64,000 nucleotides of DNA from Ditylenchus dipsaci (lineage: Eukaryota; Nematoda; Chromadorea; Rhabditida; Anguinidae): the NCBI GenBank assembly GCA_004194705.1, contig SADC01001153.1, positions 186,001 through 250,000 on the forward strand, written 5' to 3'. Below the pieces are notes generated by a model. It worked only from the letters and a program-made list of their open reading frames with translations, was not told the origin of the DNA and ran no database searches. Within the stretch, counting starts at the first letter, position 1. Each line of letters opens with the position of its first letter. Below, piece by piece: positions 1 to 64,000 of this stretch. The translations under genes were made by a program, and so were the position numbers.

Positions 1-2420
1 GAAAATACTGAGGTGGAGCTATGGTTGGACAGGGAGCAGCAGCACAAGCTGTTTGGAGGGAGGACAGCATAGATGAGATGGTGGAAGAGGAGGATTTCTT
101 TCTTATCAGGTTGCTAAGTAGTTTTGAAGGCGAGGTGCTGATAGGAGAGCTGTTTGAACGGGTAGCATCTGCAACAAAACAACACGCTACTCAACACATT
201 GAAAATCTATTTAATTAGGCTGCTAACAAAAGAAGCTACATTTGGTGGGTGTGCAGCAATAAAAACAAAGTGAAACTGAAACAAAAGACAACATGGATAG
301 GAAGTAATGCAACACGGACAATAGATCGCAAAGACAAGTGCATTTTGCGCCTGCTTCACAAATAATATTTTTGCGTGGACAAAGATAATTGGTCAATTTA
401 ATTTGCTGCCTGTTAATTTTTCTCTCTATTTCTCTCTATCCATTCTCTACTAGTCTATCTATGTTAATCAAGAACCTTCAGCTTTAAAAATGATCTTGAC
501 AGTGATTAATTTCGTGATGGCTCGTTTAGGAACCCGGAGTTGGAATAAAGTGCCAAATGCTGCAACTCCGGGTTCCTTAACTCTCGAATCAGGCATTTGT
601 TTTGCTGACTTCATTATTTCAACAACCAAGCCAGAAAAGTTTTTTTGGAAAGTTGGAAATTTGCGAAGAGGAGCAACCAACAGCAAACAATATTAGACCA
701 ATCAAACTTTGAAACAAAAAATTTAACACCCAACAAATAAAATATAATAAAGTGCATAAAGGTGAAAAAAAGTGAAACACATGCACAACACCCACAACAA
801 ATAATGACAAGTGCATTGAAAATATTTGTGCTCATGCATGTTTCATGCGAGAAATACTTTCGGACACCCAAAACAAAGAAGGTGGAGGAGGAGCAATGAT
901 CACTTACTTGAAGGGTATTGAAAAGTGAAATGCCAGTGTTCGTCCACCCTTAGAGTTCTGCCTGTAATCCTAGCATAGAACTCGTAGCACTCTCTGGGAA
1001 ATAGATTTGTGTAGCCAAAGCCTTGGATTATCTTCGAAATGACTTGAGAAGCCATTTTGAAGCGCATCACATCCTCTAATTTCGCCTAAATTTTTATTAG
1101 TTAAATAAATGGTATTATAAGATGGCGAAAGGCTAACCCACCCTTTGACCATCGTGTATACACGTGTGGAAAAGTGAAGGAGCCACAGATATGCCTACAG
1201 CATCTGGTGTCATTCTAGTAGCAAATGTTTCAGCTGAGTCAGTTATTATTCGGAACGTGCCGAACAACAAAACTAGTAAATGTTGCGAGGGAACTGACAG
1301 ACTACATATAACCCTAAAATAGAAAATTAATGAGACTGGATTTAATGTATGAAAAAATAAACCTGCAGAACACTTGTCGTTGAGCTTCATCATCCGATTG
1401 CTGCATTATACTGAACAATTGCTTCTCGTTTTCTACACCAAATATCCGCCAGGCAACTTAGCGAGGAATTTCTTAAATGAATTTACTATATTACAATTGA
1501 AAACAAAAGTTATGAGCTAACCTTGATGACAGAGGCAGCTGTGTACACACTGATGTTACTTATGTTGACCAGTCTCCCATGCTGCATGATGTGAGATAGT
1601 TTTCTTACTTGTGCCTGATTCCCGGGGCTCGCCATATATCCTTTTTAATGGACCTAAATGACAGAAAGAGTGTTTCAGTAAACCTTATTCACTTTGTGTT
1701 TCAGTAAATCTTTTACAAAGGCAACCTACCTTCTTTGTTAACCTTCAACAGTAGAACCTTAAAAAATATATTTAAAATAGTTTTAAACTGACAAAACTCA
1801 CTAATAAAGTGGCGGGTATGTCGTGAGAAAAAGCCTCACTTATGGGTACACCAAATTTAACCTTCTCAATCCTGAAATAGGGGAACGTTATTACTGTAAT
1901 TTTGTTTGTAATGATAACGCGCCTCTAATAAGTAAATTCCCCGCTCCGTCATTTTTTAATAGGATTTCAAAGTTAAGCCCATAATATTTTCAAGGGTTGA
2001 AAAAAGCTAATATTTAAATCTGATGACAAAATCTTCAATTTTGCTGAAAAAATTCAGGCGACAAATTTAATTTTGCAATCAGATTTAATTTGGCAGCATA
2101 CGACACCAATATTTTCATAAGCTATTTTAGTATAAACCACCAACCTGCCACGATACCGATGTTGTTCATCTGTTCCACATATCACCTGCGAAAAACACAA
2201 TAACTAAGTTAAATAGTAGAGTAAAAGCGACTAACCATTCCGTAGGCCGCCACCGTCATATCTAAATTTTGTAAAAATAAATTAGAAGACAGGAGTCTAA
2301 ATGATACCTGGTATAGTGTGTCGACGAATGTAGAGTGAGTCGTTTGGCTCTTCTACTACAACACCCCTTCGTCTGCTCCTATTGAAGGGCGACGGGGTGA
2401 AGAGGAAGGGCCGGAAAAGC
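1..2420 (-). CDS. RhoGAP-domain protein, GAP-domain and C-terminal exons (gene continues off the left edge)
   Basis: GTPase-activating protein for Rho-family GTPases, by domain. Exons in transcript order: 2308-2420, 2236-2261, 2145-2185, 1802-1871, 1730-1757, 1522-1653, 1363-1471, 1142-1313, 908-1085, 1-168 (open at the edge). All junctions are GT...AG and agree in phase. The domain opens with FGVPISEAF. The arginine-finger loop reads DIWRAPGNQAQVRKL once two missing bases in 1522-1653 are allowed for. Then come SVIKKFLAKLPGGIFG (one missing base near 1440) and RMTPDAVGISVAPSLFHTC. A conserved-looking segment, GFGYTNLFPRECYEFYARI, follows, then a serine-rich, basic tail. Exons of 26, 28 and 41 nt are microexons. 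The catalytic Arg is present, but the Asn usual in the NLAVVFAPN motif is replaced (DAVGISVAPS). The RhoGAP assignment is firm; the subfamily is not resolved. Confidence 0.88.
169..907 (-). other. Intron of the RhoGAP gene
   Basis: Intron of 739 nt between the exon ending at 908 (donor read on the minus strand) and the exon starting at 168. It holds a short foldback at about 528-576 (GGAACCCGGAGTTGG and its complement). No other feature was seen. Confidence 0.7.
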
Positions 2421-4138
2421 CTTCAGGAAATAACTTTACTTTGGTGCGGGTGCTAAAATTGAATAATTGTTACAGCTTCGACTCTTTCGACCCTTTTTTA
2501 TAATGACAGGACATTGAAAAATTTTCATTTATGAATTTAAGTGATGGTTTTAGTTTTAATTGATGGTTTTAGCAATATAGAGATTTTATAAAAAGTCAGT
2601 TCTTTTTAAAATATTTAAATCTCATATATTCCTAAAAGCGTTCAGTAGACTTTTGAAAAATTGTAAGAAAGCTAAGATCCAGAGTTATATGCTATTGCAA
2701 AAAAAAATAACAAAAATTGCGGCCAAAAATTCAGATAACAATGATAAAATAAAATTTACTCGTGACATTTAAAATTTTGAGGGCGCAATACAATTTGATC
2801 CGTTTAACGAACAACATACAAAAGGTATAGGGACTTTTTGCCCTTTTTTGACTTTGTCAAAGGAGGGCAAACCGCTAATTTGTGCCTTGGTGCTCCTGTT
2901 GATCTTTTTGCAAATTTTTATTTTCTCTAAGTAGGTCATTAGCTACTTATGAAAGACTGACAGTATTCTGCCGGCATTTTTTCTTAGTTTTTTTCAAGCT
3001 GCACTCCCAAATTGAGAATTCAAACTCTCAGTCCACACCCTCATTTGGGACACCTGAATTCTAAAACCTCATTCAGATCCTAAGTCTTACTTGGAACCTT
3101 TACCATTTCCCAATAGGAGAATGAGGTTTGGAGTGAGGATCGAAATAATTAAGATTTTAGTGATGGTTTGTATTTCGACCAGTTCTATTTTTACAAACCT
3201 TCACTCTAACCACTCAGTCTCAAAGCAAGTCTTCCCCAATTTTTCAAAAGGATATATTATTGTTTTTGAGTACAAATTATGAATTTTTTATGTGTAATAG
3301 TGTAGTACTTTTAAGTTATTTTAAAGTAAAATCTACCAGTGTGTACCCGATTTGCAAAATCAGCTGAAAAATACCCAGTTTTCCTGATTCTAAATACCCG
3401 GAAGGTACCCTAACCATCCAGAAAGAACCTAGCCTACCCCGAGGGTATGGAAATTATCTCAAGAGTAACTAATCCATCCAGAAAATATTTAAATCATCCA
3501 TATGGTACTTAAGCACCAGGTGGGTAGCCAACCTTAGTAGAAAGTACTGAAATAGCCTGGAGTGTACTTGAACAATCAGGCAAAGGGACAAAGACCAAAC
3601 TTTCTCATCTTCATATGCGTTTAAATCGGCATCCCGTTGAAAAAATTACAAAATGGTACGATGTTTAAGGTGCAATCCTTCTTTTCATCAATCATTGCCA
3701 TAAAACATCTCATGGCTCATTCACCTACTTCGAGTTCAAAGTCACTTTTTGGGGGTTTTACTAAGAAAAAAGAACAAAGAAAGGGTTTAAGTTATACACA
3801 TCAACGCCTTCAATTTAGACCTCGCACTCGAACTCGAAGTACGTGAACACCTTCGAGTTAGACTTCGTGTTTAAGTTCAAGTTCGGATCAGAAGTGTTAA
3901 CGTAGCCGAAAATCCAAACTCGAAGTACGTGAATGAACCATTACGAAATCGTTTTTGGTACATTTAGGTACGGTTAAAATTGCAAAAAAAATAATCAACA
4001 GGGACCAAGGCAAATTAGCGGTTTACCCTTTTTACATTTGTCAAAAACGGCTAAAACGTCTACGCACCATACAAAAAAGTTCTGTGTGAGAACAGCTGTC
4101 TTTATAAAAAGAGTCGACTGTTTATTTTTGTTATTTAC
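2421..4138 (-). other. Intron of the RhoGAP gene with repeats
   Basis: Intron of about 1.7 kb. It contains a degenerate run of short units with the theme ACCCGGAAGGTACC / CATCCAGAAAG at about 3380-3560, and a palindromic element at 3711-3941. Nothing else is recognisable. Confidence 0.55.
3711..3941. mobile_element. Foldback element, CTTCGAGTT family
   Basis: The ends are inverted copies (ATGGCTCATTCACCTACTTC against GAAGTACGTGAATGAACCAT). The interior repeats GAACTCGAAGTACGTGAAC motifs on both strands. It belongs to the same family as the elements at 18539-18829 and 55941-57589. No coding capacity. Confidence 0.7.
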
Positions 4139-7100
4139 CTGACTACCTTCACTGAACTGCTTCCTCTCCTACTGCTACTATTGGCTGCTGCTTTTGCTGG
4201 CCGATATGGGTTGGAGGAGAGTCGCTTCGATGGCGATGTCGACGACGTTGGTCGGTCAACAAGAAGCGGCCACAACCACAATTGGAAGCACTACTATCGT
4301 CGTTGGCTGAGGTGGAAGCTTTCTGGAAGACCTCTTCTTGATTTACTTTTTCCTCCAAACAGTCTATACTTTGTGGAGATGGAAGCGGAGAAAGGGTTGT
4401 TTTTTCAACTAGTGGCACTTGCTCTAGTGGAAAATAAAGTGGAGAACTATTGGAAAGTTCTCCACTGGCTTGCGGTGATTTAGTTGTGGGAGACTCTGGG
4501 GCAGTGTTTAATGAGGGACTGCAAAAAAACAAATAATTGGAAGCTGACTAACTTTAAACTGACTTAGAGAGGTAAGTGGTTTGCTCTTGCAAGGGGATGT
4601 GAGTTGACTCAACTGGAGCTTCTTCAAGGGTTCTATTGATTGTAGAGACTGGTATTGCGATATCACAGTAACCTCAGCAAAGTCTTCTTGTTGAGGTAGT
4701 GGCTGACCAATATCCGACGACTGGTCGACTGTTTCCAATTGGCTGTAAACCTCTGTTGTTGATGAAACCTTGCGTGGATTGGTGTTGCCAAGTTTATGTT
4801 TGTGCTCCTCAAGTAGTTTGGAGAAAAAACTAAAATGAATCTAGTTTACAGTATTTAGAAGATTTTTTATTAATGGTTATTTATTTACAATGGATCACAA
4901 GAGAACCATTAGAGCTTGTTTTCCCTTGTAAATGAAGCAGGTCTCATTGAATAGCCATGTCTGACTTTAAATAAAAATGCTAAGATCTCAGGCCAATGGC
5001 CGAATATTGGAACTTTTGCACGATTATTATATAAATGTAGGGTGAGCCGAGAAATTCGGCCAATTTCAAACGACCATAACTTTTTTCTTTCCACAATCTC
5101 GAAAAACGGCTGAGTTTTATCTCGGCTCCAAAACTATTTGGCATCAAGACGAAAGAATTTTTTTTACAATTTCTCAACTTTATGCTTGATTTCCCGTGTA
5201 GATCGGCCCACAACCATCTTAACTTCAAGGTAAAGTACAGGTCCTGAACCACTAGGAGGGCAAGCGAAAATCATGTTTCCGATATCCTATAGTTTTAGGT
5301 AAAAAAGTGTTCATTTGAATTAAAAGAAGGACGCGAATTTCAAGAAGTTTTTGGTTTTAATTTTTATGCAATTTATGAGAGCAATAAATAACAGCTTACC
5401 CTCTGTGCTGTTGAAAGACTGTTTTCGGGTTTTGAATACCCTCCTTACGATACGCGGGATGGTTGTTTGTCTGCTCTGATGGCTGTTGTTGTTGCGATAT
5501 AGAAGTTGTGGAAAGAGTCGAAGCAGGTCTATTCTCATTGCCGCCCAATCTCACATAAGAAGAGCAGGTGGAGAACGCCTGGTTGGGGAATAGGACGACG
5601 AGGTAGTAGTAGTTGAAAAGGCACCGACCCCACCGCCAAGACTGTGTTTTTCTCACCTCTTGACTGACTACTGCTAACTACAGTGTGCTGCACAACTACT
5701 AATGGAGTTGTTGCTGTTGTGGCGGGGGCTGCTAATGAGACACTGCTCACCTTTCGATAGGCTTGCCAGAAACCTCGGTTGTTTTCTTTGGCTGAAATTT
5801 TAGAGATCTTTAAAAGCGCTATTCAGGTAAGAGGGCAACCAGGAACCGCAATGATGCCGGACATAGATTGAAACTTGGAGACATTTTAGTGGTTTTTAAT
5901 GTCTGATTCCTTTTTACTATTCATTAAACTAACACGAATGTCCAAATGCATGCACTTGGCGTGCTCTTAGAATTATAAAACAATGCCTGTAAGATATCCT
6001 TAGAGCACGCTATGTTTTACTATAGTTAAAGGGATAATCACGAAAGAAAATGGTGAAAAGTACAACCGCCAACGCAAAGATATTTTCTAATACGGAGGAG
6101 AGTGTTAATTGAATAGTGGAGCTACAACTCACTGTATTTTCTCTAATTCCATCCCGTGGTGAAATTTTTCATACTCCGAAAATCGGAAAAAAAAACTTGA
6201 ATCGATGCCGAGATTTTTGTGTGATGATACAAGATCTAAAAAGCCAAGTCGGTAGAGCTTGTGGGAGATAAATATTCTGCAAAATAATGACTCTGCTCTG
6301 ATATATAGACTTTTAAATTAGGAAGAGGGGGAGGGTGGGCGTTATTAGAGAAGATATGGTAATTAAACCATGCCTCATGCTCAAATTTTACAGAAATTCG
6401 GTGGGTGCTCCGCCACAGTTAGAGAGTGAGTGATTAATAACTCGGAAAGGTGGTGAACAAACTATCTCTAGATGGATGGAGCTTCTAGATGGAGCTTTGG
6501 TTCTTTTTGGTTATCGGGAATACCCGACCTCAGTCGTGCTAAGACAATTTATGCGTAAGAATCGGGTATTCCCGATAACTAGGGGTGAGTGATGGGTAAT
6601 TACCCGGGTAATTCTCCGGTAATTACCGGGTAATTACCCGGAGAAATACTAAGTATTTCTCCGTAGAGAAAAATCGGAGAAATACTATTTTTAGTATTTA
6701 TTGCTCGGGGAGGCAATATTTACTTCCTAATTATGCAGGAATCACTTCCCGTTTGAGCCATGCTTTTCCTTTACACTACTGGTCTCCTTTTAAACGTCGA
6801 AGGTTCGACTCCCAGCTGATACATTTTTTCATTATTTTATTTTTCTGCGATACCTTCTTCATTTTTACGCTGATATATTTTGAATATTTTTATTTTACAA
6901 GTATAATTGCTTTCTTCATAGACAATTTAATGGCAATTATGGTCGACAATATCACAATCGCCACTAACCATTAACTTTTTTATCTTTTTTTTCAACCATT
7001 CACTTTTTTATCACTTTTTCACCATTCACTTAATCCACCTACCCTACTCAGCCAGAAATTTTTTGGTTTAGGTATCATCCAGATGGTTTAGGTATCATCT

Positions 7101-10100
7101 AGGTGTTTTAATTAATATCCAGATGGTTCGGGTACTATCCAGGGGGTTTGGTACCATCCATGTGGTTTGGGTACCATCCAGGTGGTTGGGTAATATCCAG
7201 GTGTTTTGAGTGATATCCAGATGGTTTGGGTACCATTCAGGTGGTTTGGGTACCATCCAGATGGTTTAGGTATCAGCAAATAGTATTTCTCCGCTTTCCG
7301 GGTAATTACCGGTAATTACCCGGGTAATTACCCGGGTAATTACCCGGAAAGTATTTCTCCGGAGAATTACCAACCCTACCGATAACCAAAAAGAACCGGA
7401 GCTTTTTCATAAACATTGGCGTTAGAGTCGGAATTTTATTATAAACGCATTTTTACTCCGACGCAAACGACGACCCTTTTGTGAAAAATCCGGTGTGTTG
7501 ACGTTGTACCTTTTGTCCCATTATGTCCCAAATCTGTATTTTCATGAAACCTCATAAAAGCACCAAAATATTAGTCCCAGCCCAGATTATCCCGTAAAAA
7601 GTCCTAACATACGCTGGCCTAGCCCTAAGCTTAAGTAGTTAGAACAAAGGGTATTTCCAGAATGGGACAAAAGGTACATAATGTCAAGGCTATAAGTGAA
7701 AATACCCGTCGAAATATGTGAATCTCCCGTCAAATTTATTTTTTACCCCGTCAAATTCAAATTTCAAACAAAATATGTAAATCTCCCGTCAAATTATGTG
7801 AATCTCTCGTCAAATTTGAATTTTTAGTCAAATACTGCATTGAATTTTGCGGAATTCGAATTTTATAGTCAAAATATAACTGGATCGCTCAGAATACCTC
7901 CCCGGAGTGGCCAGAAGCCCCTGAAAGTTGGTTTTTTGAGGGTTCACTAAAGGGGGAGTAAACTTTGGCGAAAATTCGATTAAACGGATCAGATTTCCAG
8001 TGAGATGAGCTGAATCGCTCAGAATTCCATCCTGAATCATTCTCAACGATCTGAAACCACCCTAACCCATCCTAAATTGCTCCAAGCCAGTATCTAAGTT
8101 TTCTAAATCAGTGCTTAGGGTGGTTTCAGATAGTTGAAAATGATTCAGGGTGGCATTCTGAGCGATTTAGCCCATCTGACTGGAAATCTGATCCGCTCAA
8201 TCGAATTTTCGCCAAAAGTTTACTCCCCCTTTAGTAAACCCTCAAAAAACCAACTTCAGGAGCTTCTGGCCACTCCGGGCAGGTATTCTGAGCGATCCAA
8301 GTTATTTTTGACTATAAAATTCGAATTCCGCAAAATTTAATGCAGTATTTGACTAAAAATTCAAATTTGACGGGAGATTCACATAATTTGACGGGAGATT
8401 CACATATTTTGATGGTGTTTCAATTTGAGCCTAATGTCAATACCACAAAAATCCAATTTAAATACCTACAATGCCAACTCCTACTTCAACCATAACTCCC
8501 TTATGGCGTTTGATTAAGGTAGGATTTGAAGTTGGCTATGGCATTAAAGCTGGAGTTGGCATTCTAGTCATCTTTGGCGTTCGAGTTAAAACTCCTTTAT
8601 AACTAATTTTACTCCCACGAAAAGACGACGCCAACGCCGATGTTAATAAAAAAAGCTAAAGCTATTGCTTTGCTACTAAAAAGTATGGACAATATTGTGG
8701 CTTGGTCGAGCCAAATGAACAACGCTGGTTGTAAAAGGCGGATCAACCACTATTACCTTTGCTTTTGAATAGAGAGTGTGGTGTGCGATCAGTAGACTCA
8801 CTGCCTTGCTGCTCTTCTGGTTTAGGATCAGCTTCTCTGGCTGCTTTTATGCGCTTGCACTTAAATCTGGCACCTCCACCAGCTGTGAATTCAGTTGTAG
8901 CTGGTGCAGCACGATGATGCTGTCTGGAAGGATGCAAAGACACTAATGGCAAAAACAGTTGAGAAAGTGACTGTCGATGTCGACTACTAGCGGGCACTGC
9001 TCCGATAGTGTTGTTGTGTTGTTGAGAGGATCTTTTTGGTTTTCGACCACCGCCGCAGACTCTGCAAATAAACTGAGTATTAGTTAGTGCAATAAAAGAC
9101 CACGTAATCATTCGTCCAAAGCACCGAATATCGAAAAATGTTTTAAATTTAGATTAGCAAAGCCGCTTATTAGATTCAAGATTGAAATTTGACTCATTAA
9201 GTTTTCAAGATATCGGTAATTTAGCAAAAGGAAAAAGTATGATAATATCAGGACAATTACCGGACCGCATTTACTACCATTTACTACAAATTAATCTTGC
9301 TACAAGTGGATCACTTTTTTAAAGTGACTAACAAACATATAAATTTAATAAATAGTAAGTCCATACAATGATAATGTTAACAAAGCGGTTTTGCTAAGAA
9401 TTGTTGCAAAAATGCGATTAACACACCACCAAATATTTGAGAAGGAAGAGAATACAAATTTAGCAGGCTGGCTGGCTCACCAACCACTAATCCTCCCCTA
9501 GTGAGTGGGTTAAGGAAGCCTTTAAAGGAGCTTTCTTCTCACAAATAGTGTGGTGCTGTAAACTAGTGCTACTACAAGCATCACCGGAAAAGAACAGAGT
9601 ACAAGAGACTAAGTGGAGAAAGAGCAAAAAGCTTTGCCAAATCCGCCAATTAGAGGATAAAAACAAGCACATTAGGCAAACCCACGCACTTTGTCAGAGA
9701 ATGGGGATGCAGAGAGTGCATATAGGTAGACAGGGAGAGAGCACTGGCAGCAGCAGCAACACATGGCCCCTCTCTGCTCAGCCATTTGTTAGAGGGGCAG
9801 AGAGAGCATTCTAAAATTATAGAGTAGAGAAATCAAAGCGCAAAGCGCACCACACACACAATGCCAAGTATCCCTCCTTTCGACTCTTTTAAAGAAGTGG
9901 TAAGCGTTCATTTAAATTAAATGTTTGATATGAAACTTTCAACAAAAAGAGATTGATGCAAAAGGTGATACAAAAAAGAGGTGGAAAGCGTTCGTTTAAA
10001 TTAAATTTTCTGATAAAAAAGTTATTGGAATTTAAAAATTAAAAGTTCACGGTTTTTCGAATTTCGATTCGATTAGAAAACCCGAGTGCCTGACCTCTTT

Positions 10101-12307
10101 TGGCTTCTGGCTTTTTTAAAGCCCGTGTTTTCTAAAATCTATCTTGAGAGTTATCCTTTTTCTTGGGGCAAATATACTTTTTGGGCAAATTTTCTGTTTT
10201 TTTAAATAATTACACTATCATGTAGCCTACGACTCTAGTTTCTAACAAAGTATTGTCTATTGCAAGATCGTTGCAAAAAGTATTGAAAGTATAAAGCAAG
10301 TCAGAACAACAATTTCATTCATACTTTTCCCTTTTTGTGTTATATTTTGCAAAGATATTGTAATAAATGATACCTCATCAAAAACTAGAATCGTAGGGCT
10401 ACATGATGGTGTTATTATTTTAGCAAAAAATAAGAACATTTAATAAAATCAGGCAAAATAAAAATTTGCCCCCAAAAAAGTAAAATTTGGCCCAAGAAAA
10501 GGGCATAAGTCCAAAAGGGTAACCCCTGTCCTGGCTGTTGTAGACAATATTTAGGAATTCATTTTGGCCAAAAAAATAGGTGGAAAAGTAGAAAATTTCG
10601 CAATTTCAAAACAGAAGTAGTTTGGCGCATTCTTTTGCCTTGTATTTAAATTAAAAATCTGATTTTCCTGACCTGTGTCTACTCTTCGATTTCACAACGA
10701 ATAGGCTAATAATAAAAGCATTTGCCTAAAAATTTTGAAAACTGGAAGGTGTCTAGGGTTGTTGTTAAAAAGAATAAAAAATTTGAGTGAAATAGGCAAG
10801 ACAAAGTTCTATGACAAAAAATTACTGCCCATCTAAAAATTCAAACTGCACTTTTTCTAACAATGCTGAAAGCTGTTAGTCTGTATTATACAAGCTAAGA
10901 AAAGGCTAGAAAGTCAGAAAGAAATTAAGTTCACTGTTAACACTCGGAAGGCCGAGCGACGGTCAGAATTTGTTACTCAGAATTTTTAATACTCAGAATT
11001 TCACGTAGATCATTTTTTAAAAATATAGCTACAGGGTTCTGACGGGTCAAGTTTCCGAAAACTAGTTTGAAATAGACGACAATTTCAAGGAAAGTGAATA
11101 ATCTTCACTAGACGCGGATATACCTTTTATGAGAATCTGCTCTTTCGAAGGAGTGTTTGTGAGCTGAAATCTGTTTGCAGAAATTTGGACAACCAGCGTC
11201 CAACTCATGAAATCGCCATTTTCTCACCAGGTAAATTTACACTCCAAGCTGCTCGAAAGCATGTCATAGCTGTGTATAACGGCTTGCTGTTTGATCAGTA
11301 CTAGTAGAAAAATTCAAGAGCTATAAGATAGAAAAAAATCAGCACAAAACTGACTCAAAATTACAGGAGAAGAGGCAAGACCAGGTGCTTCCCTGGTATC
11401 AAAATTTGAAGGGTGCCGGGTTCGGCATTTTCCTGGCTGGCTTTCTTAAAATTATTCAGAGTACAACATAGCAAAATAATCAGCAGGAAAAGTGCAACAG
11501 AACTAGTGCAAAGACTTACAAGACAGCAAGCAAATATCGCTAAATTAAAGCCAAAACTATTTGACCCCAAACCCCACAAAGCCAGTGGTTTTTGGACAAA
11601 ATTCAGGTGGTTGTGGCTTGGTTTCGTAATTTTCTCAAAATTTTTCAACAATTTTTTTGGGTGATTTTTTGGATGAATACGGGTTGTTATAAAGTCTTTC
11701 CGTAGGCCTACAGCAATATTTAAAAAAAGCATTTTGACGCTTGAAATATCAGAATTAAATCAAAGTTTCCTGTTTTATTTCTTCAACAATTTACATAAAA
11801 AGTTCATTTCTTAAAACAGTGCTACGATTAGTTTGATCATAAAAACCAACCAAAAGAACATTTCACATAAGAATATTAAGCCATAAAGGTCTAGTGCTCA
11901 TCATTTTTCTCATTCCCAGACAAGCAAGGCCATAGGGTATGATTCAAGCCTTACACCATTTTACTCCCTTTTAGAAGGCTCGAATATAATTTCTATACCT
12001 GCAGCCAATTCCTCCTCCTCTTCCGCCGTAGTTTGTAGAAGTGCTGAAGAAGAGTGGTATCTACGGTGTACATAGCCCGGTAATATTCTGCGCAAATCGT
12101 GAAGCACAGCTGGTGCGGAAGGCCGTCTTTGGCGACCTTCACTATCTTCGCCCAAGTCAAAGCTAGCTCTACGACTGTGAGAAGGGGTGATCAAATGGAC
12201 CAAGCTGCGCCATTTAGGTCGACCAAAAGCTGGAGGACCGTGTTGTGGTGGATACAGTGGAATCATGATCGATTGACACTTGTTGATTGGTAGTAGCAGT
12301 GGTGCTG
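4139..12307 (-). CDS. Probable N-terminal low-complexity exons of the same RhoGAP gene
   Basis: Five exon-like segments precede the GAP exons on the same strand: 11999-12307 (first Met codon at 12266), 8757-9061, 5400-5791, 4564-4829 and 4139-4518. Each has a pyrimidine-rich AG acceptor and a GT donor. Phases agree for 12.0 to 8.9 kb, 8.9 to 5.6 kb, 5.6 to 4.7 kb, and from 4139 into the exon at 2420. The 4.7 to 4.3 kb junction is off by one. The product is Ser/Thr/Gln/Pro-rich with basic phospho-site-like motifs (SRRASFDLGED, RRYHSSSAL, RRGSSSVK), as in regulatory tails of signalling proteins. Reading frames break by one missing base in 8757-9061, by two in 5400-5791 and by one in 4139-4518, so the TGA at 4149 is probably not the true end. 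The 5' end is not proven; 12307 may be the first coding exon or an internal one. Confidence 0.6.
6495..7402. mobile_element. Foldback element with CCGGGTAATTACC arms and a minisatellite core
   Basis: Outer inverted ends read GGTTCTTTTTGGTTATCGGG on the left and its near complement at 7378-7397. Inside lie arms made of repeated GGTAATTACCCGG at 6594-6650 and 7300-7365. The core at 7065-7280 is a tandem array of about 20-22 nt units (theme GGTTTGGGTACCATCCAGGT). A truncated relative in the opposite orientation lies at 26395-26940. Confidence 0.75.
7701..8420. mobile_element. Foldback element with TTTGACGGGAGATTCAC ends
   Basis: Long inverted arms of about 240 nt (roughly 7820-8050 and 8115-8360), flanked by repeated GTGAATCTCCCGTCAAA motifs on both sides. 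The two mirror-image open frames in the arms are products of the palindrome, not genes. Confidence 0.75.
10155..10509. mobile_element. Foldback element, TGTTATATTTTGCAA-core family
   Basis: The ends carry inverted GGGGCAAATATAC / TTTGCCCCC type sequence. The core includes CTAGTTTCTAACAAAG and TGTGTTATATTTTGCAA. The same core recurs at 16203-16650 and, diverged, at 37090-37230. Confidence 0.6.
10938..11300. repeat. Half copy of the CGGAAGGCCGAGCGACGGTC element
   Basis: Shares long stretches with the palindrome inside the PIGA intron at 54263-54879, including CTCGGAAGGCCGAGCG, CAAGGAAAGTGAATAAT and GCTGCTCGAAAGCATGTCAT. Only one arm is present here. Confidence 0.65.
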
Positions 12308-12519
12308 CTGAATGACTGTTGCTCTTCTCTCAATATGCACACATACACACACATATATATATTTATATAGACTGTAGGCCTACTGCCAGTGTTTAAGACG
12401 GAAGATGGTTGGAGGGGAGGAGGAGCACTTGGCCATTTAGTTGGCAATGATCTTTGCTTTTTATGGCTTCTTCTTATCTGTGTATGTTTGGACAGCCGCA
12501 GAGTGGCCAATAACAGTGT

Positions 12520-13460
12520 TTTTATTTGAGAGCTATATTCATATTCCCTAATCTAAGCCTTATCAGAGTGATTGGTGCCAGTTTGCACACGGAAACAGAA
12601 TGGATATACATCCTAATTGGATGCGATTTGTGAGGAGAGAGGTTGGTCGAGACTGGTTCATAACACATAATTTGATGTTTGTTGCCTGCACTTTTGTATA
12701 TCCAGCAATAAACCGTATAAAACAAGCGACGAACACCCCGAAAAACCAAACAATGTAATTAACCGAAAGACTACGGTGCATACAAAAAACAACGTTTTTC
12801 TTTAACGTTTTTTCTTCGAATGAATAAGACTAGAGCTGCTAAAAGAGACTGGGAAACAGTTATTTGAAAACATTTTTAATCAGATATAATCACGTAGGAA
12901 AAAAATAATAAATAAAATTCTCCTGACCCTGTAAGAAAGAGACCATATATAATGCTAACCTATAAAATAAGTTGGTACGAAGTTATAAAAGCATACATTT
13001 AGTTGCAAATTTTTCTTCTGAGCACACTTAGACAAAATTATTCAAGATGGTTAGCGCACAAATCTTCAACATAAATTAACACAAACACCTGAGAGTTGCA
13101 CTTTAAAGATGACAAATTAGTTCAACCAGTATAGCAATAACAAATGAGAAAAGCAAACAGTGACTAGCAGGGGTGTTAGTCAGTCACTTGAATTGTCCGA
13201 TAATGAATATATATATTTCTACACAGACCAATTGGCAGGGGCTGATTAGCAATGTGCTAACAACCACCAGCAAAAGTCCCCTAATTTCTAATCCTTTTTT
13301 AACGAGTGTTTGGTTAGAAGGCTATAAACAACAATCCACTGAATAATAAATTTCCAATTAGGTAGGGAATCAGTGCTACTATTGCTACTGCTGGAATAAT
13401 TGTGTGACTGACTACTAACAGCGAGTGACCGGGAGCAATGGATTTTTTTCTAGCAAATAA
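12520..13460. other. Non-repetitive stretch, no gene seen
   Basis: Sequence without internal duplication. It includes a short TATATATA run near 13208 and AC-rich patches. It could be upstream intron or promoter of the minus-strand RhoGAP gene. No splice-flanked open frame was found. Confidence 0.3.
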
Positions 13461-13463
13461 CTG

Positions 13464-13568
13464 TACAGTAGAACCTCGTTATAAGATAAACCCAATATAA
13501 GATACACCTCGTTATAAGATACACCTGGGGTCGGTCCCTGGTGTATCTTATAACGAGGTTCGACTGTA
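13464..13568. mobile_element. Short pogo/Tigger-like MITE (TA target)
   Basis: Nearly perfect 105-nt palindrome starting TACAGTAGAACCTCGTTATA and ending in its complement TATAACGAGGTTCGACTGTA. It is bounded by TA, as expected for TA-inserting Tc1/mariner superfamily elements. The CAGT..A.CCTCG-type terminus resembles pogo/Tigger ends. Confidence 0.85.
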
Positions 13569-13899
13569 GTAGATTTAAGATTTATACAATTTGTAGCCTG
13601 TTATAATTGCCACCTTGGTTTAAGACCCTAGCCATTTGATATTATGGTAACCTTTATACAGCTAACTTTACAGATAATTGTGGAGCATGTAAGTGAATTG
13701 AGTGTGATTCTTAATTTCTTAATATATGCATTATGATTGCACATAGTCGGTTTATTTTTTCTCATCTATTCTATCAAAGATTTCACAGAGATTTATATAT
13801 ACTTCGATCCTCTTATACAAAAAAATCGGCTCCATTCCATAATTAGGGCCCCGTAGACTGAAGGAGGGGGGGGGGGTGGTGTTTCCTTAAAGCTACGTT

Positions 13900-15725
13900 C
13901 ACATATCCAAAAATCTCGCACCCACACCCGCACTCACACTCGCACCCACACCCAGACCCACACTCATGTTCACAATAGGGTTGAAAATCCCGCACCCACA
14001 CTCAGACCCACACCCGCACCCACACCTGTTCATAATCAGATTTTGAAAATCCCGCACCCACACTCAGTCCCACACCCACACTCTGACCCTGTTCACAATC
14101 AGATTTCAAATCCCGAAAGTTTTTTCAAAGCCTGGTACTCGTCCATTGCGTTGTGTCTAGACAATTTATCAGCAAGCCCTTGATTTTTTGTTATTCATAT
14201 ATTTTTGGGCAAAATTTTTTTTGTGGCCGAAAATCTTTTTTTTGTGCCGAAAAAAATTGTTGCCGAAAATCTTTTTTGTGGCCGAAAATCTTTGTCTTGT
14301 CGCCGAAAGTTGGTCTCGACACGAAATTAACAATTTTTGAATTTTTTGAGTGAAATTCAGGGTGAGGAAAGACCAGATGGCTCAGCACCCACTCCGGAAT
14401 GGCCAAAAAGCCGAAATAATTGGTTTTCTGGGGTTTACTAAAGGGGAGTAAACTTTTTGAGAAAAATCGATTGAGCGGATCACATTTCGGGTCCGATGGG
14501 CTTAATCGCCCACAACCACTCTGAATTACTCAAAACCACCATAAACCTGAATTCTGAGCGATTAAGCCTATCGGACCCGAAATCTGATCCGCTCAATCGA
14601 TTTTTCTCAAAAAGTTTACTCCCCCTTTAGTAAACCCGCAAAAACCAATTATTTCGGCCTTTTGGCCATTCCGGAGTGGGTGCTGAGCCATCTGGTCTTT
14701 CCTCACCCTGAATTTCACTCAAAAAAATTCAAAAATTGTTAATTCGTGTCGAGACCAACTTTCGGCGACAAGAAAAGATTTTCGGCCACAAAAAAGGGAT
14801 TTTCGGCCACAATTATATTATATCCCAAACCAACAAAAAACCACCCAAAACGACCCGAAAGCACCCCAAGCATCCCGAACCACCCCAAACTACCACGAAC
14901 CACCTAAACACCCAAACACCACCAAACCATTGCAAACACCAAAACACCCAAAGCATCCGAACCACCCGAAATACTCAGAGCCAACATTTTGGGTGGTTAG
15001 GATGGTTTTCGGTAGTTTTGGGTGGTATAGGTGGTTTTGGTGGTTTCGGTTGGTTTTGTGTGGTTTGGATTCTTTGGGTGGTTTCGGTTGATTTTAGGTG
15101 GTTTTGGGTGGTTTGGAAACGACTTGGTACCACATCAAGGTACTACTACGACTACCGACGTATTACCACTACGAAGGTACTACCGATTGCGAAACACCTC
15201 GGTATCGAAACTTGCTTAACATAAACTGAGTACTACTACTGGGTACTGCGACATATACCACGGATAAAATATTGAACTGAACAGTTGGTAATCTGACATT
15301 GCGTTTGTTGACAGAAAAATCTGGGTAGTTCTTAATTGAGCTACACTGAGAAGATGTAGCTCAGAAAATAAATATAAGAACAAGAACACAACAATATAAT
15401 GATGTTTGAAGTCAATTGGGTTATAAATTGTTGAAAAGAGTACTGTTTGAAGCAGTATAAGTAGTCAGGATCGAAAACTGGGTGTGAGATTTGCAACTAG
15501 TGTGAGATTTGCCCACACCCGCACCCACACCCGCTCCCACACCCACACTCCTCATTGTGAACAGGGTGTGGGTGTGGGTCTGAGTGTGGGTGTGGGATTT
15601 TCAAAGCTTATTGTGAACACGAGTGTGGGTGCGGGTGTGGTCTGAGTGTAGGTGCGAGATTTTGAGTGTTCACGATAGAGAGTGTGGGGTGTGGGTGCGG
15701 GATTTTGTTTTATGTGAACGTGCCT
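13900..15725. repeat. Composite inverted repeat with CACACCC minisatellite arms
   Basis: Two minisatellite blocks of the theme CACCCGCACCCACAC (13905-14105) and its complement (15495-15715) face each other. Between them lie a palindrome at 14335-14750, GCCGAAAATCTTTTTTG repeats, a CCACCCAAAAC / GGTGGTTTTGG foldback (14830-15120) and GGTACTACTACG repeats. An open frame at 14736-15224 is the translation of this simple repeat and is not a gene. Confidence 0.75.
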
Positions 15726-16202
15726 TAATTCTCCTGATGCTTTTTAGACTTTAAATCAAGTATTTTTCCGCTACGAAAAATTGGATAAGTGCAGACAAAA
15801 GCATAATAAGACAAAAAAAATTGGAAATGACCTACACGTTCATAGTCGAAATACAAATGAGAAAATGGAAAAAAGTTACTCATACAACAAAAATTGCGTG
15901 CTAAAATAGTATTGCACAAAGTTTCAAAAAGATTATGCTTGAAATACCCCTGATTCAAAATCGTGGTTTTGTCATTGTGTTTTGAAGACTGCTTTCAGGC
16001 AAGTTACCACCCATTTCGTAGCTATTAGATGAGCTATAGAATTGGCAGTAACAATTATCAGTTTTCAAAAAACGGGTCAAAACCGATTTTAATCAGATGA
16101 AATGAAATATACCACATGTATGAAACCTAAAATACAAAATGTAGGCCATTTCGATGATAAGACTGATTAGGAGGCTACCATTTCTAAGTTTCATAAAAGT
16201 AA

Positions 16203-16650
16203 AGGGCAATATTTTTTTTGCCACAGATTCACTTTTTTCTGTCACAGATTTCCTCATTTCTGTCACAGCTTTGAGCTTTTCTTTCCTATCGGCTCTTTCT
16301 ATTAAAATTTATTGCTTTTTTTGAAGTTTTAACACCATTAGGTAGCCCTGTGATACTAGTTTCCGGCGAGGTATTATTCGCTGCACCATCTCTGCAATAT
16401 CTAGCACAAAAACGTAAAATTATAAGCCACATTATTTTTCTGACTTCCTTCATAGTTTCCCCTATTTGTGTTATATTTTGCAAGGAAGATGCAAAAATGA
16501 TACTTCGCCAGAAACTAGAATCGCAAGGCTATCTGATACTGTAATAACTTTCAAAAAATTTGAAAAAACAGGGAAAACTAAAATCTGTGACAAAAATGAG
16601 GAAATCTGTGACAGAAAAAAGTGAATTTGTGACAAAAAAAGTTTTACCCA
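16203..16650. mobile_element. Foldback element with TCTGTCACAGATTT ends
   Basis: Repeated TTCTGTCACAGATTTCC motifs on the left match AATCTGTGACAGAAAAAAGT on the right. The core (GGTAGCCCTGTGATACTAG, TGTGTTATATTTTGCAAGG) is shared with 10155-10509. Palindromic, with no transposase. Confidence 0.8.
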
Positions 16651-18500
16651 AAAGTAAAGCGATCCTCGTGACTGTACAATCGGCAAGTTGTTCAAGCAAA
16701 AAAAAAATCGATTATTATGTCTTTTGAGACATACTGCTTGAACACCAACAACAACACAAGCGAAGCAAAGAATACAATGGAATACTTGGCGAGTACAAAA
16801 CATATACATACACATATGTATGTATATATTAATCCAAAAACAATAAGGGAGGTGATGATCAGTCTGACAGATAAGGGAGCAGATTGCAATATATAGATTA
16901 GAATAAGGGCATTGATTGCTATGGAGAGAGAAAGGGATATCTATTGTTGCGGGGATTGCCTTCCACAGCCGCCGCCCCCTCCCCAATCGATGGATGTCAA
17001 AAGACAAGCAATGCTGCTTTTAATAGATGGTAAGGAAAGTGGATAAGCTGCACCGCAAACACTCAATACGCAAACAACCTCCACTACTACTAATACAATT
17101 AAAACTACGAGGTTGATTTTGAGGAGGCAAAAAGCATAATACATAACAAACAGTGGAGGAAAAGTTAATTTAAGAATTTTGTAAGATAGGAAAAGATGAT
17201 AGTTTTTTCTGGCTTTTAAAATAAATAATTCAAGCTAGAAAATATCTTTTTCACATCTGGGTGAAGTAGACAGGGTTAACATCTTCACCAAGTTACTACT
17301 ATCACCAACTAACAGCAAAACGCACTGGTGGTAATGAAAGCCATAATTAACAGTGCACCCACTCCCTTTTCACAAATTGTATGTCTTAAAGTGCTCCTAC
17401 TACAATCGTAATAATAATTAGCATGTTCTGGCTAACATCCAACCACTAGCACAACCACCACCAGCCAAACAACATAATTTCTGCCCTAAAAAGGAAACAG
17501 CCTGAACTAAAAATAGTATTAGTGAAGGGAATGGAGTATTAGTAATGTGTGGAAGGGCAGCCGGCGGCCTGGTCACTGCTTTCCAAGCTTCCCATCCCTC
17601 TCAATGCATTAGCAGCAGTAGGGCAGACAGAGAAAGGGAGGTGAGTACAACACTTTGCTGCTGACCATGCATTCAAAGCCAGCAAACCACACAAAAAGAA
17701 TAGTCAAAAGGTTTTGGATGGCCACAGCACAAGTGAGGCTCGTTTTTTTTGAAATAAAGATACAGGGTGGTGCTGATTCGCTTGCGTCTTAGGATTGGCC
17801 TGAGTTTTCGCTGTCTCGCCAAGTTCTTTTTTTTATTGTACAAAATGGTCTGAGAAATTTTTTGGCGTCTAATTTGTCCCTTTTTTGAAGATTATTTTTG
17901 AAGACTTAATGAACTTTGAGTGAATTTCGCTTTCATTTTCAGCAATGGACAACCAGATTCAGCAAAAATGTTTGAACGATTATCTAGTAAGGAACTGAAG
18001 AAATTCTAGAAAGTCGAGTATCGCATGAAGTTCAGGATCAATGCGAAAACGCCAAACACACGTTAAACTACAAATCAACTCATATCATGGTAACGGATCT
18101 GAAATTAACCTCCATTTCTAAATTTATTTTGAATTTTTTATATGAATGTATGGCTTTTTTGAAAATAATAAAAATGATAAAGAGACTGCAAACCGATAGA
18201 ATCAGTTAATTTAAATCTTGCAAGATTGAGTTTAGGAACAAATGCACGGAGTTGTTAGAGCATAGGGAATTAATAGAGGAAACACCGTATGCAAAATAGA
18301 ACTCCGAAAATTTAAGCGTGCGAGACTAGCACAGTTTTTCTCTCTTGAGACTATTTTAATTGCAGGTCCCTTCCTTTTCGCGGTGTCATGCACAGACATA
18401 CTTTTGTAAGGGTTTGAGTGAACTGCATTTGGGTTTCGAAAATTATATTATTTTAAATGATTTCATAAATAAATTATAGATTCATGGATTTCAGACGTCA
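16650..18500. other. Mostly unique non-coding stretch
   Basis: Contains patches of higher complexity (16680-17150 and 17280-17720) rich in CA/CT words, with a short TATGTATATA run near 16810. Open frames here lack coherent splice sites and protein-like composition. No gene call is justified. Confidence 0.3.
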
Positions 18501-18538
18501 AGCATAAATTACTAAATAAATTATCTGTTGTTTTCTAT

Positions 18539-18829
18539 GATGGCTTGTTCACATACTTCGAGTTTGAGTTCGAGGTCGAACTTGAAAATATTCATATACA
18601 TAACTTTGATCACTCAGAATCTCACCCTAAAATGGTCGAAATCCAATTTAAGTTGGTTTTTTGGGGGATTTACTAAAGGTGAATCCAAGTTATATATTAA
18701 CACCTTCAAGTTCGACCTCGCACTTGAAGTCGAACTCGAAGTACGTGAACACTTTCGAGTTCGAGTTTGAGTTCGGATCAGAGGTCACGTAGCCGAAAAT
18801 CCGAACTCGAAGTATGTGAACAAGCCATG
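18539..18829. mobile_element. Foldback element, CTTCGAGTT family
   Basis: Begins GATGGCTTGTTCACATACTT and ends with the complement AAGTATGTGAACAAGCCAT. The interior is a ladder of TTCGAGTTCGAG motifs on both strands. Second family member in the window. Confidence 0.85.
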
Positions 18830-18899
18830 AGAAATCACCACCACATTTCGTGTAAATATAATTTTCGTGTAAAAAATAAAATAGAAAGAAAAAAGTCAG

Positions 18900-19560
18900 T
18901 GGAAATTCATTGAGTAAAATAGCAGTAAAACTGTAAAGTTATTCATGAGTGCCATAAAAGCCGACCCAAAAGCTATTGGAAAGCATACAATTTCTCCCAT
19001 CCCTACCACTACCAACAATAGCACTCCGCCAACACCAATAAAGCAGCCCAAAAAGCCTCATATCTGGTGCATGCGGAAGGCAATACACTACTGCTGCTAC
19101 ATCACCAGCATCCAGTAGTCAGTTAGCCAATGACTAACCACACACCCTCGTTTTCCTTTTAAAGTTGGGTCAATGGCTGTGCATGCAGCAGCAGTAGCTG
19201 CTATACAGCCAGCAGCAGCATTGTGCCAAGCAGGAAGTCGTTTAGCCAGCAAGCCCTGCATGATTAAAAACAACCAGAAAGAAGAAAAAGCCAGCACAGC
19301 TGTATATACTACGGCTGCCTCCCCTACCACCGGAAGTGCTCCCCCCTGAGACTCCCTTTTGGCTGACCAGTTAGCTACTATAGTAGTGGACAAAGCAAGA
19401 CCGCCAAAACACACTTTTGCATCAGTTAAATGACGTCAGCAGGGGTTAGTTTCTGGGTGCATCAGAAAGGGACCTAACAAGCTGTTGGCTGATTGCAATT
19501 ACTGCACTCTGGCTGACCAGATTTCTTAAGTAAAATTATGGCTTTCTGTATAAGTAATAT
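18900..19560. other. Unique stretch rich in GCAGCAGC, no gene called
   Basis: Contains CAG/CAGCAG clusters around 19180-19225 and a 105-codon minus-strand open frame (19097-19414). That frame has a hydrophobic, alanine-rich translation with no recognisable domain or splice context. Possibly an upstream regulatory or intronic region. Confidence 0.25.
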
Positions 19561-19576
19561 TTGCAAAAGGAGCCTA

Positions 19577-20007
19577 TACAGTCGCCTCTCGATATAACGG
19601 CACCCCCAAAAGTTCGTTCCCGCCTAGGGTCCGACACTTTTTTTACCTCTATTTTGAAGTCTTTTGCCAGTTGTCTTTGGCTAGTCTAGTTGGAAATATC
19701 GCAAGGAATCCGATTTTTCCGGTCGTTTTTGTAAATAGCAACAGTTTTGCCAAAAAGACCCGCGCCTCTCCATATAACGCCACCCTTTTTGAAAATTAGG
19801 TGCCGTTATATCGAGAGGCGCGGGTCTTTTTGGAAAAACTGTTGCTATTTACAAAAACGACCGGAAAAATCGGATTCCTTGCGATATTTCCAACTAGACT
19901 AGCCAAAGACAACTGGCAAAAGACTTCAAAAATAGAGGTAAAAAAAGTGTCGGACCCTAGGCGGGAACGAACTTTTGGGGGTTACGTTATATCGAGAGGC
20001 TACTGTA
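19577..20007. mobile_element. Pogo/Tigger-like MITE, long perfect hairpin (TA target)
   Basis: About 430 nt, TA-bounded: TACAGTCGCCTCTCGATATA ... TATATCGAGAGGCTACTGTA. The arms share AGTTCGTTCCCGCCTAGGGT and GTGTCGGACCCTAGGCGGGA and fold back at about 19797. The same subterminal block is found at 42071, 42038 and 48596. Confidence 0.88.
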
Positions 20008-20556
20008 TTAGGAATGACGTCTCATATGCCGCCTAGAATAGGATTTAATCCAAATAGATACTGAATGTAGCACATGAATAAGAGTTGTAGCCAGTGTTGT
20101 AAATCTCAGAATTGCGGCACCGGCACCGGCTCACGGCACCGACTCTAAAATTTTTGGCGCCGGCACCAGCTCACAAATCACTTGATTCGAGTGCCGCTAT
20201 AGAGTGTGGGTCCGATTTTATTTTACAAGTAAGTCGTATTGTAGCCATGAGCCTTAGCTTCAAGACGTGCCTCCACTCATAGGCTAAAAATAAATTTCAA
20301 ATCAAATAATTTAAAAAAATGGCAAACTATACAAATCGTATTATTGCTTGTGTCTTAAGCCTAATTGCTAAAATTAACAATAACTAAGAATTATCTCGCC
20401 TGCATCTCAAGCTATGATAGGGGTGACGCTAAAGGCAGTTGAGTTTTTGTGGAAGTAAAAATAGTGTAAATGTTCCACAAAAAGTCACACCTGAAAGCGT
20501 TAATTTCTTCTTATTTTTGTTATATTTAACGATACAATTAATAAATAAAGAAGAGT

Positions 20557-20795
20557 TTAAAGGGCCATTGCCGTCTCCGACAACGGTTGTCCCCGCCAAT
20601 TAGAAAAAATTTTTAATCTTTGAATTTCTGTACTTATTTTTCAACTTCGTTTCTGACACAACTATGCCTAAAATTAAATTCTAGACCTTGTTTTGTTAGA
20701 AACCAAGTTGAAAAATCCGTACAGAAGTTTAATGATTAGGCGAAAATTTTTGAATTGGCGGGCGACAATTCAGAACGCGTGGCAATGGCCCTTAA
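20557..20795. mobile_element. TTAA-bounded foldback MITE (piggyBac-like target site)
   Basis: Starts TTAAAGGGCCATTGCCGTC and ends GGCAATGGCCCTTAA. The core contains TTTCTGACACAACTATGCC and, in inverted form, TTTGTTAGAAACCAAGTTGA. Same family as 25456, 26950 and 59644. Confidence 0.8.
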
Positions 20796-21589
20796 AAAAA
20801 ACAGCTATTTCGAGATGTATTACTTCAAATTTCTCTTATACATTATAGAATGACGATTTTAAGTCCTCACTGACTTTATCTCTTTACAATGAACTTGTCG
20901 GTTTTGCAAGAAGCTATAAATAGACCCAAGATAACTGGGCACTCATATTTCCGGTTGTTTAGCCAAATTCCCATTTTCCATCATTTTGCATGGCCTCTTG
21001 CCTACTGCTGCTGACTATTGGAGGGTAATTGCAGAAACAGCACGCAAGAAAGTGACGAAATGGGGTAACATAATAAGCCAACTCAAGCTTCCTCCTTTTC
21101 TCCAAAAATAGCCATGAAAATGTTGTTGGAGCAAAGCGAATAAAATAGAGCAGAAAAAAAATAAAGTAAAACACACTAGTACGCAGAAAAACAGTACACA
21201 AAAAAAGAAGGTTCTGAATAATTATGTGATCATTTAAAGGATTAGAACTGGCTACCATCAGCAATTTTGTAAGCTTCTAGTACAGTCGAGTCTCCCATTG
21301 GCTGTAATCATAGTCGGGGTCAACATTGTCGACCCCTCAACATTCAGTGTTGACCCCTCAACTTTTTGTGTTTACCACTCAAAATTTACTGCTGATTCCT
21401 TAAATTCTTCTGTTTGCAAACCACTTTATCATTAATTTTGCACGAAATTTATTATTTTTAGTCTTATCAAGGAAGTTAAATTTAATTAAGCAAACATTTT
21501 TATAAATACCCTATGGAAAGTTCGAAACATCGTATGGGTTTTTCGAGTTCTATGAGTTGTTACATCGAGTAAAGTGTAAGTCGTCAATG

Positions 21590-21910
21590 TACATTCCAGC
21601 GGTAGATACCTCCTGGTCAGGTGGATATCCACCTGCATGGCCTAAAAATTAAAATTTCTTAAAGGTAAAAAATAACCCATTTTTCTAACTTAAAATTCTG
21701 TGGGGAATTGGGGTAGTTAAGTCTAAAATTGCGATTTTGCACACCTCAACTTCAATACCTGGTGTAGGTACCACCTGGTTAGGTGGATTATCCACCTGGA
21801 TGGCTTAAAAATAAAAAGGAAATTTAAATAAAAAAGCAATTATTCAAAACTAAAATTTCGTGAGGAATTAGGCTTGTTAAGAATTGCGATTTAACCTACC
21901 CAACCCCAAA
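21590..21910. repeat. Tandem units carrying GGTGGATATCCACC
   Basis: Two to three imperfect units of about 140-150 nt, each with a perfect palindrome of the type AGGTGGATATCCACCT followed by TGGCCTAAAAATT. Related single units occur at 31775-31985 and 56575-56850. Confidence 0.6.
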
Positions 21911-22208
21911 CCAAGTGGTCATCCACTTGGATCAAATTTTTTTTACGTTTTCGGGTTCCAAAACCACTTTTTTGCACCAATTGGAGCATGCTGAAGATGG
22001 TTTGACAGTGATAAAATCACGTTTTATCGAGAAATTTACCGTAAATTTTCGGTATATCAAAATCTCAACAATAACTCATAAATTTCTCGATAAAACGAGA
22101 TTTTACCACTGTCAAACCATCTTCAGAATGCTCGAATTAGTGCAGAAAAATTGTTTTGGAACCGAAAGATGTAAAAAAAATTCACCCACGTGCACGACCA
22201 CTTGGTTG
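21908..22208. mobile_element. Foldback element, CCAAGTGGTCGTCCACTTGG family
   Basis: Ends are AAACCAAGTGGTCATCCACT and its inverted counterpart near 22190. The arms include GAGCATGCTGAAGATGGTTT and its complement. Sister copies lie at 24881-25195 and 31281-31600. Confidence 0.8.
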
Positions 22209-22714
22209 GTCACTCTGAATAGAGTTCTGAGCGATTCTAAGGAGTGATGTAGAGGTCGTTGGCAGTGCTGGCAAACCGCTCAAACCGTCAAATAAAGTTT
22301 TAAACGAGTATACATTATCATATTTTCACTAAGTATAAAATGTTTTAAAAAATGTACTGGTTTTTCCGAGTAGCAAACTTCGGGAGGCCACAACTCGACG
22401 AATTAGGGACAAAAATTGGTCAAATTTGGCGTTATCGTACTCAGCACATCGCAGGTTTTCATTTGAGCTCAAACAACTAATTTCCAATTTTCTGAGGGGT
22501 CCGACCAAACTACAAAATTACAGATCTTCTCTTTAAAATTTTTTAGCAGGTCGCATCAAAGTACCCATCAAAAAATTTTGCAACCAATCGCACGGCGTGT
22601 CGAATTTGAAAAATCGCGAAAAGGCTATTTTTTCTGCCAGGATAAATTTCATTGTCAATTTTTTTATTATATAACTTTTCTTTTTAATTTTTGCAAGTTT
22701 TATGCAGTCTTGGC

Positions 22715-23145
22715 CAATCAACCGGCGTTATCAACCGGTTAATTCGCCGGTGGGCCACTGGTTGATCCCCTTTCTCAACCGGTTGATCAACCGAAGATCT
22801 ATCAACCGGTGGATGGGTGATGTGGCGGTTGATAAGCAAAAAATCCTAATCAACCGGTTGATCAACCAGAAAACAATCAACCGGGTGATGGTGGATGTGG
22901 CAGTTGATTACCGAAAATTTTCTATCAACCGGTTGATCAACCGGTGGGAAAAAACCGAAATTTAAAAACCGAATTTACCAAAATTAACCTACTGGTTGAC
23001 CATTTGATCAACCGGTTGATCAACCAAGGACCAATCAACCGGTGGATGGCTGATGTGGCGGTTGATAAGCAAAAAATCCTAATCAACCGGTTGATCAACC
23101 AGAAATCAATCAACCGGTTGATGGTGGATTTGGCGGTTGATAAAA
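22715..23145. repeat. Array of AACCGGTTGATCAACCGG palindromes
   Basis: More than fifteen TTGATCAA / ACCGGT words within 430 nt, arranged as larger repeated blocks (for example GTGGCGGTTGATAAGCAAAA appears twice, at about 22820 and 23056). Each block is itself palindromic. No coding content. Confidence 0.8.
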
Positions 23146-23209
23146 TCCAGGCGTGGCCAAGACTGGGTTTATGTTTATTTTGTGTCGATAAAGCATATTA
23201 GTTGCTAAA

Positions 23210-23461
23210 TACCGTATTCTCTCTAATAGGCCGACACCCTCTAATAAACCGACACCCCCTACTTTGAGGGACCGTATCTCAGTCCGAAGAAAAAAATTAC
23301 ATCGCTGTTTATTGCGTTTTCTTAGTTCCACGAGCTCTATCGATTCCGCTTTTTCGATTTTGATTTTCACCCGAAAATGTCGAGTTCGACCCAAAATTTT
23401 CACGATTTTTGAAGGGTTGAAAAATAAACCGACATGTCGGCCTATTAGAGAGAATACGGTA
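23210..23461. mobile_element. TA-bounded MITE with TACCGTATTCTCTCTAATAG ends
   Basis: A 252-nt foldback beginning TACCGTATTCTCTCTAATAG and ending in the complement. Single ends of the same family are seen at 27510-27550, 29849-29884 and 62845-62876. Confidence 0.8.
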
Positions 23462-24030
23462 AGTCACCAGAGCGGGCCACATTCCTGAAAATTGGTAAAA
23501 TCGCATTTTCCCTTCAGGACAAAAATAAGAATTTTTCTGAAATTTCTTTATTTTTGGAGTTTATTAAAGACTTTTCGGTCAACCTGGTATTCAGTATTTT
23601 TACTGCTGCTGCTTAGAGCTGTTATTTGTGTTTTCTTATACAGTCGACTCTCGATTTAAAAGGGCATGCTCACGCTAATAAGAGGTGGTGCCCGGGAATT
23701 CAAATTTTTCCGAATCATTGAACTTCTGTACAGATTTTTCAACTTGGTTTTTAACAAAACAAGGCCTAGAATTTAATTTTAGGTATAGTTTTGTTAGAAA
23801 CCAAGTTGAAAAATCAGGTACACGGACAATTCACGCACAGGACAATTCACGCCCGGGACAATTCACGCCCCGGACGATTCACGCCCCAGGACAATTCACG
23901 CACCTAGATAATTCACGGCGCTAAATTTATATCCTGGTAAAGGATGTCTGGTAAATTGATCCGCTAATAGATTACAGGTTCGAATTCCGGTGGTGTTAAA
24001 GCAGGTGGAAAGACATTTAGTTTTGAAAAA

Positions 24031-24115
24031 GTGGTCTCCATGGCGCAGTGCGTAAGCCTTCGCGTTTTTTGGCCCAAAATGGTGTTGCAGGTTCGACCTC
24101 ACGTGGTAACATACT
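24031..24115 (+). repeat. tRNA-derived SINE head
   Basis: Contains an A-box-like TGGCGCAGTGCGTAAG and, 40 nt on, a B-box-like GGTTCGACCTC with cloverleaf-like spacing. The anticodon arm does not fold as a functional tRNA and the 3' half continues into repeat sequence. A second copy lies at 35259-35350 on the minus strand. Confidence 0.7.
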
Positions 24116-24880
24116 ATTTATTTTGGCTTGTTTGACCAGTTCTAGGGGTAATTTGGGTCGCTGATTCCGAATCTGGCGTCAAAAAAGTCTGATCACTCCT
24201 AGAACTGGCCAAACAAGCCAAAAAAAATAGCGTGCCACTACGTGGGCGTAAAAGCCCAAGTGCACCCCCCCCTCGCAAAAAATTTTTTACTTTTTTAGAA
24301 AAGTACCCATTTTTGGCTGCAATACTTTATTCTGACGCACCCTGATATGCGAAAATTCCTCAGGAATCCGAATCAGGAAGCAGAATTTAGAAAAAATTAT
24401 TAGTCGCTGAGATATGACCTAAAGTTGTAGTAAAGTTGAATGGTCATTTTTTAAAATGTTGAGACTTTAACTTTAGGTCATATCTCAGCAACTAAGAATT
24501 TTTTGCAAATTACGCTTCCTGATTCGGGTTCCTGAGGAATTTTTGCCTACTAAGGTTCATCAGAATAAAGTATTGCAGCCAAAAATGGGTACTTTTCTAA
24601 AAAAGTATAAAATTTTTTGCCAGGGGGGGGGTGCACTTGGGATACTGTCCTACGTGGGATCGAACCTGCGCACTTTTTTAACATGAAAAACGTAAAAAAA
24701 TTTGCTCCAAGTGGACGACCACTCGGTTTGTTGATGCATGTGTTATTCAGTAGAATTTAGGTTGGATCATAGAAAAAATTCTAACTTTTAAAAGTTCTTT
24801 ACAAGATCAAAATATTACTACCCGGGTATCACTCCACTACCTGAGTTCCCCCACCTGGGTACGACTACTTCGGTACAACA

Positions 24881-25195
24881 AAACCAAGTGGTCGACCACT
24901 TGGAGCAAAATTTTTTTTACGTTTTTCGTGTTCCAAAACCTGTTTTCTGGATTAATTCGGACATGCTGAAGTTGCTTTGATAATATAAAAAGCTTTTGTT
25001 TGATATTTTTTGAGTATTCGGGTACAATTGATTTTACCAAAACTCGATTTTACCAAAACTCAAACAATACCCTTCAAAATGGCATTTAACTACTATCAAA
25101 CCATCTTCAGCATGCCCGAATAAATCCAGAAAACAGGTTTTGGAACGTGAAAAAATAATTTTTTTTTTATCTAAGTGGATGACCACTTGGTTTGG
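24881..25195. mobile_element. Foldback element, CCAAGTGGTCGACCACTTGG family
   Basis: Ends AAACCAAGTGGTCGACCACT and GATGACCACTTGGTTTGGTT. The arms contain CCAAAACCTGTTTTCTGGAT and its complement. Same family as 21908 and 31281. Confidence 0.82.
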
Positions 25196-25455
25196 TTGGT
25201 TCAGACTGAAAAATTAAAATTATTGCGAAATCTTCACTGAACGTGAGAGTAAGAGTAAAAAGAGTCATTGGGTACACTGAAAGTGAGAGTGAAAGTAAAA
25301 CTGAGAAACATTTTTTTCCTGTTGGGTGAGAGTGAGGGTGCGAGTCATAGTTAACTGAATAACTAAACCCTTTAGGGTGTGTAGCTACCCTTATTACCCA
25401 AATTCTGGGTGATTTAGACGGTTTGATAAATAGAAAAGTAAATAAATAAAGTAAC

Positions 25456-26250
25456 TTAAAGGGGCATGCCCGTGCGTTTCAAAAAGTTAAGGCGGGGACC
25501 AGCAATTTTTTTTGAATCGTTCTATTTTTCACTCGTTTTGCGTCAAATCTAATATTGATGACCCTATACTACTTTTAAAAACTAGGCAGAAAACTTAAAA
25601 AATCTGAATGCGGATGCGTGTGAAACTTGATCGAGAAAGAAAAAAAGTGCTGGTCCCCGCCTTTTCTCCGTGTCGGGCAGACTGCCAACCGATTCGTTAC
25701 AAAAACTGATTCGTTACACCGATTCGTTACATTGACGATTCGTTACACCGATTCGTTACATTGACGATTCGTTACACCGATTCGTTACAGAAAAAATATT
25801 TTTTTGACCAAAAATCGACTTTTTGATTGGGGGATTAAGGTAAACCACCTGGATACCGTTTTTATTCATTAAAAAGGTATTCGTTTACCTGCCTGCCTTC
25901 GGCAGGCACCCTAATTCAATAGGAAGCCCCTTTGGGGGTACATGGTCCGGGATAAGGGCTGACCCTTCGGGGGTACATTGTCCGGGCCAAGGGCTGACCC
26001 TTCGGGGTACATTGTCCGGGCCAAGGGCTGACCCTTTGATTGCTCATAATATAAGGTGGTTTACCTTGGTCCTCCAAGGCAAAAAGTCGATTTTTGGTCA
26101 AAAAATATTTTTTCTGTAACGAATCGGTGTAACGAATCGTCAATGTAACGAATCGGTGTAACGAATCGTCAATGTAACGAATCGGTGCAACGAATCAGTT
26201 TTTGTAACGAATAGTCTGTATACCTGTCGGGCACGGGCATGCCCCTTTAA
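25456..26250. mobile_element. TTAA-bounded element with nested inserts
   Basis: Outer ends TTAAAGGGGCATGCCCGTGC and GGGCACGGGCATGCCCCTTTAA (inverted). Inside lie inverted arrays of CCGATTCGTTACA (25696-25790) and TGTAACGAATCGG (26112-26215). They surround a tandem array of about 36-nt units with the theme GGGTACATTGTCCGGGCC (25921-26036). Confidence 0.8.
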
Positions 26251-26394
26251 TGTGAATTATCTAGGGACGTGAATTGTCCCCTGGCGTGAATTGTCCCCGG
26301 GCGTGAATTGTCCCGGCATGAATCGTCCCGGGAGTGAATTGTCCCGGGCGTGAATTGTCGCGTACCCGAAAAATCAGTACAGAATAGGGTTGGG

Positions 26395-26940
26395 TAATTC
26401 TCCGGAGAAATACTTTCCGGGTAATTACCGGTAATTACCCGAAAAGCGGAGAAATACTATTTGCTGATACCTAAACCATCTGGATGGTGCCCAAACTGCC
26501 AGAATGGTACCCAAACCACCGGTATGGTACCCAAATCTTCTGGATAGTACCCAAACCATCTGAATATCACCCAAAACACCTGGATGTTACCCAAACCACC
26601 TGAGTGGTACCCAAATCACAGGGATGGTACCCAAACCCCTGGATAGTACCCGAACCATCTGGATATCACTCAAAACCCCTGGATGATACCTAAACCACCT
26701 GGATGATACCCAAACCAAAAAATTTCTGGCTGAGTAGGGTAGGTGGATTGGTTAATAGTTAATCGTAATAAAAAGTGAATGGTTAGTGGCGATTGTGATA
26801 TTTTTCGACCATAATTGCCATAAAATTTTCTATGAAGAAAGCAATTATACTTGTAAAATAAAAACATTCAAAAGATATCAGCATAAAAATGAAGAAGATA
26901 TCGCAGAAAATAAAATAATGAAAAAATGAAAAAAATGCAA
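26395..26940. repeat. Truncated inverse copy of the 6495-7402 element
   Basis: Reads as the reverse complement of that element: GGGTAATTACCGGTAATTAC, then about ten units of TGGATGGTACCCAAACCACC, then the AAGCAATTATACTTGTAAAA core. It stops just before the TTAA element at 26950. Confidence 0.75.
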
Positions 26941-26949
26941 AACCTCGAT

Positions 26950-27188
26950 TTAAAGGGGCATGCCCACGCTAATAAGAGGTGGTGCCCGGAATTCAAAAAA
27001 TTTTCCTAATCGTTGAACTTCTGTACGGATTTTTGAGCTTGGTTTATAACAAAACAAGGCCTAGAATTTAATTTTAGGTATGGTGTTGTTAGAAACCAAG
27101 TTGAAAAATCCGAACACAGGTTCAACGATTAGGAAAAAGTTTTGAATTCCCGGCACCACCTCTTATTAGCTTGGGCATGCCCCTTTAA
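26950..27188. mobile_element. TTAA-bounded foldback MITE inserted in another MITE
   Basis: TTAAAGGGGCATGCCCACGC at the left, inverted GGGCATGCCCCTTTAA at the right. The core carries TTGTTAGAAACCAAGTTGA and its complement. The flanks read CCTCGAT-[TTAA]-GGACAGGG, which is interior sequence of a pogo-like element whose right end lies at 27415, so this is a nested insertion. Confidence 0.85.
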
Positions 27189-27587
27189 GGACAGGGATTT
27201 TTGAAAAAGCCTGTCCCTAAATCGAGATTTTGCTTTTTGAGTAGTAAAATTATTTAGTTATTAAAAAACGATCGGCAAAATCGGAATCCTTGCGATATTT
27301 GGGACCAGACTGTCAAAACAGAACTGGTAAAAAAATTCAAAAATCGGGCTAAAAAAAGTGTCGGACCCTAGGTGGGAGCTTTTTGGTGTGTCCTTAAATC
27401 GAGAGTCGACTGTACTCCTAAGAGCTCTTCCGATTCCGCTTTTCCGATTTTGGTTGAGCGCCCAAAAATCTCGAGATCGACCCAAATTTTCCGATTTTCG
27501 GAGGGTTGATAAATAGGGTGGTCGGCCGCCCTATTAGAGTAAATGCGATATATACATGTTTTTACAGAGATCTGTTTTGTTTGCGAG

Positions 27588-28510
27588 ATGGAAGAAGAAT
27601 CTAGTAGCATCTCTTCTTCAGGGAGCACGGTAGTCATTCAATCTGATCTTTTTTTTGCACGTGACATCCACTTTTCAGTCTGCCGTTCTTCAGCGACTAA
27701 CTGAGCAAAACCGAGCCATGCTGAGCCGAGCCGAAGACTTGTTGAAGACGATGAGCGAATCTATGTCCGAGTATTTCTCAATAAAATCTTTTCGATTTGT
27801 GAACGAGATCGATAGTTTCGTCGCATGGATTGAAAGGGAAATCGAATCGGTATGTTCACGCTCTGAATTTACAATAGACCAACATTTATTTCAGTTGGAC
27901 TGTGAGATCACCGAGCTTGAAAGCATTAATTTCTCTTCGGAAGAAATTATTGATTTTGGGGTGAGTGTGGAAGAGATTGGTGACATCGAAAGCCGAATTT
28001 TCAAGCATGTTGAGAAAATGGACAAGGGATGTGAAAGAGTCTCTAAATTGAAGGCCGAGGTATTTTAAAGCCAATCTATCGTTCATTTTAACAAAGTCTC
28101 TTTGCCTTTGTAGTTGGACTCTCTGAATGCTCAGGCTGAAGCTGTGAAGACTAAGCTTATAAGTCAGCAGATATCGGTGATGGCTACGACGGTGCGAGGT
28201 AGCTTGCAGCATTTGTAGTAAATTGGTCGACTCATATTAAACTTTTAGACCAGAAAAGTTTGTCTGCATTTACAGCCACATCTACTTCACATCTGTCGCT
28301 TCCTTCTGTAATGCTTAATGGATCTGAAATCGTTGCTGAAGATCTGATAACGGCTATTGAAAATCTCCACCTAACTAAAGAAGATGTGAAGACCGCAATT
28401 GAGGTGCTTGGGTGATCGATGACAGTGAGAATCTGAAAACAGCCGTGGAGTATCTTGTACCGGATCAAGAAGATGACATCAAGACCGCCATAGAATGCTT
28501 TTCCAATTAA
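27588..28510 (+). CDS. Small coiled-coil protein, unrecognised
   Basis: Five exons: 27588-27629, 27679-27849, 27895-28059, 28114-28198 and 28249 onward, with introns of 49, 45, 54 and 50 nt and matching phases. The second intron is a multiple of three without a stop and could be retained. The product starts MEEESSSISSSGST, then has heptad-like, Leu/Glu/Lys-rich helix (for example LQRLTEQNRAMLSRAEDLLK). It ends with three related segments of the pattern D-hydrophobic-TAIE-hydrophobic (ITAIENLHL, VKTAIEVLG, LKTAVEYLV). A TGA at 28413 interrupts that series, and the series resumes one frame over to TAA at 28508, so one base is probably missing near 28411. A cytoskeletal or scaffold role is only a guess. 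Confidence 0.72.
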
Positions 28511-28604
28511 GAAAAACACCCATTGTTTTTGCTTCTGTGATTACTGTAATAGGTGTATGTTGTCGAAAAGGAGTATAAAACCATTTCCTTGTTATGTCTT
28601 ACAA

Positions 28605-28793
28605 TACAGTCTACTCTCGTTAAACTGGCACTCCAATAAACTGGCACCCTCGATAAACTGGCACTTTGAAAAAGCCCTATTTGGCTGGCCGACAGAGAAA
28701 TTAGGCAAAGTAACATCCCACTAAACTGGCACCCCGATAAACTGGCACCCCAGGCTGGTCCCCAGGGGTGCCAGTTATCGAGAGTAGACTGTA
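28605..28793. mobile_element. Pogo/Tigger-like MITE (TA target)
   Basis: Starts TACAGTCTACTCTCGTTAAA and ends ATCGAGAGTAGACTGTA. The interior repeats AAACTGGCACC. It sits 95 nt beyond the stop of the coiled-coil gene. Confidence 0.85.
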
Positions 28794-28799
28794 GGGGCG

Positions 28800-28985
28800 G
28801 CGCTGAATTCGTCCACACTGAATTCATCTACATCGTATTCATCCACACACGAATTAATCCACACCGAATTCATCCACAAAAATTTGTCCCGACACGAAAT
28901 GTTTATGGCTACCCGATGAATTGATCCTCCAATTTTGTAGGGTTACAGGTTCGAATCCCGTTGTTTTCCCGCAAATCCTTAGGCT
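28800..28985. repeat. GAATTCATCCACAC array plus tRNA-like piece
   Basis: About six GAATTCATCCACAC-like units (28806-28876), then GGTTACAGGTTCGAATCCCG at about 28941, which has a B-box but no proper acceptor stem. A similar B-box piece is at 23970-23990 beside an analogous array. Confidence 0.5.
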
Positions 28986-29469
28986 TAGACTAGGCCAGTG
29001 CAAATTGAGATAATGTCAAATGTTTGTGTCAAAATATGAATCTTATTAGTCTCTTGTGGGTATCTAAGCAGTCAGTCACTTTAGTAAAAACGCGTTTGTC
29101 AACCAGGGGCCGCCGAAGTAAACAAGTGCCGCTAAAACAGCCACTTAACTAACAAGAACACCAGTTTTAAAGTAGTTTTGTGTACCGTAGTGGTAGTGTT
29201 GAGGTGGTTACACTGAGAAAGTAGTACTCAGAGGGTAGTACCGAGACACTGACCAGGTATCGGTACTCAGGTGGAAGTGTCTAGGTATTGGTGCTTGGGT
29301 GGTGGTAGATGGTAGTTTCTAATTTGTAGCACCTAAATGGTAGTACCCTCGTGACAGCACGCAGGCTGTATATTAGATCGTTCTTTGTAGTGCATCTGAC
29401 CGTGTCGGTGGCTGGATAATCTGGACGTCCCATGTACCAACTGGACCAAGCGATCATTCACTTGGTTCA

Positions 29470-29720
29470 ACAAAACATTATTACGCTGTTGGGTTTCACC
29501 GATTTTTTCAACTTTTTCAAAAAAATTTTTAGACCTTTTAATTGTAAAATTTTCTAATTAGCAAAGTTTTTAATAAAAAAATGTATTCTATAAACTCATT
29601 ATATCTTAAATAAGTTTTTTTTCAGTAAACTCTTTTGAAAAATAAAGGATATCGTAAAAAGTCTAAAAATTTTTTTTTGAAAAAGTTGAAAAAATCGAAA
29701 TAGACTCACGGGAAGTTTGG
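29470..29720. mobile_element. Foldback, AT-rich
   Basis: CACCGATTTTTTCAACTTTT at the left matches AAAAGTTGAAAAAATCG at the right, with TTTTTAGACC / GTCTAAAAATT inside. No coding content. Confidence 0.6.
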
Positions 29721-30189
29721 CCACTTAAGCCGTTTGACCAACTAGGTACAGTTTTTCAAATATTCGAACTTTGCCTTTGACTTCAACCTCCTATTGTGAC
29801 CGTAAGGTCATCCAGAAATCTAGAGAACGACCTATTCCGAATTTTCGGAGGGTGGACATGTCCTTCTATTAGAGGGAATACGGTATGAGCTGCTCAAAAA
29901 TAAAAAAAGCATAAAACATGAAAAGCTTGGTAGTTACGTATTACCTCGACCCCTCACTTTTTATGTGCAGATCAGATCTGTTTTTGCATCAAATATAATT
30001 CTTTTGCATCAGATATACACTTTTTGCATCAGATATGCACTTTTCTATCTCAAACCACCCTAAGTGTCTCAAGTCTTATTGATCATCTTTATACCCTCAA
30101 ATTTTAAAACACTCCAAACAGTTGAATAAGACACTTCGAAAATCGGTCAGCGACAGATTGCGACAATTTGAATTTAGAGACCCTGACGA

Positions 30190-32580
30190 TCGATATATCG
30201 TATCGTTCAAAAGGCTGTAGGAACTTTCGTAACAAGACAATTTCGTAAGAGCGAATTTTCGTAAAAAATTTTTTTTCGTAAGAGCGAATTTTCGTAAGAA
30301 ACTTTTTCGTAAGAGCGAATTTTCGTAAGAAACTTTTTCGTAACAGCGAATTTTCGTAACAAGCTTTTTCGTAACGCGGTTTTCAGTAACATTAGTGATA
30401 TGTTAAGTTGCTTTTTTTTGCTTTTTGATCCTCCTTTGATGTTTCTTATACCTTCTGTGATGTTTTGACCAAAAATTGACCGAAAAAAATGAAACATTCA
30501 GAGGGTGGAATTGAACCACTGGTGAAAAAAATTCATCCCATCAACTTACCTACTGCACCATACATGCCACTAATGCGAAATAGCTATGTGTAGTATATAA
30601 TATATGAATTCTAGCTCGGAGTTTTCACCATGCTTTTGGGTATTTCTGCTGGTCTCCTAATGGATGAAAAATCTGGGGTCAACTAATTATCAAAATTTTC
30701 AGTCATATGACCCATGCTTACCGTGGGTTAGTTTTTCAAATATTCGAACTTTGCCTTTGACTTCAACCTCCTATTGTGACCGTAAGGTCATCCAGAAATC
30801 TAGAGAACGACCTATTCCGAATTCGCTTACCAACTTTTGTGCTCATACAGTTAATAGTCGGCTCACCTTGAGACTGGCATTAATTTTTCTGATATCAATT
30901 GATTCTGGCAAAAATTAATTCTGGAAAAAATTCGAACTGACAATAATTGGTCTTGACCAGATTTTTTTTGAATAAAACTTGTATTAGCAAAAATGGTTTC
31001 GAAATTAAAGATTCCAGTAAAAATGGTTGTGTATTAATTTGGCTTCTTTTGGACCTGGATGACCTGAAAAAAATTGAGTCAGATTCTGAAACAAATCGTC
31101 CTATCATACGTTAAATCGCGTTACTAATTGGGTTAGTTAGGGACCAAAACCCCGGTTTCACCCACCCAGACACCCAAAAAAAGATAGTAATATTTTTGTC
31201 TTGTGAAGAACTACCATCGTTTTAAATGTTTTTTTCTATGACCCAACCTCAGTTCTACTGGATAATCCACGTACCAACTGAACCAAGTGGTCGTCCACTT
31301 GGATCAAATTTTTTTTACGTTTTTCATGTTCCAAAACCTGTTTTCTGAACTAATTCGGGCATGCTGAAGATGATTTGATAGTGGTAAAATGACGTTTTCT
31401 CGGGTATTTTTTGAGTTTTGGGAATAATTGATTTCACCAGAATCAATTATTTTCCAAAACTAAAAAAATACTCGACAAAGCGGCATTTTACTACTATCAA
31501 ACCATCTTCAGCATGTCCGAATTAGTTCAGAAAACAGGTTTTGGAACATGAAAAACGTAAAAAAAATTTTGATCCGAGTAGACGACCACTTGGTTTGGTT
31601 GGTTCAAAAAAATTAAATTCCCGCAAAATTGTTAAAAATGCACAAATTTAATTAATTAAATTAATTAAATTCCCGCAAAATTGTTAAAAATGCACAAATT
31701 TAAAAAATGCGGATCAATTCATGTGTGGGCCAATTCGTGTTTGGACCAATTTGGTATGGATCTATTCGGTTAACTCATGTAAATGGATATCCACCTGACC
31801 AGAAGGTACCCATTTTGGGTTTTGGGGTCTGGGTCGATAAAATCACACTTTTGGTCTTAACAAACCCAATTCTCCACACAATTTTGAATAAAGAAAAGTG
31901 TCTGTATTTTGATTTTTGAAAAATTTTATTTTTAGGCCATCCATATGGATATCCACCTGACCAGGTGGTAACTACCCTGGATTTCGGGGTTCGGTTGGGT
32001 GAAATCAAACTTAATATAAATCAATTAATATAAATTAATATCAATTAATATAATCAATTAATATAATTTAATTTAAATCGAAAACAATTATTTGCATGAA
32101 CATTTAACTACCAAACAAATTTATTCAAAAAAATCTGGTCAAGACCAATTATTGTCAGTTTGAATTTTTTCCAGAATTAATTTTTGCCAGAATCAATTGA
32201 TATCAGAAAAATTAATGCCAGTCTCAAGGTGAGCCTAATAGTCATATAATTAACTATTCGAAGTGTCAAACAGTGACAGAAAGGCCAAAACAAATGAATC
32301 AGATGAAATCCTGAATTAGAAAAATGATTAAAAGTGAAAAAATTTCGATTATTTCCTCTTACGAAAGAAATTCGTTACGAAAATTTGCTGTTACGAAAAA
32401 GTTTCTTACGAAAATTCGCTCTTACGAAAATCTTTCTTACTAATTTTCGCTGTTACGAAAATGTTTCTTACGAAAGTTCGCTCTTACGAAATTGTCTTGT
32501 TACGAAAGTTCGTACAGCCGTTTAAAACGATATATCGGTCTCGATTTTCGCAGAAAATATCGTATCGTTATATCGTTTAC
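30190..32580. repeat. 2.4-kb composite inverted repeat
   Basis: Outer arms are arrays of TTTCGTAAGAGCGAATTTTC (30207-30390) and the complement (32345-32515). Next inward, GGCTCACCTTGAGACTGGCA (30860) matches its complement near 32225, and TGGTCTTGACCAG words face each other. The centre holds the 31281-31600 foldback and GGTGGATATCCACC-type units. No gene was found. Confidence 0.75.
31281..31600. mobile_element. Foldback element, CCAAGTGGTCGTCCACTTGG family
   Basis: Third copy, with ends AACCAAGTGGTCGTCCACTT and GACGACCACTTGGTTTGGTT. It is nested inside the 30190-32580 inverted repeat. Confidence 0.82.
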
Positions 32581-33295
32581 AGTCAACCCTCGATATAGTG
32601 GCCCTCGATATAGTGGCCCCTTCGATATAGTGGCCCCCTATGGCCGGTTCCGACTAAGAAAACATACCCTCGATATAGTGGCCCCCAAGGAAACATGTGA
32701 TTTTAATCGCAAAGTAGTTAGTCAAAAACCTATTTTTATTAGTATTTTCAATTTTTATCGTTTTCAACACCTACACCATCTACAATGTTTATTCCTATTG
32801 TTGTAAATGTTACTTTCTGTCTTTTGGAAAACAGCAGAAGTAGGTCGTAACAAAGAGCTGTAATAAAAAGGGGATGCTTATTGCCAAGGGGAATATTTTT
32901 TGAATCTGAAAATAGTGTTTACCAGCTAAATTTGAGAAAAATTGACACGAAATAGTTAAAGTCGAAAAAAATATTCTTCGACTGAAAATCCACTACCGAA
33001 CCCACTGCCAACTTTTAGCGGATTCAAATGCTCCTACCAATGAGCTACCTAGGCTATTTCACTTTAACTAGACTATTACGTTTTTTTTATTACTGGGAGA
33101 TTGCCCAACCAACCTCTTCACAATCGGTTCTCAAAATAGAGGGTATCGATTTATCACTGAAAAAATGGTACTAACTGTGAAGTATTAAGGTATTGAATAA
33201 GTTCATAGCTTCAGTGGTTTATAGTTAAAAAGGTCAACCCTCGATATAGTGGCGCCCTATGACAATTTTGTAAAGAAAAACTCGATATAGTGGCA
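32578..33295. repeat. CTCGATATAGTGGCCC end sequences and spacer
   Basis: A TACAGTCAACCCTCGATATA end at 32578 is followed by repeated CTCGATATAGTGG words. The same words return at 33238 and 33284 in the same orientation. This looks like the broken left part of a pogo-like element; no matching right end was found. Confidence 0.5.
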
Positions 33296-33830
33296 GAAGC
33301 AGTTTGGAGTGATGGAGAATGCGGAGGAAGCTAAAAAAATCGATGAGACAAGGGCTAAAGAAGTTTGTTGTCCGAGAAACAGGTAACAATTGACAGTTTA
33401 ATGACAAGATGCCATTTCACCTGCTTTTAGGAGAGTTATCAGCACTTGACCGAAAAATAATGCATCTCGTCGCTTGCCAGAATCTGCCATTTTCCATTGT
33501 CGAAGCCGAGACTTTCAAACTAATTTCGTCGTCAGGTGATCGAGAAAACTTGAGGGGTAGTCAGCAATATCGGTAGTGGGTCATGCCTCGAGTGTACGCA
33601 GCGGTCAAAAAAGAAGTTCTTTCTCGTCTGAATGATTGCAATGCTCTGTCCTTTACATCGGCGTTGCGCGTCGATATCTCTCAGCTCTTGCTACAGGCCA
33701 GTCCAGTGAGCAGCTTTTTTCGGTAGCCAGAGACGTCTACAACTACAGAAGATCCAATTTAATGCCAGAGAAAGCAGAGCAATTGATATTTCTGAATAAG
33801 AATCTTCCCTCCTTGAAATACTCGTATTAA
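33295..33830 (+). pseudogene. hAT-family transposase remnant (ZBED type)
   Basis: Three protein-like pieces in order resemble a BED/hAT transposase: KIMHLVACQNLPFSIVEAE, the usual region after the DNA-binding part; [18 protein letters not shown]; and the C-terminal dimerisation motif [20 protein letters not shown] ending at TAA 33828. The long RNase-H-like middle is missing and frames do not join, so this is an internally deleted, inactive copy. CTCGATATAGTGG repeats flank its left side. Confidence 0.75.
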
Positions 33831-33899
33831 ATTGTGTCCGTTTCGTTATCTGTGGCTTGGAAATAAAGGAAATTCCTTGGGAGGCTGCGCGATTTTTCG

Positions 33900-34690
33900 G
33901 GTTTATTATATATCATTCGTCAAATTTTAAGGTAAAATATCGTTACGATATATCGTTCCCGAAATTCATATCGTATCGTTATATCGATCGTTAAAAATTT
34001 GTCGTAGAAATATCGTATCGTTATATCGTTCAAGGGCAAATCACGGTCTCTATTTGAATTGCGACAATTCAAATTGCGCCAAGATTTATAATAAATAAAG
34101 TCTTTTTGAACTGAATTTATCACTAAAAATCATGGCGAAATTTAAATCAGTGTTGTAAATCGATTTTTTGCGTCTTTTCCGTACCGATGGCCATGTTACT
34201 TGCTTAAAGTTTTCACAAAAAAAATTCCGGTATATCACTTTGTAGAAAAATTACTCGGTTACAAAATCTTGTTAAAATATTTAGCTAAAGTATAGTATAG
34301 CAACCAGTGATGTAAATCTCGCCGGCACCGACCCTGGAATTTTCCGCACCGGTGCCGGTTCCGCACCGGCTGGTGGCGCACCTCATTTTTTTCATTCTCA
34401 TAAAAACCGCAAACTTTCAGTGCGTTTTTATTCGTTAACAATATGCAGCACGGAACAAACACAAATGTAATCAAAAAATGTATCGTTGGTTGAAGTTTAG
34501 CAAAACTTTACGTGTGACCAGTTTTTAACACAGAACTCTTTTTGTGGCTGCTCGTTGAAAGATTTAACCGAAAGAACAGCCTTTCAACACCATCTAGCTG
34601 GCGAGAATGGTTAATATATTTGGTGCCAGTGTCTTCAGGATTAGGTACGGTTCTGCACTGCCGCCGTGCCAAAACTTTATCCCCTTGAAG
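33900..34690. other. TATCGTATCGTTATATCG words and CACCGGTGCCGG stretch
   Basis: 33940-34045 repeats ATATCGTATCGTTATATCG, also present at 32560 and 30192. 34320-34375 is GC-rich with GCACCGGTGCCGG, resembling 20115-20170. No gene seen. Confidence 0.4.
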
Positions 34691-35258
34691 GCTTGTTTAC
34701 TGACTACTGCCAAGAAGGCTTTGATATACTCAAATTTGAAGACATAAACTGCTAGCAAGAGATCAAAAAAGTGAAGCTATTACTTAGCGGTTGTTAAAAT
34801 GGCAAAATGATTTGAAAAAAAAATTTTCGCCTTTACTCGGTTAATGAAAAATCGACCCTATCGGAGTATAGTCCTCCCCACCCCCCCCCCCCAAATGAAA
34901 TTTTTTTAAAAGTGTTTTCAAACACCCTATATCGACCTAAAATCACCTCAGGAGTTCAAAAAGACATTATTTTTAAGTTCTGGTTGAAAAAAAAAATTGA
35001 GTTTTGGGCATTTTGAGATTTCAACCATTTGCCTGTTTTGGCATGTTTTGGTCACCGGAGCTGGCCAAAAAGAGCCTTTAAATGCATTTTTGTTCAAGAG
35101 TCTTGCTCGAAACTATGTCTAAGATAAGTGAGTGTGCGCATCTCAACCCTGAGCAACTTAGCCCTCTGCGCCCCCGAACGGGGGCGCAGGGGCCAGGGGG
35201 CTTGGTAGCTTTGTTTTTAAGCTCTGATTACTTCTAAAACTGGCTAAACAAGACAAAA

Positions 35259-35350
35259 AAATAGCGTGCCACTACATGGGATCAAACCTGCAACACCATT
35301 TTTGGCCAAAAACGCAACCGCTTACGCGCTGCGCCACCGACACTTTTTCG
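35259..35350 (-). repeat. tRNA-derived SINE head, second copy
   Basis: On the minus strand it reads GGTGGCGCAGCGCGTAAGCG (A box) and TTGCAGGTTTGATCCCATG (B box). It is followed by GTGGCACGCTATTTTTTT and a GGCTTGTTTGG-like tail that is also present near 24115-24235. Confidence 0.72.
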
Positions 35351-35484
35351 AGCCTAAATGGCTTTTCCCCCTTCTTTAAAGGTTATTTTGTGAATGGAAT
35401 GGTTTTCGGTGCCGCATCGGTGCCGTTTCTTTTGTAGCTTCGGCTGCCATAACACAGAACCTAGTTAGGTTGCAGTGACGAATA

Positions 35485-36338
35485 CTCCCCCCACTGGGAC
35501 TGATCAGGTGGAGGAGATAACTTCATATTCGTGTTTCTCGACCCTGATTTTATAAGAAAGCCGCGCGTTTTTTTGATTCTGAGAAAAAAAAAATTTTCAA
35601 ACCACAGGGGGGGTATCATGGTTTTTTAGTCAAAATTTGAAAAATTTAAATTGGCGCTTTTTGAATTTTAAAGGGAATCAGGGCTGTATTGAGAGGGGAA
35701 GGGAATAAAAGGGGGCCACTTTTATGGCAGAACGTTAAAAATTCAAAATTTTTGTGTTCTTCGGCTGCCTCACCATGTTTTTCAACTGGGCCGTGGCAAA
35801 AAAAAGACTCTATATGCATTTTATGATCAAGTGTACTTCTCGGAATCATGTCTAAGGTAAGTGCGTGCGCGCATCTCTAACTCTCAAGCCCCCTGCGCCC
35901 CCTTCGGGGGCGCAGGGGGATCGGGGGCTTGGAGTTGAGATGCGCACACCCACATACCTTAGACACAAATCACTCGAAAGTGACTCTGGATGCATGAAAA
36001 GCATGCATACCAGAGTTTATTTATGCGGTAGGCCCAGTATTCAAAACTATGTTCAACATCTTCTTGTTAGTGGGCCGTCTATGATTAGTGGCCCCCTTTT
36101 ATTCCCTTCCCCTCCCTATACAGCCCTTAATCCCTTCTAAATTCAAAAGGCGCCAATTTAAATTTTCAAATTTTGACTAAAAAACCATGATACCCCCCTG
36201 TGGTTCGAAATTTTTTTTCTCAGAACCAAAAAAACGCGCGGCTTTCTCATGAAATCGGGGTCGAGAAACACGAATATGAAGTTATTTTCTCCACCTTATC
36301 AGTCCCCGTGGGGGGGGGGGATTCTGAACTCAAGCCCC
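35485..36338. mobile_element. Foldback element with GC-rich hairpin
   Basis: Arms of about 240 nt (35490-35730 and 36090-36335) include GGGGGTATCATGGTTTTTTA and its complement. Between them is a CGCCCCCTTCGGGGGCGCAG hairpin at 35896. A sister hairpin CGCCCCCGAACGGGGGCGC lies outside at 35170. Confidence 0.78.
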
Positions 36339-36654
36339 TAGTTATGCTGAAAAGGTGTGAAATACACCATTTCGTTGAAGTAAAGTTTCTTTACAAAATC
36401 TATCGAAACGATTCTACCGTTATGCCTTTTACTTGGATTTATGCTCTCCGGAGCCGGGCTTGTAGGTTAAATTAAAAACGTCGGAAAAAAACGCAAAAAA
36501 TCGATTTAGAACACTGATTTGAATTGACGCAATCTCAATTGTCGCAAACCCGAAAATCTATGGAAAAAAAGATTTAAAAATATAATAAAAAAGACAATCA
36601 GACATTTTCAGACTTTACTGGAAATATGAATACGCTAATTTTCTTTATTAAAAG

Positions 36655-37070
36655 GGGGACTTCTATGGGTACTTTTTGACATTGACTGCTACTTCACTTC
36701 ACATACATTTTTTTCACATTTTTTGTTTTTTCATCTCAGATGTTTTCACACTGTTTTGTAGCTGAGATTCTCATCTTTCGATTGAGTAGTCAAACAGTCT
36801 AATTAAAAATAATTTTGAGAAAATCACACCAAATATAAGGTGAAACTCCACTAAAGACGCCTAGGTAAAAAACCGCGGTTTTTAGTGTGAGTTTGTTACG
36901 ATTTTCTCGAATTTTTTTTAATCATTGACCACTCAATCGAAAGAAGAGAATCTCAGCTACAAAACGGTGTAAAGACATCTGATATGAGAAAACAAAAAAT
37001 ATGAAAAAATGTATGTGAAATGAAATAGCAGTCAATGTCAAAAAGTAGCCGTAGAAGCCCCCCCCCCTTT
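36655..37070. mobile_element. Foldback element, GACATTGACTGCTA arms
   Basis: ACTTTTTGACATTGACTGCT matches AGCAGTCAATGTCAAAAAGT, and CATCTTTCGATTGAGTAGTC matches its complement near 36940. The tip contains a diverged GTAGCTGAGATTCTC / GAGAATCTCAGCTAC pair. The ends are poly-G and poly-C. Confidence 0.75.
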
Positions 37071-37549
37071 AATTCCCATGGGGTAAAAAGATAAAAATAT
37101 AAACCAAATTATTTTTCCGACTTCCTTCATACTTTAATTTTTTTTCTGCTTGATTTTGCAAAGATGTCGCAACAAATAATACTCCATTAGAAACTAGAAG
37201 AGTAGGGTTACTTGATGGTGTTATAACTTTATAAAAATTGTTTATGTACTTTCCGCATTGACTAAGGAAAAATCAAGGCACTTTTGATCTAAAAACAAGA
37301 CAGAAAAAATATTCATCCAATTTAAAAAGGCATATTTGCTTCAAATAAGGACATTATAGAGCATTTTGGAGAAGTATGCTATTTTATCAAGTGATTTTTG
37401 CTCTTTTTGTGCTAAAAAAAATAATATTTGGATCATGGTGGTTTACTCAACGATTAAACTCAACGCGTAAATTTGTTTTTACCTCAGCTGGCTGACTTTA
37501 ATTTTGCACTAAGCAATAGCCTGGAATTAAATTTAAAGCCATATACTAG

Positions 37550-37730
37550 GAGAGGACGCTTTTTTTGCCTTGGCTACCCTATTGTTTTTTCTTATTTTTT
37601 AGTCTTAGGCAAGAGTAGGCCGGCGTATGTTAGGACGGCCTCAAACGTATTTCAGAATCATGTTTGAGTCCATAATAACATACGTTGGCCTACTCTTGCC
37701 TAAGCCTAGAGCCTAGATAATAATAATAAA
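37550..37730. repeat. Foldback around CTTGCCTAAGCC
   Basis: AGTAGGCCGGCGTATGTTAG is mirrored by TAACATACGTTGGCCTACTC. A relative lies at 40370-40475 inside an intron of the minus-strand gene. Confidence 0.6.
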
Positions 37731-38166
37731 AAAACAACATGGGGAACCAAGGCAAAAAGTGACCTCTCCTCCTAGAGGGCCAAATTTAATAACTGAATTC
37801 ATGATTGCTTTCCTCAGCACTTCAAAATAGTTAAAAAAAACAGTCAAAAATAAAAAATGTCAAAAACTTGCTACAAGAGCTTTCCTCAACCGGCTGACTT
37901 TCGAAAATTTTTCTCAGCCTCAGCCAAGTCTAAAATTTACCCGAGCCGCACGCATCAGAACTCAGTCATCAGCTTCATCCGGCTGATGGCTGAGTTCAAA
38001 CTCAGCCGGCTGAGGATACTGATTTGGAGTGCCACCCTGATTTGGAGTGCCAAAATAAATACAAATCTGATTAATTAGTACAGATCGAAGCCCCTGCTCA
38101 ATATTAAACTGTCTTGTATAACTTGTCATTTTGACCATTAAATAAATAGTTTATTCATTTTACATC

Positions 38167-38172
38167 TTTATT
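38167..38172 (-). promoter_or_regulatory. Poly(A) signal AATAAA of the minus-strand gene
   Basis: AATAAA on the minus strand begins 12 nt past the TAA codon at 38184. Confidence 0.75.
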
Positions 38173-38183
38173 AAAATAATCTT

Positions 38184-41100
38184 TTACAAAAGTAGGGACT
38201 CAGCCTGTGATCCAGGTGTTGTTGGCACTGTATTCTCTAACTCTTTTGACCTATTTTTGTTCACAAAAATAGCGAAATTTCGTTCTGATTGAAAAGATAT
38301 TCCCACTCTATCATAAACTTCTTCCAGTGTAATATCTGAGATGTCCAAACTAGGGCAGTCCTGCAAATGAATGCCTTTAATCTGACGCAAACCATTTTTT
38401 GGCTCAATATTTAGCTTTGTTTTTAAGCTTATCGGAATCTCTTTATTTTGCAGCAAATTATCTGAATTCTGCAGGAAACGCCAGTAATTTTGCAGCAAAT
38501 CAACTTTGGTCCGATCCTGTCTAATAAAAAATGACTTTTTTAGACTTACTCAGCTTTTATTTAATATCGGCAAAAACCATTTGACAATGTATAAAAAATA
38601 GCTAAAAAGTCTTTTTTTTAAAGATCGAACCATAGTTCATTTGTTACATCATATCAGGCGTTTGTTGCAAAAAATATTTGCTGCAAAATTAAGAAGCTCT
38701 TCTTCTTAACAAGTTTCACAGTCTTTTAAATTTCTGAGTTTTCAAGCCACAATGCTATTATCTTATTGTTTCTAACGAGGCAATATCTTTGCAAAAGGAA
38801 AGATCGAAAATTATTCCTACAAAGGGCATGTTAAAAAGGCCACTTCTAACCACGTGATCACATTGTGGTCAACATAAAAAAGTTTAACTTTGTAGTAATG
38901 ATGGGTTACAAACTCAAAGAGCTTGATTTTTTTTAATTTTTATTTTTTAGATGGTTTACAATGAAGTCATGTGAACCCGTATTGTAACGAATCAAAAAAG
39001 ATAAAAATAAAAACGTAATTAAACCGTCTGAATTTGTAACAAATTATTTTTGTGCTATGAATTCGTTCACATATTAGGTCGCGTCAAAAGTTCTGTTTTT
39101 TTTTGAAAACAATATTTGTGGCGTTGTGATTTACCATAGATTTTTTAAACATTTTTCAAAAGTTTACCACTCATTTTGTAGCCAAGATTCTCAGCTACAA
39201 AATGAGTGATAAACTTTTGAAAAATGTTTAAAAAATCTATGGTAAAACACAATGCCACAAATATTGCTTTTGAAAAAAAACGACAGAACATTTGACACGA
39301 CATAATATATAACCGCAAGGTTGTCACGTGACCCAGAACGTGTACCACTTTAAATTACGTTGTATTTATGTCGGATATTGTTTCATCAGCCTTCAAAATA
39401 TGTCATTTTGAAGCTGAGATTATTATCTTCTTGTTATTATTATCTTGCCCTTTTTCCAAACGTGGTCTAAATAAGTATGACATGACCACGTTGTGGTCAG
39501 CGTGCACGTGCTAGAGTTAATCAGAATAAATTAGTACAAAGTTTGAATCAAAAATGGTTATTGGTACCAGAAAAAGTATAAACTAACTGGTTCAGTCTCT
39601 CGTAGTTGATGGTACTCTTTAAGCAAATCCTTAACATCTTTCATCTTAATTGGCTGATGTAGATCCAGATCTGAATAAAATATGTTGATATTCTGTAAAG
39701 TGTTTTTAGTCGAAAATAATATTAAGTGTCAATATAAATGTATACCAAAAACTTGTATGCCAAAAAAATATACCTGAAAACTTTTTCGAATAGAGAGTAC
39801 TCTCAGCGCCAGGGGCGAGGAGCATTTGGGAAGAACATGTATCTTCTGAATTAGTGCTTATTATCAAAGTTTCACAAACTTATCTCACCTTCATCCTCGG
39901 AAGATGTAATGCCTCCTTAAACAAGTATTTATTTATAATCAGCTGTAAAACTATGTAGCTTACCTTCGACTCTGTCTTCGCAATCTTTGATCATTCTATA
40001 AAAACACAATTTTTATTGTAAAATAGCAATACGTTATCAGAGTACAATGTTTTTGTAACATCTTTTGAGACGGGTCATTTTTAGCTAAACAATCTTACTG
40101 TTATATTCTTCTCAATCAGCTCTTTGAATGAATCGTGACATTTTATTAAGTTTCAATAAACGATTCCATATTCGTGTAGATTCGGGACATTTATGAACTA
40201 ACTTTTAATTAAAAATTGACAAATTGAAAATTTTCAGATTGGTCCACTTAAAATAGCTATATCTCAGCTCCTTGTGATGGCGACCAAACAAAATCAAATT
40301 TCATCTGATTTTGTCGCGTGACAAGTTCAGATTTTTTAAAATTTTGTGTTATTTTTTAGGATTAGGCTTAGGCAAGGGTTGGCCAGCGTATGTTAGGGCG
40401 GACTTAAACATGAGTCTAAGATATATTTAAGTTCGTCCCAGTATGCACTGGCCTATCCTTGCCTGAGCCTTAAAAATGAAAATAAATAAACAGGGAGGAC
40501 CAAGGCAAAAAAAATCTGAACTTTTCGCGCTACAAAATCAAATTTTTTTCTTACTTGTCGCGCGAAAAGTTTAGATATATTTGAACTTGTCGCGCGACAT
40601 TTCTGTCGTGCGACATTTTGTAACAAATTTGATTTTTTCCGGTCGCCTTGACCTTGAACAAAACAGTCTCTTTTTGGCTTTTTTAATATTTTTTCAAAAA
40701 CAAGTCGATTTTTAATTAAAACTTCCAAAAGTAAGGCCATAAATGGAAATGAATTCACGCATATTGACAATCAAGTTTTCTGCAAGCTTCATTTAAGCGC
40801 TAAAACACCCAAAACGTTTTATCTGTAATTTTTACATAATTTGCTTTTATGTGTATACGGAAGTTTAAAAAAATACAGAAATTTGGAAAACTTTTGCTTA
40901 CTTTTTGGCACGAATATTTGCTCTTTTCTGCAGAGCTTTGGCACCCATCAACCGTTTTTTAGAGCAGTAATTGGTAGGATTAATTTCCACTTTTTCAACG
41001 GAACTCAACTTGGATGCACTCTCCAAAATTATCTGAATAATGTTTGATGTTGGAGCTGGGGCTACAGCATTCTTAGGGGAGGGGCCGTTTCGTATTCGCG

Positions 41101-43489
41101 TTTCTCGTATTTGACAAAACTCGTATTCGTAGAATTTAAATTCGTGTTCTTGGCGTTGTTATTTTGGCCCATTTTCGAAGTTTAGTTTTTGGTAAGTCAC
41201 CACTCATTTTGTAGCCAGTAAGATAAGCTACAAAATGAGTGGTAACTTACCGAAGAGTGAACTTCAAAAGTTGGCCGAAATAACAATGCCAAGAACACAA
41301 CTTCAAATTCTGCGAATACGAGTTTTGTCAAATACGAGAAACGCGAATACGAAACGGCCCTCTCCCATTCTTAGTTACCTGTCTGCCAATAAGCAGCTTT
41401 TTGAGCAAGTTCATGTAGTAGTGGCGGATGTAATGGTCATATAACACTCTTCTGTGGTCCCTCAACTGCACTTGGTCAGCAGCATGCGGAGCACTAAAGT
41501 ACCCAGCTGAAAATAGTTCAATTTTGTATGGCGTTTTTCTTAATCATGTTAAACCCCACTTTTGATTTTCAGAAAGACTTTTGATATAGGGCTTCCGAAG
41601 CAGAAGCTTTCGTTATTAGTAAATGCACAGTCTAGCACTTTGTCTTCTTCTTCTCTGGATGAAATAGGAAGTGGCAAGAAGCGCTAGAAGGTCTTTTTTA
41701 AATGTTTTTATGTTAATGTGTAAATGTTCTACCCTAAGGCGTTGACGAGCAGGTTCAGACAGTGACCAAAACGCAGATTTCTTCATTACGTTCCGGAATA
41801 ATGTTTCCTGAAATTTAAGGATTGAGACTATCAAGCTTTCCTATTTCTGGCAGCATTTGCGTATTTCCTTTTTGTAAGGCACATCCTCCGAGTCTTACCT
41901 ATTAGAATTTTTTGGTTTTGGTTAACATGCGAAAAACTGGGATAGATCACGAAGTTTCTCGGTTGTGGTGGTCTGAAAAGTAAGGCTCCATGAGGCCTAA
42001 TTAGAGAAAAACGGCCTTCGATCATTTTTTTTTCTTATACAGTCGACTCTCTATATAACATAACTCTACATACAGTCAAACCTCGATATAGTGGCCCCCA
42101 CCTCAAGTTCGTTCCCACCTAGGGTCCGACACTTTTTTTAACCCTGTTTTTGAAATAATTTATTGATTATGTTATGACAGTCTGGTCGCAAATATCGTAA
42201 GGATTCCGATTTTGCCGATCGTTTTTTAATAACTAAATAGTTTTTGCATTTAAAAAGCAAAACCTCGATATAGTGGCCCTCTAATTTTTTTAAGGGGGCC
42301 ACTATATCGAGGTTTTGCTTTTTAAATGCAAAAACTATTTAGTTATTAAAAAACGATCGGCAAAATCGGAATCCTTACGATATTTGCGACCAGACTGTCA
42401 TAACATAATCAATAAATTATTTCAAAAACAGGGTTAAAAAAAGTGTCGGACCCTAGGTGGGAACGAACTTGAGGTGGGGCCACTATATCGAGTTTGACTG
42501 TAACATAATTTTAGGGTCAGAAGTTCGTTCCCACCTAGAGTCCGACACTTTTTTAACCTGATTTTTGAGGTTTTTTGCCAGTTCTATTTTTACAGTCTGG
42601 TCCCAAATATCATAAGGATTCCGATTTTGCCGATCGTTTTTTAGAAACCTGTAATATTTTGGTCTAAAAAAGCAAAAACCCCATATAACATAACTCGATT
42701 TAACAAAAATCCTGTTTTTTCACCAAGTTTTTATTGTTTTAAAGAATTTTTTTTGAATTTCTAAAAAAATGATTGGCAAAATCGGAACCCTTGCAATATT
42801 TGGGACCAGACTGTCAAAAGAGAACTGGGAAAAGCTTGAAATGACCGGTGTAAAAAAGATGTAGAATCCGGTAACTTGCTCGGTCCTTGAGTTATGTTAT
42901 ATAGAGAGTCAGCTGTACTATTTTATTATTGTACCTGAATTATAATTATCAGTATTTTTGATTTAAATGACTGAAATTTTAACGTAAATCTCTCAAAGTA
43001 ATGGCTTGAGAATTTGCGGTGGTTATTAATTTAACGAAAGTTTCTTTCACGACCAAAATTATTTATAAATTGGAAAATAATTTAATAAAAAACTGACATC
43101 ATTGATCAAAATGTCAGGCACTTCCACCATTTCGCCTCCCAAACACAACCTCGAACTGGGCAGCATTGGACGGAGGTTAAAAGAGGTTGAGGTATTAGAA
43201 CTGGAAGCAGAGCTCTGTACATTTCTTGCATCCAAGCTTGCCTTTTGGGTGCTTTGCTCGCTCTTGGTGCGCGCGTGTTTTGCCTTCGCTGGATTGGCTG
43301 TTTGGCCAAGCTGGTAGCAGTAGGTGAGAGAGGTGTTTCCTTGTCCATTAGTAGCTTGTTCAACACAAACGCTGCAGAAAATCAGTTGGCAGGAGCTGAA
43401 TTCAAATATATTTCTGGCATTTTGTCTGCATTAATGCCAAAAACCATATGTTCAATTTGAATCAGCTCTATTTGGCGCTCTCTGAGCAT
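38184..43489 (-). CDS. Multi-exon gene of unknown family, divergent from FAF1
   Basis: Exons: 43098-43489, 41899-41996, 41579-41807, 41379-41506, 40902-41032, 39964-39995, 39889-39915, 39774-39845, 39588-39670, 38184-38516. The start ATG at 43489 has an in-frame TAG two codons upstream. From 41506 onward all splice phases agree and the frame is clean to TAA 38184-38186. The first exon (MLRERQIELIQIEHMVFG...) needs one missing base, near 43384, to stay open to its donor and then has exactly the right phase. The frame of the exons at 41.9 and 41.7 kb is uncertain. Features: a Ser/Thr/Gln-rich N-terminus; an aromatic helix (VLYDHYIRHYYMNLLKKLL); a basic stretch (KKRLMGAKALQKRANIRAKK); an acidic patch (SSEDEED); and a C-terminal half rich in short helices. 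I do not recognise the family. The basic and acidic blocks suggest, weakly, a nuclear protein. Confidence 0.72.
39071..39310. mobile_element. Foldback MITE in an intron
   Basis: GTCGCGTCAAAAGTTCTGTT is mirrored near 39285-39302. The tip carries ACTCATTTTGTAGC / GCTACAAAATGAGT. It lies in the intron 38517-39587 of the unknown minus-strand gene. Confidence 0.8.
41075..41366. mobile_element. Foldback MITE in an intron
   Basis: GGGCCGTTTCGTATTCGCGT at the left and ACGCGAATACGAAACGGCCC at the right, with ACTCATTTTGTAGC and its complement at the tip, as in 39071-39310. It fills the intron 41033-41378. Confidence 0.85.
42038..42917. mobile_element. Pogo/Tigger-like MITE (outer), interrupted by a second copy
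   Basis: Outer ends TACAGTCGACTCTCTATATA and TATATAGAGAGTCAGCTGTA, TA-bounded. The subterminal AGTTCGTTCCCACCTAGAGT block follows the inner insertion. It lies in the large intron between the exons at 43098 and 41996 of the minus-strand gene. Confidence 0.85.
42071..42502. mobile_element. Nested pogo/Tigger-like MITE
   Basis: TACAGTCAAACCTCGATATA ... TATATCGAGTTTGACTGTA, nearly perfect arms of about 200 nt folding at about 42287. It is inserted at a TA of the outer element only 33 nt from that element's end. Confidence 0.9.
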
Positions 43490-43778
43490 CAACTAGACCA
43501 CAGTGTTCTTGTGACGGGATAGTCAGTGTCAGTCTTTCTATTTCTCTAGCTGTTTTGTCTAGGTGTCTGTGTGCTAAACACCGATTTGTAATCATTTCTT
43601 CGCCCCTATTTCTTCTATATTAAAGAGCAGCAGGAATAGTAGTGAGAGGAGGAGCAGCGTGACTAGAGGGCTACTAACTTATTGATAGTTGTTATTCCGA
43701 CAGTTTTCTTGATATTATCGCCTGATTCTAGTGATATTCTGCGGTGCATAATCACACAATTAAATTTATTCTTCGGCC
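43490..43778. promoter_or_regulatory. Shared divergent promoter region
   Basis: A 289-nt gap lies between the start codons of the unknown minus-strand gene (43489) and FAF1 (43779). It contains no repeats, in contrast to the surroundings, and pyrimidine-rich tracts (TTTCTATTTCTCTAGC). Divergent transcription from a common promoter is inferred from layout only. Confidence 0.5.
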
Positions 43779-46700
43779 ATGGATGACATGCATTTGAATG
43801 AAGAGCAATCAGCCATTTTGCAACAATACAAGGTAGCACTGAAACTGGTGAAATATCTGATTTTGAAATTGTTTTCTGCAGGAAATACTCAATGAAAGTG
43901 ATGATGATATGGCGAGAGCCACACTTGAAAGTCTCGGCTGGGACTTGGCAAAAGCCATTGAGGCTAGTTCAGTCACTGACAATTGCGCTACCACTGGCAG
44001 TAAAACGCCAGGTGTAGTAGATTTGACTGGTGGAGAAGACGCGTTCCCGTGAGTTGGAGGGCGGAAACTGTACACCATACAAGAACACTTTTTAGACAAT
44101 ATGAAAGGATGGACACACACGATGCTTCAGTGCAGATCATTGATGAACCCAACCACGATCACGACCTACTCTTTGCTAGGCTCAATGCCAAAGTCAAGAT
44201 GGAAAATGAAGATCCCATGAAACCAGTAATTATTGACAGCAAGCCAAGCTCTTCCTCCTTTGTAAGTAAAAAATCATTCAAGAATAGAGGTGCAGCTCAG
44301 GCAGACGAGCTTTCGCTAGATTGCTATATTACAAGCGATTCTTCTAATGGATTACACAGAAAAACTTCTGGGGAACGAGTTGGTAAGCTAACGATGATTA
44401 ATAATTGTTTTTGGTAATAAGGCAGGATTTGTTTAGATAGTGGCAGTGGTTCAGTATGCTCATTGTCTAATCCAGCACAAGCTTCTACTTCAGCAACTGC
44501 TGATGTGGTGGTTATTGGTGGTAGTTCGGCCGGTCCTTCTTCCATGGCCGACAAGAATAGGTGAGTTAACAGTTTCAAATATATTCTGACCTCGATAAAA
44601 GGCTATTTTTTCGACCCGAGTGCAAAATGGGCCTTTTTTTTGGTCCATCATGCTATTTTTTTTTAATTTTAGAAGCAAAGTTTTCTAATTTTACCAATTA
44701 TTCTTATCAAGATTTTATGTTTGTATTTTTGATTAGATTCGATAATAGAATATTTTGTGCAGTCAACTATTCTATTACTAATTTATATGCTGGCCAGCAC
44801 CACTAAAACGAAACAAAAAATTAAAATTGTGTGATTAATTTTAGCCGCAAGGAAAAGAAACGTTGCAAAATGTCTGGTAGTGACAATAAAGAGGAAGTTT
44901 CGGTTACTTTCGAAAGTGAAGAAAGTGATCAAGATGATGTGGAGGACATGGATGACTCAATTGTCTACCTCACTGATGAAGATACTAAGAAGGAAGACTC
45001 TCCAAATGTGGTAATTGCTGGATCAACTTAGTTATTAAAACCAACCCTTGTTCCAGTCTTTCAATGACCAAATTCCTTGATGCCCACAGACTTTTCTACA
45101 ATTTCTGAAGCCATGCAGGTAAAATTTTTACTGCTTATCATGGTCAGCTGTCGATACAGTCTATATTTTATTTACCGCAGTGAATGGATATGGTAATGCA
45201 TTCGTGCAATAATTCCGCGGGAGAAGATCCCACGGTAGAAAATTCAGCGGGACTTAAGTTTTTGAAGTTCCTGCTTGGGAAAACCCAAATTCTGACACCG
45301 GATTCGTGTTCAGCATGGTCGCTTACAGATTAATTTTTTGAATATAAATTTCAGTCATAGTTTCAATTTCATCTCGAGACAAAAAAAACATTTGAAAAAA
45401 AATTCAATTTTTTAATTTGACAACGAGTTTTAGATTTGAATGTTGCTTTCAAATCTAAATCTTCAAATCTCTATCTTCAAATCTCTTTCAAATCTTCAAA
45501 TCTTTCAAACCATGTATGCAATCGATCATGCTAAACACGAATCCGGTCTCAGAATTTGGTTTTTCCCAAGCAAGAACGTCAAAATTCGAGCTCAGCGGAA
45601 TTTTCGCTTGCGGAATCTTCTTCCGCTGAATTTTTTCCCGCGGAATTTTCTCCCGCGGAATCTTTTCCTGCGGAATTTTCGCCTTGCCCATATGACGAAT
45701 ATATCATTATTTTTTTAAAAATATATCAAGGGCCAGGTCGATTTCTGCATTAAGTAAATCTCCGAATAAATACGTTTTGACAAAAAAAAAGGCAGAAAAA
45801 AATTAAGCCAATCTAAAAAAAACAAAAAATTATTGGGGAGCTAACGTTTTTTTATTTATTCTGTATGTAAACTGTACCGAGAGCTAACTATGGTCACTTT
45901 TATTTTTGCTTCAAATTACTCTCATAATAATTTATATCACATTGCAGAACTTTACATCGGTCTTTGAAGCCAGGTCAGAGGGTTTCACTTTACTTGAAAA
46001 ACTACAGTTTTTTTAGATATGGCGGCAACTTCGCTCCATTCTTTCAGGGTAGTCTGCAAGCAGCTTTGGCTGAGGCTTTTGACACACCCGGCGCAATGCA
46101 GTTGTGCGTAGTGCTATGGAGCGTCGTCCCTTAGCAATCTACCTTCACAACGATACTTCTATTGCTAGCAATATTTTTGCTCAAAATGTAAGTTTAATGA
46201 ACAGTTTGAAGAGTTACAAATTTCAACTGATAAGAATATGTAAAATTTATTTAAAAAAAATTATTTTAAATAATTATTAGTTAATTTTGATTCAGGTGAT
46301 GTGCTCTGAATCCGTCAGCTCTTTGCTCAAGTGTCAATTTATTATATGGGCTTGGACATGAGCCAGAATGAAAATCGGCAGAAGCTGTATGATTGGCTCT
46401 CTGCTTCGAACATGACGGATGTGTGCCAGAACATTAAGACTATCCATCGCTCCAAGTATCCTCTGCTGGTCGTTCTTGTAAAGGACCGTCTGAACATTTA
46501 TCCGGCTACTGTCATCAAAGGCATGTCTTTCGATTAATTCTATTTAACATTTTTATTGGATCTTATTTGTAGGACATGATGGAGCGGCACAAGCTGTAGA
46601 AAAGCTGATGCAGGGGCTTGACATGTACCTACGCATAAAGAACAAAGACGTTGCTGAGGAGCAGAGTCGTCTTGAACGAGAGCAAATTCGTCAGGAACAG

Positions 46701-47224
46701 GTGGAAGAGTACGAAAAGTCTTTGGCGGTCGACCGTGCCAAGCAAGAGGAACTGGCTAAACAGCGTCAGCGTGAAAGGTTCTTTTTTAAATAAGCCCTTT
46801 TGTGAAGTCCAAAACGACTTTCTATGTTTCAGAGAAGAGGAGTTGCAAAAACAGAGGCAAGAGGAGCAGAAGCTGGTCCGCCAAGCAGAACTTGCTTCCA
46901 CTCTCCCTAGCGAGCCTTCGGAATCTGAACCTAATGCAATCACCATCCGCATTCGATTTCCGACTGGGGAGCATAAAATGCGTCGTTTTCGAATGGGTGA
47001 AGCTGTCAACTGGCTAGTCACCTTTGTTGAATCTATCGGATTCGACATGGAAGAGCATCGAATATGGACATCGGACATGCCAAAAAAAGATGTTAGTTGT
47101 ATTTATTTGCACTTTTTACATAAATCTACAATAATTTATCTAGTTGACCACCTTCGACCTCTCCAAGACTTTTACTGAGCTCAATTGGCCTCGTCGAGAA
47201 CAAGTGACTGTAGAAGAGAAATAA
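43779..47224 (+). CDS. FAF1: FAS-associated factor 1-like UBA-UAS-UBX protein
   Basis: Ubiquitin-binding adaptor of the p97/VCP segregase. Twelve exons: 43779-43832, 43882-44048, 44096-44382, 44437-44560, 44845-45010, 45057-45118, 45948-45973, 46017-46187, 46296-46520, 46573-46777, 46833-47091, 47144-47224. Length is about 610 residues (human FAF1 is 650). An N-terminal UBA-like helix bundle (ATLESLGWDLAKAIEA) is followed by acidic, Ser-rich linkers. The UAS thioredoxin-like domain (NFTSVFEARYGGNFAPFFQG, then RPLAIYLHNDTSIASNIF) comes next, then a Glu/Arg/Gln coiled coil and the UBX domain (ITIRIRFPTGEHKMRRFRMG to the end). The start has a good context (GGCCATGG). One base is missing in each of exons 6 (near 45076), 8 (near 46103) and 9 (near 46355); exon phases demand exactly these. 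UBX position FPR reads MPK. Intron 9 is GC-AG. Confidence 0.93.
45209..45690. repeat. GCGGAATTTTC minisatellite in FAF1 intron 6
   Basis: About six 15-nt units with the theme CGCGGAATTTTCTCC (45595-45685). Inverted relatives GCGGGAGAAGATCCCACGG and GAAAATTCAGCGGGAC lie at 45216-45250. The 829-nt intron is otherwise AT-rich. Confidence 0.75.
46521..46572 (+). other. Non-canonical GC-AG intron in FAF1
   Basis: The exon ends AAAG and the intron starts GCATGTC. It ends TTTGTAG before GACATGATGG. No GT donor nearby keeps the reading frame from VIKG into HDGAAQAVEKL, whereas the GC donor does. Confidence 0.75.
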
Positions 47225-47225
47225 A
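47220..47225 (+). promoter_or_regulatory. Poly(A) signal overlapping the FAF1 stop codon
   Basis: AATAAA occupies 47220-47225 and includes the TAA stop at 47222-47224, implying a 3' UTR of perhaps 10-30 nt. Confidence 0.65.
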
Positions 47226-48590
47226 ATTTATTTCTGCTCATTTTATTTCTATTTTGTTTTATTGTAAAGGAGCGTTTGCATTGTTTGAACTGTCATCGTT
47301 CTGGCTTGATGAATTTTTTTAAAGCTTGCAATCTGTTTTCTTTGGTTTTATGCAGCTCTGTGAGCCTAAGTCCTGTATTGGTTAAGATTTGATTGTGCAA
47401 ATGGTTTGTGTACATTTAAGCAATTGCTCAGCTAAATTCTTATTAATGTCATTTGGCTTTTGGTTTAGCAAAACCAATCAAATTCTTTATTCCGTTGAAA
47501 AGACAGTATTATTGCTTTCTTAGACTGAAGACTTATGATTGGTAAAAACTGGGGTTGTAAAATCGACACAAATTTTGTCAGTTCACATTTTAATGACAAT
47601 TTATTCGAAATATATGACTTAAAAATACGAAAATGTGATGTATTTTGAAAAGCATGTCAATTGAATGACCCCAGTAAAGCCAAATTACAATTTTGAAAAT
47701 AGTACTTTTTACTATTTTCCATCGCACTAAAAAATCTGGTCTTACTTTATTCTTTCACACAGACAAAAATTTTATATGCATCTTTGTAAACTATTTTTGC
47801 AGAAGATTGGCTGTAAATTGAAAAAGATTATCAAAAAACTGCATCCTCGTCTTGCTGTAATATTTCCACCATAAAATCCACATTGTCGTCTCTATCTCAA
47901 AAACTGCCTTAGCGGAGTTTCGAGTTTTACCTATTTGATGTGTTTTGGTTTTCTTTATTTTGGATTTCACCAAGTAAATAGACTTGTAAATTTGTATAAT
48001 TTTGTCTTTTTTGACAAGAGCTAAAGTTTGTATAAAATTGAAAAAAACGTAACTACAAATTAGGCAGTGAAAACACCCATCACAAAAGACATCTGTTGAC
48101 CGTAATAGTCAGTCGGTATCTAATCTTGAAATGGCTATGTAATCGATTGTGAATTTTCCACACGGTTATTTCCCTTGTCCAAACAAATTTTTAGATATTT
48201 ACCTCGCTGTCTTCTATTATTTTTGCCCTGTTTTCTAAATTTTTAATAAAAAAGGGAAATTTTTAAGCTAATTAAAACTAAAAGATGCATAAAAATAATG
48301 AAAAGCACAAATGAAAAAGTCACTTATTTATACCGTATATGCTGTATTAGACGGTCACCTGGAAAATCCAAAAAAATTGTGTGATTGTGTTTTTGACCCA
48401 TTTTCGAAGACGATTCTGTAAATGATTAAGGCACGTCACTGCTAATTTTGTTTGTAGTGTGAGATAAATTGCCTTAGAAAAGTCTGCGAAAAATATGGGA
48501 AAATAAGTCAAAGAGGTATTTTTAGAATTCAATATACCCATCTAATTTGCATTATGCAGCATATGTGGTATTCTAAAAATATTGTGTGGA
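47226..48590. other. AT-rich intergenic region
   Basis: Between FAF1 and the MITE at 48596. A weak foldback lies around 48340-48545 (ACGGTCACCTGGAAAATCC and surroundings). No exon-like sequence with splice sites was recognised. Confidence 0.35.
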
Positions 48591-48595
48591 TAAAG

Positions 48596-49035
48596 TACAG
48601 TCGACGCTCTCCATTGCGTCCCCCCCCCCCCCCAAAAGTTCGTTCCCACCTTGGGTCCGACACTTTTTTAGCTCAATTTTTGAAGTTTTTTCTTTCACAA
48701 CTTATTCGTCAGTCTGGTCGGAAATATCGCAAGGATTCCGATTTTGCCGGTCGTTTCTTGGAAACATGATAACTATGTCATTTAGACCCGCAACGCTCTT
48801 CATTGCGTCGCCTTAAATCCCAAAAAGGCGACGCAATGGAGAGCGTTGCGGGTCTAAATGACATAGTTATCATAGTTCTGAGAAACGACCGGCAAAATCG
48901 GAATCCTTGCGATATTTCCGACCAGACTGACGAATAAGTTGTGAAAAAGAACTTCAAAAATTGAGCTAAAAAAAGTGTCGGACCCAAGGTGGGAACGAAC
49001 TTTTTGGGGGGACGCAATGGAGAGCGTCGACTGTA
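48596..49035. mobile_element. Pogo/Tigger-like MITE with CCATTGCGTC variant ends
   Basis: TACAGTCGACGCTCTCCATT ... AATGGAGAGCGTCGACTGTA, TA-bounded. The arms are near-perfect, with the common block AGTTCGTTCCCACCTTGGGT. The right end lies 90 nt upstream of the ATG10 start. Confidence 0.9.
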
Positions 49036-49125
49036 TAAGTATCTTCCACATTAAAATTTAGTAACCATCATTTATTTCTTCAACATTGGTATACTTGTGA
49101 AAATATAGACAGAAAGATCATTGAT

Positions 49126-49903
49126 ATGATTAGTGAGAGTCAATTTGTCAAAGATATCGAGGAATTCTGTGCCTTAGCTTCACGCTTTGAAACGGAAGAT
49201 ACATGGACAGTTAAAAAAGTTGTTTTTACTTTTGAAAATATATATCTGGAAACGTGTTAGGTTTTAGGCCAGGGGTGGTTCAGCTTATCTGGATTGCCAT
49301 TCTTCTGTGGTCAATATTAGCAGTAATGGCACTCAAGCAAAGCGTTCACTTAATATTTGCTATTCTGCCACATACAATGTTCCTGTTATCTGGTTTAACT
49401 TCTACAACACTGGTCATTTTTCAACCCTAAGTCGGACACCTTGTTTTGCTGAGAATTGACTCGAGTGGTCACTTAATTATGCACTATTTTGTTGTTTTGA
49501 AAGAAACAATACCTCATCACAAGGTGCTCGGGCTGGGGCTAAAAAATCCATCCTAATTATATATCAACAATCTCAAACTTTAGACGGAAAATTGCTTCTT
49601 TTCGATGATTTTAAAGGCTTTTTATTGGAAAATGTCCGAAACAGCATGTTAGGAGAAAGGCTACTTGAAGGAATATCGCAAAATGAGCACCCACATTTCG
49701 GAATTTCCTTCTATAATATCCATCCCTGCAAAAACGCTGAATTGATGAAGGAATTAAAGGCCAACAATTATATATTAAGGTAAGTAGCACTTTTTGATAA
49801 ATTTCTCAAATATATTTATTTAAGCTTTCTCTCTACCACCGGCGGCTTCATTGGATTGAATAACTGGCCCTTAGAGATGTTTTTGAATGAAAGCGACAAT
49901 TAA
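49126..49903 (+). CDS. ATG10: Autophagy E2-like enzyme ATG10
   Basis: E2-like enzyme that conjugates ATG12 to ATG5, needed for autophagosome formation. Four exons: 49126-49218, 49268-49412, 49584-49779, 49825-49903, with introns of 49, 171 and 45 nt; about 171 residues. The N-terminal helix (MISESQFVKDIEEFCALASR) is followed by the E2-like sheet (SLNICYSATYNVPVIWFNFY, DGKLLLFDD). The family hallmark is ISQNEHPHFGISFYNIHPCK, where the Cys of HPC corresponds to the catalytic cysteine. The C-terminus is FLSTTGGFIGLNNWPLEMF, matching the usual GLNLP-type end. All exon phases agree and no frameshift is present, unlike the neighbours. The first donor (AAA|GTTGTT) is weak, so the exon 1 boundary is slightly uncertain. 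Human ATG10 is longer (about 220 residues), mainly in the N-terminal half. Confidence 0.9.
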
Positions 49904-49916
49904 AATAACAAACGGC

Positions 49917-49922
49917 AATAAA
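49917..49922 (+). promoter_or_regulatory. Poly(A) signal of ATG10
   Basis: AATAAA starting 14 nt after the TAA stop. Confidence 0.7.
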
Positions 49923-49924
49923 AT

Positions 49925-51500
49925 AATTGTATTATATCCCATGACTATGCTAAACCAATATTATTCAATAAACTTCTCGAAGAAATGGGATCAAAGATTT
50001 AACAACAAAGCATTTTTAGCAACCCATAACAGAGATCATTGATAATTTTAAGTGAATTACATCGACATATAGATTAAGCTCTATCAGTTATTGTTTTCAT
50101 TAAGGTAAGGCTGAGAACTGCCTCTATCCACGCTTTTTTGGTCTGTTTTCTTTTACAGGATAGTATTTCTAAAAATATTTAAAAAGTGTGTTGGCTGGAA
50201 AAATAGCTAAAAAATTAATTTCATTAACAAATTTAGCCTAAACCTTAGAAAGACCGAGATACTTTTTATGATTTTTTTATCGTGATTATAGTATTTTAAC
50301 AAAAATCTGCTTCTAAAATAAAACATTTCTAGAAACCTTTTCATTAGACCTGGAATGAGGACTTGGTCTTCCACGTAGGGTGCTGAATCGAGTGTTTGAT
50401 TCTGAAATTTTCTCTCAAAAATTCGAAATATTTCTAATTTTGAGCGGAAATTTCAAATTACGGATCGAATTTCGAGTGCTCTAAAAACTTCGACTTTGGT
50501 TTGAGCACTCGACTAGAAAATTTTGAGCGCTCGATAACCCTACCTTAAAGGCGATTTTTGAAAAAAAAACACAACACTTCGTTTGGTATTTGTTCGCTAC
50601 TAGCGCCTTTTTCCCTATTAATACACTCTTGTGTGCCGTTTGAAAATTAGTTGAAGAAACAATAAAAGAGACTTCTGATATACAAAAAAGTAATAGCCCG
50701 GATGCATTGAAATACAGGTTTTACGGCGAAGAATTGCGCTACTCGGTTTTACCCCTCCCAATAATTTTTAGGCTTAGCCTTTAGGTTCAGTCCTCAGGCT
50801 TTGGCTTAGGCTTTAGGCATTAGGCTTAGGCTCAGGGCCAAACCATCACTAATTCCGGTTTTTATTTTTAAAAAGTATGCTTTTAGATAGCCCTAAAAAA
50901 TTATTGGGAGGGGTAAAAGCGAGCACCGTCAAATTCTTTGTTGCGTGACAGAATATTTTTAAAAGAAAATGTTGGGCGACATTTTCCCTTTTTTGTTTTT
51001 GTCGGGCGACATTGTCGCTTTTTTTTCGTGGCACTGGTAGCACTCGACATGTTCTTTCTCAAAAAGCTTGACGCACGGAAACTTTAATAACTGGAAAAAT
51101 GAATCTGAAATGAAAATGGAAGACATCTTTCTACAAACTGGATGATAGATTCTGAAAAAAAGGAGACAATGTCGCCCGACAAAAAACAAAACAAAAAAAA
51201 GAAAATGTCGCGCGACATATTTTATTTAAAATGGACATTGTCATGCGACAATTTTTTTTAAAATGGACAATGTGCGGGCTTTAATAACTGGATGGTTTAA
51301 TCGATGGTTTAATAATCCGGGCTCTGATTTTCCCACAGTGCTGAACAAAAACAATTTTTAAATAAAGTACCTTATGAACTGTAAGCTTTTAAGCATACCT
51401 TTCTTGCATCCACGAAATCCAGAAAGGTAAGGGATAAGATGTTGATTATGGTGGCCCTTAATAGTTCATTTGATATTATAGTATTGTTGTTGTTTCTTTG
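49925..51500. other. Convergent intergenic region with a foldback
   Basis: Lies between the 3' ends of ATG10 (plus) and PIGA (minus). It contains GAGTGCTC/GAGCACTC words at 50390-50530 and a foldback at 50692-51322. No gene seen. Confidence 0.45.
50692..51322. repeat. Inverted repeat with GTCGCCCGACA words
   Basis: AATAGCCCGGATG at the left faces AATCCGGGCTCTG at the right. TACCCCTCCCAATAATTTTT (50750) matches AAAAATTATTGGGAGGGGTA (50895). The centre repeats TGTCGGGCGACATT and its complement. Confidence 0.65.
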
Positions 51501-51504
51501 TTAT

Positions 51505-51510
51505 TTTATT
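51505..51510 (-). promoter_or_regulatory. Poly(A) signal of PIGA
   Basis: AATAAA on the minus strand, 2 nt after the TAA codon at 51513-51515. Confidence 0.7.
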
Positions 51511-51512
51511 GA

Positions 51513-54500
51513 TTACCACGCCCAAATTAGTCCGAAGAAAAAGCCGGCTGATATAAAACTGAAAACGAATAGGTTATAAAAGCATTTGATTTCCAATAGA
51601 CTTACTTATTTAGTCGCGTACTAATAGATACAACCGGGCTTTCCATAACTAATTTGTACACAAGATCTGTTCTTTCCTGCATTTTTGAATTTTTTTAAGA
51701 TGCACAAAGTAATTGTTTTCTTACTGCAATATCTGACCAGTGATACATAAGAGATACATCATTGTGTTTTTCTATTGGGTTGACCAGTTGGTTCGTTTCA
51801 CGCCATTTGATTGCTTCCAAGACAGCCCCAGAGATTTCTACAATAAATTTATAGATTAAATTTACAAAAGAAAATGAATACCTGCTGGATTTGGCTCGGC
51901 CAATGTCATGAATTTTTTAGGCAGAACTTCAGGAATACCGCCTACGTTAGTGGAAACAACATGAAGACTAAAGTTCGATATTATTTTAATCAAAGCCGAA
52001 AAATTATTTGAAAAATGTATTTTCTCGGTTTTGATATACTTACCCACAAGATGCCGCTTCTACGATACTCATGCAAAATGCTTCCGTTAAAGATGTGTTA
52101 AGAAATATTTGACCCTGTACCAAGGTTTCTCGCACCTTAAAAACAGCACCACATAACACAAGTATTAGGCAACAGTACATTTCCGAACACAGTAACATTT
52201 TGATACACCAATCTCTTCTCACGGCTGACCTACTCCCGAGACGAATCGTGACAAAAAAAATTGAATTCAGATTCCTGGTGCCGAGAAATCTCTGAATCCA
52301 TCAAAAATTTCTCACTTTAAAGGAGGGTGAAAGCTGTTAAGGAGATAGTCTCTACACGAAAGGGTCATTCCAAGTTTTAGGTTTTTTAAATATGGTTTCG
52401 GAGCCATATTTTGTCGACAATCCGGCGTTGTAGTTCCAGACAATCTTGTTCAAAATTAAAAGTCCGCTTAGCATCAGCAATATCTGAATTCAAAAATTCG
52501 TTCAAAAAATGTCCTAACAAGCGAAATTTAACAAGAGACTAATCAACCTTTTCTCGATGGTTTTTCTCCTTTCCTTTTTCCGTTTTTAGGGCATTTTTCG
52601 AAATATTTCCAAAATTTTGATACTGATGATGCTGATACAACTTTTAATTTTGCACAAGTTTGTCCGACATTGCATCACCAAGTTCTCGACAAAATATGGC
52701 TCTGAAACCAAATTTGAAGAACACAAAACTGGGGTGAATCCTTTCGTGTCGAGACTATCTCCTTAATAGCTTTCACCACTCCTTAACACGAGAATGCCCG
52801 ATCGTAACTTCTGCCTTTTCTAAAAGAACTTTTCACGCTGATTCTCGTGGTGCCAATTTTTTTCAATGAACAATCGAAAAAGTTGAGAAAAGAGCTTTTC
52901 GAAAATTGTCTAAATGACGTGATCCTATGATATGTTGTTCGAAAGCAAGAATAATTTTTCGTAAGACATAGCTATGACTGTGATATACCAAAATGACCGC
53001 TAAAATCTGCTCTTTCATATCAGTGTATATGAGTAGCAACCTGTCTGCAAAAAGCTGGACAACCAGCGTTCAACACAAAAAACCACTATTTTCTTACTTG
53101 TCAAATTTTCACTTAAAGCCGCTCGAGAGCATTTAGCTTTTAAGCAATTTAAACGAAATTTTCATGCATTCCTCTCAACAAGACAAGGCTAAAAAATCTT
53201 AAAATACACATTGCCTTCCAAGTACTGCTTACACGAAAAAGCACGACCACCCTGTCACCTATCAAGGATCCTTATATACCAAAAGGTAGCCCTAACTGAA
53301 CTTGTTACTGATCCGGAAATCAAATTTTTTGTGTGTAAAACTTTTTATAATGTTGCTAGATTTCGGATTTTTCAAAGTGTGATATCTCGCCCTGGACTGC
53401 TCCATAGGGAATTTAGATCAGTAACAAGATCGATTATGGCTATCTTTTGGTATGTAAAGATCCTTGATAGGGGACAGGGTAGTTGTTCTTTTACCGTGCT
53501 AGGTAAGTTTGTGATCACATTTCTATCCACTGTAAATTTCCAAAAATCGATAATGACAATTTTAAGTTTTTTAAAACACACACGGAAAAAATCTCTAGCT
53601 TTTTGGGAAGATTTTAGGGAATTCGGGTGTGAAAATCTGAAATCGTTTGCCAAATTATTCTCAGGAGTGGGCTAGCCTTGGAATAGTAAAGTCTATTCTT
53701 GAATATTTTCAAAAATGTGTGGTAGCCTAACTAGTTAGCGTGATAAACTAACCTTGTTATGCGGTAGGAATCCAAGCATAACTACTCTATTGTGCAACTT
53801 GAATTTTTCAAGCATTTCTTCTAACTGTATTCTCTTAGGACCATCACCACCGATTAAAAAACGAACAGTCGCATGACGGCGACACACTTCTGGGATCACC
53901 TAAATATGCGCAATGCTAAAAGACATTTTTCGCGTCGGTGTATATTTTCTGATACATTTTCAAATAAATATGAATTTTATTCCGAAAACACAAGCAGACA
54001 ACGTTTTTGACTTCCTCTTTGGATTTTGATAAATCCATAAGAGATCCTGAAAGTATGTGATTTTAAATTTTGTCCTTCTGCCCAAAAAATATAGCCAAAA
54101 CAAATAGGCAGACTATTTGAAGCCCATCGCACTCCAAAATTGCTAGCGAAGTGACAACAAAAACAAAACCCTAAAAATATATTCCCTAATATACCCTAAA
54201 AACGTTTCATTGTATTTGCTGCATTTACCTAAAAATAAATTTAATGCGTTACATGAATATTTAGCATTCGGAGGGCCGAGCGGCGGTCAATACCTCGTTG
54301 GACTCAGAATTTCACATAGATCATTTTTCAAAAATATATCTACGGGTGTTTGGACGGGTCAAGTTCCCAAAAAAAAGTTTGAAATAGACAACCATTTCAA
54401 GGAAAGTGAATAATTTTCCGAGAGGCGCATATCACTTTTATGCAGACCACATTCGTCACTATAATATGTCGAAATAATCGTGAGAATGTGTTTCTTTGGA

Positions 54501-55829
54501 ATGAGTGTACTTGAGCTGAAATCTGTTTGCAGAAATTTGGACAAGCAGCGTCCAACACATCTCACCAGGTAAATTTACACTGCAAGCTGCTCGAAAGCAT
54601 GTCATAGCTGTGTATAACGGCTGGCTGATTGATCAGTATTAGTAGAGAAATTCAAGAACAATAATATAGTGCCGACGATCATTCTGACATATTACAGTTA
54701 TAGATGTGATCTGCAAGTGATGTCTTCCCCTCGGGAGATTATTCACTTTTCTCGAAATGGTCGTTCATTTCGAACCGGTTTTTGAGTGAATTGATCCGTC
54801 CAAACACCCGTAGATATATTTTTGTGAAATTATGAGTCCAACGAGGTATTGACCGCTGCTCGGCCTTCCGAGTGTTTAGAATAAGCCCACCTACATCCAA
54901 AAGCAGATCCGCCCCCTTGCGGTAGACCAAACGACAAAGAACCACCACAGTGGTTGGGTTGGTGTAAATAAATGTTTGTCTGGAGTGAAGAGGCATGTTT
55001 TGATGGCATTTGGTATCACAAAAACCTAATAAATTAAAAAAAGCGATGTTGGAGTGGATAGCTGCAGTTATGAAATCTTACCTTATTAGGCATTAATCCT
55101 GCCCGAAGAACAGTGTTTTCTTTACTGTAACGTTGAATTTGAAAAAATAAACGCTTCTCATTGAAATTTGATTTCAACCTTTACTTAAAGGTTGTTCCAG
55201 AAATTACCTTGTATGTGAAACACAGATAATTCTGTCAAGATTTACAAGAGAATATTTATCAACAGCTTGTTGATCAAAATAGCGGAGGCATCTGCAAACC
55301 CGTAGAGGAGTGGTCAGTGAAGACGGTACGTAAACCCATACACCACGCATGTAACAAGGCTTCATGAGCAAGAGCGGAAAAGGACTAAAAATTTGCCATA
55401 GAGCAACAGTCAAATTATTTTTTCTACTTTTTTCAATCTTATTGGCTTATATGAGCTCCTATTACCAAAATCGCTGTATTATGTCATATAAATGTATAAG
55501 TTTGATCAAAGTATAAGATCAATGCATAAACCCGATCACCTCCCTAAGCCGTCCACCTAAGGTAAAATCGACGTTAAAAGAACACTCGGGTCGACACTTG
55601 GGTCGACAATCATCGTGAACAAGCCTTAATTTTCTAACTTTTAGATTAAATGTACTGTCCTAACTATTTAAATAAAATGAAAAAATAACAATAGAGAAAA
55701 AATAACTAACAGAATGTCCATGCACAATTTGTATTTGCTCAATGAGAAATATTTTACGAAACCAGTACTGCGAACCGATTATTGAAGTCAAAGTGGTGTT
55801 GCAAAGCACAATCGTTGGTAATAATATAC
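51513..55829 (-). CDS. PIGA: PIG-A, GlcNAc-PI synthesis catalytic subunit (N-terminal exon(s) not found)
   Basis: GT4-type glycosyltransferase that adds GlcNAc to phosphatidylinositol, the first step of GPI-anchor synthesis, on the cytoplasmic face of the ER. Exons: 55711-55829, 55208-55384, 55082-55124, 54895-55025, 53753-53899, 52044-52135, 51882-51967, 51725-51837, 51606-51676, 51513-51558. Landmarks: [101 protein letters not shown], holding the EX7E motif; [12 protein letters not shown]; and a short hydrophobic C-terminal anchor ([14 protein letters not shown]). One base is missing in 55711-55829, two in 55208-55384 and one in 54895-55025; exon phases fit only with these. The N-terminal VSDFFYPNMGG region should lie upstream of 55829 and was not found. 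A 1.65-kb repeat begins 110 nt upstream. Confidence 0.93.
52325..52780. mobile_element. Foldback element in a PIGA intron
   Basis: GGTGAAAGCTGTTAAGGAGA at the left is mirrored by TCTCCTTAATAGCTTTCACC at the right. CGAAAGGGTCATTCC / GAATCCTTTCGTG lies inside. It is in the intron 52136-53752. Confidence 0.8.
53247..53492. mobile_element. Foldback element in a PIGA intron
   Basis: CCTGTCACCTATCAAGGATC and GATCCTTGATAGGGGACAGG face each other, as do TTGTTACTGATCCGG and its relative near 53418. An open frame running across it (53211-53675) is a by-product. Confidence 0.75.
54263..54879. mobile_element. Foldback element ending 16 nt from a PIGA donor site
   Basis: GCATTCGGAGGGCCGAGCGG at the left and GCTCGGCCTTCCGAGTG at the right, with AATACCTCGTTGGACTC and its complement. 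It sits in the 995-nt intron 53900-54894. Half of the same element is at 10938-11300. Confidence 0.85.
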
Positions 55830-55940
55830 CTGAAGAACAAAGAAGATAAGTGAGAACCTTATACGGGTTGGGAAACAAGTCCTTTTATGACTTCTACTAC
55901 AATTCTTTGTGTATAATTTTAAGAAAATTTGTTTATTTAT

Positions 55941-57589
55941 AATGTCTTGCTCACGTTGTTGGAGTTAGAGTTAGATTTCGGGTTTTGGTTACGTGAACAC
56001 CTCTGATACGAATTCGAACTCTAACTAGACTAGAGAACACTAACCTCGCATTATAGTTAGAGTTCGAGGATGAATTTGAAAGTGTTCATGCATATAACTT
56101 GGATTCCTTGTGGTAAATCCCCCCAAAACGAACCTTTACTAACCTTTAACTGCTCTGGGGTGAGATTATGAGCTTTCTAAGCTATATACATGAATACTAG
56201 GGTGACTGGCGCCTTAACAGACGCCGACTTATAAGAGCAATATGTGAAGAATCATGGTACAGTCAACGCTCTCAATCATGACACTCAAGGAACCGGCCAA
56301 GGTACGGGATTTGATCTTCTTTACCTCAATTTTAAAAGGCTTTTGCCGACTACCACCTGGGTATCACCATCTGGGTACCACCACCTGAGGACCACTTGGG
56401 CACCATTAATGGGGTACCACCTCCTGGGTACCACCAACTGTGTACCGCCACCTGAATACCATCACCTGAGGACCACCACCTGAGTACCCCCACCTGGGTA
56501 CCGCCGTTCTGTCTAATAAGACCTAAAGTGCAATTCCAGCCTCCAAAACACGAAAACCTAGGGTTGAGTCCACCTCACCAAGTGGAGATCCACCTGGATG
56601 GCTTCAACAATTAAAAACTTTTAATTGAAAAACAAATCATTCTATCTGAAGCATAATTGTGTGGAGAATCGGTTTGCTTATGACAAAATTCGTTCTTACT
56701 TACTTAGCCCAATCTAAAAACCTGAGACAGTTACCACCTGTAAGGTGGCTATCCACCTGGATGTACTGGAAAAACAAAGGTTAGTTAAAATAAAAACGAA
56801 CCACCTATTCTGATTTAAAATCGTGTAGACAATTCGGTTTGTTAAGATTAAAAATGCGAATTTACCCACGCGGCCCTTACTGCAGACTCATTTTGGCATA
56901 CAACATTTTGGCGCCGGCTCGCATTGGCGAAGAACCATTTTGGCAAGGAGACATACTACCCCACCTGGGTAACACCAACTGAGTACCACAATCTGAGGAC
57001 CGCCACCTGGGCACCACCAATTAGGTACCACTACCTCGGTGCCACAGCTTGGGCACCACCAATTAGGTTCCACCACTTGGATACCACATCCTGGATACCG
57101 CCACCTTAGGACCACCACCTGTTAACCTCCGATTGGCTACCGATACCACTACTGGTATCACGACCTGGGTTTGATTAACTGAATTACTGAATTCAGTGAT
57201 AAAATAAAAATATTAAAAAAAACGCGCAAATTCAAAATAATTTTATTGTTAATTTTTTCTTTAACGATTTGACCAATTTCAATGCTTAATTTGTCAAATT
57301 CTCAAAAACCGGCTCGAACCACAATGCTCTACGATATCACAATCGAAATAGCACACTCAGCTCTACTGATTGCAAAAAGAATGAGCGTGGCCCATCGACT
57401 CCAGCTCGAGAAAAGTAAAAAAACAGCGTTACTTACCTAGTCCAAATACTATATAAAAGTTTTTAAGTTCGACCTCGAACTCTAACTGATGTACGTAAAC
57501 ACCATCGAGTTAGAGTCAGAATTTGGGTTTTTGAGTACATGAACACCTTTTATCCGAACTCTAACTCTAACAACGTGAACAAGCCATAA
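55941..57589. mobile_element. 1.65-kb CTTGTTCACG composite element
   Basis: Ends GTCTTGCTCACGTTGTTGGA and TAACAACGTGAACAAGCCAT are inverted, with ladders of GAGTTAGAGTT words inside each end. The middle holds GGTGGATATCCACC-type units and two arrays of CACCACCTGGGTACCA (56345-56510, 56960-57170). No gene. Confidence 0.75.
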
Positions 57590-58079
57590 GTCATTTTTGT
57601 AATTTTGCAGAAGTTTACAACAAATATATCTTTCAATATATATCTACACCAATCATGGGAGCTTCTTCGATATGGCTCAACCTCCTCCCCCTACAATTTC
57701 TTTCAAATCATTTTTTGAGTTCAAGTTTTGGTCAAAAATTATTTTACTTAGTTCATAAAAATTGGAAAACTGTTTGTCTGTCGTTTTCAGCGTATAAAAA
57801 TTACTTCAGAGACGTCTCAACAGCATTCGCAAATGATACCGAATTTCTCCATTTAAACCATTGAATGTCTAACTTTTTGAAACATTTCAAGAAAGAAAGA
57901 CATCTTGTTGCACAGCTGAGATTCAGGGCTACGAAAATTGTTACTGGAAGTATTCATAAAATCTCAGCTATGTATAAAAATGTATTTTATTTACTGCGTA
58001 TTCCAAACGCTACAAAAATGTTTCATTCATTCAAAAAATCGGACATTAAAGGGGTGGTCCACATCGACATGCGAATATT

Positions 58080-58300
58080 TTGAACTCTCAAGTTCGATTC
58101 CCAGTAGGTGCACACCCTCTTTTATCTCCTTTGATCTGTAAGTTTGGTGTCAAAATCATTCTCAGGTTCTTGGCTACCCAACAAAATCATCACAGCATGA
58201 TTTCACAACCTCTGGAGCTGATTTATAGGCTAAGACCTGCTAAATTTCCGAAAATCGGTCGTTTTCGGGGTTTTTCCTTGACTGGTTTAATTGATACTAA
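58080..58300 (+). repeat. SINE-like repeat, copy 1
   Basis: Contains CTCAAGTTCGATTCCCAGT (B-box-like) followed by GTGCACACCCTCTTTTATCT and TTTCCTTGACTGGTTTAATT. About 215 nt recurs inverted at 63560-63775 with small changes. Confidence 0.65.
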
Positions 58301-58422
58301 GGTCTGCAGGCGCCTATCGGCGCCTATGCCGTTCGGGAACATTAGTGGTTCAGGCACTATTCCTGTGGTTTGGGGAGATTAGTGGTTTATGTATATTAGT
58401 AGTTCGGGTAGATACAGGGTGT

Positions 58423-58868
58423 GTCAGAATTACGCGCACATTGCTCTTTCTGTATTAATTTTTTATATGTTATCCATTTTCAATTGGATTTATGCTGTCT
58501 GCATGGTATATCTCCTCCTTTTCATGCTTTTCACGTTTAGATCATGGCTAATATCAAGAATCAAGAGCAAGCAAACCGACTTTGTGCGAAGCAGTTCAAA
58601 CTTGGTCTAGAAGAGATGTTCCGAATAATCGACAGTGGGCATTCCTAAAGGTTTCAATTTTTGTCTCAATTTATCCTTTTTTTTTTGTTTCTTATTGTTT
58701 ATTATTGTACGAATAAATATGAATGGGAAGTCTGTGTTATTGATTATTAAAAGCCCCGTAATTCTGGAGATTTCTCGGGTTAGGGTCCCGAAAACGGAAA
58801 TCGACCGGGCAAGGAGCTACCTCGCCAAATTTTTCAAAAAAGTGCGCGTAATTCTGACACACCCTGTA
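58423..58868. mobile_element. Mariner/Tc1-type element, internally decayed
   Basis: TA-bounded, with ends TACAGGGTGTGTCAGAATTA and TAATTCTGACACACCCTGTA. The inside has a short plus-strand open piece (MANIKNQEQANRLCAKQF) just after 58540 that could be the N-terminal remnant of a transposase. There is no catalytic domain. Confidence 0.8.
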
Positions 58869-59643
58869 TATCGTTTGAGTGCATTAATGGTTAGGGCAGA
58901 TCATCCACCCTACCTGTGTAGCTAACTACTCTACCTCGCCTACCCTCACCTATCGTCGCCTATCCTCGCCTACCCTTGCCTATTTAGCCTACTATAACGT
59001 ACACCTGACCTGGTCCCAGGGTGTACGTTATATCAAAGTTATATCGGGTGTCAGTATATAAATGACTATAGAGATTCCACCTGAACACTTAACCATCCTA
59101 TCTGGCTACCTACCCACCCTCACTGACCATTTGCCTACCCTACCGGGCAGAAAGGGCATTGGCAGAAAATTGGGCTTTGAAATTGGCCTCCATCTTAATT
59201 ACAGGCTAAAATCCACCATCACCGATTTGGAGGGCAGATAAATTTTTTTGGAAGCAACTACAATTATACGTGTTTGTGCTTAAAATAAAGCCAAGATGTC
59301 GTACTTGAGGGTTCCGCAAAGATATCGGAAATAAGTTCGGAAAAAAAGTGACAGAAAAGTGGGCTTGAACCATGGTTCGCAAAAACAGCAAATTTGCTGA
59401 AATGCAGCAAAAATATTTGGCGTTGTGTGGTTTTTGAAAACAGCAAAATTGCAGCAAAAATGCAGCAAATATTTGCTGCATTTCAGCAAAATTTTGCTGA
59501 ATTTCTTTGTTCCCTACGTATTACGCATCTTTCATTTTTTTTAACTATTTTTTTTTGCTTTTTTTCTATCTGGTGTCAAAAAATGTATGAACCACCCGTA
59601 TAAAAGCAGTACCTGGGCTACATGCAGCCCGTAAAAGTCACTC

Positions 59644-59884
59644 TTAAAGGGCCTGACCTCTTCCTACTCGGTGGTCCCCCGCCAATTCAAAAATTTTCTC
59701 TCGATCATTGGACTTCTGTACGGATTTTTCCGCCACGTTTCTAACAAAACTAGGCCTGAAAACAAATTTTAGGCTTAGTTTTGTTAGAAACCTAGCGGAA
59801 AAATCCGTACAGAAGTCCAATGATCAAGGGAAAATTTTTGAATTGGCGGGGGACCACCGAGTAGGAAGAGGTCAGGCCCTTTAA
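59644..59884. mobile_element. TTAA-bounded foldback MITE with a readable empty site
   Basis: TTAAAGGGCCTGACCTCTTC ... GAAGAGGTCAGGCCCTTTAA. The inverted copy of this region at about 61318-61335 reads CCTGCCCTTTAAGAGTGAC, the uninterrupted site with a single TTAA. So the element inserted here with TTAA duplication. Confidence 0.92.
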
Positions 59885-59965
59885 AGGGGAGGGAGGGATT
59901 TTCATATAAGCATCGTCTAGGTCACAGGTTCAGATCCCCCTGGATGCAAGCCCTATTTTCACTTT
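59885..59965 (+). repeat. tRNA-like B-box sequence, mirrored at 61250-61325
   Basis: GGTCACAGGTTCAGATCCCC has a B-box-like core followed by CTGGATGCAAGCCC. It is part of the inverted arms of the large repeat. It is not a functional tRNA. Confidence 0.45.
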
Positions 59966-60096
59966 ATTTTTCATATTTTATTTTCAAGTTTGGTATGAAA
60001 ATAATGCTCATACTCATGACTATCCGACAAGACTATGAGCGCATGGTTAAACAACTATAACAGCTGAGTTAAAGGCTGAAGTCTACCTGAATTAGC

Positions 60097-60281
60097 TACA
60101 GTCGACGCTCGATTTAACATACGGCCTGGGGACTGACCCTAATCGTATGTTGAACCGCGCGTATGTTGAATCGAGCGTATGTTGTATCGAGTGTCGCCTT
60201 GGTTTAATTTTAATTAGACCAACCAAATATTTTCCAACCGTACGTTAAATCGAGCGTATGTTAAATCGAGGGTCGACTGTA
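60097..60281. mobile_element. Pogo/Tigger-like MITE with GATTTAACATACGG variant ends
   Basis: TACAGTCGACGCTCGATTTA ... TTAAATCGAGGGTCGACTGTA, TA-bounded. The interior repeats CGTATGTTAAATCGAG. Confidence 0.85.
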
Positions 60282-61959
60282 CCTTATTTTGGGTTTTTCC
60301 TTGATTGATATTTTCTGTATTTTTTTTACAATTGCACGTTTTGCATACAATGTGTAGCCATGATTATAGGCTATCGCTCATATATCTAAGCTATAATAAA
60401 GCTGTAAATTGAAATGAAAATTAAAATTTCAAAATATCCAATGTAGTGCCATCCTAGCCGTCGAACATACTCTTTTTTCGCTTGGTCAAACCTTCGCAAG
60501 CAAGTAATTTTAATGTAAAAACATTTATATTTGATTCATCGTTCAACTCTGACTTTAAAAAACAAACAAAAGCAAAATATAAGGACAGAGCTTAAAGCTT
60601 CTAGGATAAAAGCTTCTAAAAGCTTCTAGGAAAAAGCTTCTAGGATTGACTTAGATTAAGTCTATCAAACAAAAAACGCTGTAAGTCGCCAATCTAAAGG
60701 GCGATGATTATAAGTTTACCATTGCTCACGATCAGTACTCAGGTGGCCCGATCCTCGTGGTTAAGTAGTTGGTTGACCCAGGTGGAGTTACTCAGGTGAG
60801 GGATACCAATATGAGAAGTACCTAGGGAGGAAATACCCATGTGGTGGTAATCAAGTGGTGGTACAGAGGTGGGGGAGTACACAAGTATCGAGGTGAAGGA
60901 GTACAGAGTGGCCAAAAAGATTCGGAAAATATTGAAAATTTTGGTAGGTAGCTCCTTGCCCCATCGAATTCCTGGAAAAATCTGTGACAGTAGTTAAGCT
61001 ACCTGCGAGCTCTTCTATACAAAACACAAGAGATTTTCATTTAAAACAATATGAATGAGCTGCAGATGGATAAAATTCAAACTTAAACTTTTTCATAATT
61101 TCCCGAATTTTTTCGGACCACCCTGTTCACAGGAGGGGGTACCCAGGTGGGAGAGCCCACTTTTGGTACCCAGAAGTCCATCTTGTCGGATAGCCATAAG
61201 AATGAGCAATATTTTCATACCAAACTTGAAAATAATATGAAAAATAAAGTGAAAAATAGGGCTTGCATCCAGGGGGATCTGAACCTGTGACCTAGACGAC
61301 GCTTATATGAAAATCCCTCCCTGCCCTTTAAGAGTGACTTTTATGGGCTGCATGTAGCCCAGGTACTGCTTTTATACGGGTGGTTCATACATTTTTTGAC
61401 ACCAGATAGAAAAAAAGCAAAAAAAAATAGTTAAAAAAATGAAAGATGCGTAATGCGTAATACATAGGGAACAAAGAAATTCAGCAAAATTTTGCTGAAA
61501 TGCAGCAAAATTTTTGCTGCATTTTTGCTGCAATTTTGCTGTTTTCAAAAACCACACAACGCCAAATATTTTTGCTGCATTTCAGCAAATTGCTGTTTTT
61601 GCGAACCATGGCTTGAACACAAAAATCCATCTTAAATCCAGGCTAAAATCCACCATCTCCAATTTGGAAAGCAAAGAAAAAATTTCAAAAAAAAAATTAT
61701 ACGTGTTTGTGCTTAAAAGAAAGCCAAGATATTGTACTGGAGGATTCCGCAGAGATATCTGACATCGATTGGCGAAACATGGCAGAAAAGTAGGCTTGAA
61801 CACAAAAATCCACCTTAAATTCAGGCTAAAATAAACCATCTCCAATTTGGAGGGCAATGAAAAATTTTTTAGAAGCAACTTTAATTATACGTGTTTGTGC
61901 TTAAAAGAAAGCCAAAATGTTGAACTTGAGGTTCCGGAAAGATATCAGACATACACTTG

Positions 61960-63240
61960 CGAAAACTGGCCAAAATTAGGATGTAAAACAATAACTTCAA
62001 AAAGTGTGACGGACCAACCCCAGCCCTCGCAGTGCTATACGATAGTGTCTATTTATTTACTTTAAAAAAAGGTCCAAAATTTCAATTCGGGTAACCGAAA
62101 ATTTCGTTTTCCCACAATTTGTAACTTTGAGAATATTCGGTATAAACAGTCGGGTTTTACTTGTTCTGGCAACTTCGTTTACAGACTGAGCGGCCACCTG
62201 CAGATCGATGACCGAGCCAAAGGCTCGGCAAATCCAAAACTTGGCGAAACCAAAACCCGAACCGAAATTTCGGGTACCGACCTGAGCCAGTTAACCGAAG
62301 CGACAACCAATCATGAGGTCGGCATATTCCTAAACTCAGAACACACGACACTCCGAAAAGGTCTAGCTCATTTTCAACCTAGGGATCCAACCCAGCTGAA
62401 TGACATGGGTTTAGGTGAGTACTCATGCTTTACGCTGAACCCACAATTGCTGGGTCTGACGGAATTAAAATTGAAGCGACAAAAATGTTCAAAATAAACT
62501 GTCCCGTAGCGAAAAAGGTTTTTGGGTCCCCACCAATTCAAATTTCAATAATTGCTGGGCTTTGCACGAGCATGGTCCTTTAAGATTCACTCATTCACAA
62601 GTATTCCAGCGGTCCACTTTGAAAGATGTGCTTAGCAAATACATAAAGACATTTTTTGCGCCTTTTACCACCATTAACAATAGCTATTAATCGAAAAAAA
62701 AATTGGCTTTGGGGTTTATATAAAAAGAGGGGCTTATATTTTTAGGATACCCCCTAAGGAGGGGGGGCTTATATTAGAGGGGGGGGGGCTTTTATATTTT
62801 GGATGGCCTCTAGGGGGCTTATATTAGGGGGGGGCTTATAATAGGAGGAGGGCTTCTATTAGAGGAAATACGGTAATTAGTTTTATATTACCTCAACCTC
62901 TACCACTTTTAGTTACTTCTCAACGAGTTTAGTAACTTTCTATACTCAGAATTTCGTGGAGAATCAAATAAAAATATTTTAACACTAAATTTAGTTCAGA
63001 AAAGTGAGCAGCCGTCGAAGGTTTCATCGAGGAAGAAAAGAGTACTATTGAAGGGTGCGATTTTGGTACTATTTTTTGAACTGACGTTTTTTTGCAGTTT
63101 AAATTTACATGACCATTTACAATCATATACTGATAATGACGCCAAGAAGCAGAGCTACATTTTGAAAACAAGGCTTTAAATAATCATGTAGATCAAAATT
63201 GCGAAACAAAGTCAGTTCAAAAATAATACTAAAGAGTTCT
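61960..63240. other. Repeat-poor to simple-repeat stretch, no gene
   Basis: Includes G-rich GGGGGGCTTATATTAG units (62740-62850) ending in ATTAGAGGAAATACGGTAA, an end of the 23210 MITE type. ACCGAAATTTCGGGTACCGA words lie near 62260. No convincing exon was found. Confidence 0.4.
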
Positions 63241-63460
63241 GGGACAGCCCTGGGTAGGATGGGAAAGAATTGGGAACTGTTGAATGTTTTTCGAACTTCA
63301 AACTACGTTTCTAACAAAACAATACCTAAATTTAAATTCTAGGCCTTGTTTTGTAAGAAACCAAGCTGAGAAATCCTTACCGAAGTTCAATGATTAGGCA
63401 AAAAAATTTGAATAGGTGGGGACAGTTTAAAACAGGTGGCAATGGTCCTTGAACTCGAGT
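63240..63460. repeat. Degenerate TTAA-family element
   Basis: The core AACTACGTTTCTAACAAAAC ... TTTGTAAGAAACCAAGCTGA and the right end GTGGCAATGGTCCTTGAA match the TTAA family, but the left end and TTAA sites are eroded. Confidence 0.6.
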
Positions 63461-63559
63461 TGGTTTTTTCTCTGTATAGTAGCTCAAATGAAAGCCTAGA
63501 ATCTCGGCTACATTTTGGTATACGAAACGTGTGACCTGTAGAAAAACAGTCTGAAAATA

Positions 63560-63775
63560 TCAATTAAACCAGTCAAGGAAAAACCCCAAAAACCATCGAT
63601 TTTCGGAAATTTAGCAGGTCTTAGCCTATAAATCAGCTCCAGAGGTTGTGAAATCATGCTGTGATGATTTTCTTCGGTAGCCAAGAGCCTGAGAATCATC
63701 TTGACATCAAACTTTCAAATCAAAGGAGATAAAAGAGGGTGTGCACGCACTGGGAATCGAACTTGAGAGTTCAAA
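63560..63775 (-). repeat. SINE-like repeat, copy 2
   Basis: Reverse-orientation copy of 58080-58300: AATTAAACCAGTCAAGGAAA ... GGGAATCGAACTTGAGAGTT. It abuts a mariner-type end at 63777, as copy 1 also lies near one. Confidence 0.65.
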
Positions 63776-63776
63776 A

Positions 63777-64000
63777 TACAGGGTGTAGCAAGTATTTTTG
63801 GATTTTTCAAATGGCTGTACTTTTCAACTTTTATGAACACATCAGCCAGATTTTTTTTATCAGAAAGAAGAAGACGGGAGTTTTCGTTAAATACCAAACT
63901 TTATAACAAAAAAATCTAAACATTTGCAAATGTTTCTTCAACACTTCTACCGCCAACTGCGATACAACAGTTCAATCGAAGAGGATATGCTGTGATACAA
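63777..64000. mobile_element. Left end of a second mariner/Tc1-type element (runs off the window)
   Basis: TACAGGGTGTAGCAAGTATT directly follows the SINE-like copy, preceded by a TA. The remaining 220 nt are non-palindromic. Whether a transposase follows cannot be seen. Confidence 0.55.

What the first reader, a model, noticed from the sequence alone, without database searches (positions are those of the whole stretch)
1..55829. Single-base deletions, and no clear insertions, across five conserved genes
Exon-phase bookkeeping gives exactly one missing base in FAF1 exons 45057-45118, 46017-46187 and 46296-46520. The same is seen in PIGA exons 55711-55829, 55208-55384 (two) and 54895-55025; RhoGAP exons 1522-1653 (two), 1363-1471, 8757-9061 and 5400-5791 (two); the coiled-coil gene near 28411; and the first exon at 43098-43489. 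Splice sites and protein similarity are intact on both sides of each break. I saw no clear insertion and no internal nonsense substitution. Five unrelated housekeeping genes decaying this way is implausible; uncorrected long-read consensus deletions fit best. ATG10 is clean. Gene predictions from this assembly would be badly fragmented.
Basis: partly seen in the sequence, partly recalled or inferred. Interest (0 to 1): 0.85.

Follow-up and report, generated by a model that had tools for sequence, protein, structure and literature searches.

The report
Missing bases from an unpolished assembly
The broken reading frames in this nematode window are most likely not biology: the long-read genome assembly dropped single letters, mostly inside short runs of one repeated letter, so intact genes look broken and get split into wrong gene models.

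Summary
The window belongs to a 226,978,389-base, 1,359-contig genome. A FAF1 match to Ditylenchus dipsaci and the assembly size point to the published strain E-105 draft: PacBio RSII, 42x, Canu, no base-polishing step described (PMC6929663). Frameshift-aware spliced alignment to relatives confirms ten of the listed breaks (four in PIGA, three in the RhoGAP domain, three in FAF1). Each fits one missing base. The other listed breaks have no homologue to test them. The same signature occurs elsewhere in the assembly. Five of 13 counted U6 RNA copies lack one base. Four canonical histone H3 genes carry 1, 4, 3 and 3 single-base losses, but every other aligned residue is unchanged. Three of four near-identical duplicated stretches differ by indels rather than substitutions: 54 to 6, 11 to 0 and 30 to 8; the fourth shows 3 to 7. 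Decay, programmed frameshifting and RNA editing do not explain this. It is an ordinary artefact and a caution for users of this assembly.

The parts
1522..1653 (-). RhoGAP-domain exon with two frame breaks, each fitting one missing base (about 1645-1648 and 1628)
   Evidence: 22 placements at 1628 and 10 at 1645/1648 over 22 relatives; Pfam PF00620
1363..1471 (-). RhoGAP-domain exon with one frame break near 1444
   Evidence: 21 placements over 22 relatives, one relative gave +1 at the same place
45057..45118 (+). FAF1 exon with one frame break near 45078
   Evidence: alignment to P0002
46017..46187 (+). FAF1 exon with one frame break near 46105
   Evidence: alignment to P0002, written as +2, the same phase change as -1; single-frame pieces match PF21021 9-34 and 26-56; PDB FAF1 chains
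46296..46520 (+). FAF1 exon with one frame break near 46356; the UniRef gene model starts at 46412
   Evidence: single-frame pieces match PF21021 58-77 and 76-131; P0001
49625..49768 (+). ATG10 active-site exon, in frame
   Evidence: PF03987 match without stops
54895..55025 (-). PIGA exon with one frame break at about 54959-54977
   Evidence: 41 -1 placements and one +2 over 42 relatives
55208..55384 (-). PIGA exon with two frame breaks, near 55309 and 55256
   Evidence: 42 and 42 placements over 42 relatives; Pfam PF08288
55711..55829 (-). PIGA exon with one frame break near 55820
   Evidence: 31 placements over 42 relatives

Best explanation
These are consensus errors of an unpolished long-read assembly. 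The genome is that of the stem nematode Ditylenchus dipsaci, very probably the E-105 assembly made from 42x PacBio RSII reads with Canu at permissive settings. In places the consensus dropped one base, usually inside a short homopolymer run. This shifts the reading frame of genes that are intact in the animal, and the gene predictor then splits them. Shown: the frame breaks, the same losses in a non-coding RNA and in histone copies, and indel-dominated differences between duplicated stretches. Inferred: that thin or noisy local read support is the cause, and that the animal's own genes are intact, since no reads could be mapped here.
For: Ten breaks confirmed by relatives, all fitting one missing base (sign test p = 0.002). 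U6: 5 of 13 counted copies lack one base, each in a homopolymer, none has an extra base. Histones: 14 one-base losses and one two-base loss, no gains and no stops in 14 genes or exons. Near-identical pairs, indels to substitutions: C842/C843 54 to 6 (49 at homopolymers), C1160 11 to 0 (all 11), C304 30 to 8 (28). Provenance: PacBio RSII, Canu, no polishing step described (PMC6929663, whole text). Two Illumina-corrected D. dipsaci assemblies have 64.7% and 62.4% complete BUSCOs against 49.7% for E-105 (PMC9984805, passages).
Against: Errors are uneven: the C1060 pair shows 3 indels to 7 substitutions, and all four H2B and four of five variant H3 exons are clean. At the start of C843 gains are nearly as common as losses, about four to five. 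Three of the five U6 losses share one site and may be a single inherited variant. In the 13 other copy alignments substitutions outnumber indels (425 to 196), as expected of true diverged copies. The H3 reference was itself read from these copies, so part of that identity is by construction. The contig number and size differ slightly from the published ones (1,359 against 1,394; 226.98 against 227.23 Mb).
Confidence: 0.97

Rival explanations
1. Genuine decay: FAF1, PIGA and the RhoGAP gene are pseudogenes or relaxed copies in this nematode and the frameshifts are real mutations.
For: Each of these genes is present with the breaks; searches with the FAF1 and PIGA regions found no second, intact copy of the exons beyond a FAF1-like paralogue of 66% DNA identity.
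Against: The exons otherwise keep high similarity (PIGA 258 of 360 matched residues identical to D. destructor), and the same losses occur in U6 and H3. Decay gives substitutions and gains too.
Confidence: 0.01
2. Programmed -1-type frameshifting, or RNA editing that restores a base, so that broken genes are decoded correctly.
For: All ten tested window breaks change the phase in the same direction.
Against: U6 is not translated. Break sites are largely different between four H3 genes of the same protein (position 16 shared by two, 39 shared by two, the other seven seen once). Duplicated DNA that is nearly free of substitutions differs in its indels.
Confidence: 0.01
3. Real allelic indel polymorphism of a heterozygous population, kept as separate contigs.
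For: The source was a mixed population and the assembly exceeds the flow-cytometric size of 160 to 170 Mb (PMC6929663). C842 and C843 also differ by a stretch of about 1.4 kb.
Against: Alleles normally differ mainly by substitutions (general knowledge); three of four pairs show the reverse, down to 0 substitutions and 11 indels. It would not explain frame breaks in conserved genes.
Confidence: 0.01

Closest known systems
Residual indel and homopolymer-length errors of long-read-only assemblies (only abstract openings seen in the listing: PMC8812927 Polypolish, PMC12007338 Kastor)
   Same: Single-base indels at homopolymers, frameshifts and fragmented gene models, hitting coding and non-coding DNA alike.
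   Different: Those papers treat bacterial or small genomes. Here it is a 227-Mb nematode draft, losses dominate at the tested interior sites, and regions differ in quality.
Programmed ribosomal frameshifting (recalled)
   Same: A phase change in one direction.
   Different: Needs a conserved slippery site in a translated gene; here sites differ between gene copies and a non-coding RNA is hit too.
Pseudogenes
   Same: Frameshifted conserved genes.
   Different: Protein similarity is kept on both sides; H3 copies show no other change.

Membership tests
Long-read consensus error | Near-identical copies of one stretch differ mainly by indels, not substitutions | tested here: met
   3 of 4 near-identical pairs (54 to 6, 11 to 0, 30 to 8); the C1060 pair not (3 to 7)
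Long-read consensus error | Indels concentrated at homopolymers | tested here: met
   49 of 54, 11 of 11, 28 of 30 and 2 of 3; the 5 U6 losses
Long-read consensus error | Hits non-coding sequence as well | tested here: met
   U6: 5 of 13 counted copies
Long-read consensus error | Accurate reads disagree with the assembly at the sites | not testable with these tools
   No reads are held
Long-read consensus error | Assembly made from noisy long reads without polishing | tested here: met
   PMC6929663, whole text: PacBio RSII, Canu, no polishing step described; the identity of the assembly is inferred from species match and size
Programmed frameshifting | Same shift site in copies of one gene | tested here: not met
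   Four H3 genes, eleven losses at nine positions, two positions shared by two genes each
Pseudogene | Missense and nonsense changes accumulate beside the frameshifts | tested here: not met
   H3 copies L034, L035, L038, L046: all 135, 132, 133 and 133 matched residues agree with the reference (read from these copies) and no stops; the diverged L063, 100 of 121, may differ. Not counted for the window genes

The most novel reading that the evidence does not exclude
A small part of the losses is real: the shared U6 site in L013, L014 and L015, on three contigs, could be a class of U6 genes or pseudogenes with a shortened run.
Probability: 0.05. Interest if true: 0.2.

Novelty: not a real feature. 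Interest (0 to 1): 0.1.

Why it matters
Gene models, completeness scores and counts of lost or broken genes taken from this assembly, and public protein entries derived from it, partly measure sequencing error. Anyone inferring gene loss or unusual short proteins in D. dipsaci should first check corrected assemblies or reads.

Tried and rejected
Led nowhere: Rfam and ARAGORN found nothing in the window. A literature search for '1359 contigs' listed one pig paper. The PDB search with PIGA found only distant TarM glycosyltransferases. The tRNA search gave places but no sequence, so tRNA copies were not compared. Genome searches for RF01960, PF00115 and PF00022 did not complete. Pfam on the non-conserved exons gave nothing above a cut-off except ATG10.

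Considered and dropped: a +1 at 46574 with P0001 is taken as an aligner artefact, because the intron there begins with GC and my program accepts only GT. The pieces the aligner attached to PIGA upstream of 55829 vary between relatives and are treated as spurious. L017 and L018 were left out of the U6 count as diverged (15 over the cut-off, 13 counted); of the 13, L009, L011, L012, L015 and L016 also carry substitutions. Of 30 fetched histone loci (L034-L063), 14 were aligned; the other 16 were not. Of the 120 PIGA hits listed (3,283 in all), 42 were aligned (P0004-P0045); of the 120 RhoGAP hits listed (138 in all), 22 (P0124-P0145) plus four short ones, which showed the 1628 break in 4 of 4. 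One search classified 17 alignments; four near-identical ones are the main evidence, the other 13 (subs 425, indels 196) are diverged copies or lie beyond the C842/C843 structural difference. One search used counts entered by hand; its total of 32 losses took 2 for C842 where searches support 3, so I do not rely on that total.

Full report
What was claimed. Single missing bases interrupt the reading frames of several conserved genes, with splice sites and similarity intact on both sides, and uncorrected long-read consensus errors explain it best.

Checking the sites. I wrote a spliced, frameshift-aware protein-to-DNA aligner that charges the same for one missing and one extra base, and ran it with relatives from the protein database. 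Over 42 PIGA relatives there were 159 such events, no one-extra-base event and two two-extra-base events, which are the same phase change. In the RhoGAP domain, 22 relatives gave 22 placements at 1628, 21 at 1444 and 10 at 1645/1648; there were a few stray placements, among them two of +1, one of them at 1444. FAF1 gave three breaks against P0002. Pfam agrees: single-frame pieces match consecutive stretches of PF21021 and PF00620, three of the six pieces below the curated cut-off on their own. The FAF1 pieces read together match human FAF1 chains in the PDB. That makes ten confirmed breaks in roughly 2.8 kb of conserved coding sequence (my own sum of exon lengths). The breaks claimed in 8757-9061, 5400-5791, near 28411 and in 43098-43489 have no homologue to test them; for 8757-9061 one frame is open throughout.

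Which genome. The window is G000:C1138:186001-250000 of a 226,978,389-base, 1,359-contig genome. A FAF1 query matched UniRef A0A915DM66 of Ditylenchus dipsaci, 100% over the 52% aligned. The published E-105 assembly has 227,234,012 bp, 1,394 scaffolds and a largest scaffold of about 3.6 Mb (PMC6929663, whole text). Contig C1198 here reaches past 3.46 Mb, longer than the largest contigs quoted for two other D. dipsaci assemblies, 1.47 and 0.72 Mb (PMC9984805, passages). I take the window to be from E-105 in a slightly smaller version. It was built from 42x PacBio RSII reads with Canu (in one of two runs, corMinCoverage 0 and correctedErrorRate 0.105), then merged, scaffolded and purged of haplotigs; the text describes no base-polishing step.

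Not a property of these genes. U6 RNA is not translated. Of 15 copies over the cut-off I set aside two diverged ones; 5 of the remaining 13 lack one base, each in a homopolymer, and none has an extra base. Three of the five share a site. Fourteen histone genes or exons gave 14 one-base losses, one two-base loss, no gains and no stops. Most telling are four canonical H3 genes on four contigs with 1, 4, 3 and 3 losses at nine positions in all: every other aligned residue agrees with the reference (135, 132, 133 and 133 residues). That reference was read from these copies and agrees with the recalled animal protein. The four H2B genes and four of five variant H3 exons are clean.

Copies of the same DNA. 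The start of contig C843 repeats an inner stretch of C842: 3,332 columns, 6 substitutions, 54 indels, 49 of them at homopolymers. An inverted pair on C1160 shows 0 substitutions and 11 indels, all at homopolymers; a pair on C304 shows 8 and 30. A pair on C1060 shows 7 and 3, so some regions are good. In the 13 other, more diverged alignments substitutions outnumber indels, as expected of true copies.

A correction. Insertions exist too. In the FAF1-like gene shared by C842 and C843, the C842 copy shows a one-base loss and a two-base loss, while the C843 copy, near the contig start, needs about five losses and four gains (read together with the base alignment). My inference is that contig ends keep raw-read errors of both signs while the interior consensus mostly loses bases; this was not tested with read depth.

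Consequence. The UniRef model P0001 begins at 46412, a methionine 56 bases after the last FAF1 break. The original paper reports 537 complete, 133 fragmented and 312 missing of 982 BUSCO genes. A later paper gives 49.7% complete for E-105 and 64.7% and 62.4% for two Illumina-corrected D. dipsaci assemblies, though strain and depth also differ and its authors call the range consistent with the first paper. One search of the held library for papers naming Mimee, Ditylenchus dipsaci and frameshift listed none, so I saw no printed warning there; most subscription journals are not held.

Verdict. An assembly artefact, well supported. Low interest as biology, useful as a caution.

Noticed in passing
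46521-46572: The FAF1 intron here appears to have a GC donor instead of GT.
   Followed up: partly
L075 and L076 (C842, C843): A second FAF1-like gene, 66% identical in DNA to the window's and 150 of 214 matched residues identical to P0001; the two contigs overlap and then differ by about 1.4 kb.
   Followed up: partly
42071-42502, 19576-20008, 52315-52784: Self-inverted foldback-like repeats; the one at 52315-52784 has many copies in the genome.
   Followed up: no
G000, histone search: Many histone-like matches carry one in-frame TAG each, which looks like a repeat or pseudogene family.
   Followed up: no
L013, L014, L015: Three U6 copies on different contigs lack a base at the same homopolymer: a systematic error or a shared variant.
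   Followed up: no
L026 and L027 (C1160), L072 (C304): Inverted duplications a short distance apart, differing mainly by indels; they could be real or an assembly artefact.
   Followed up: partly
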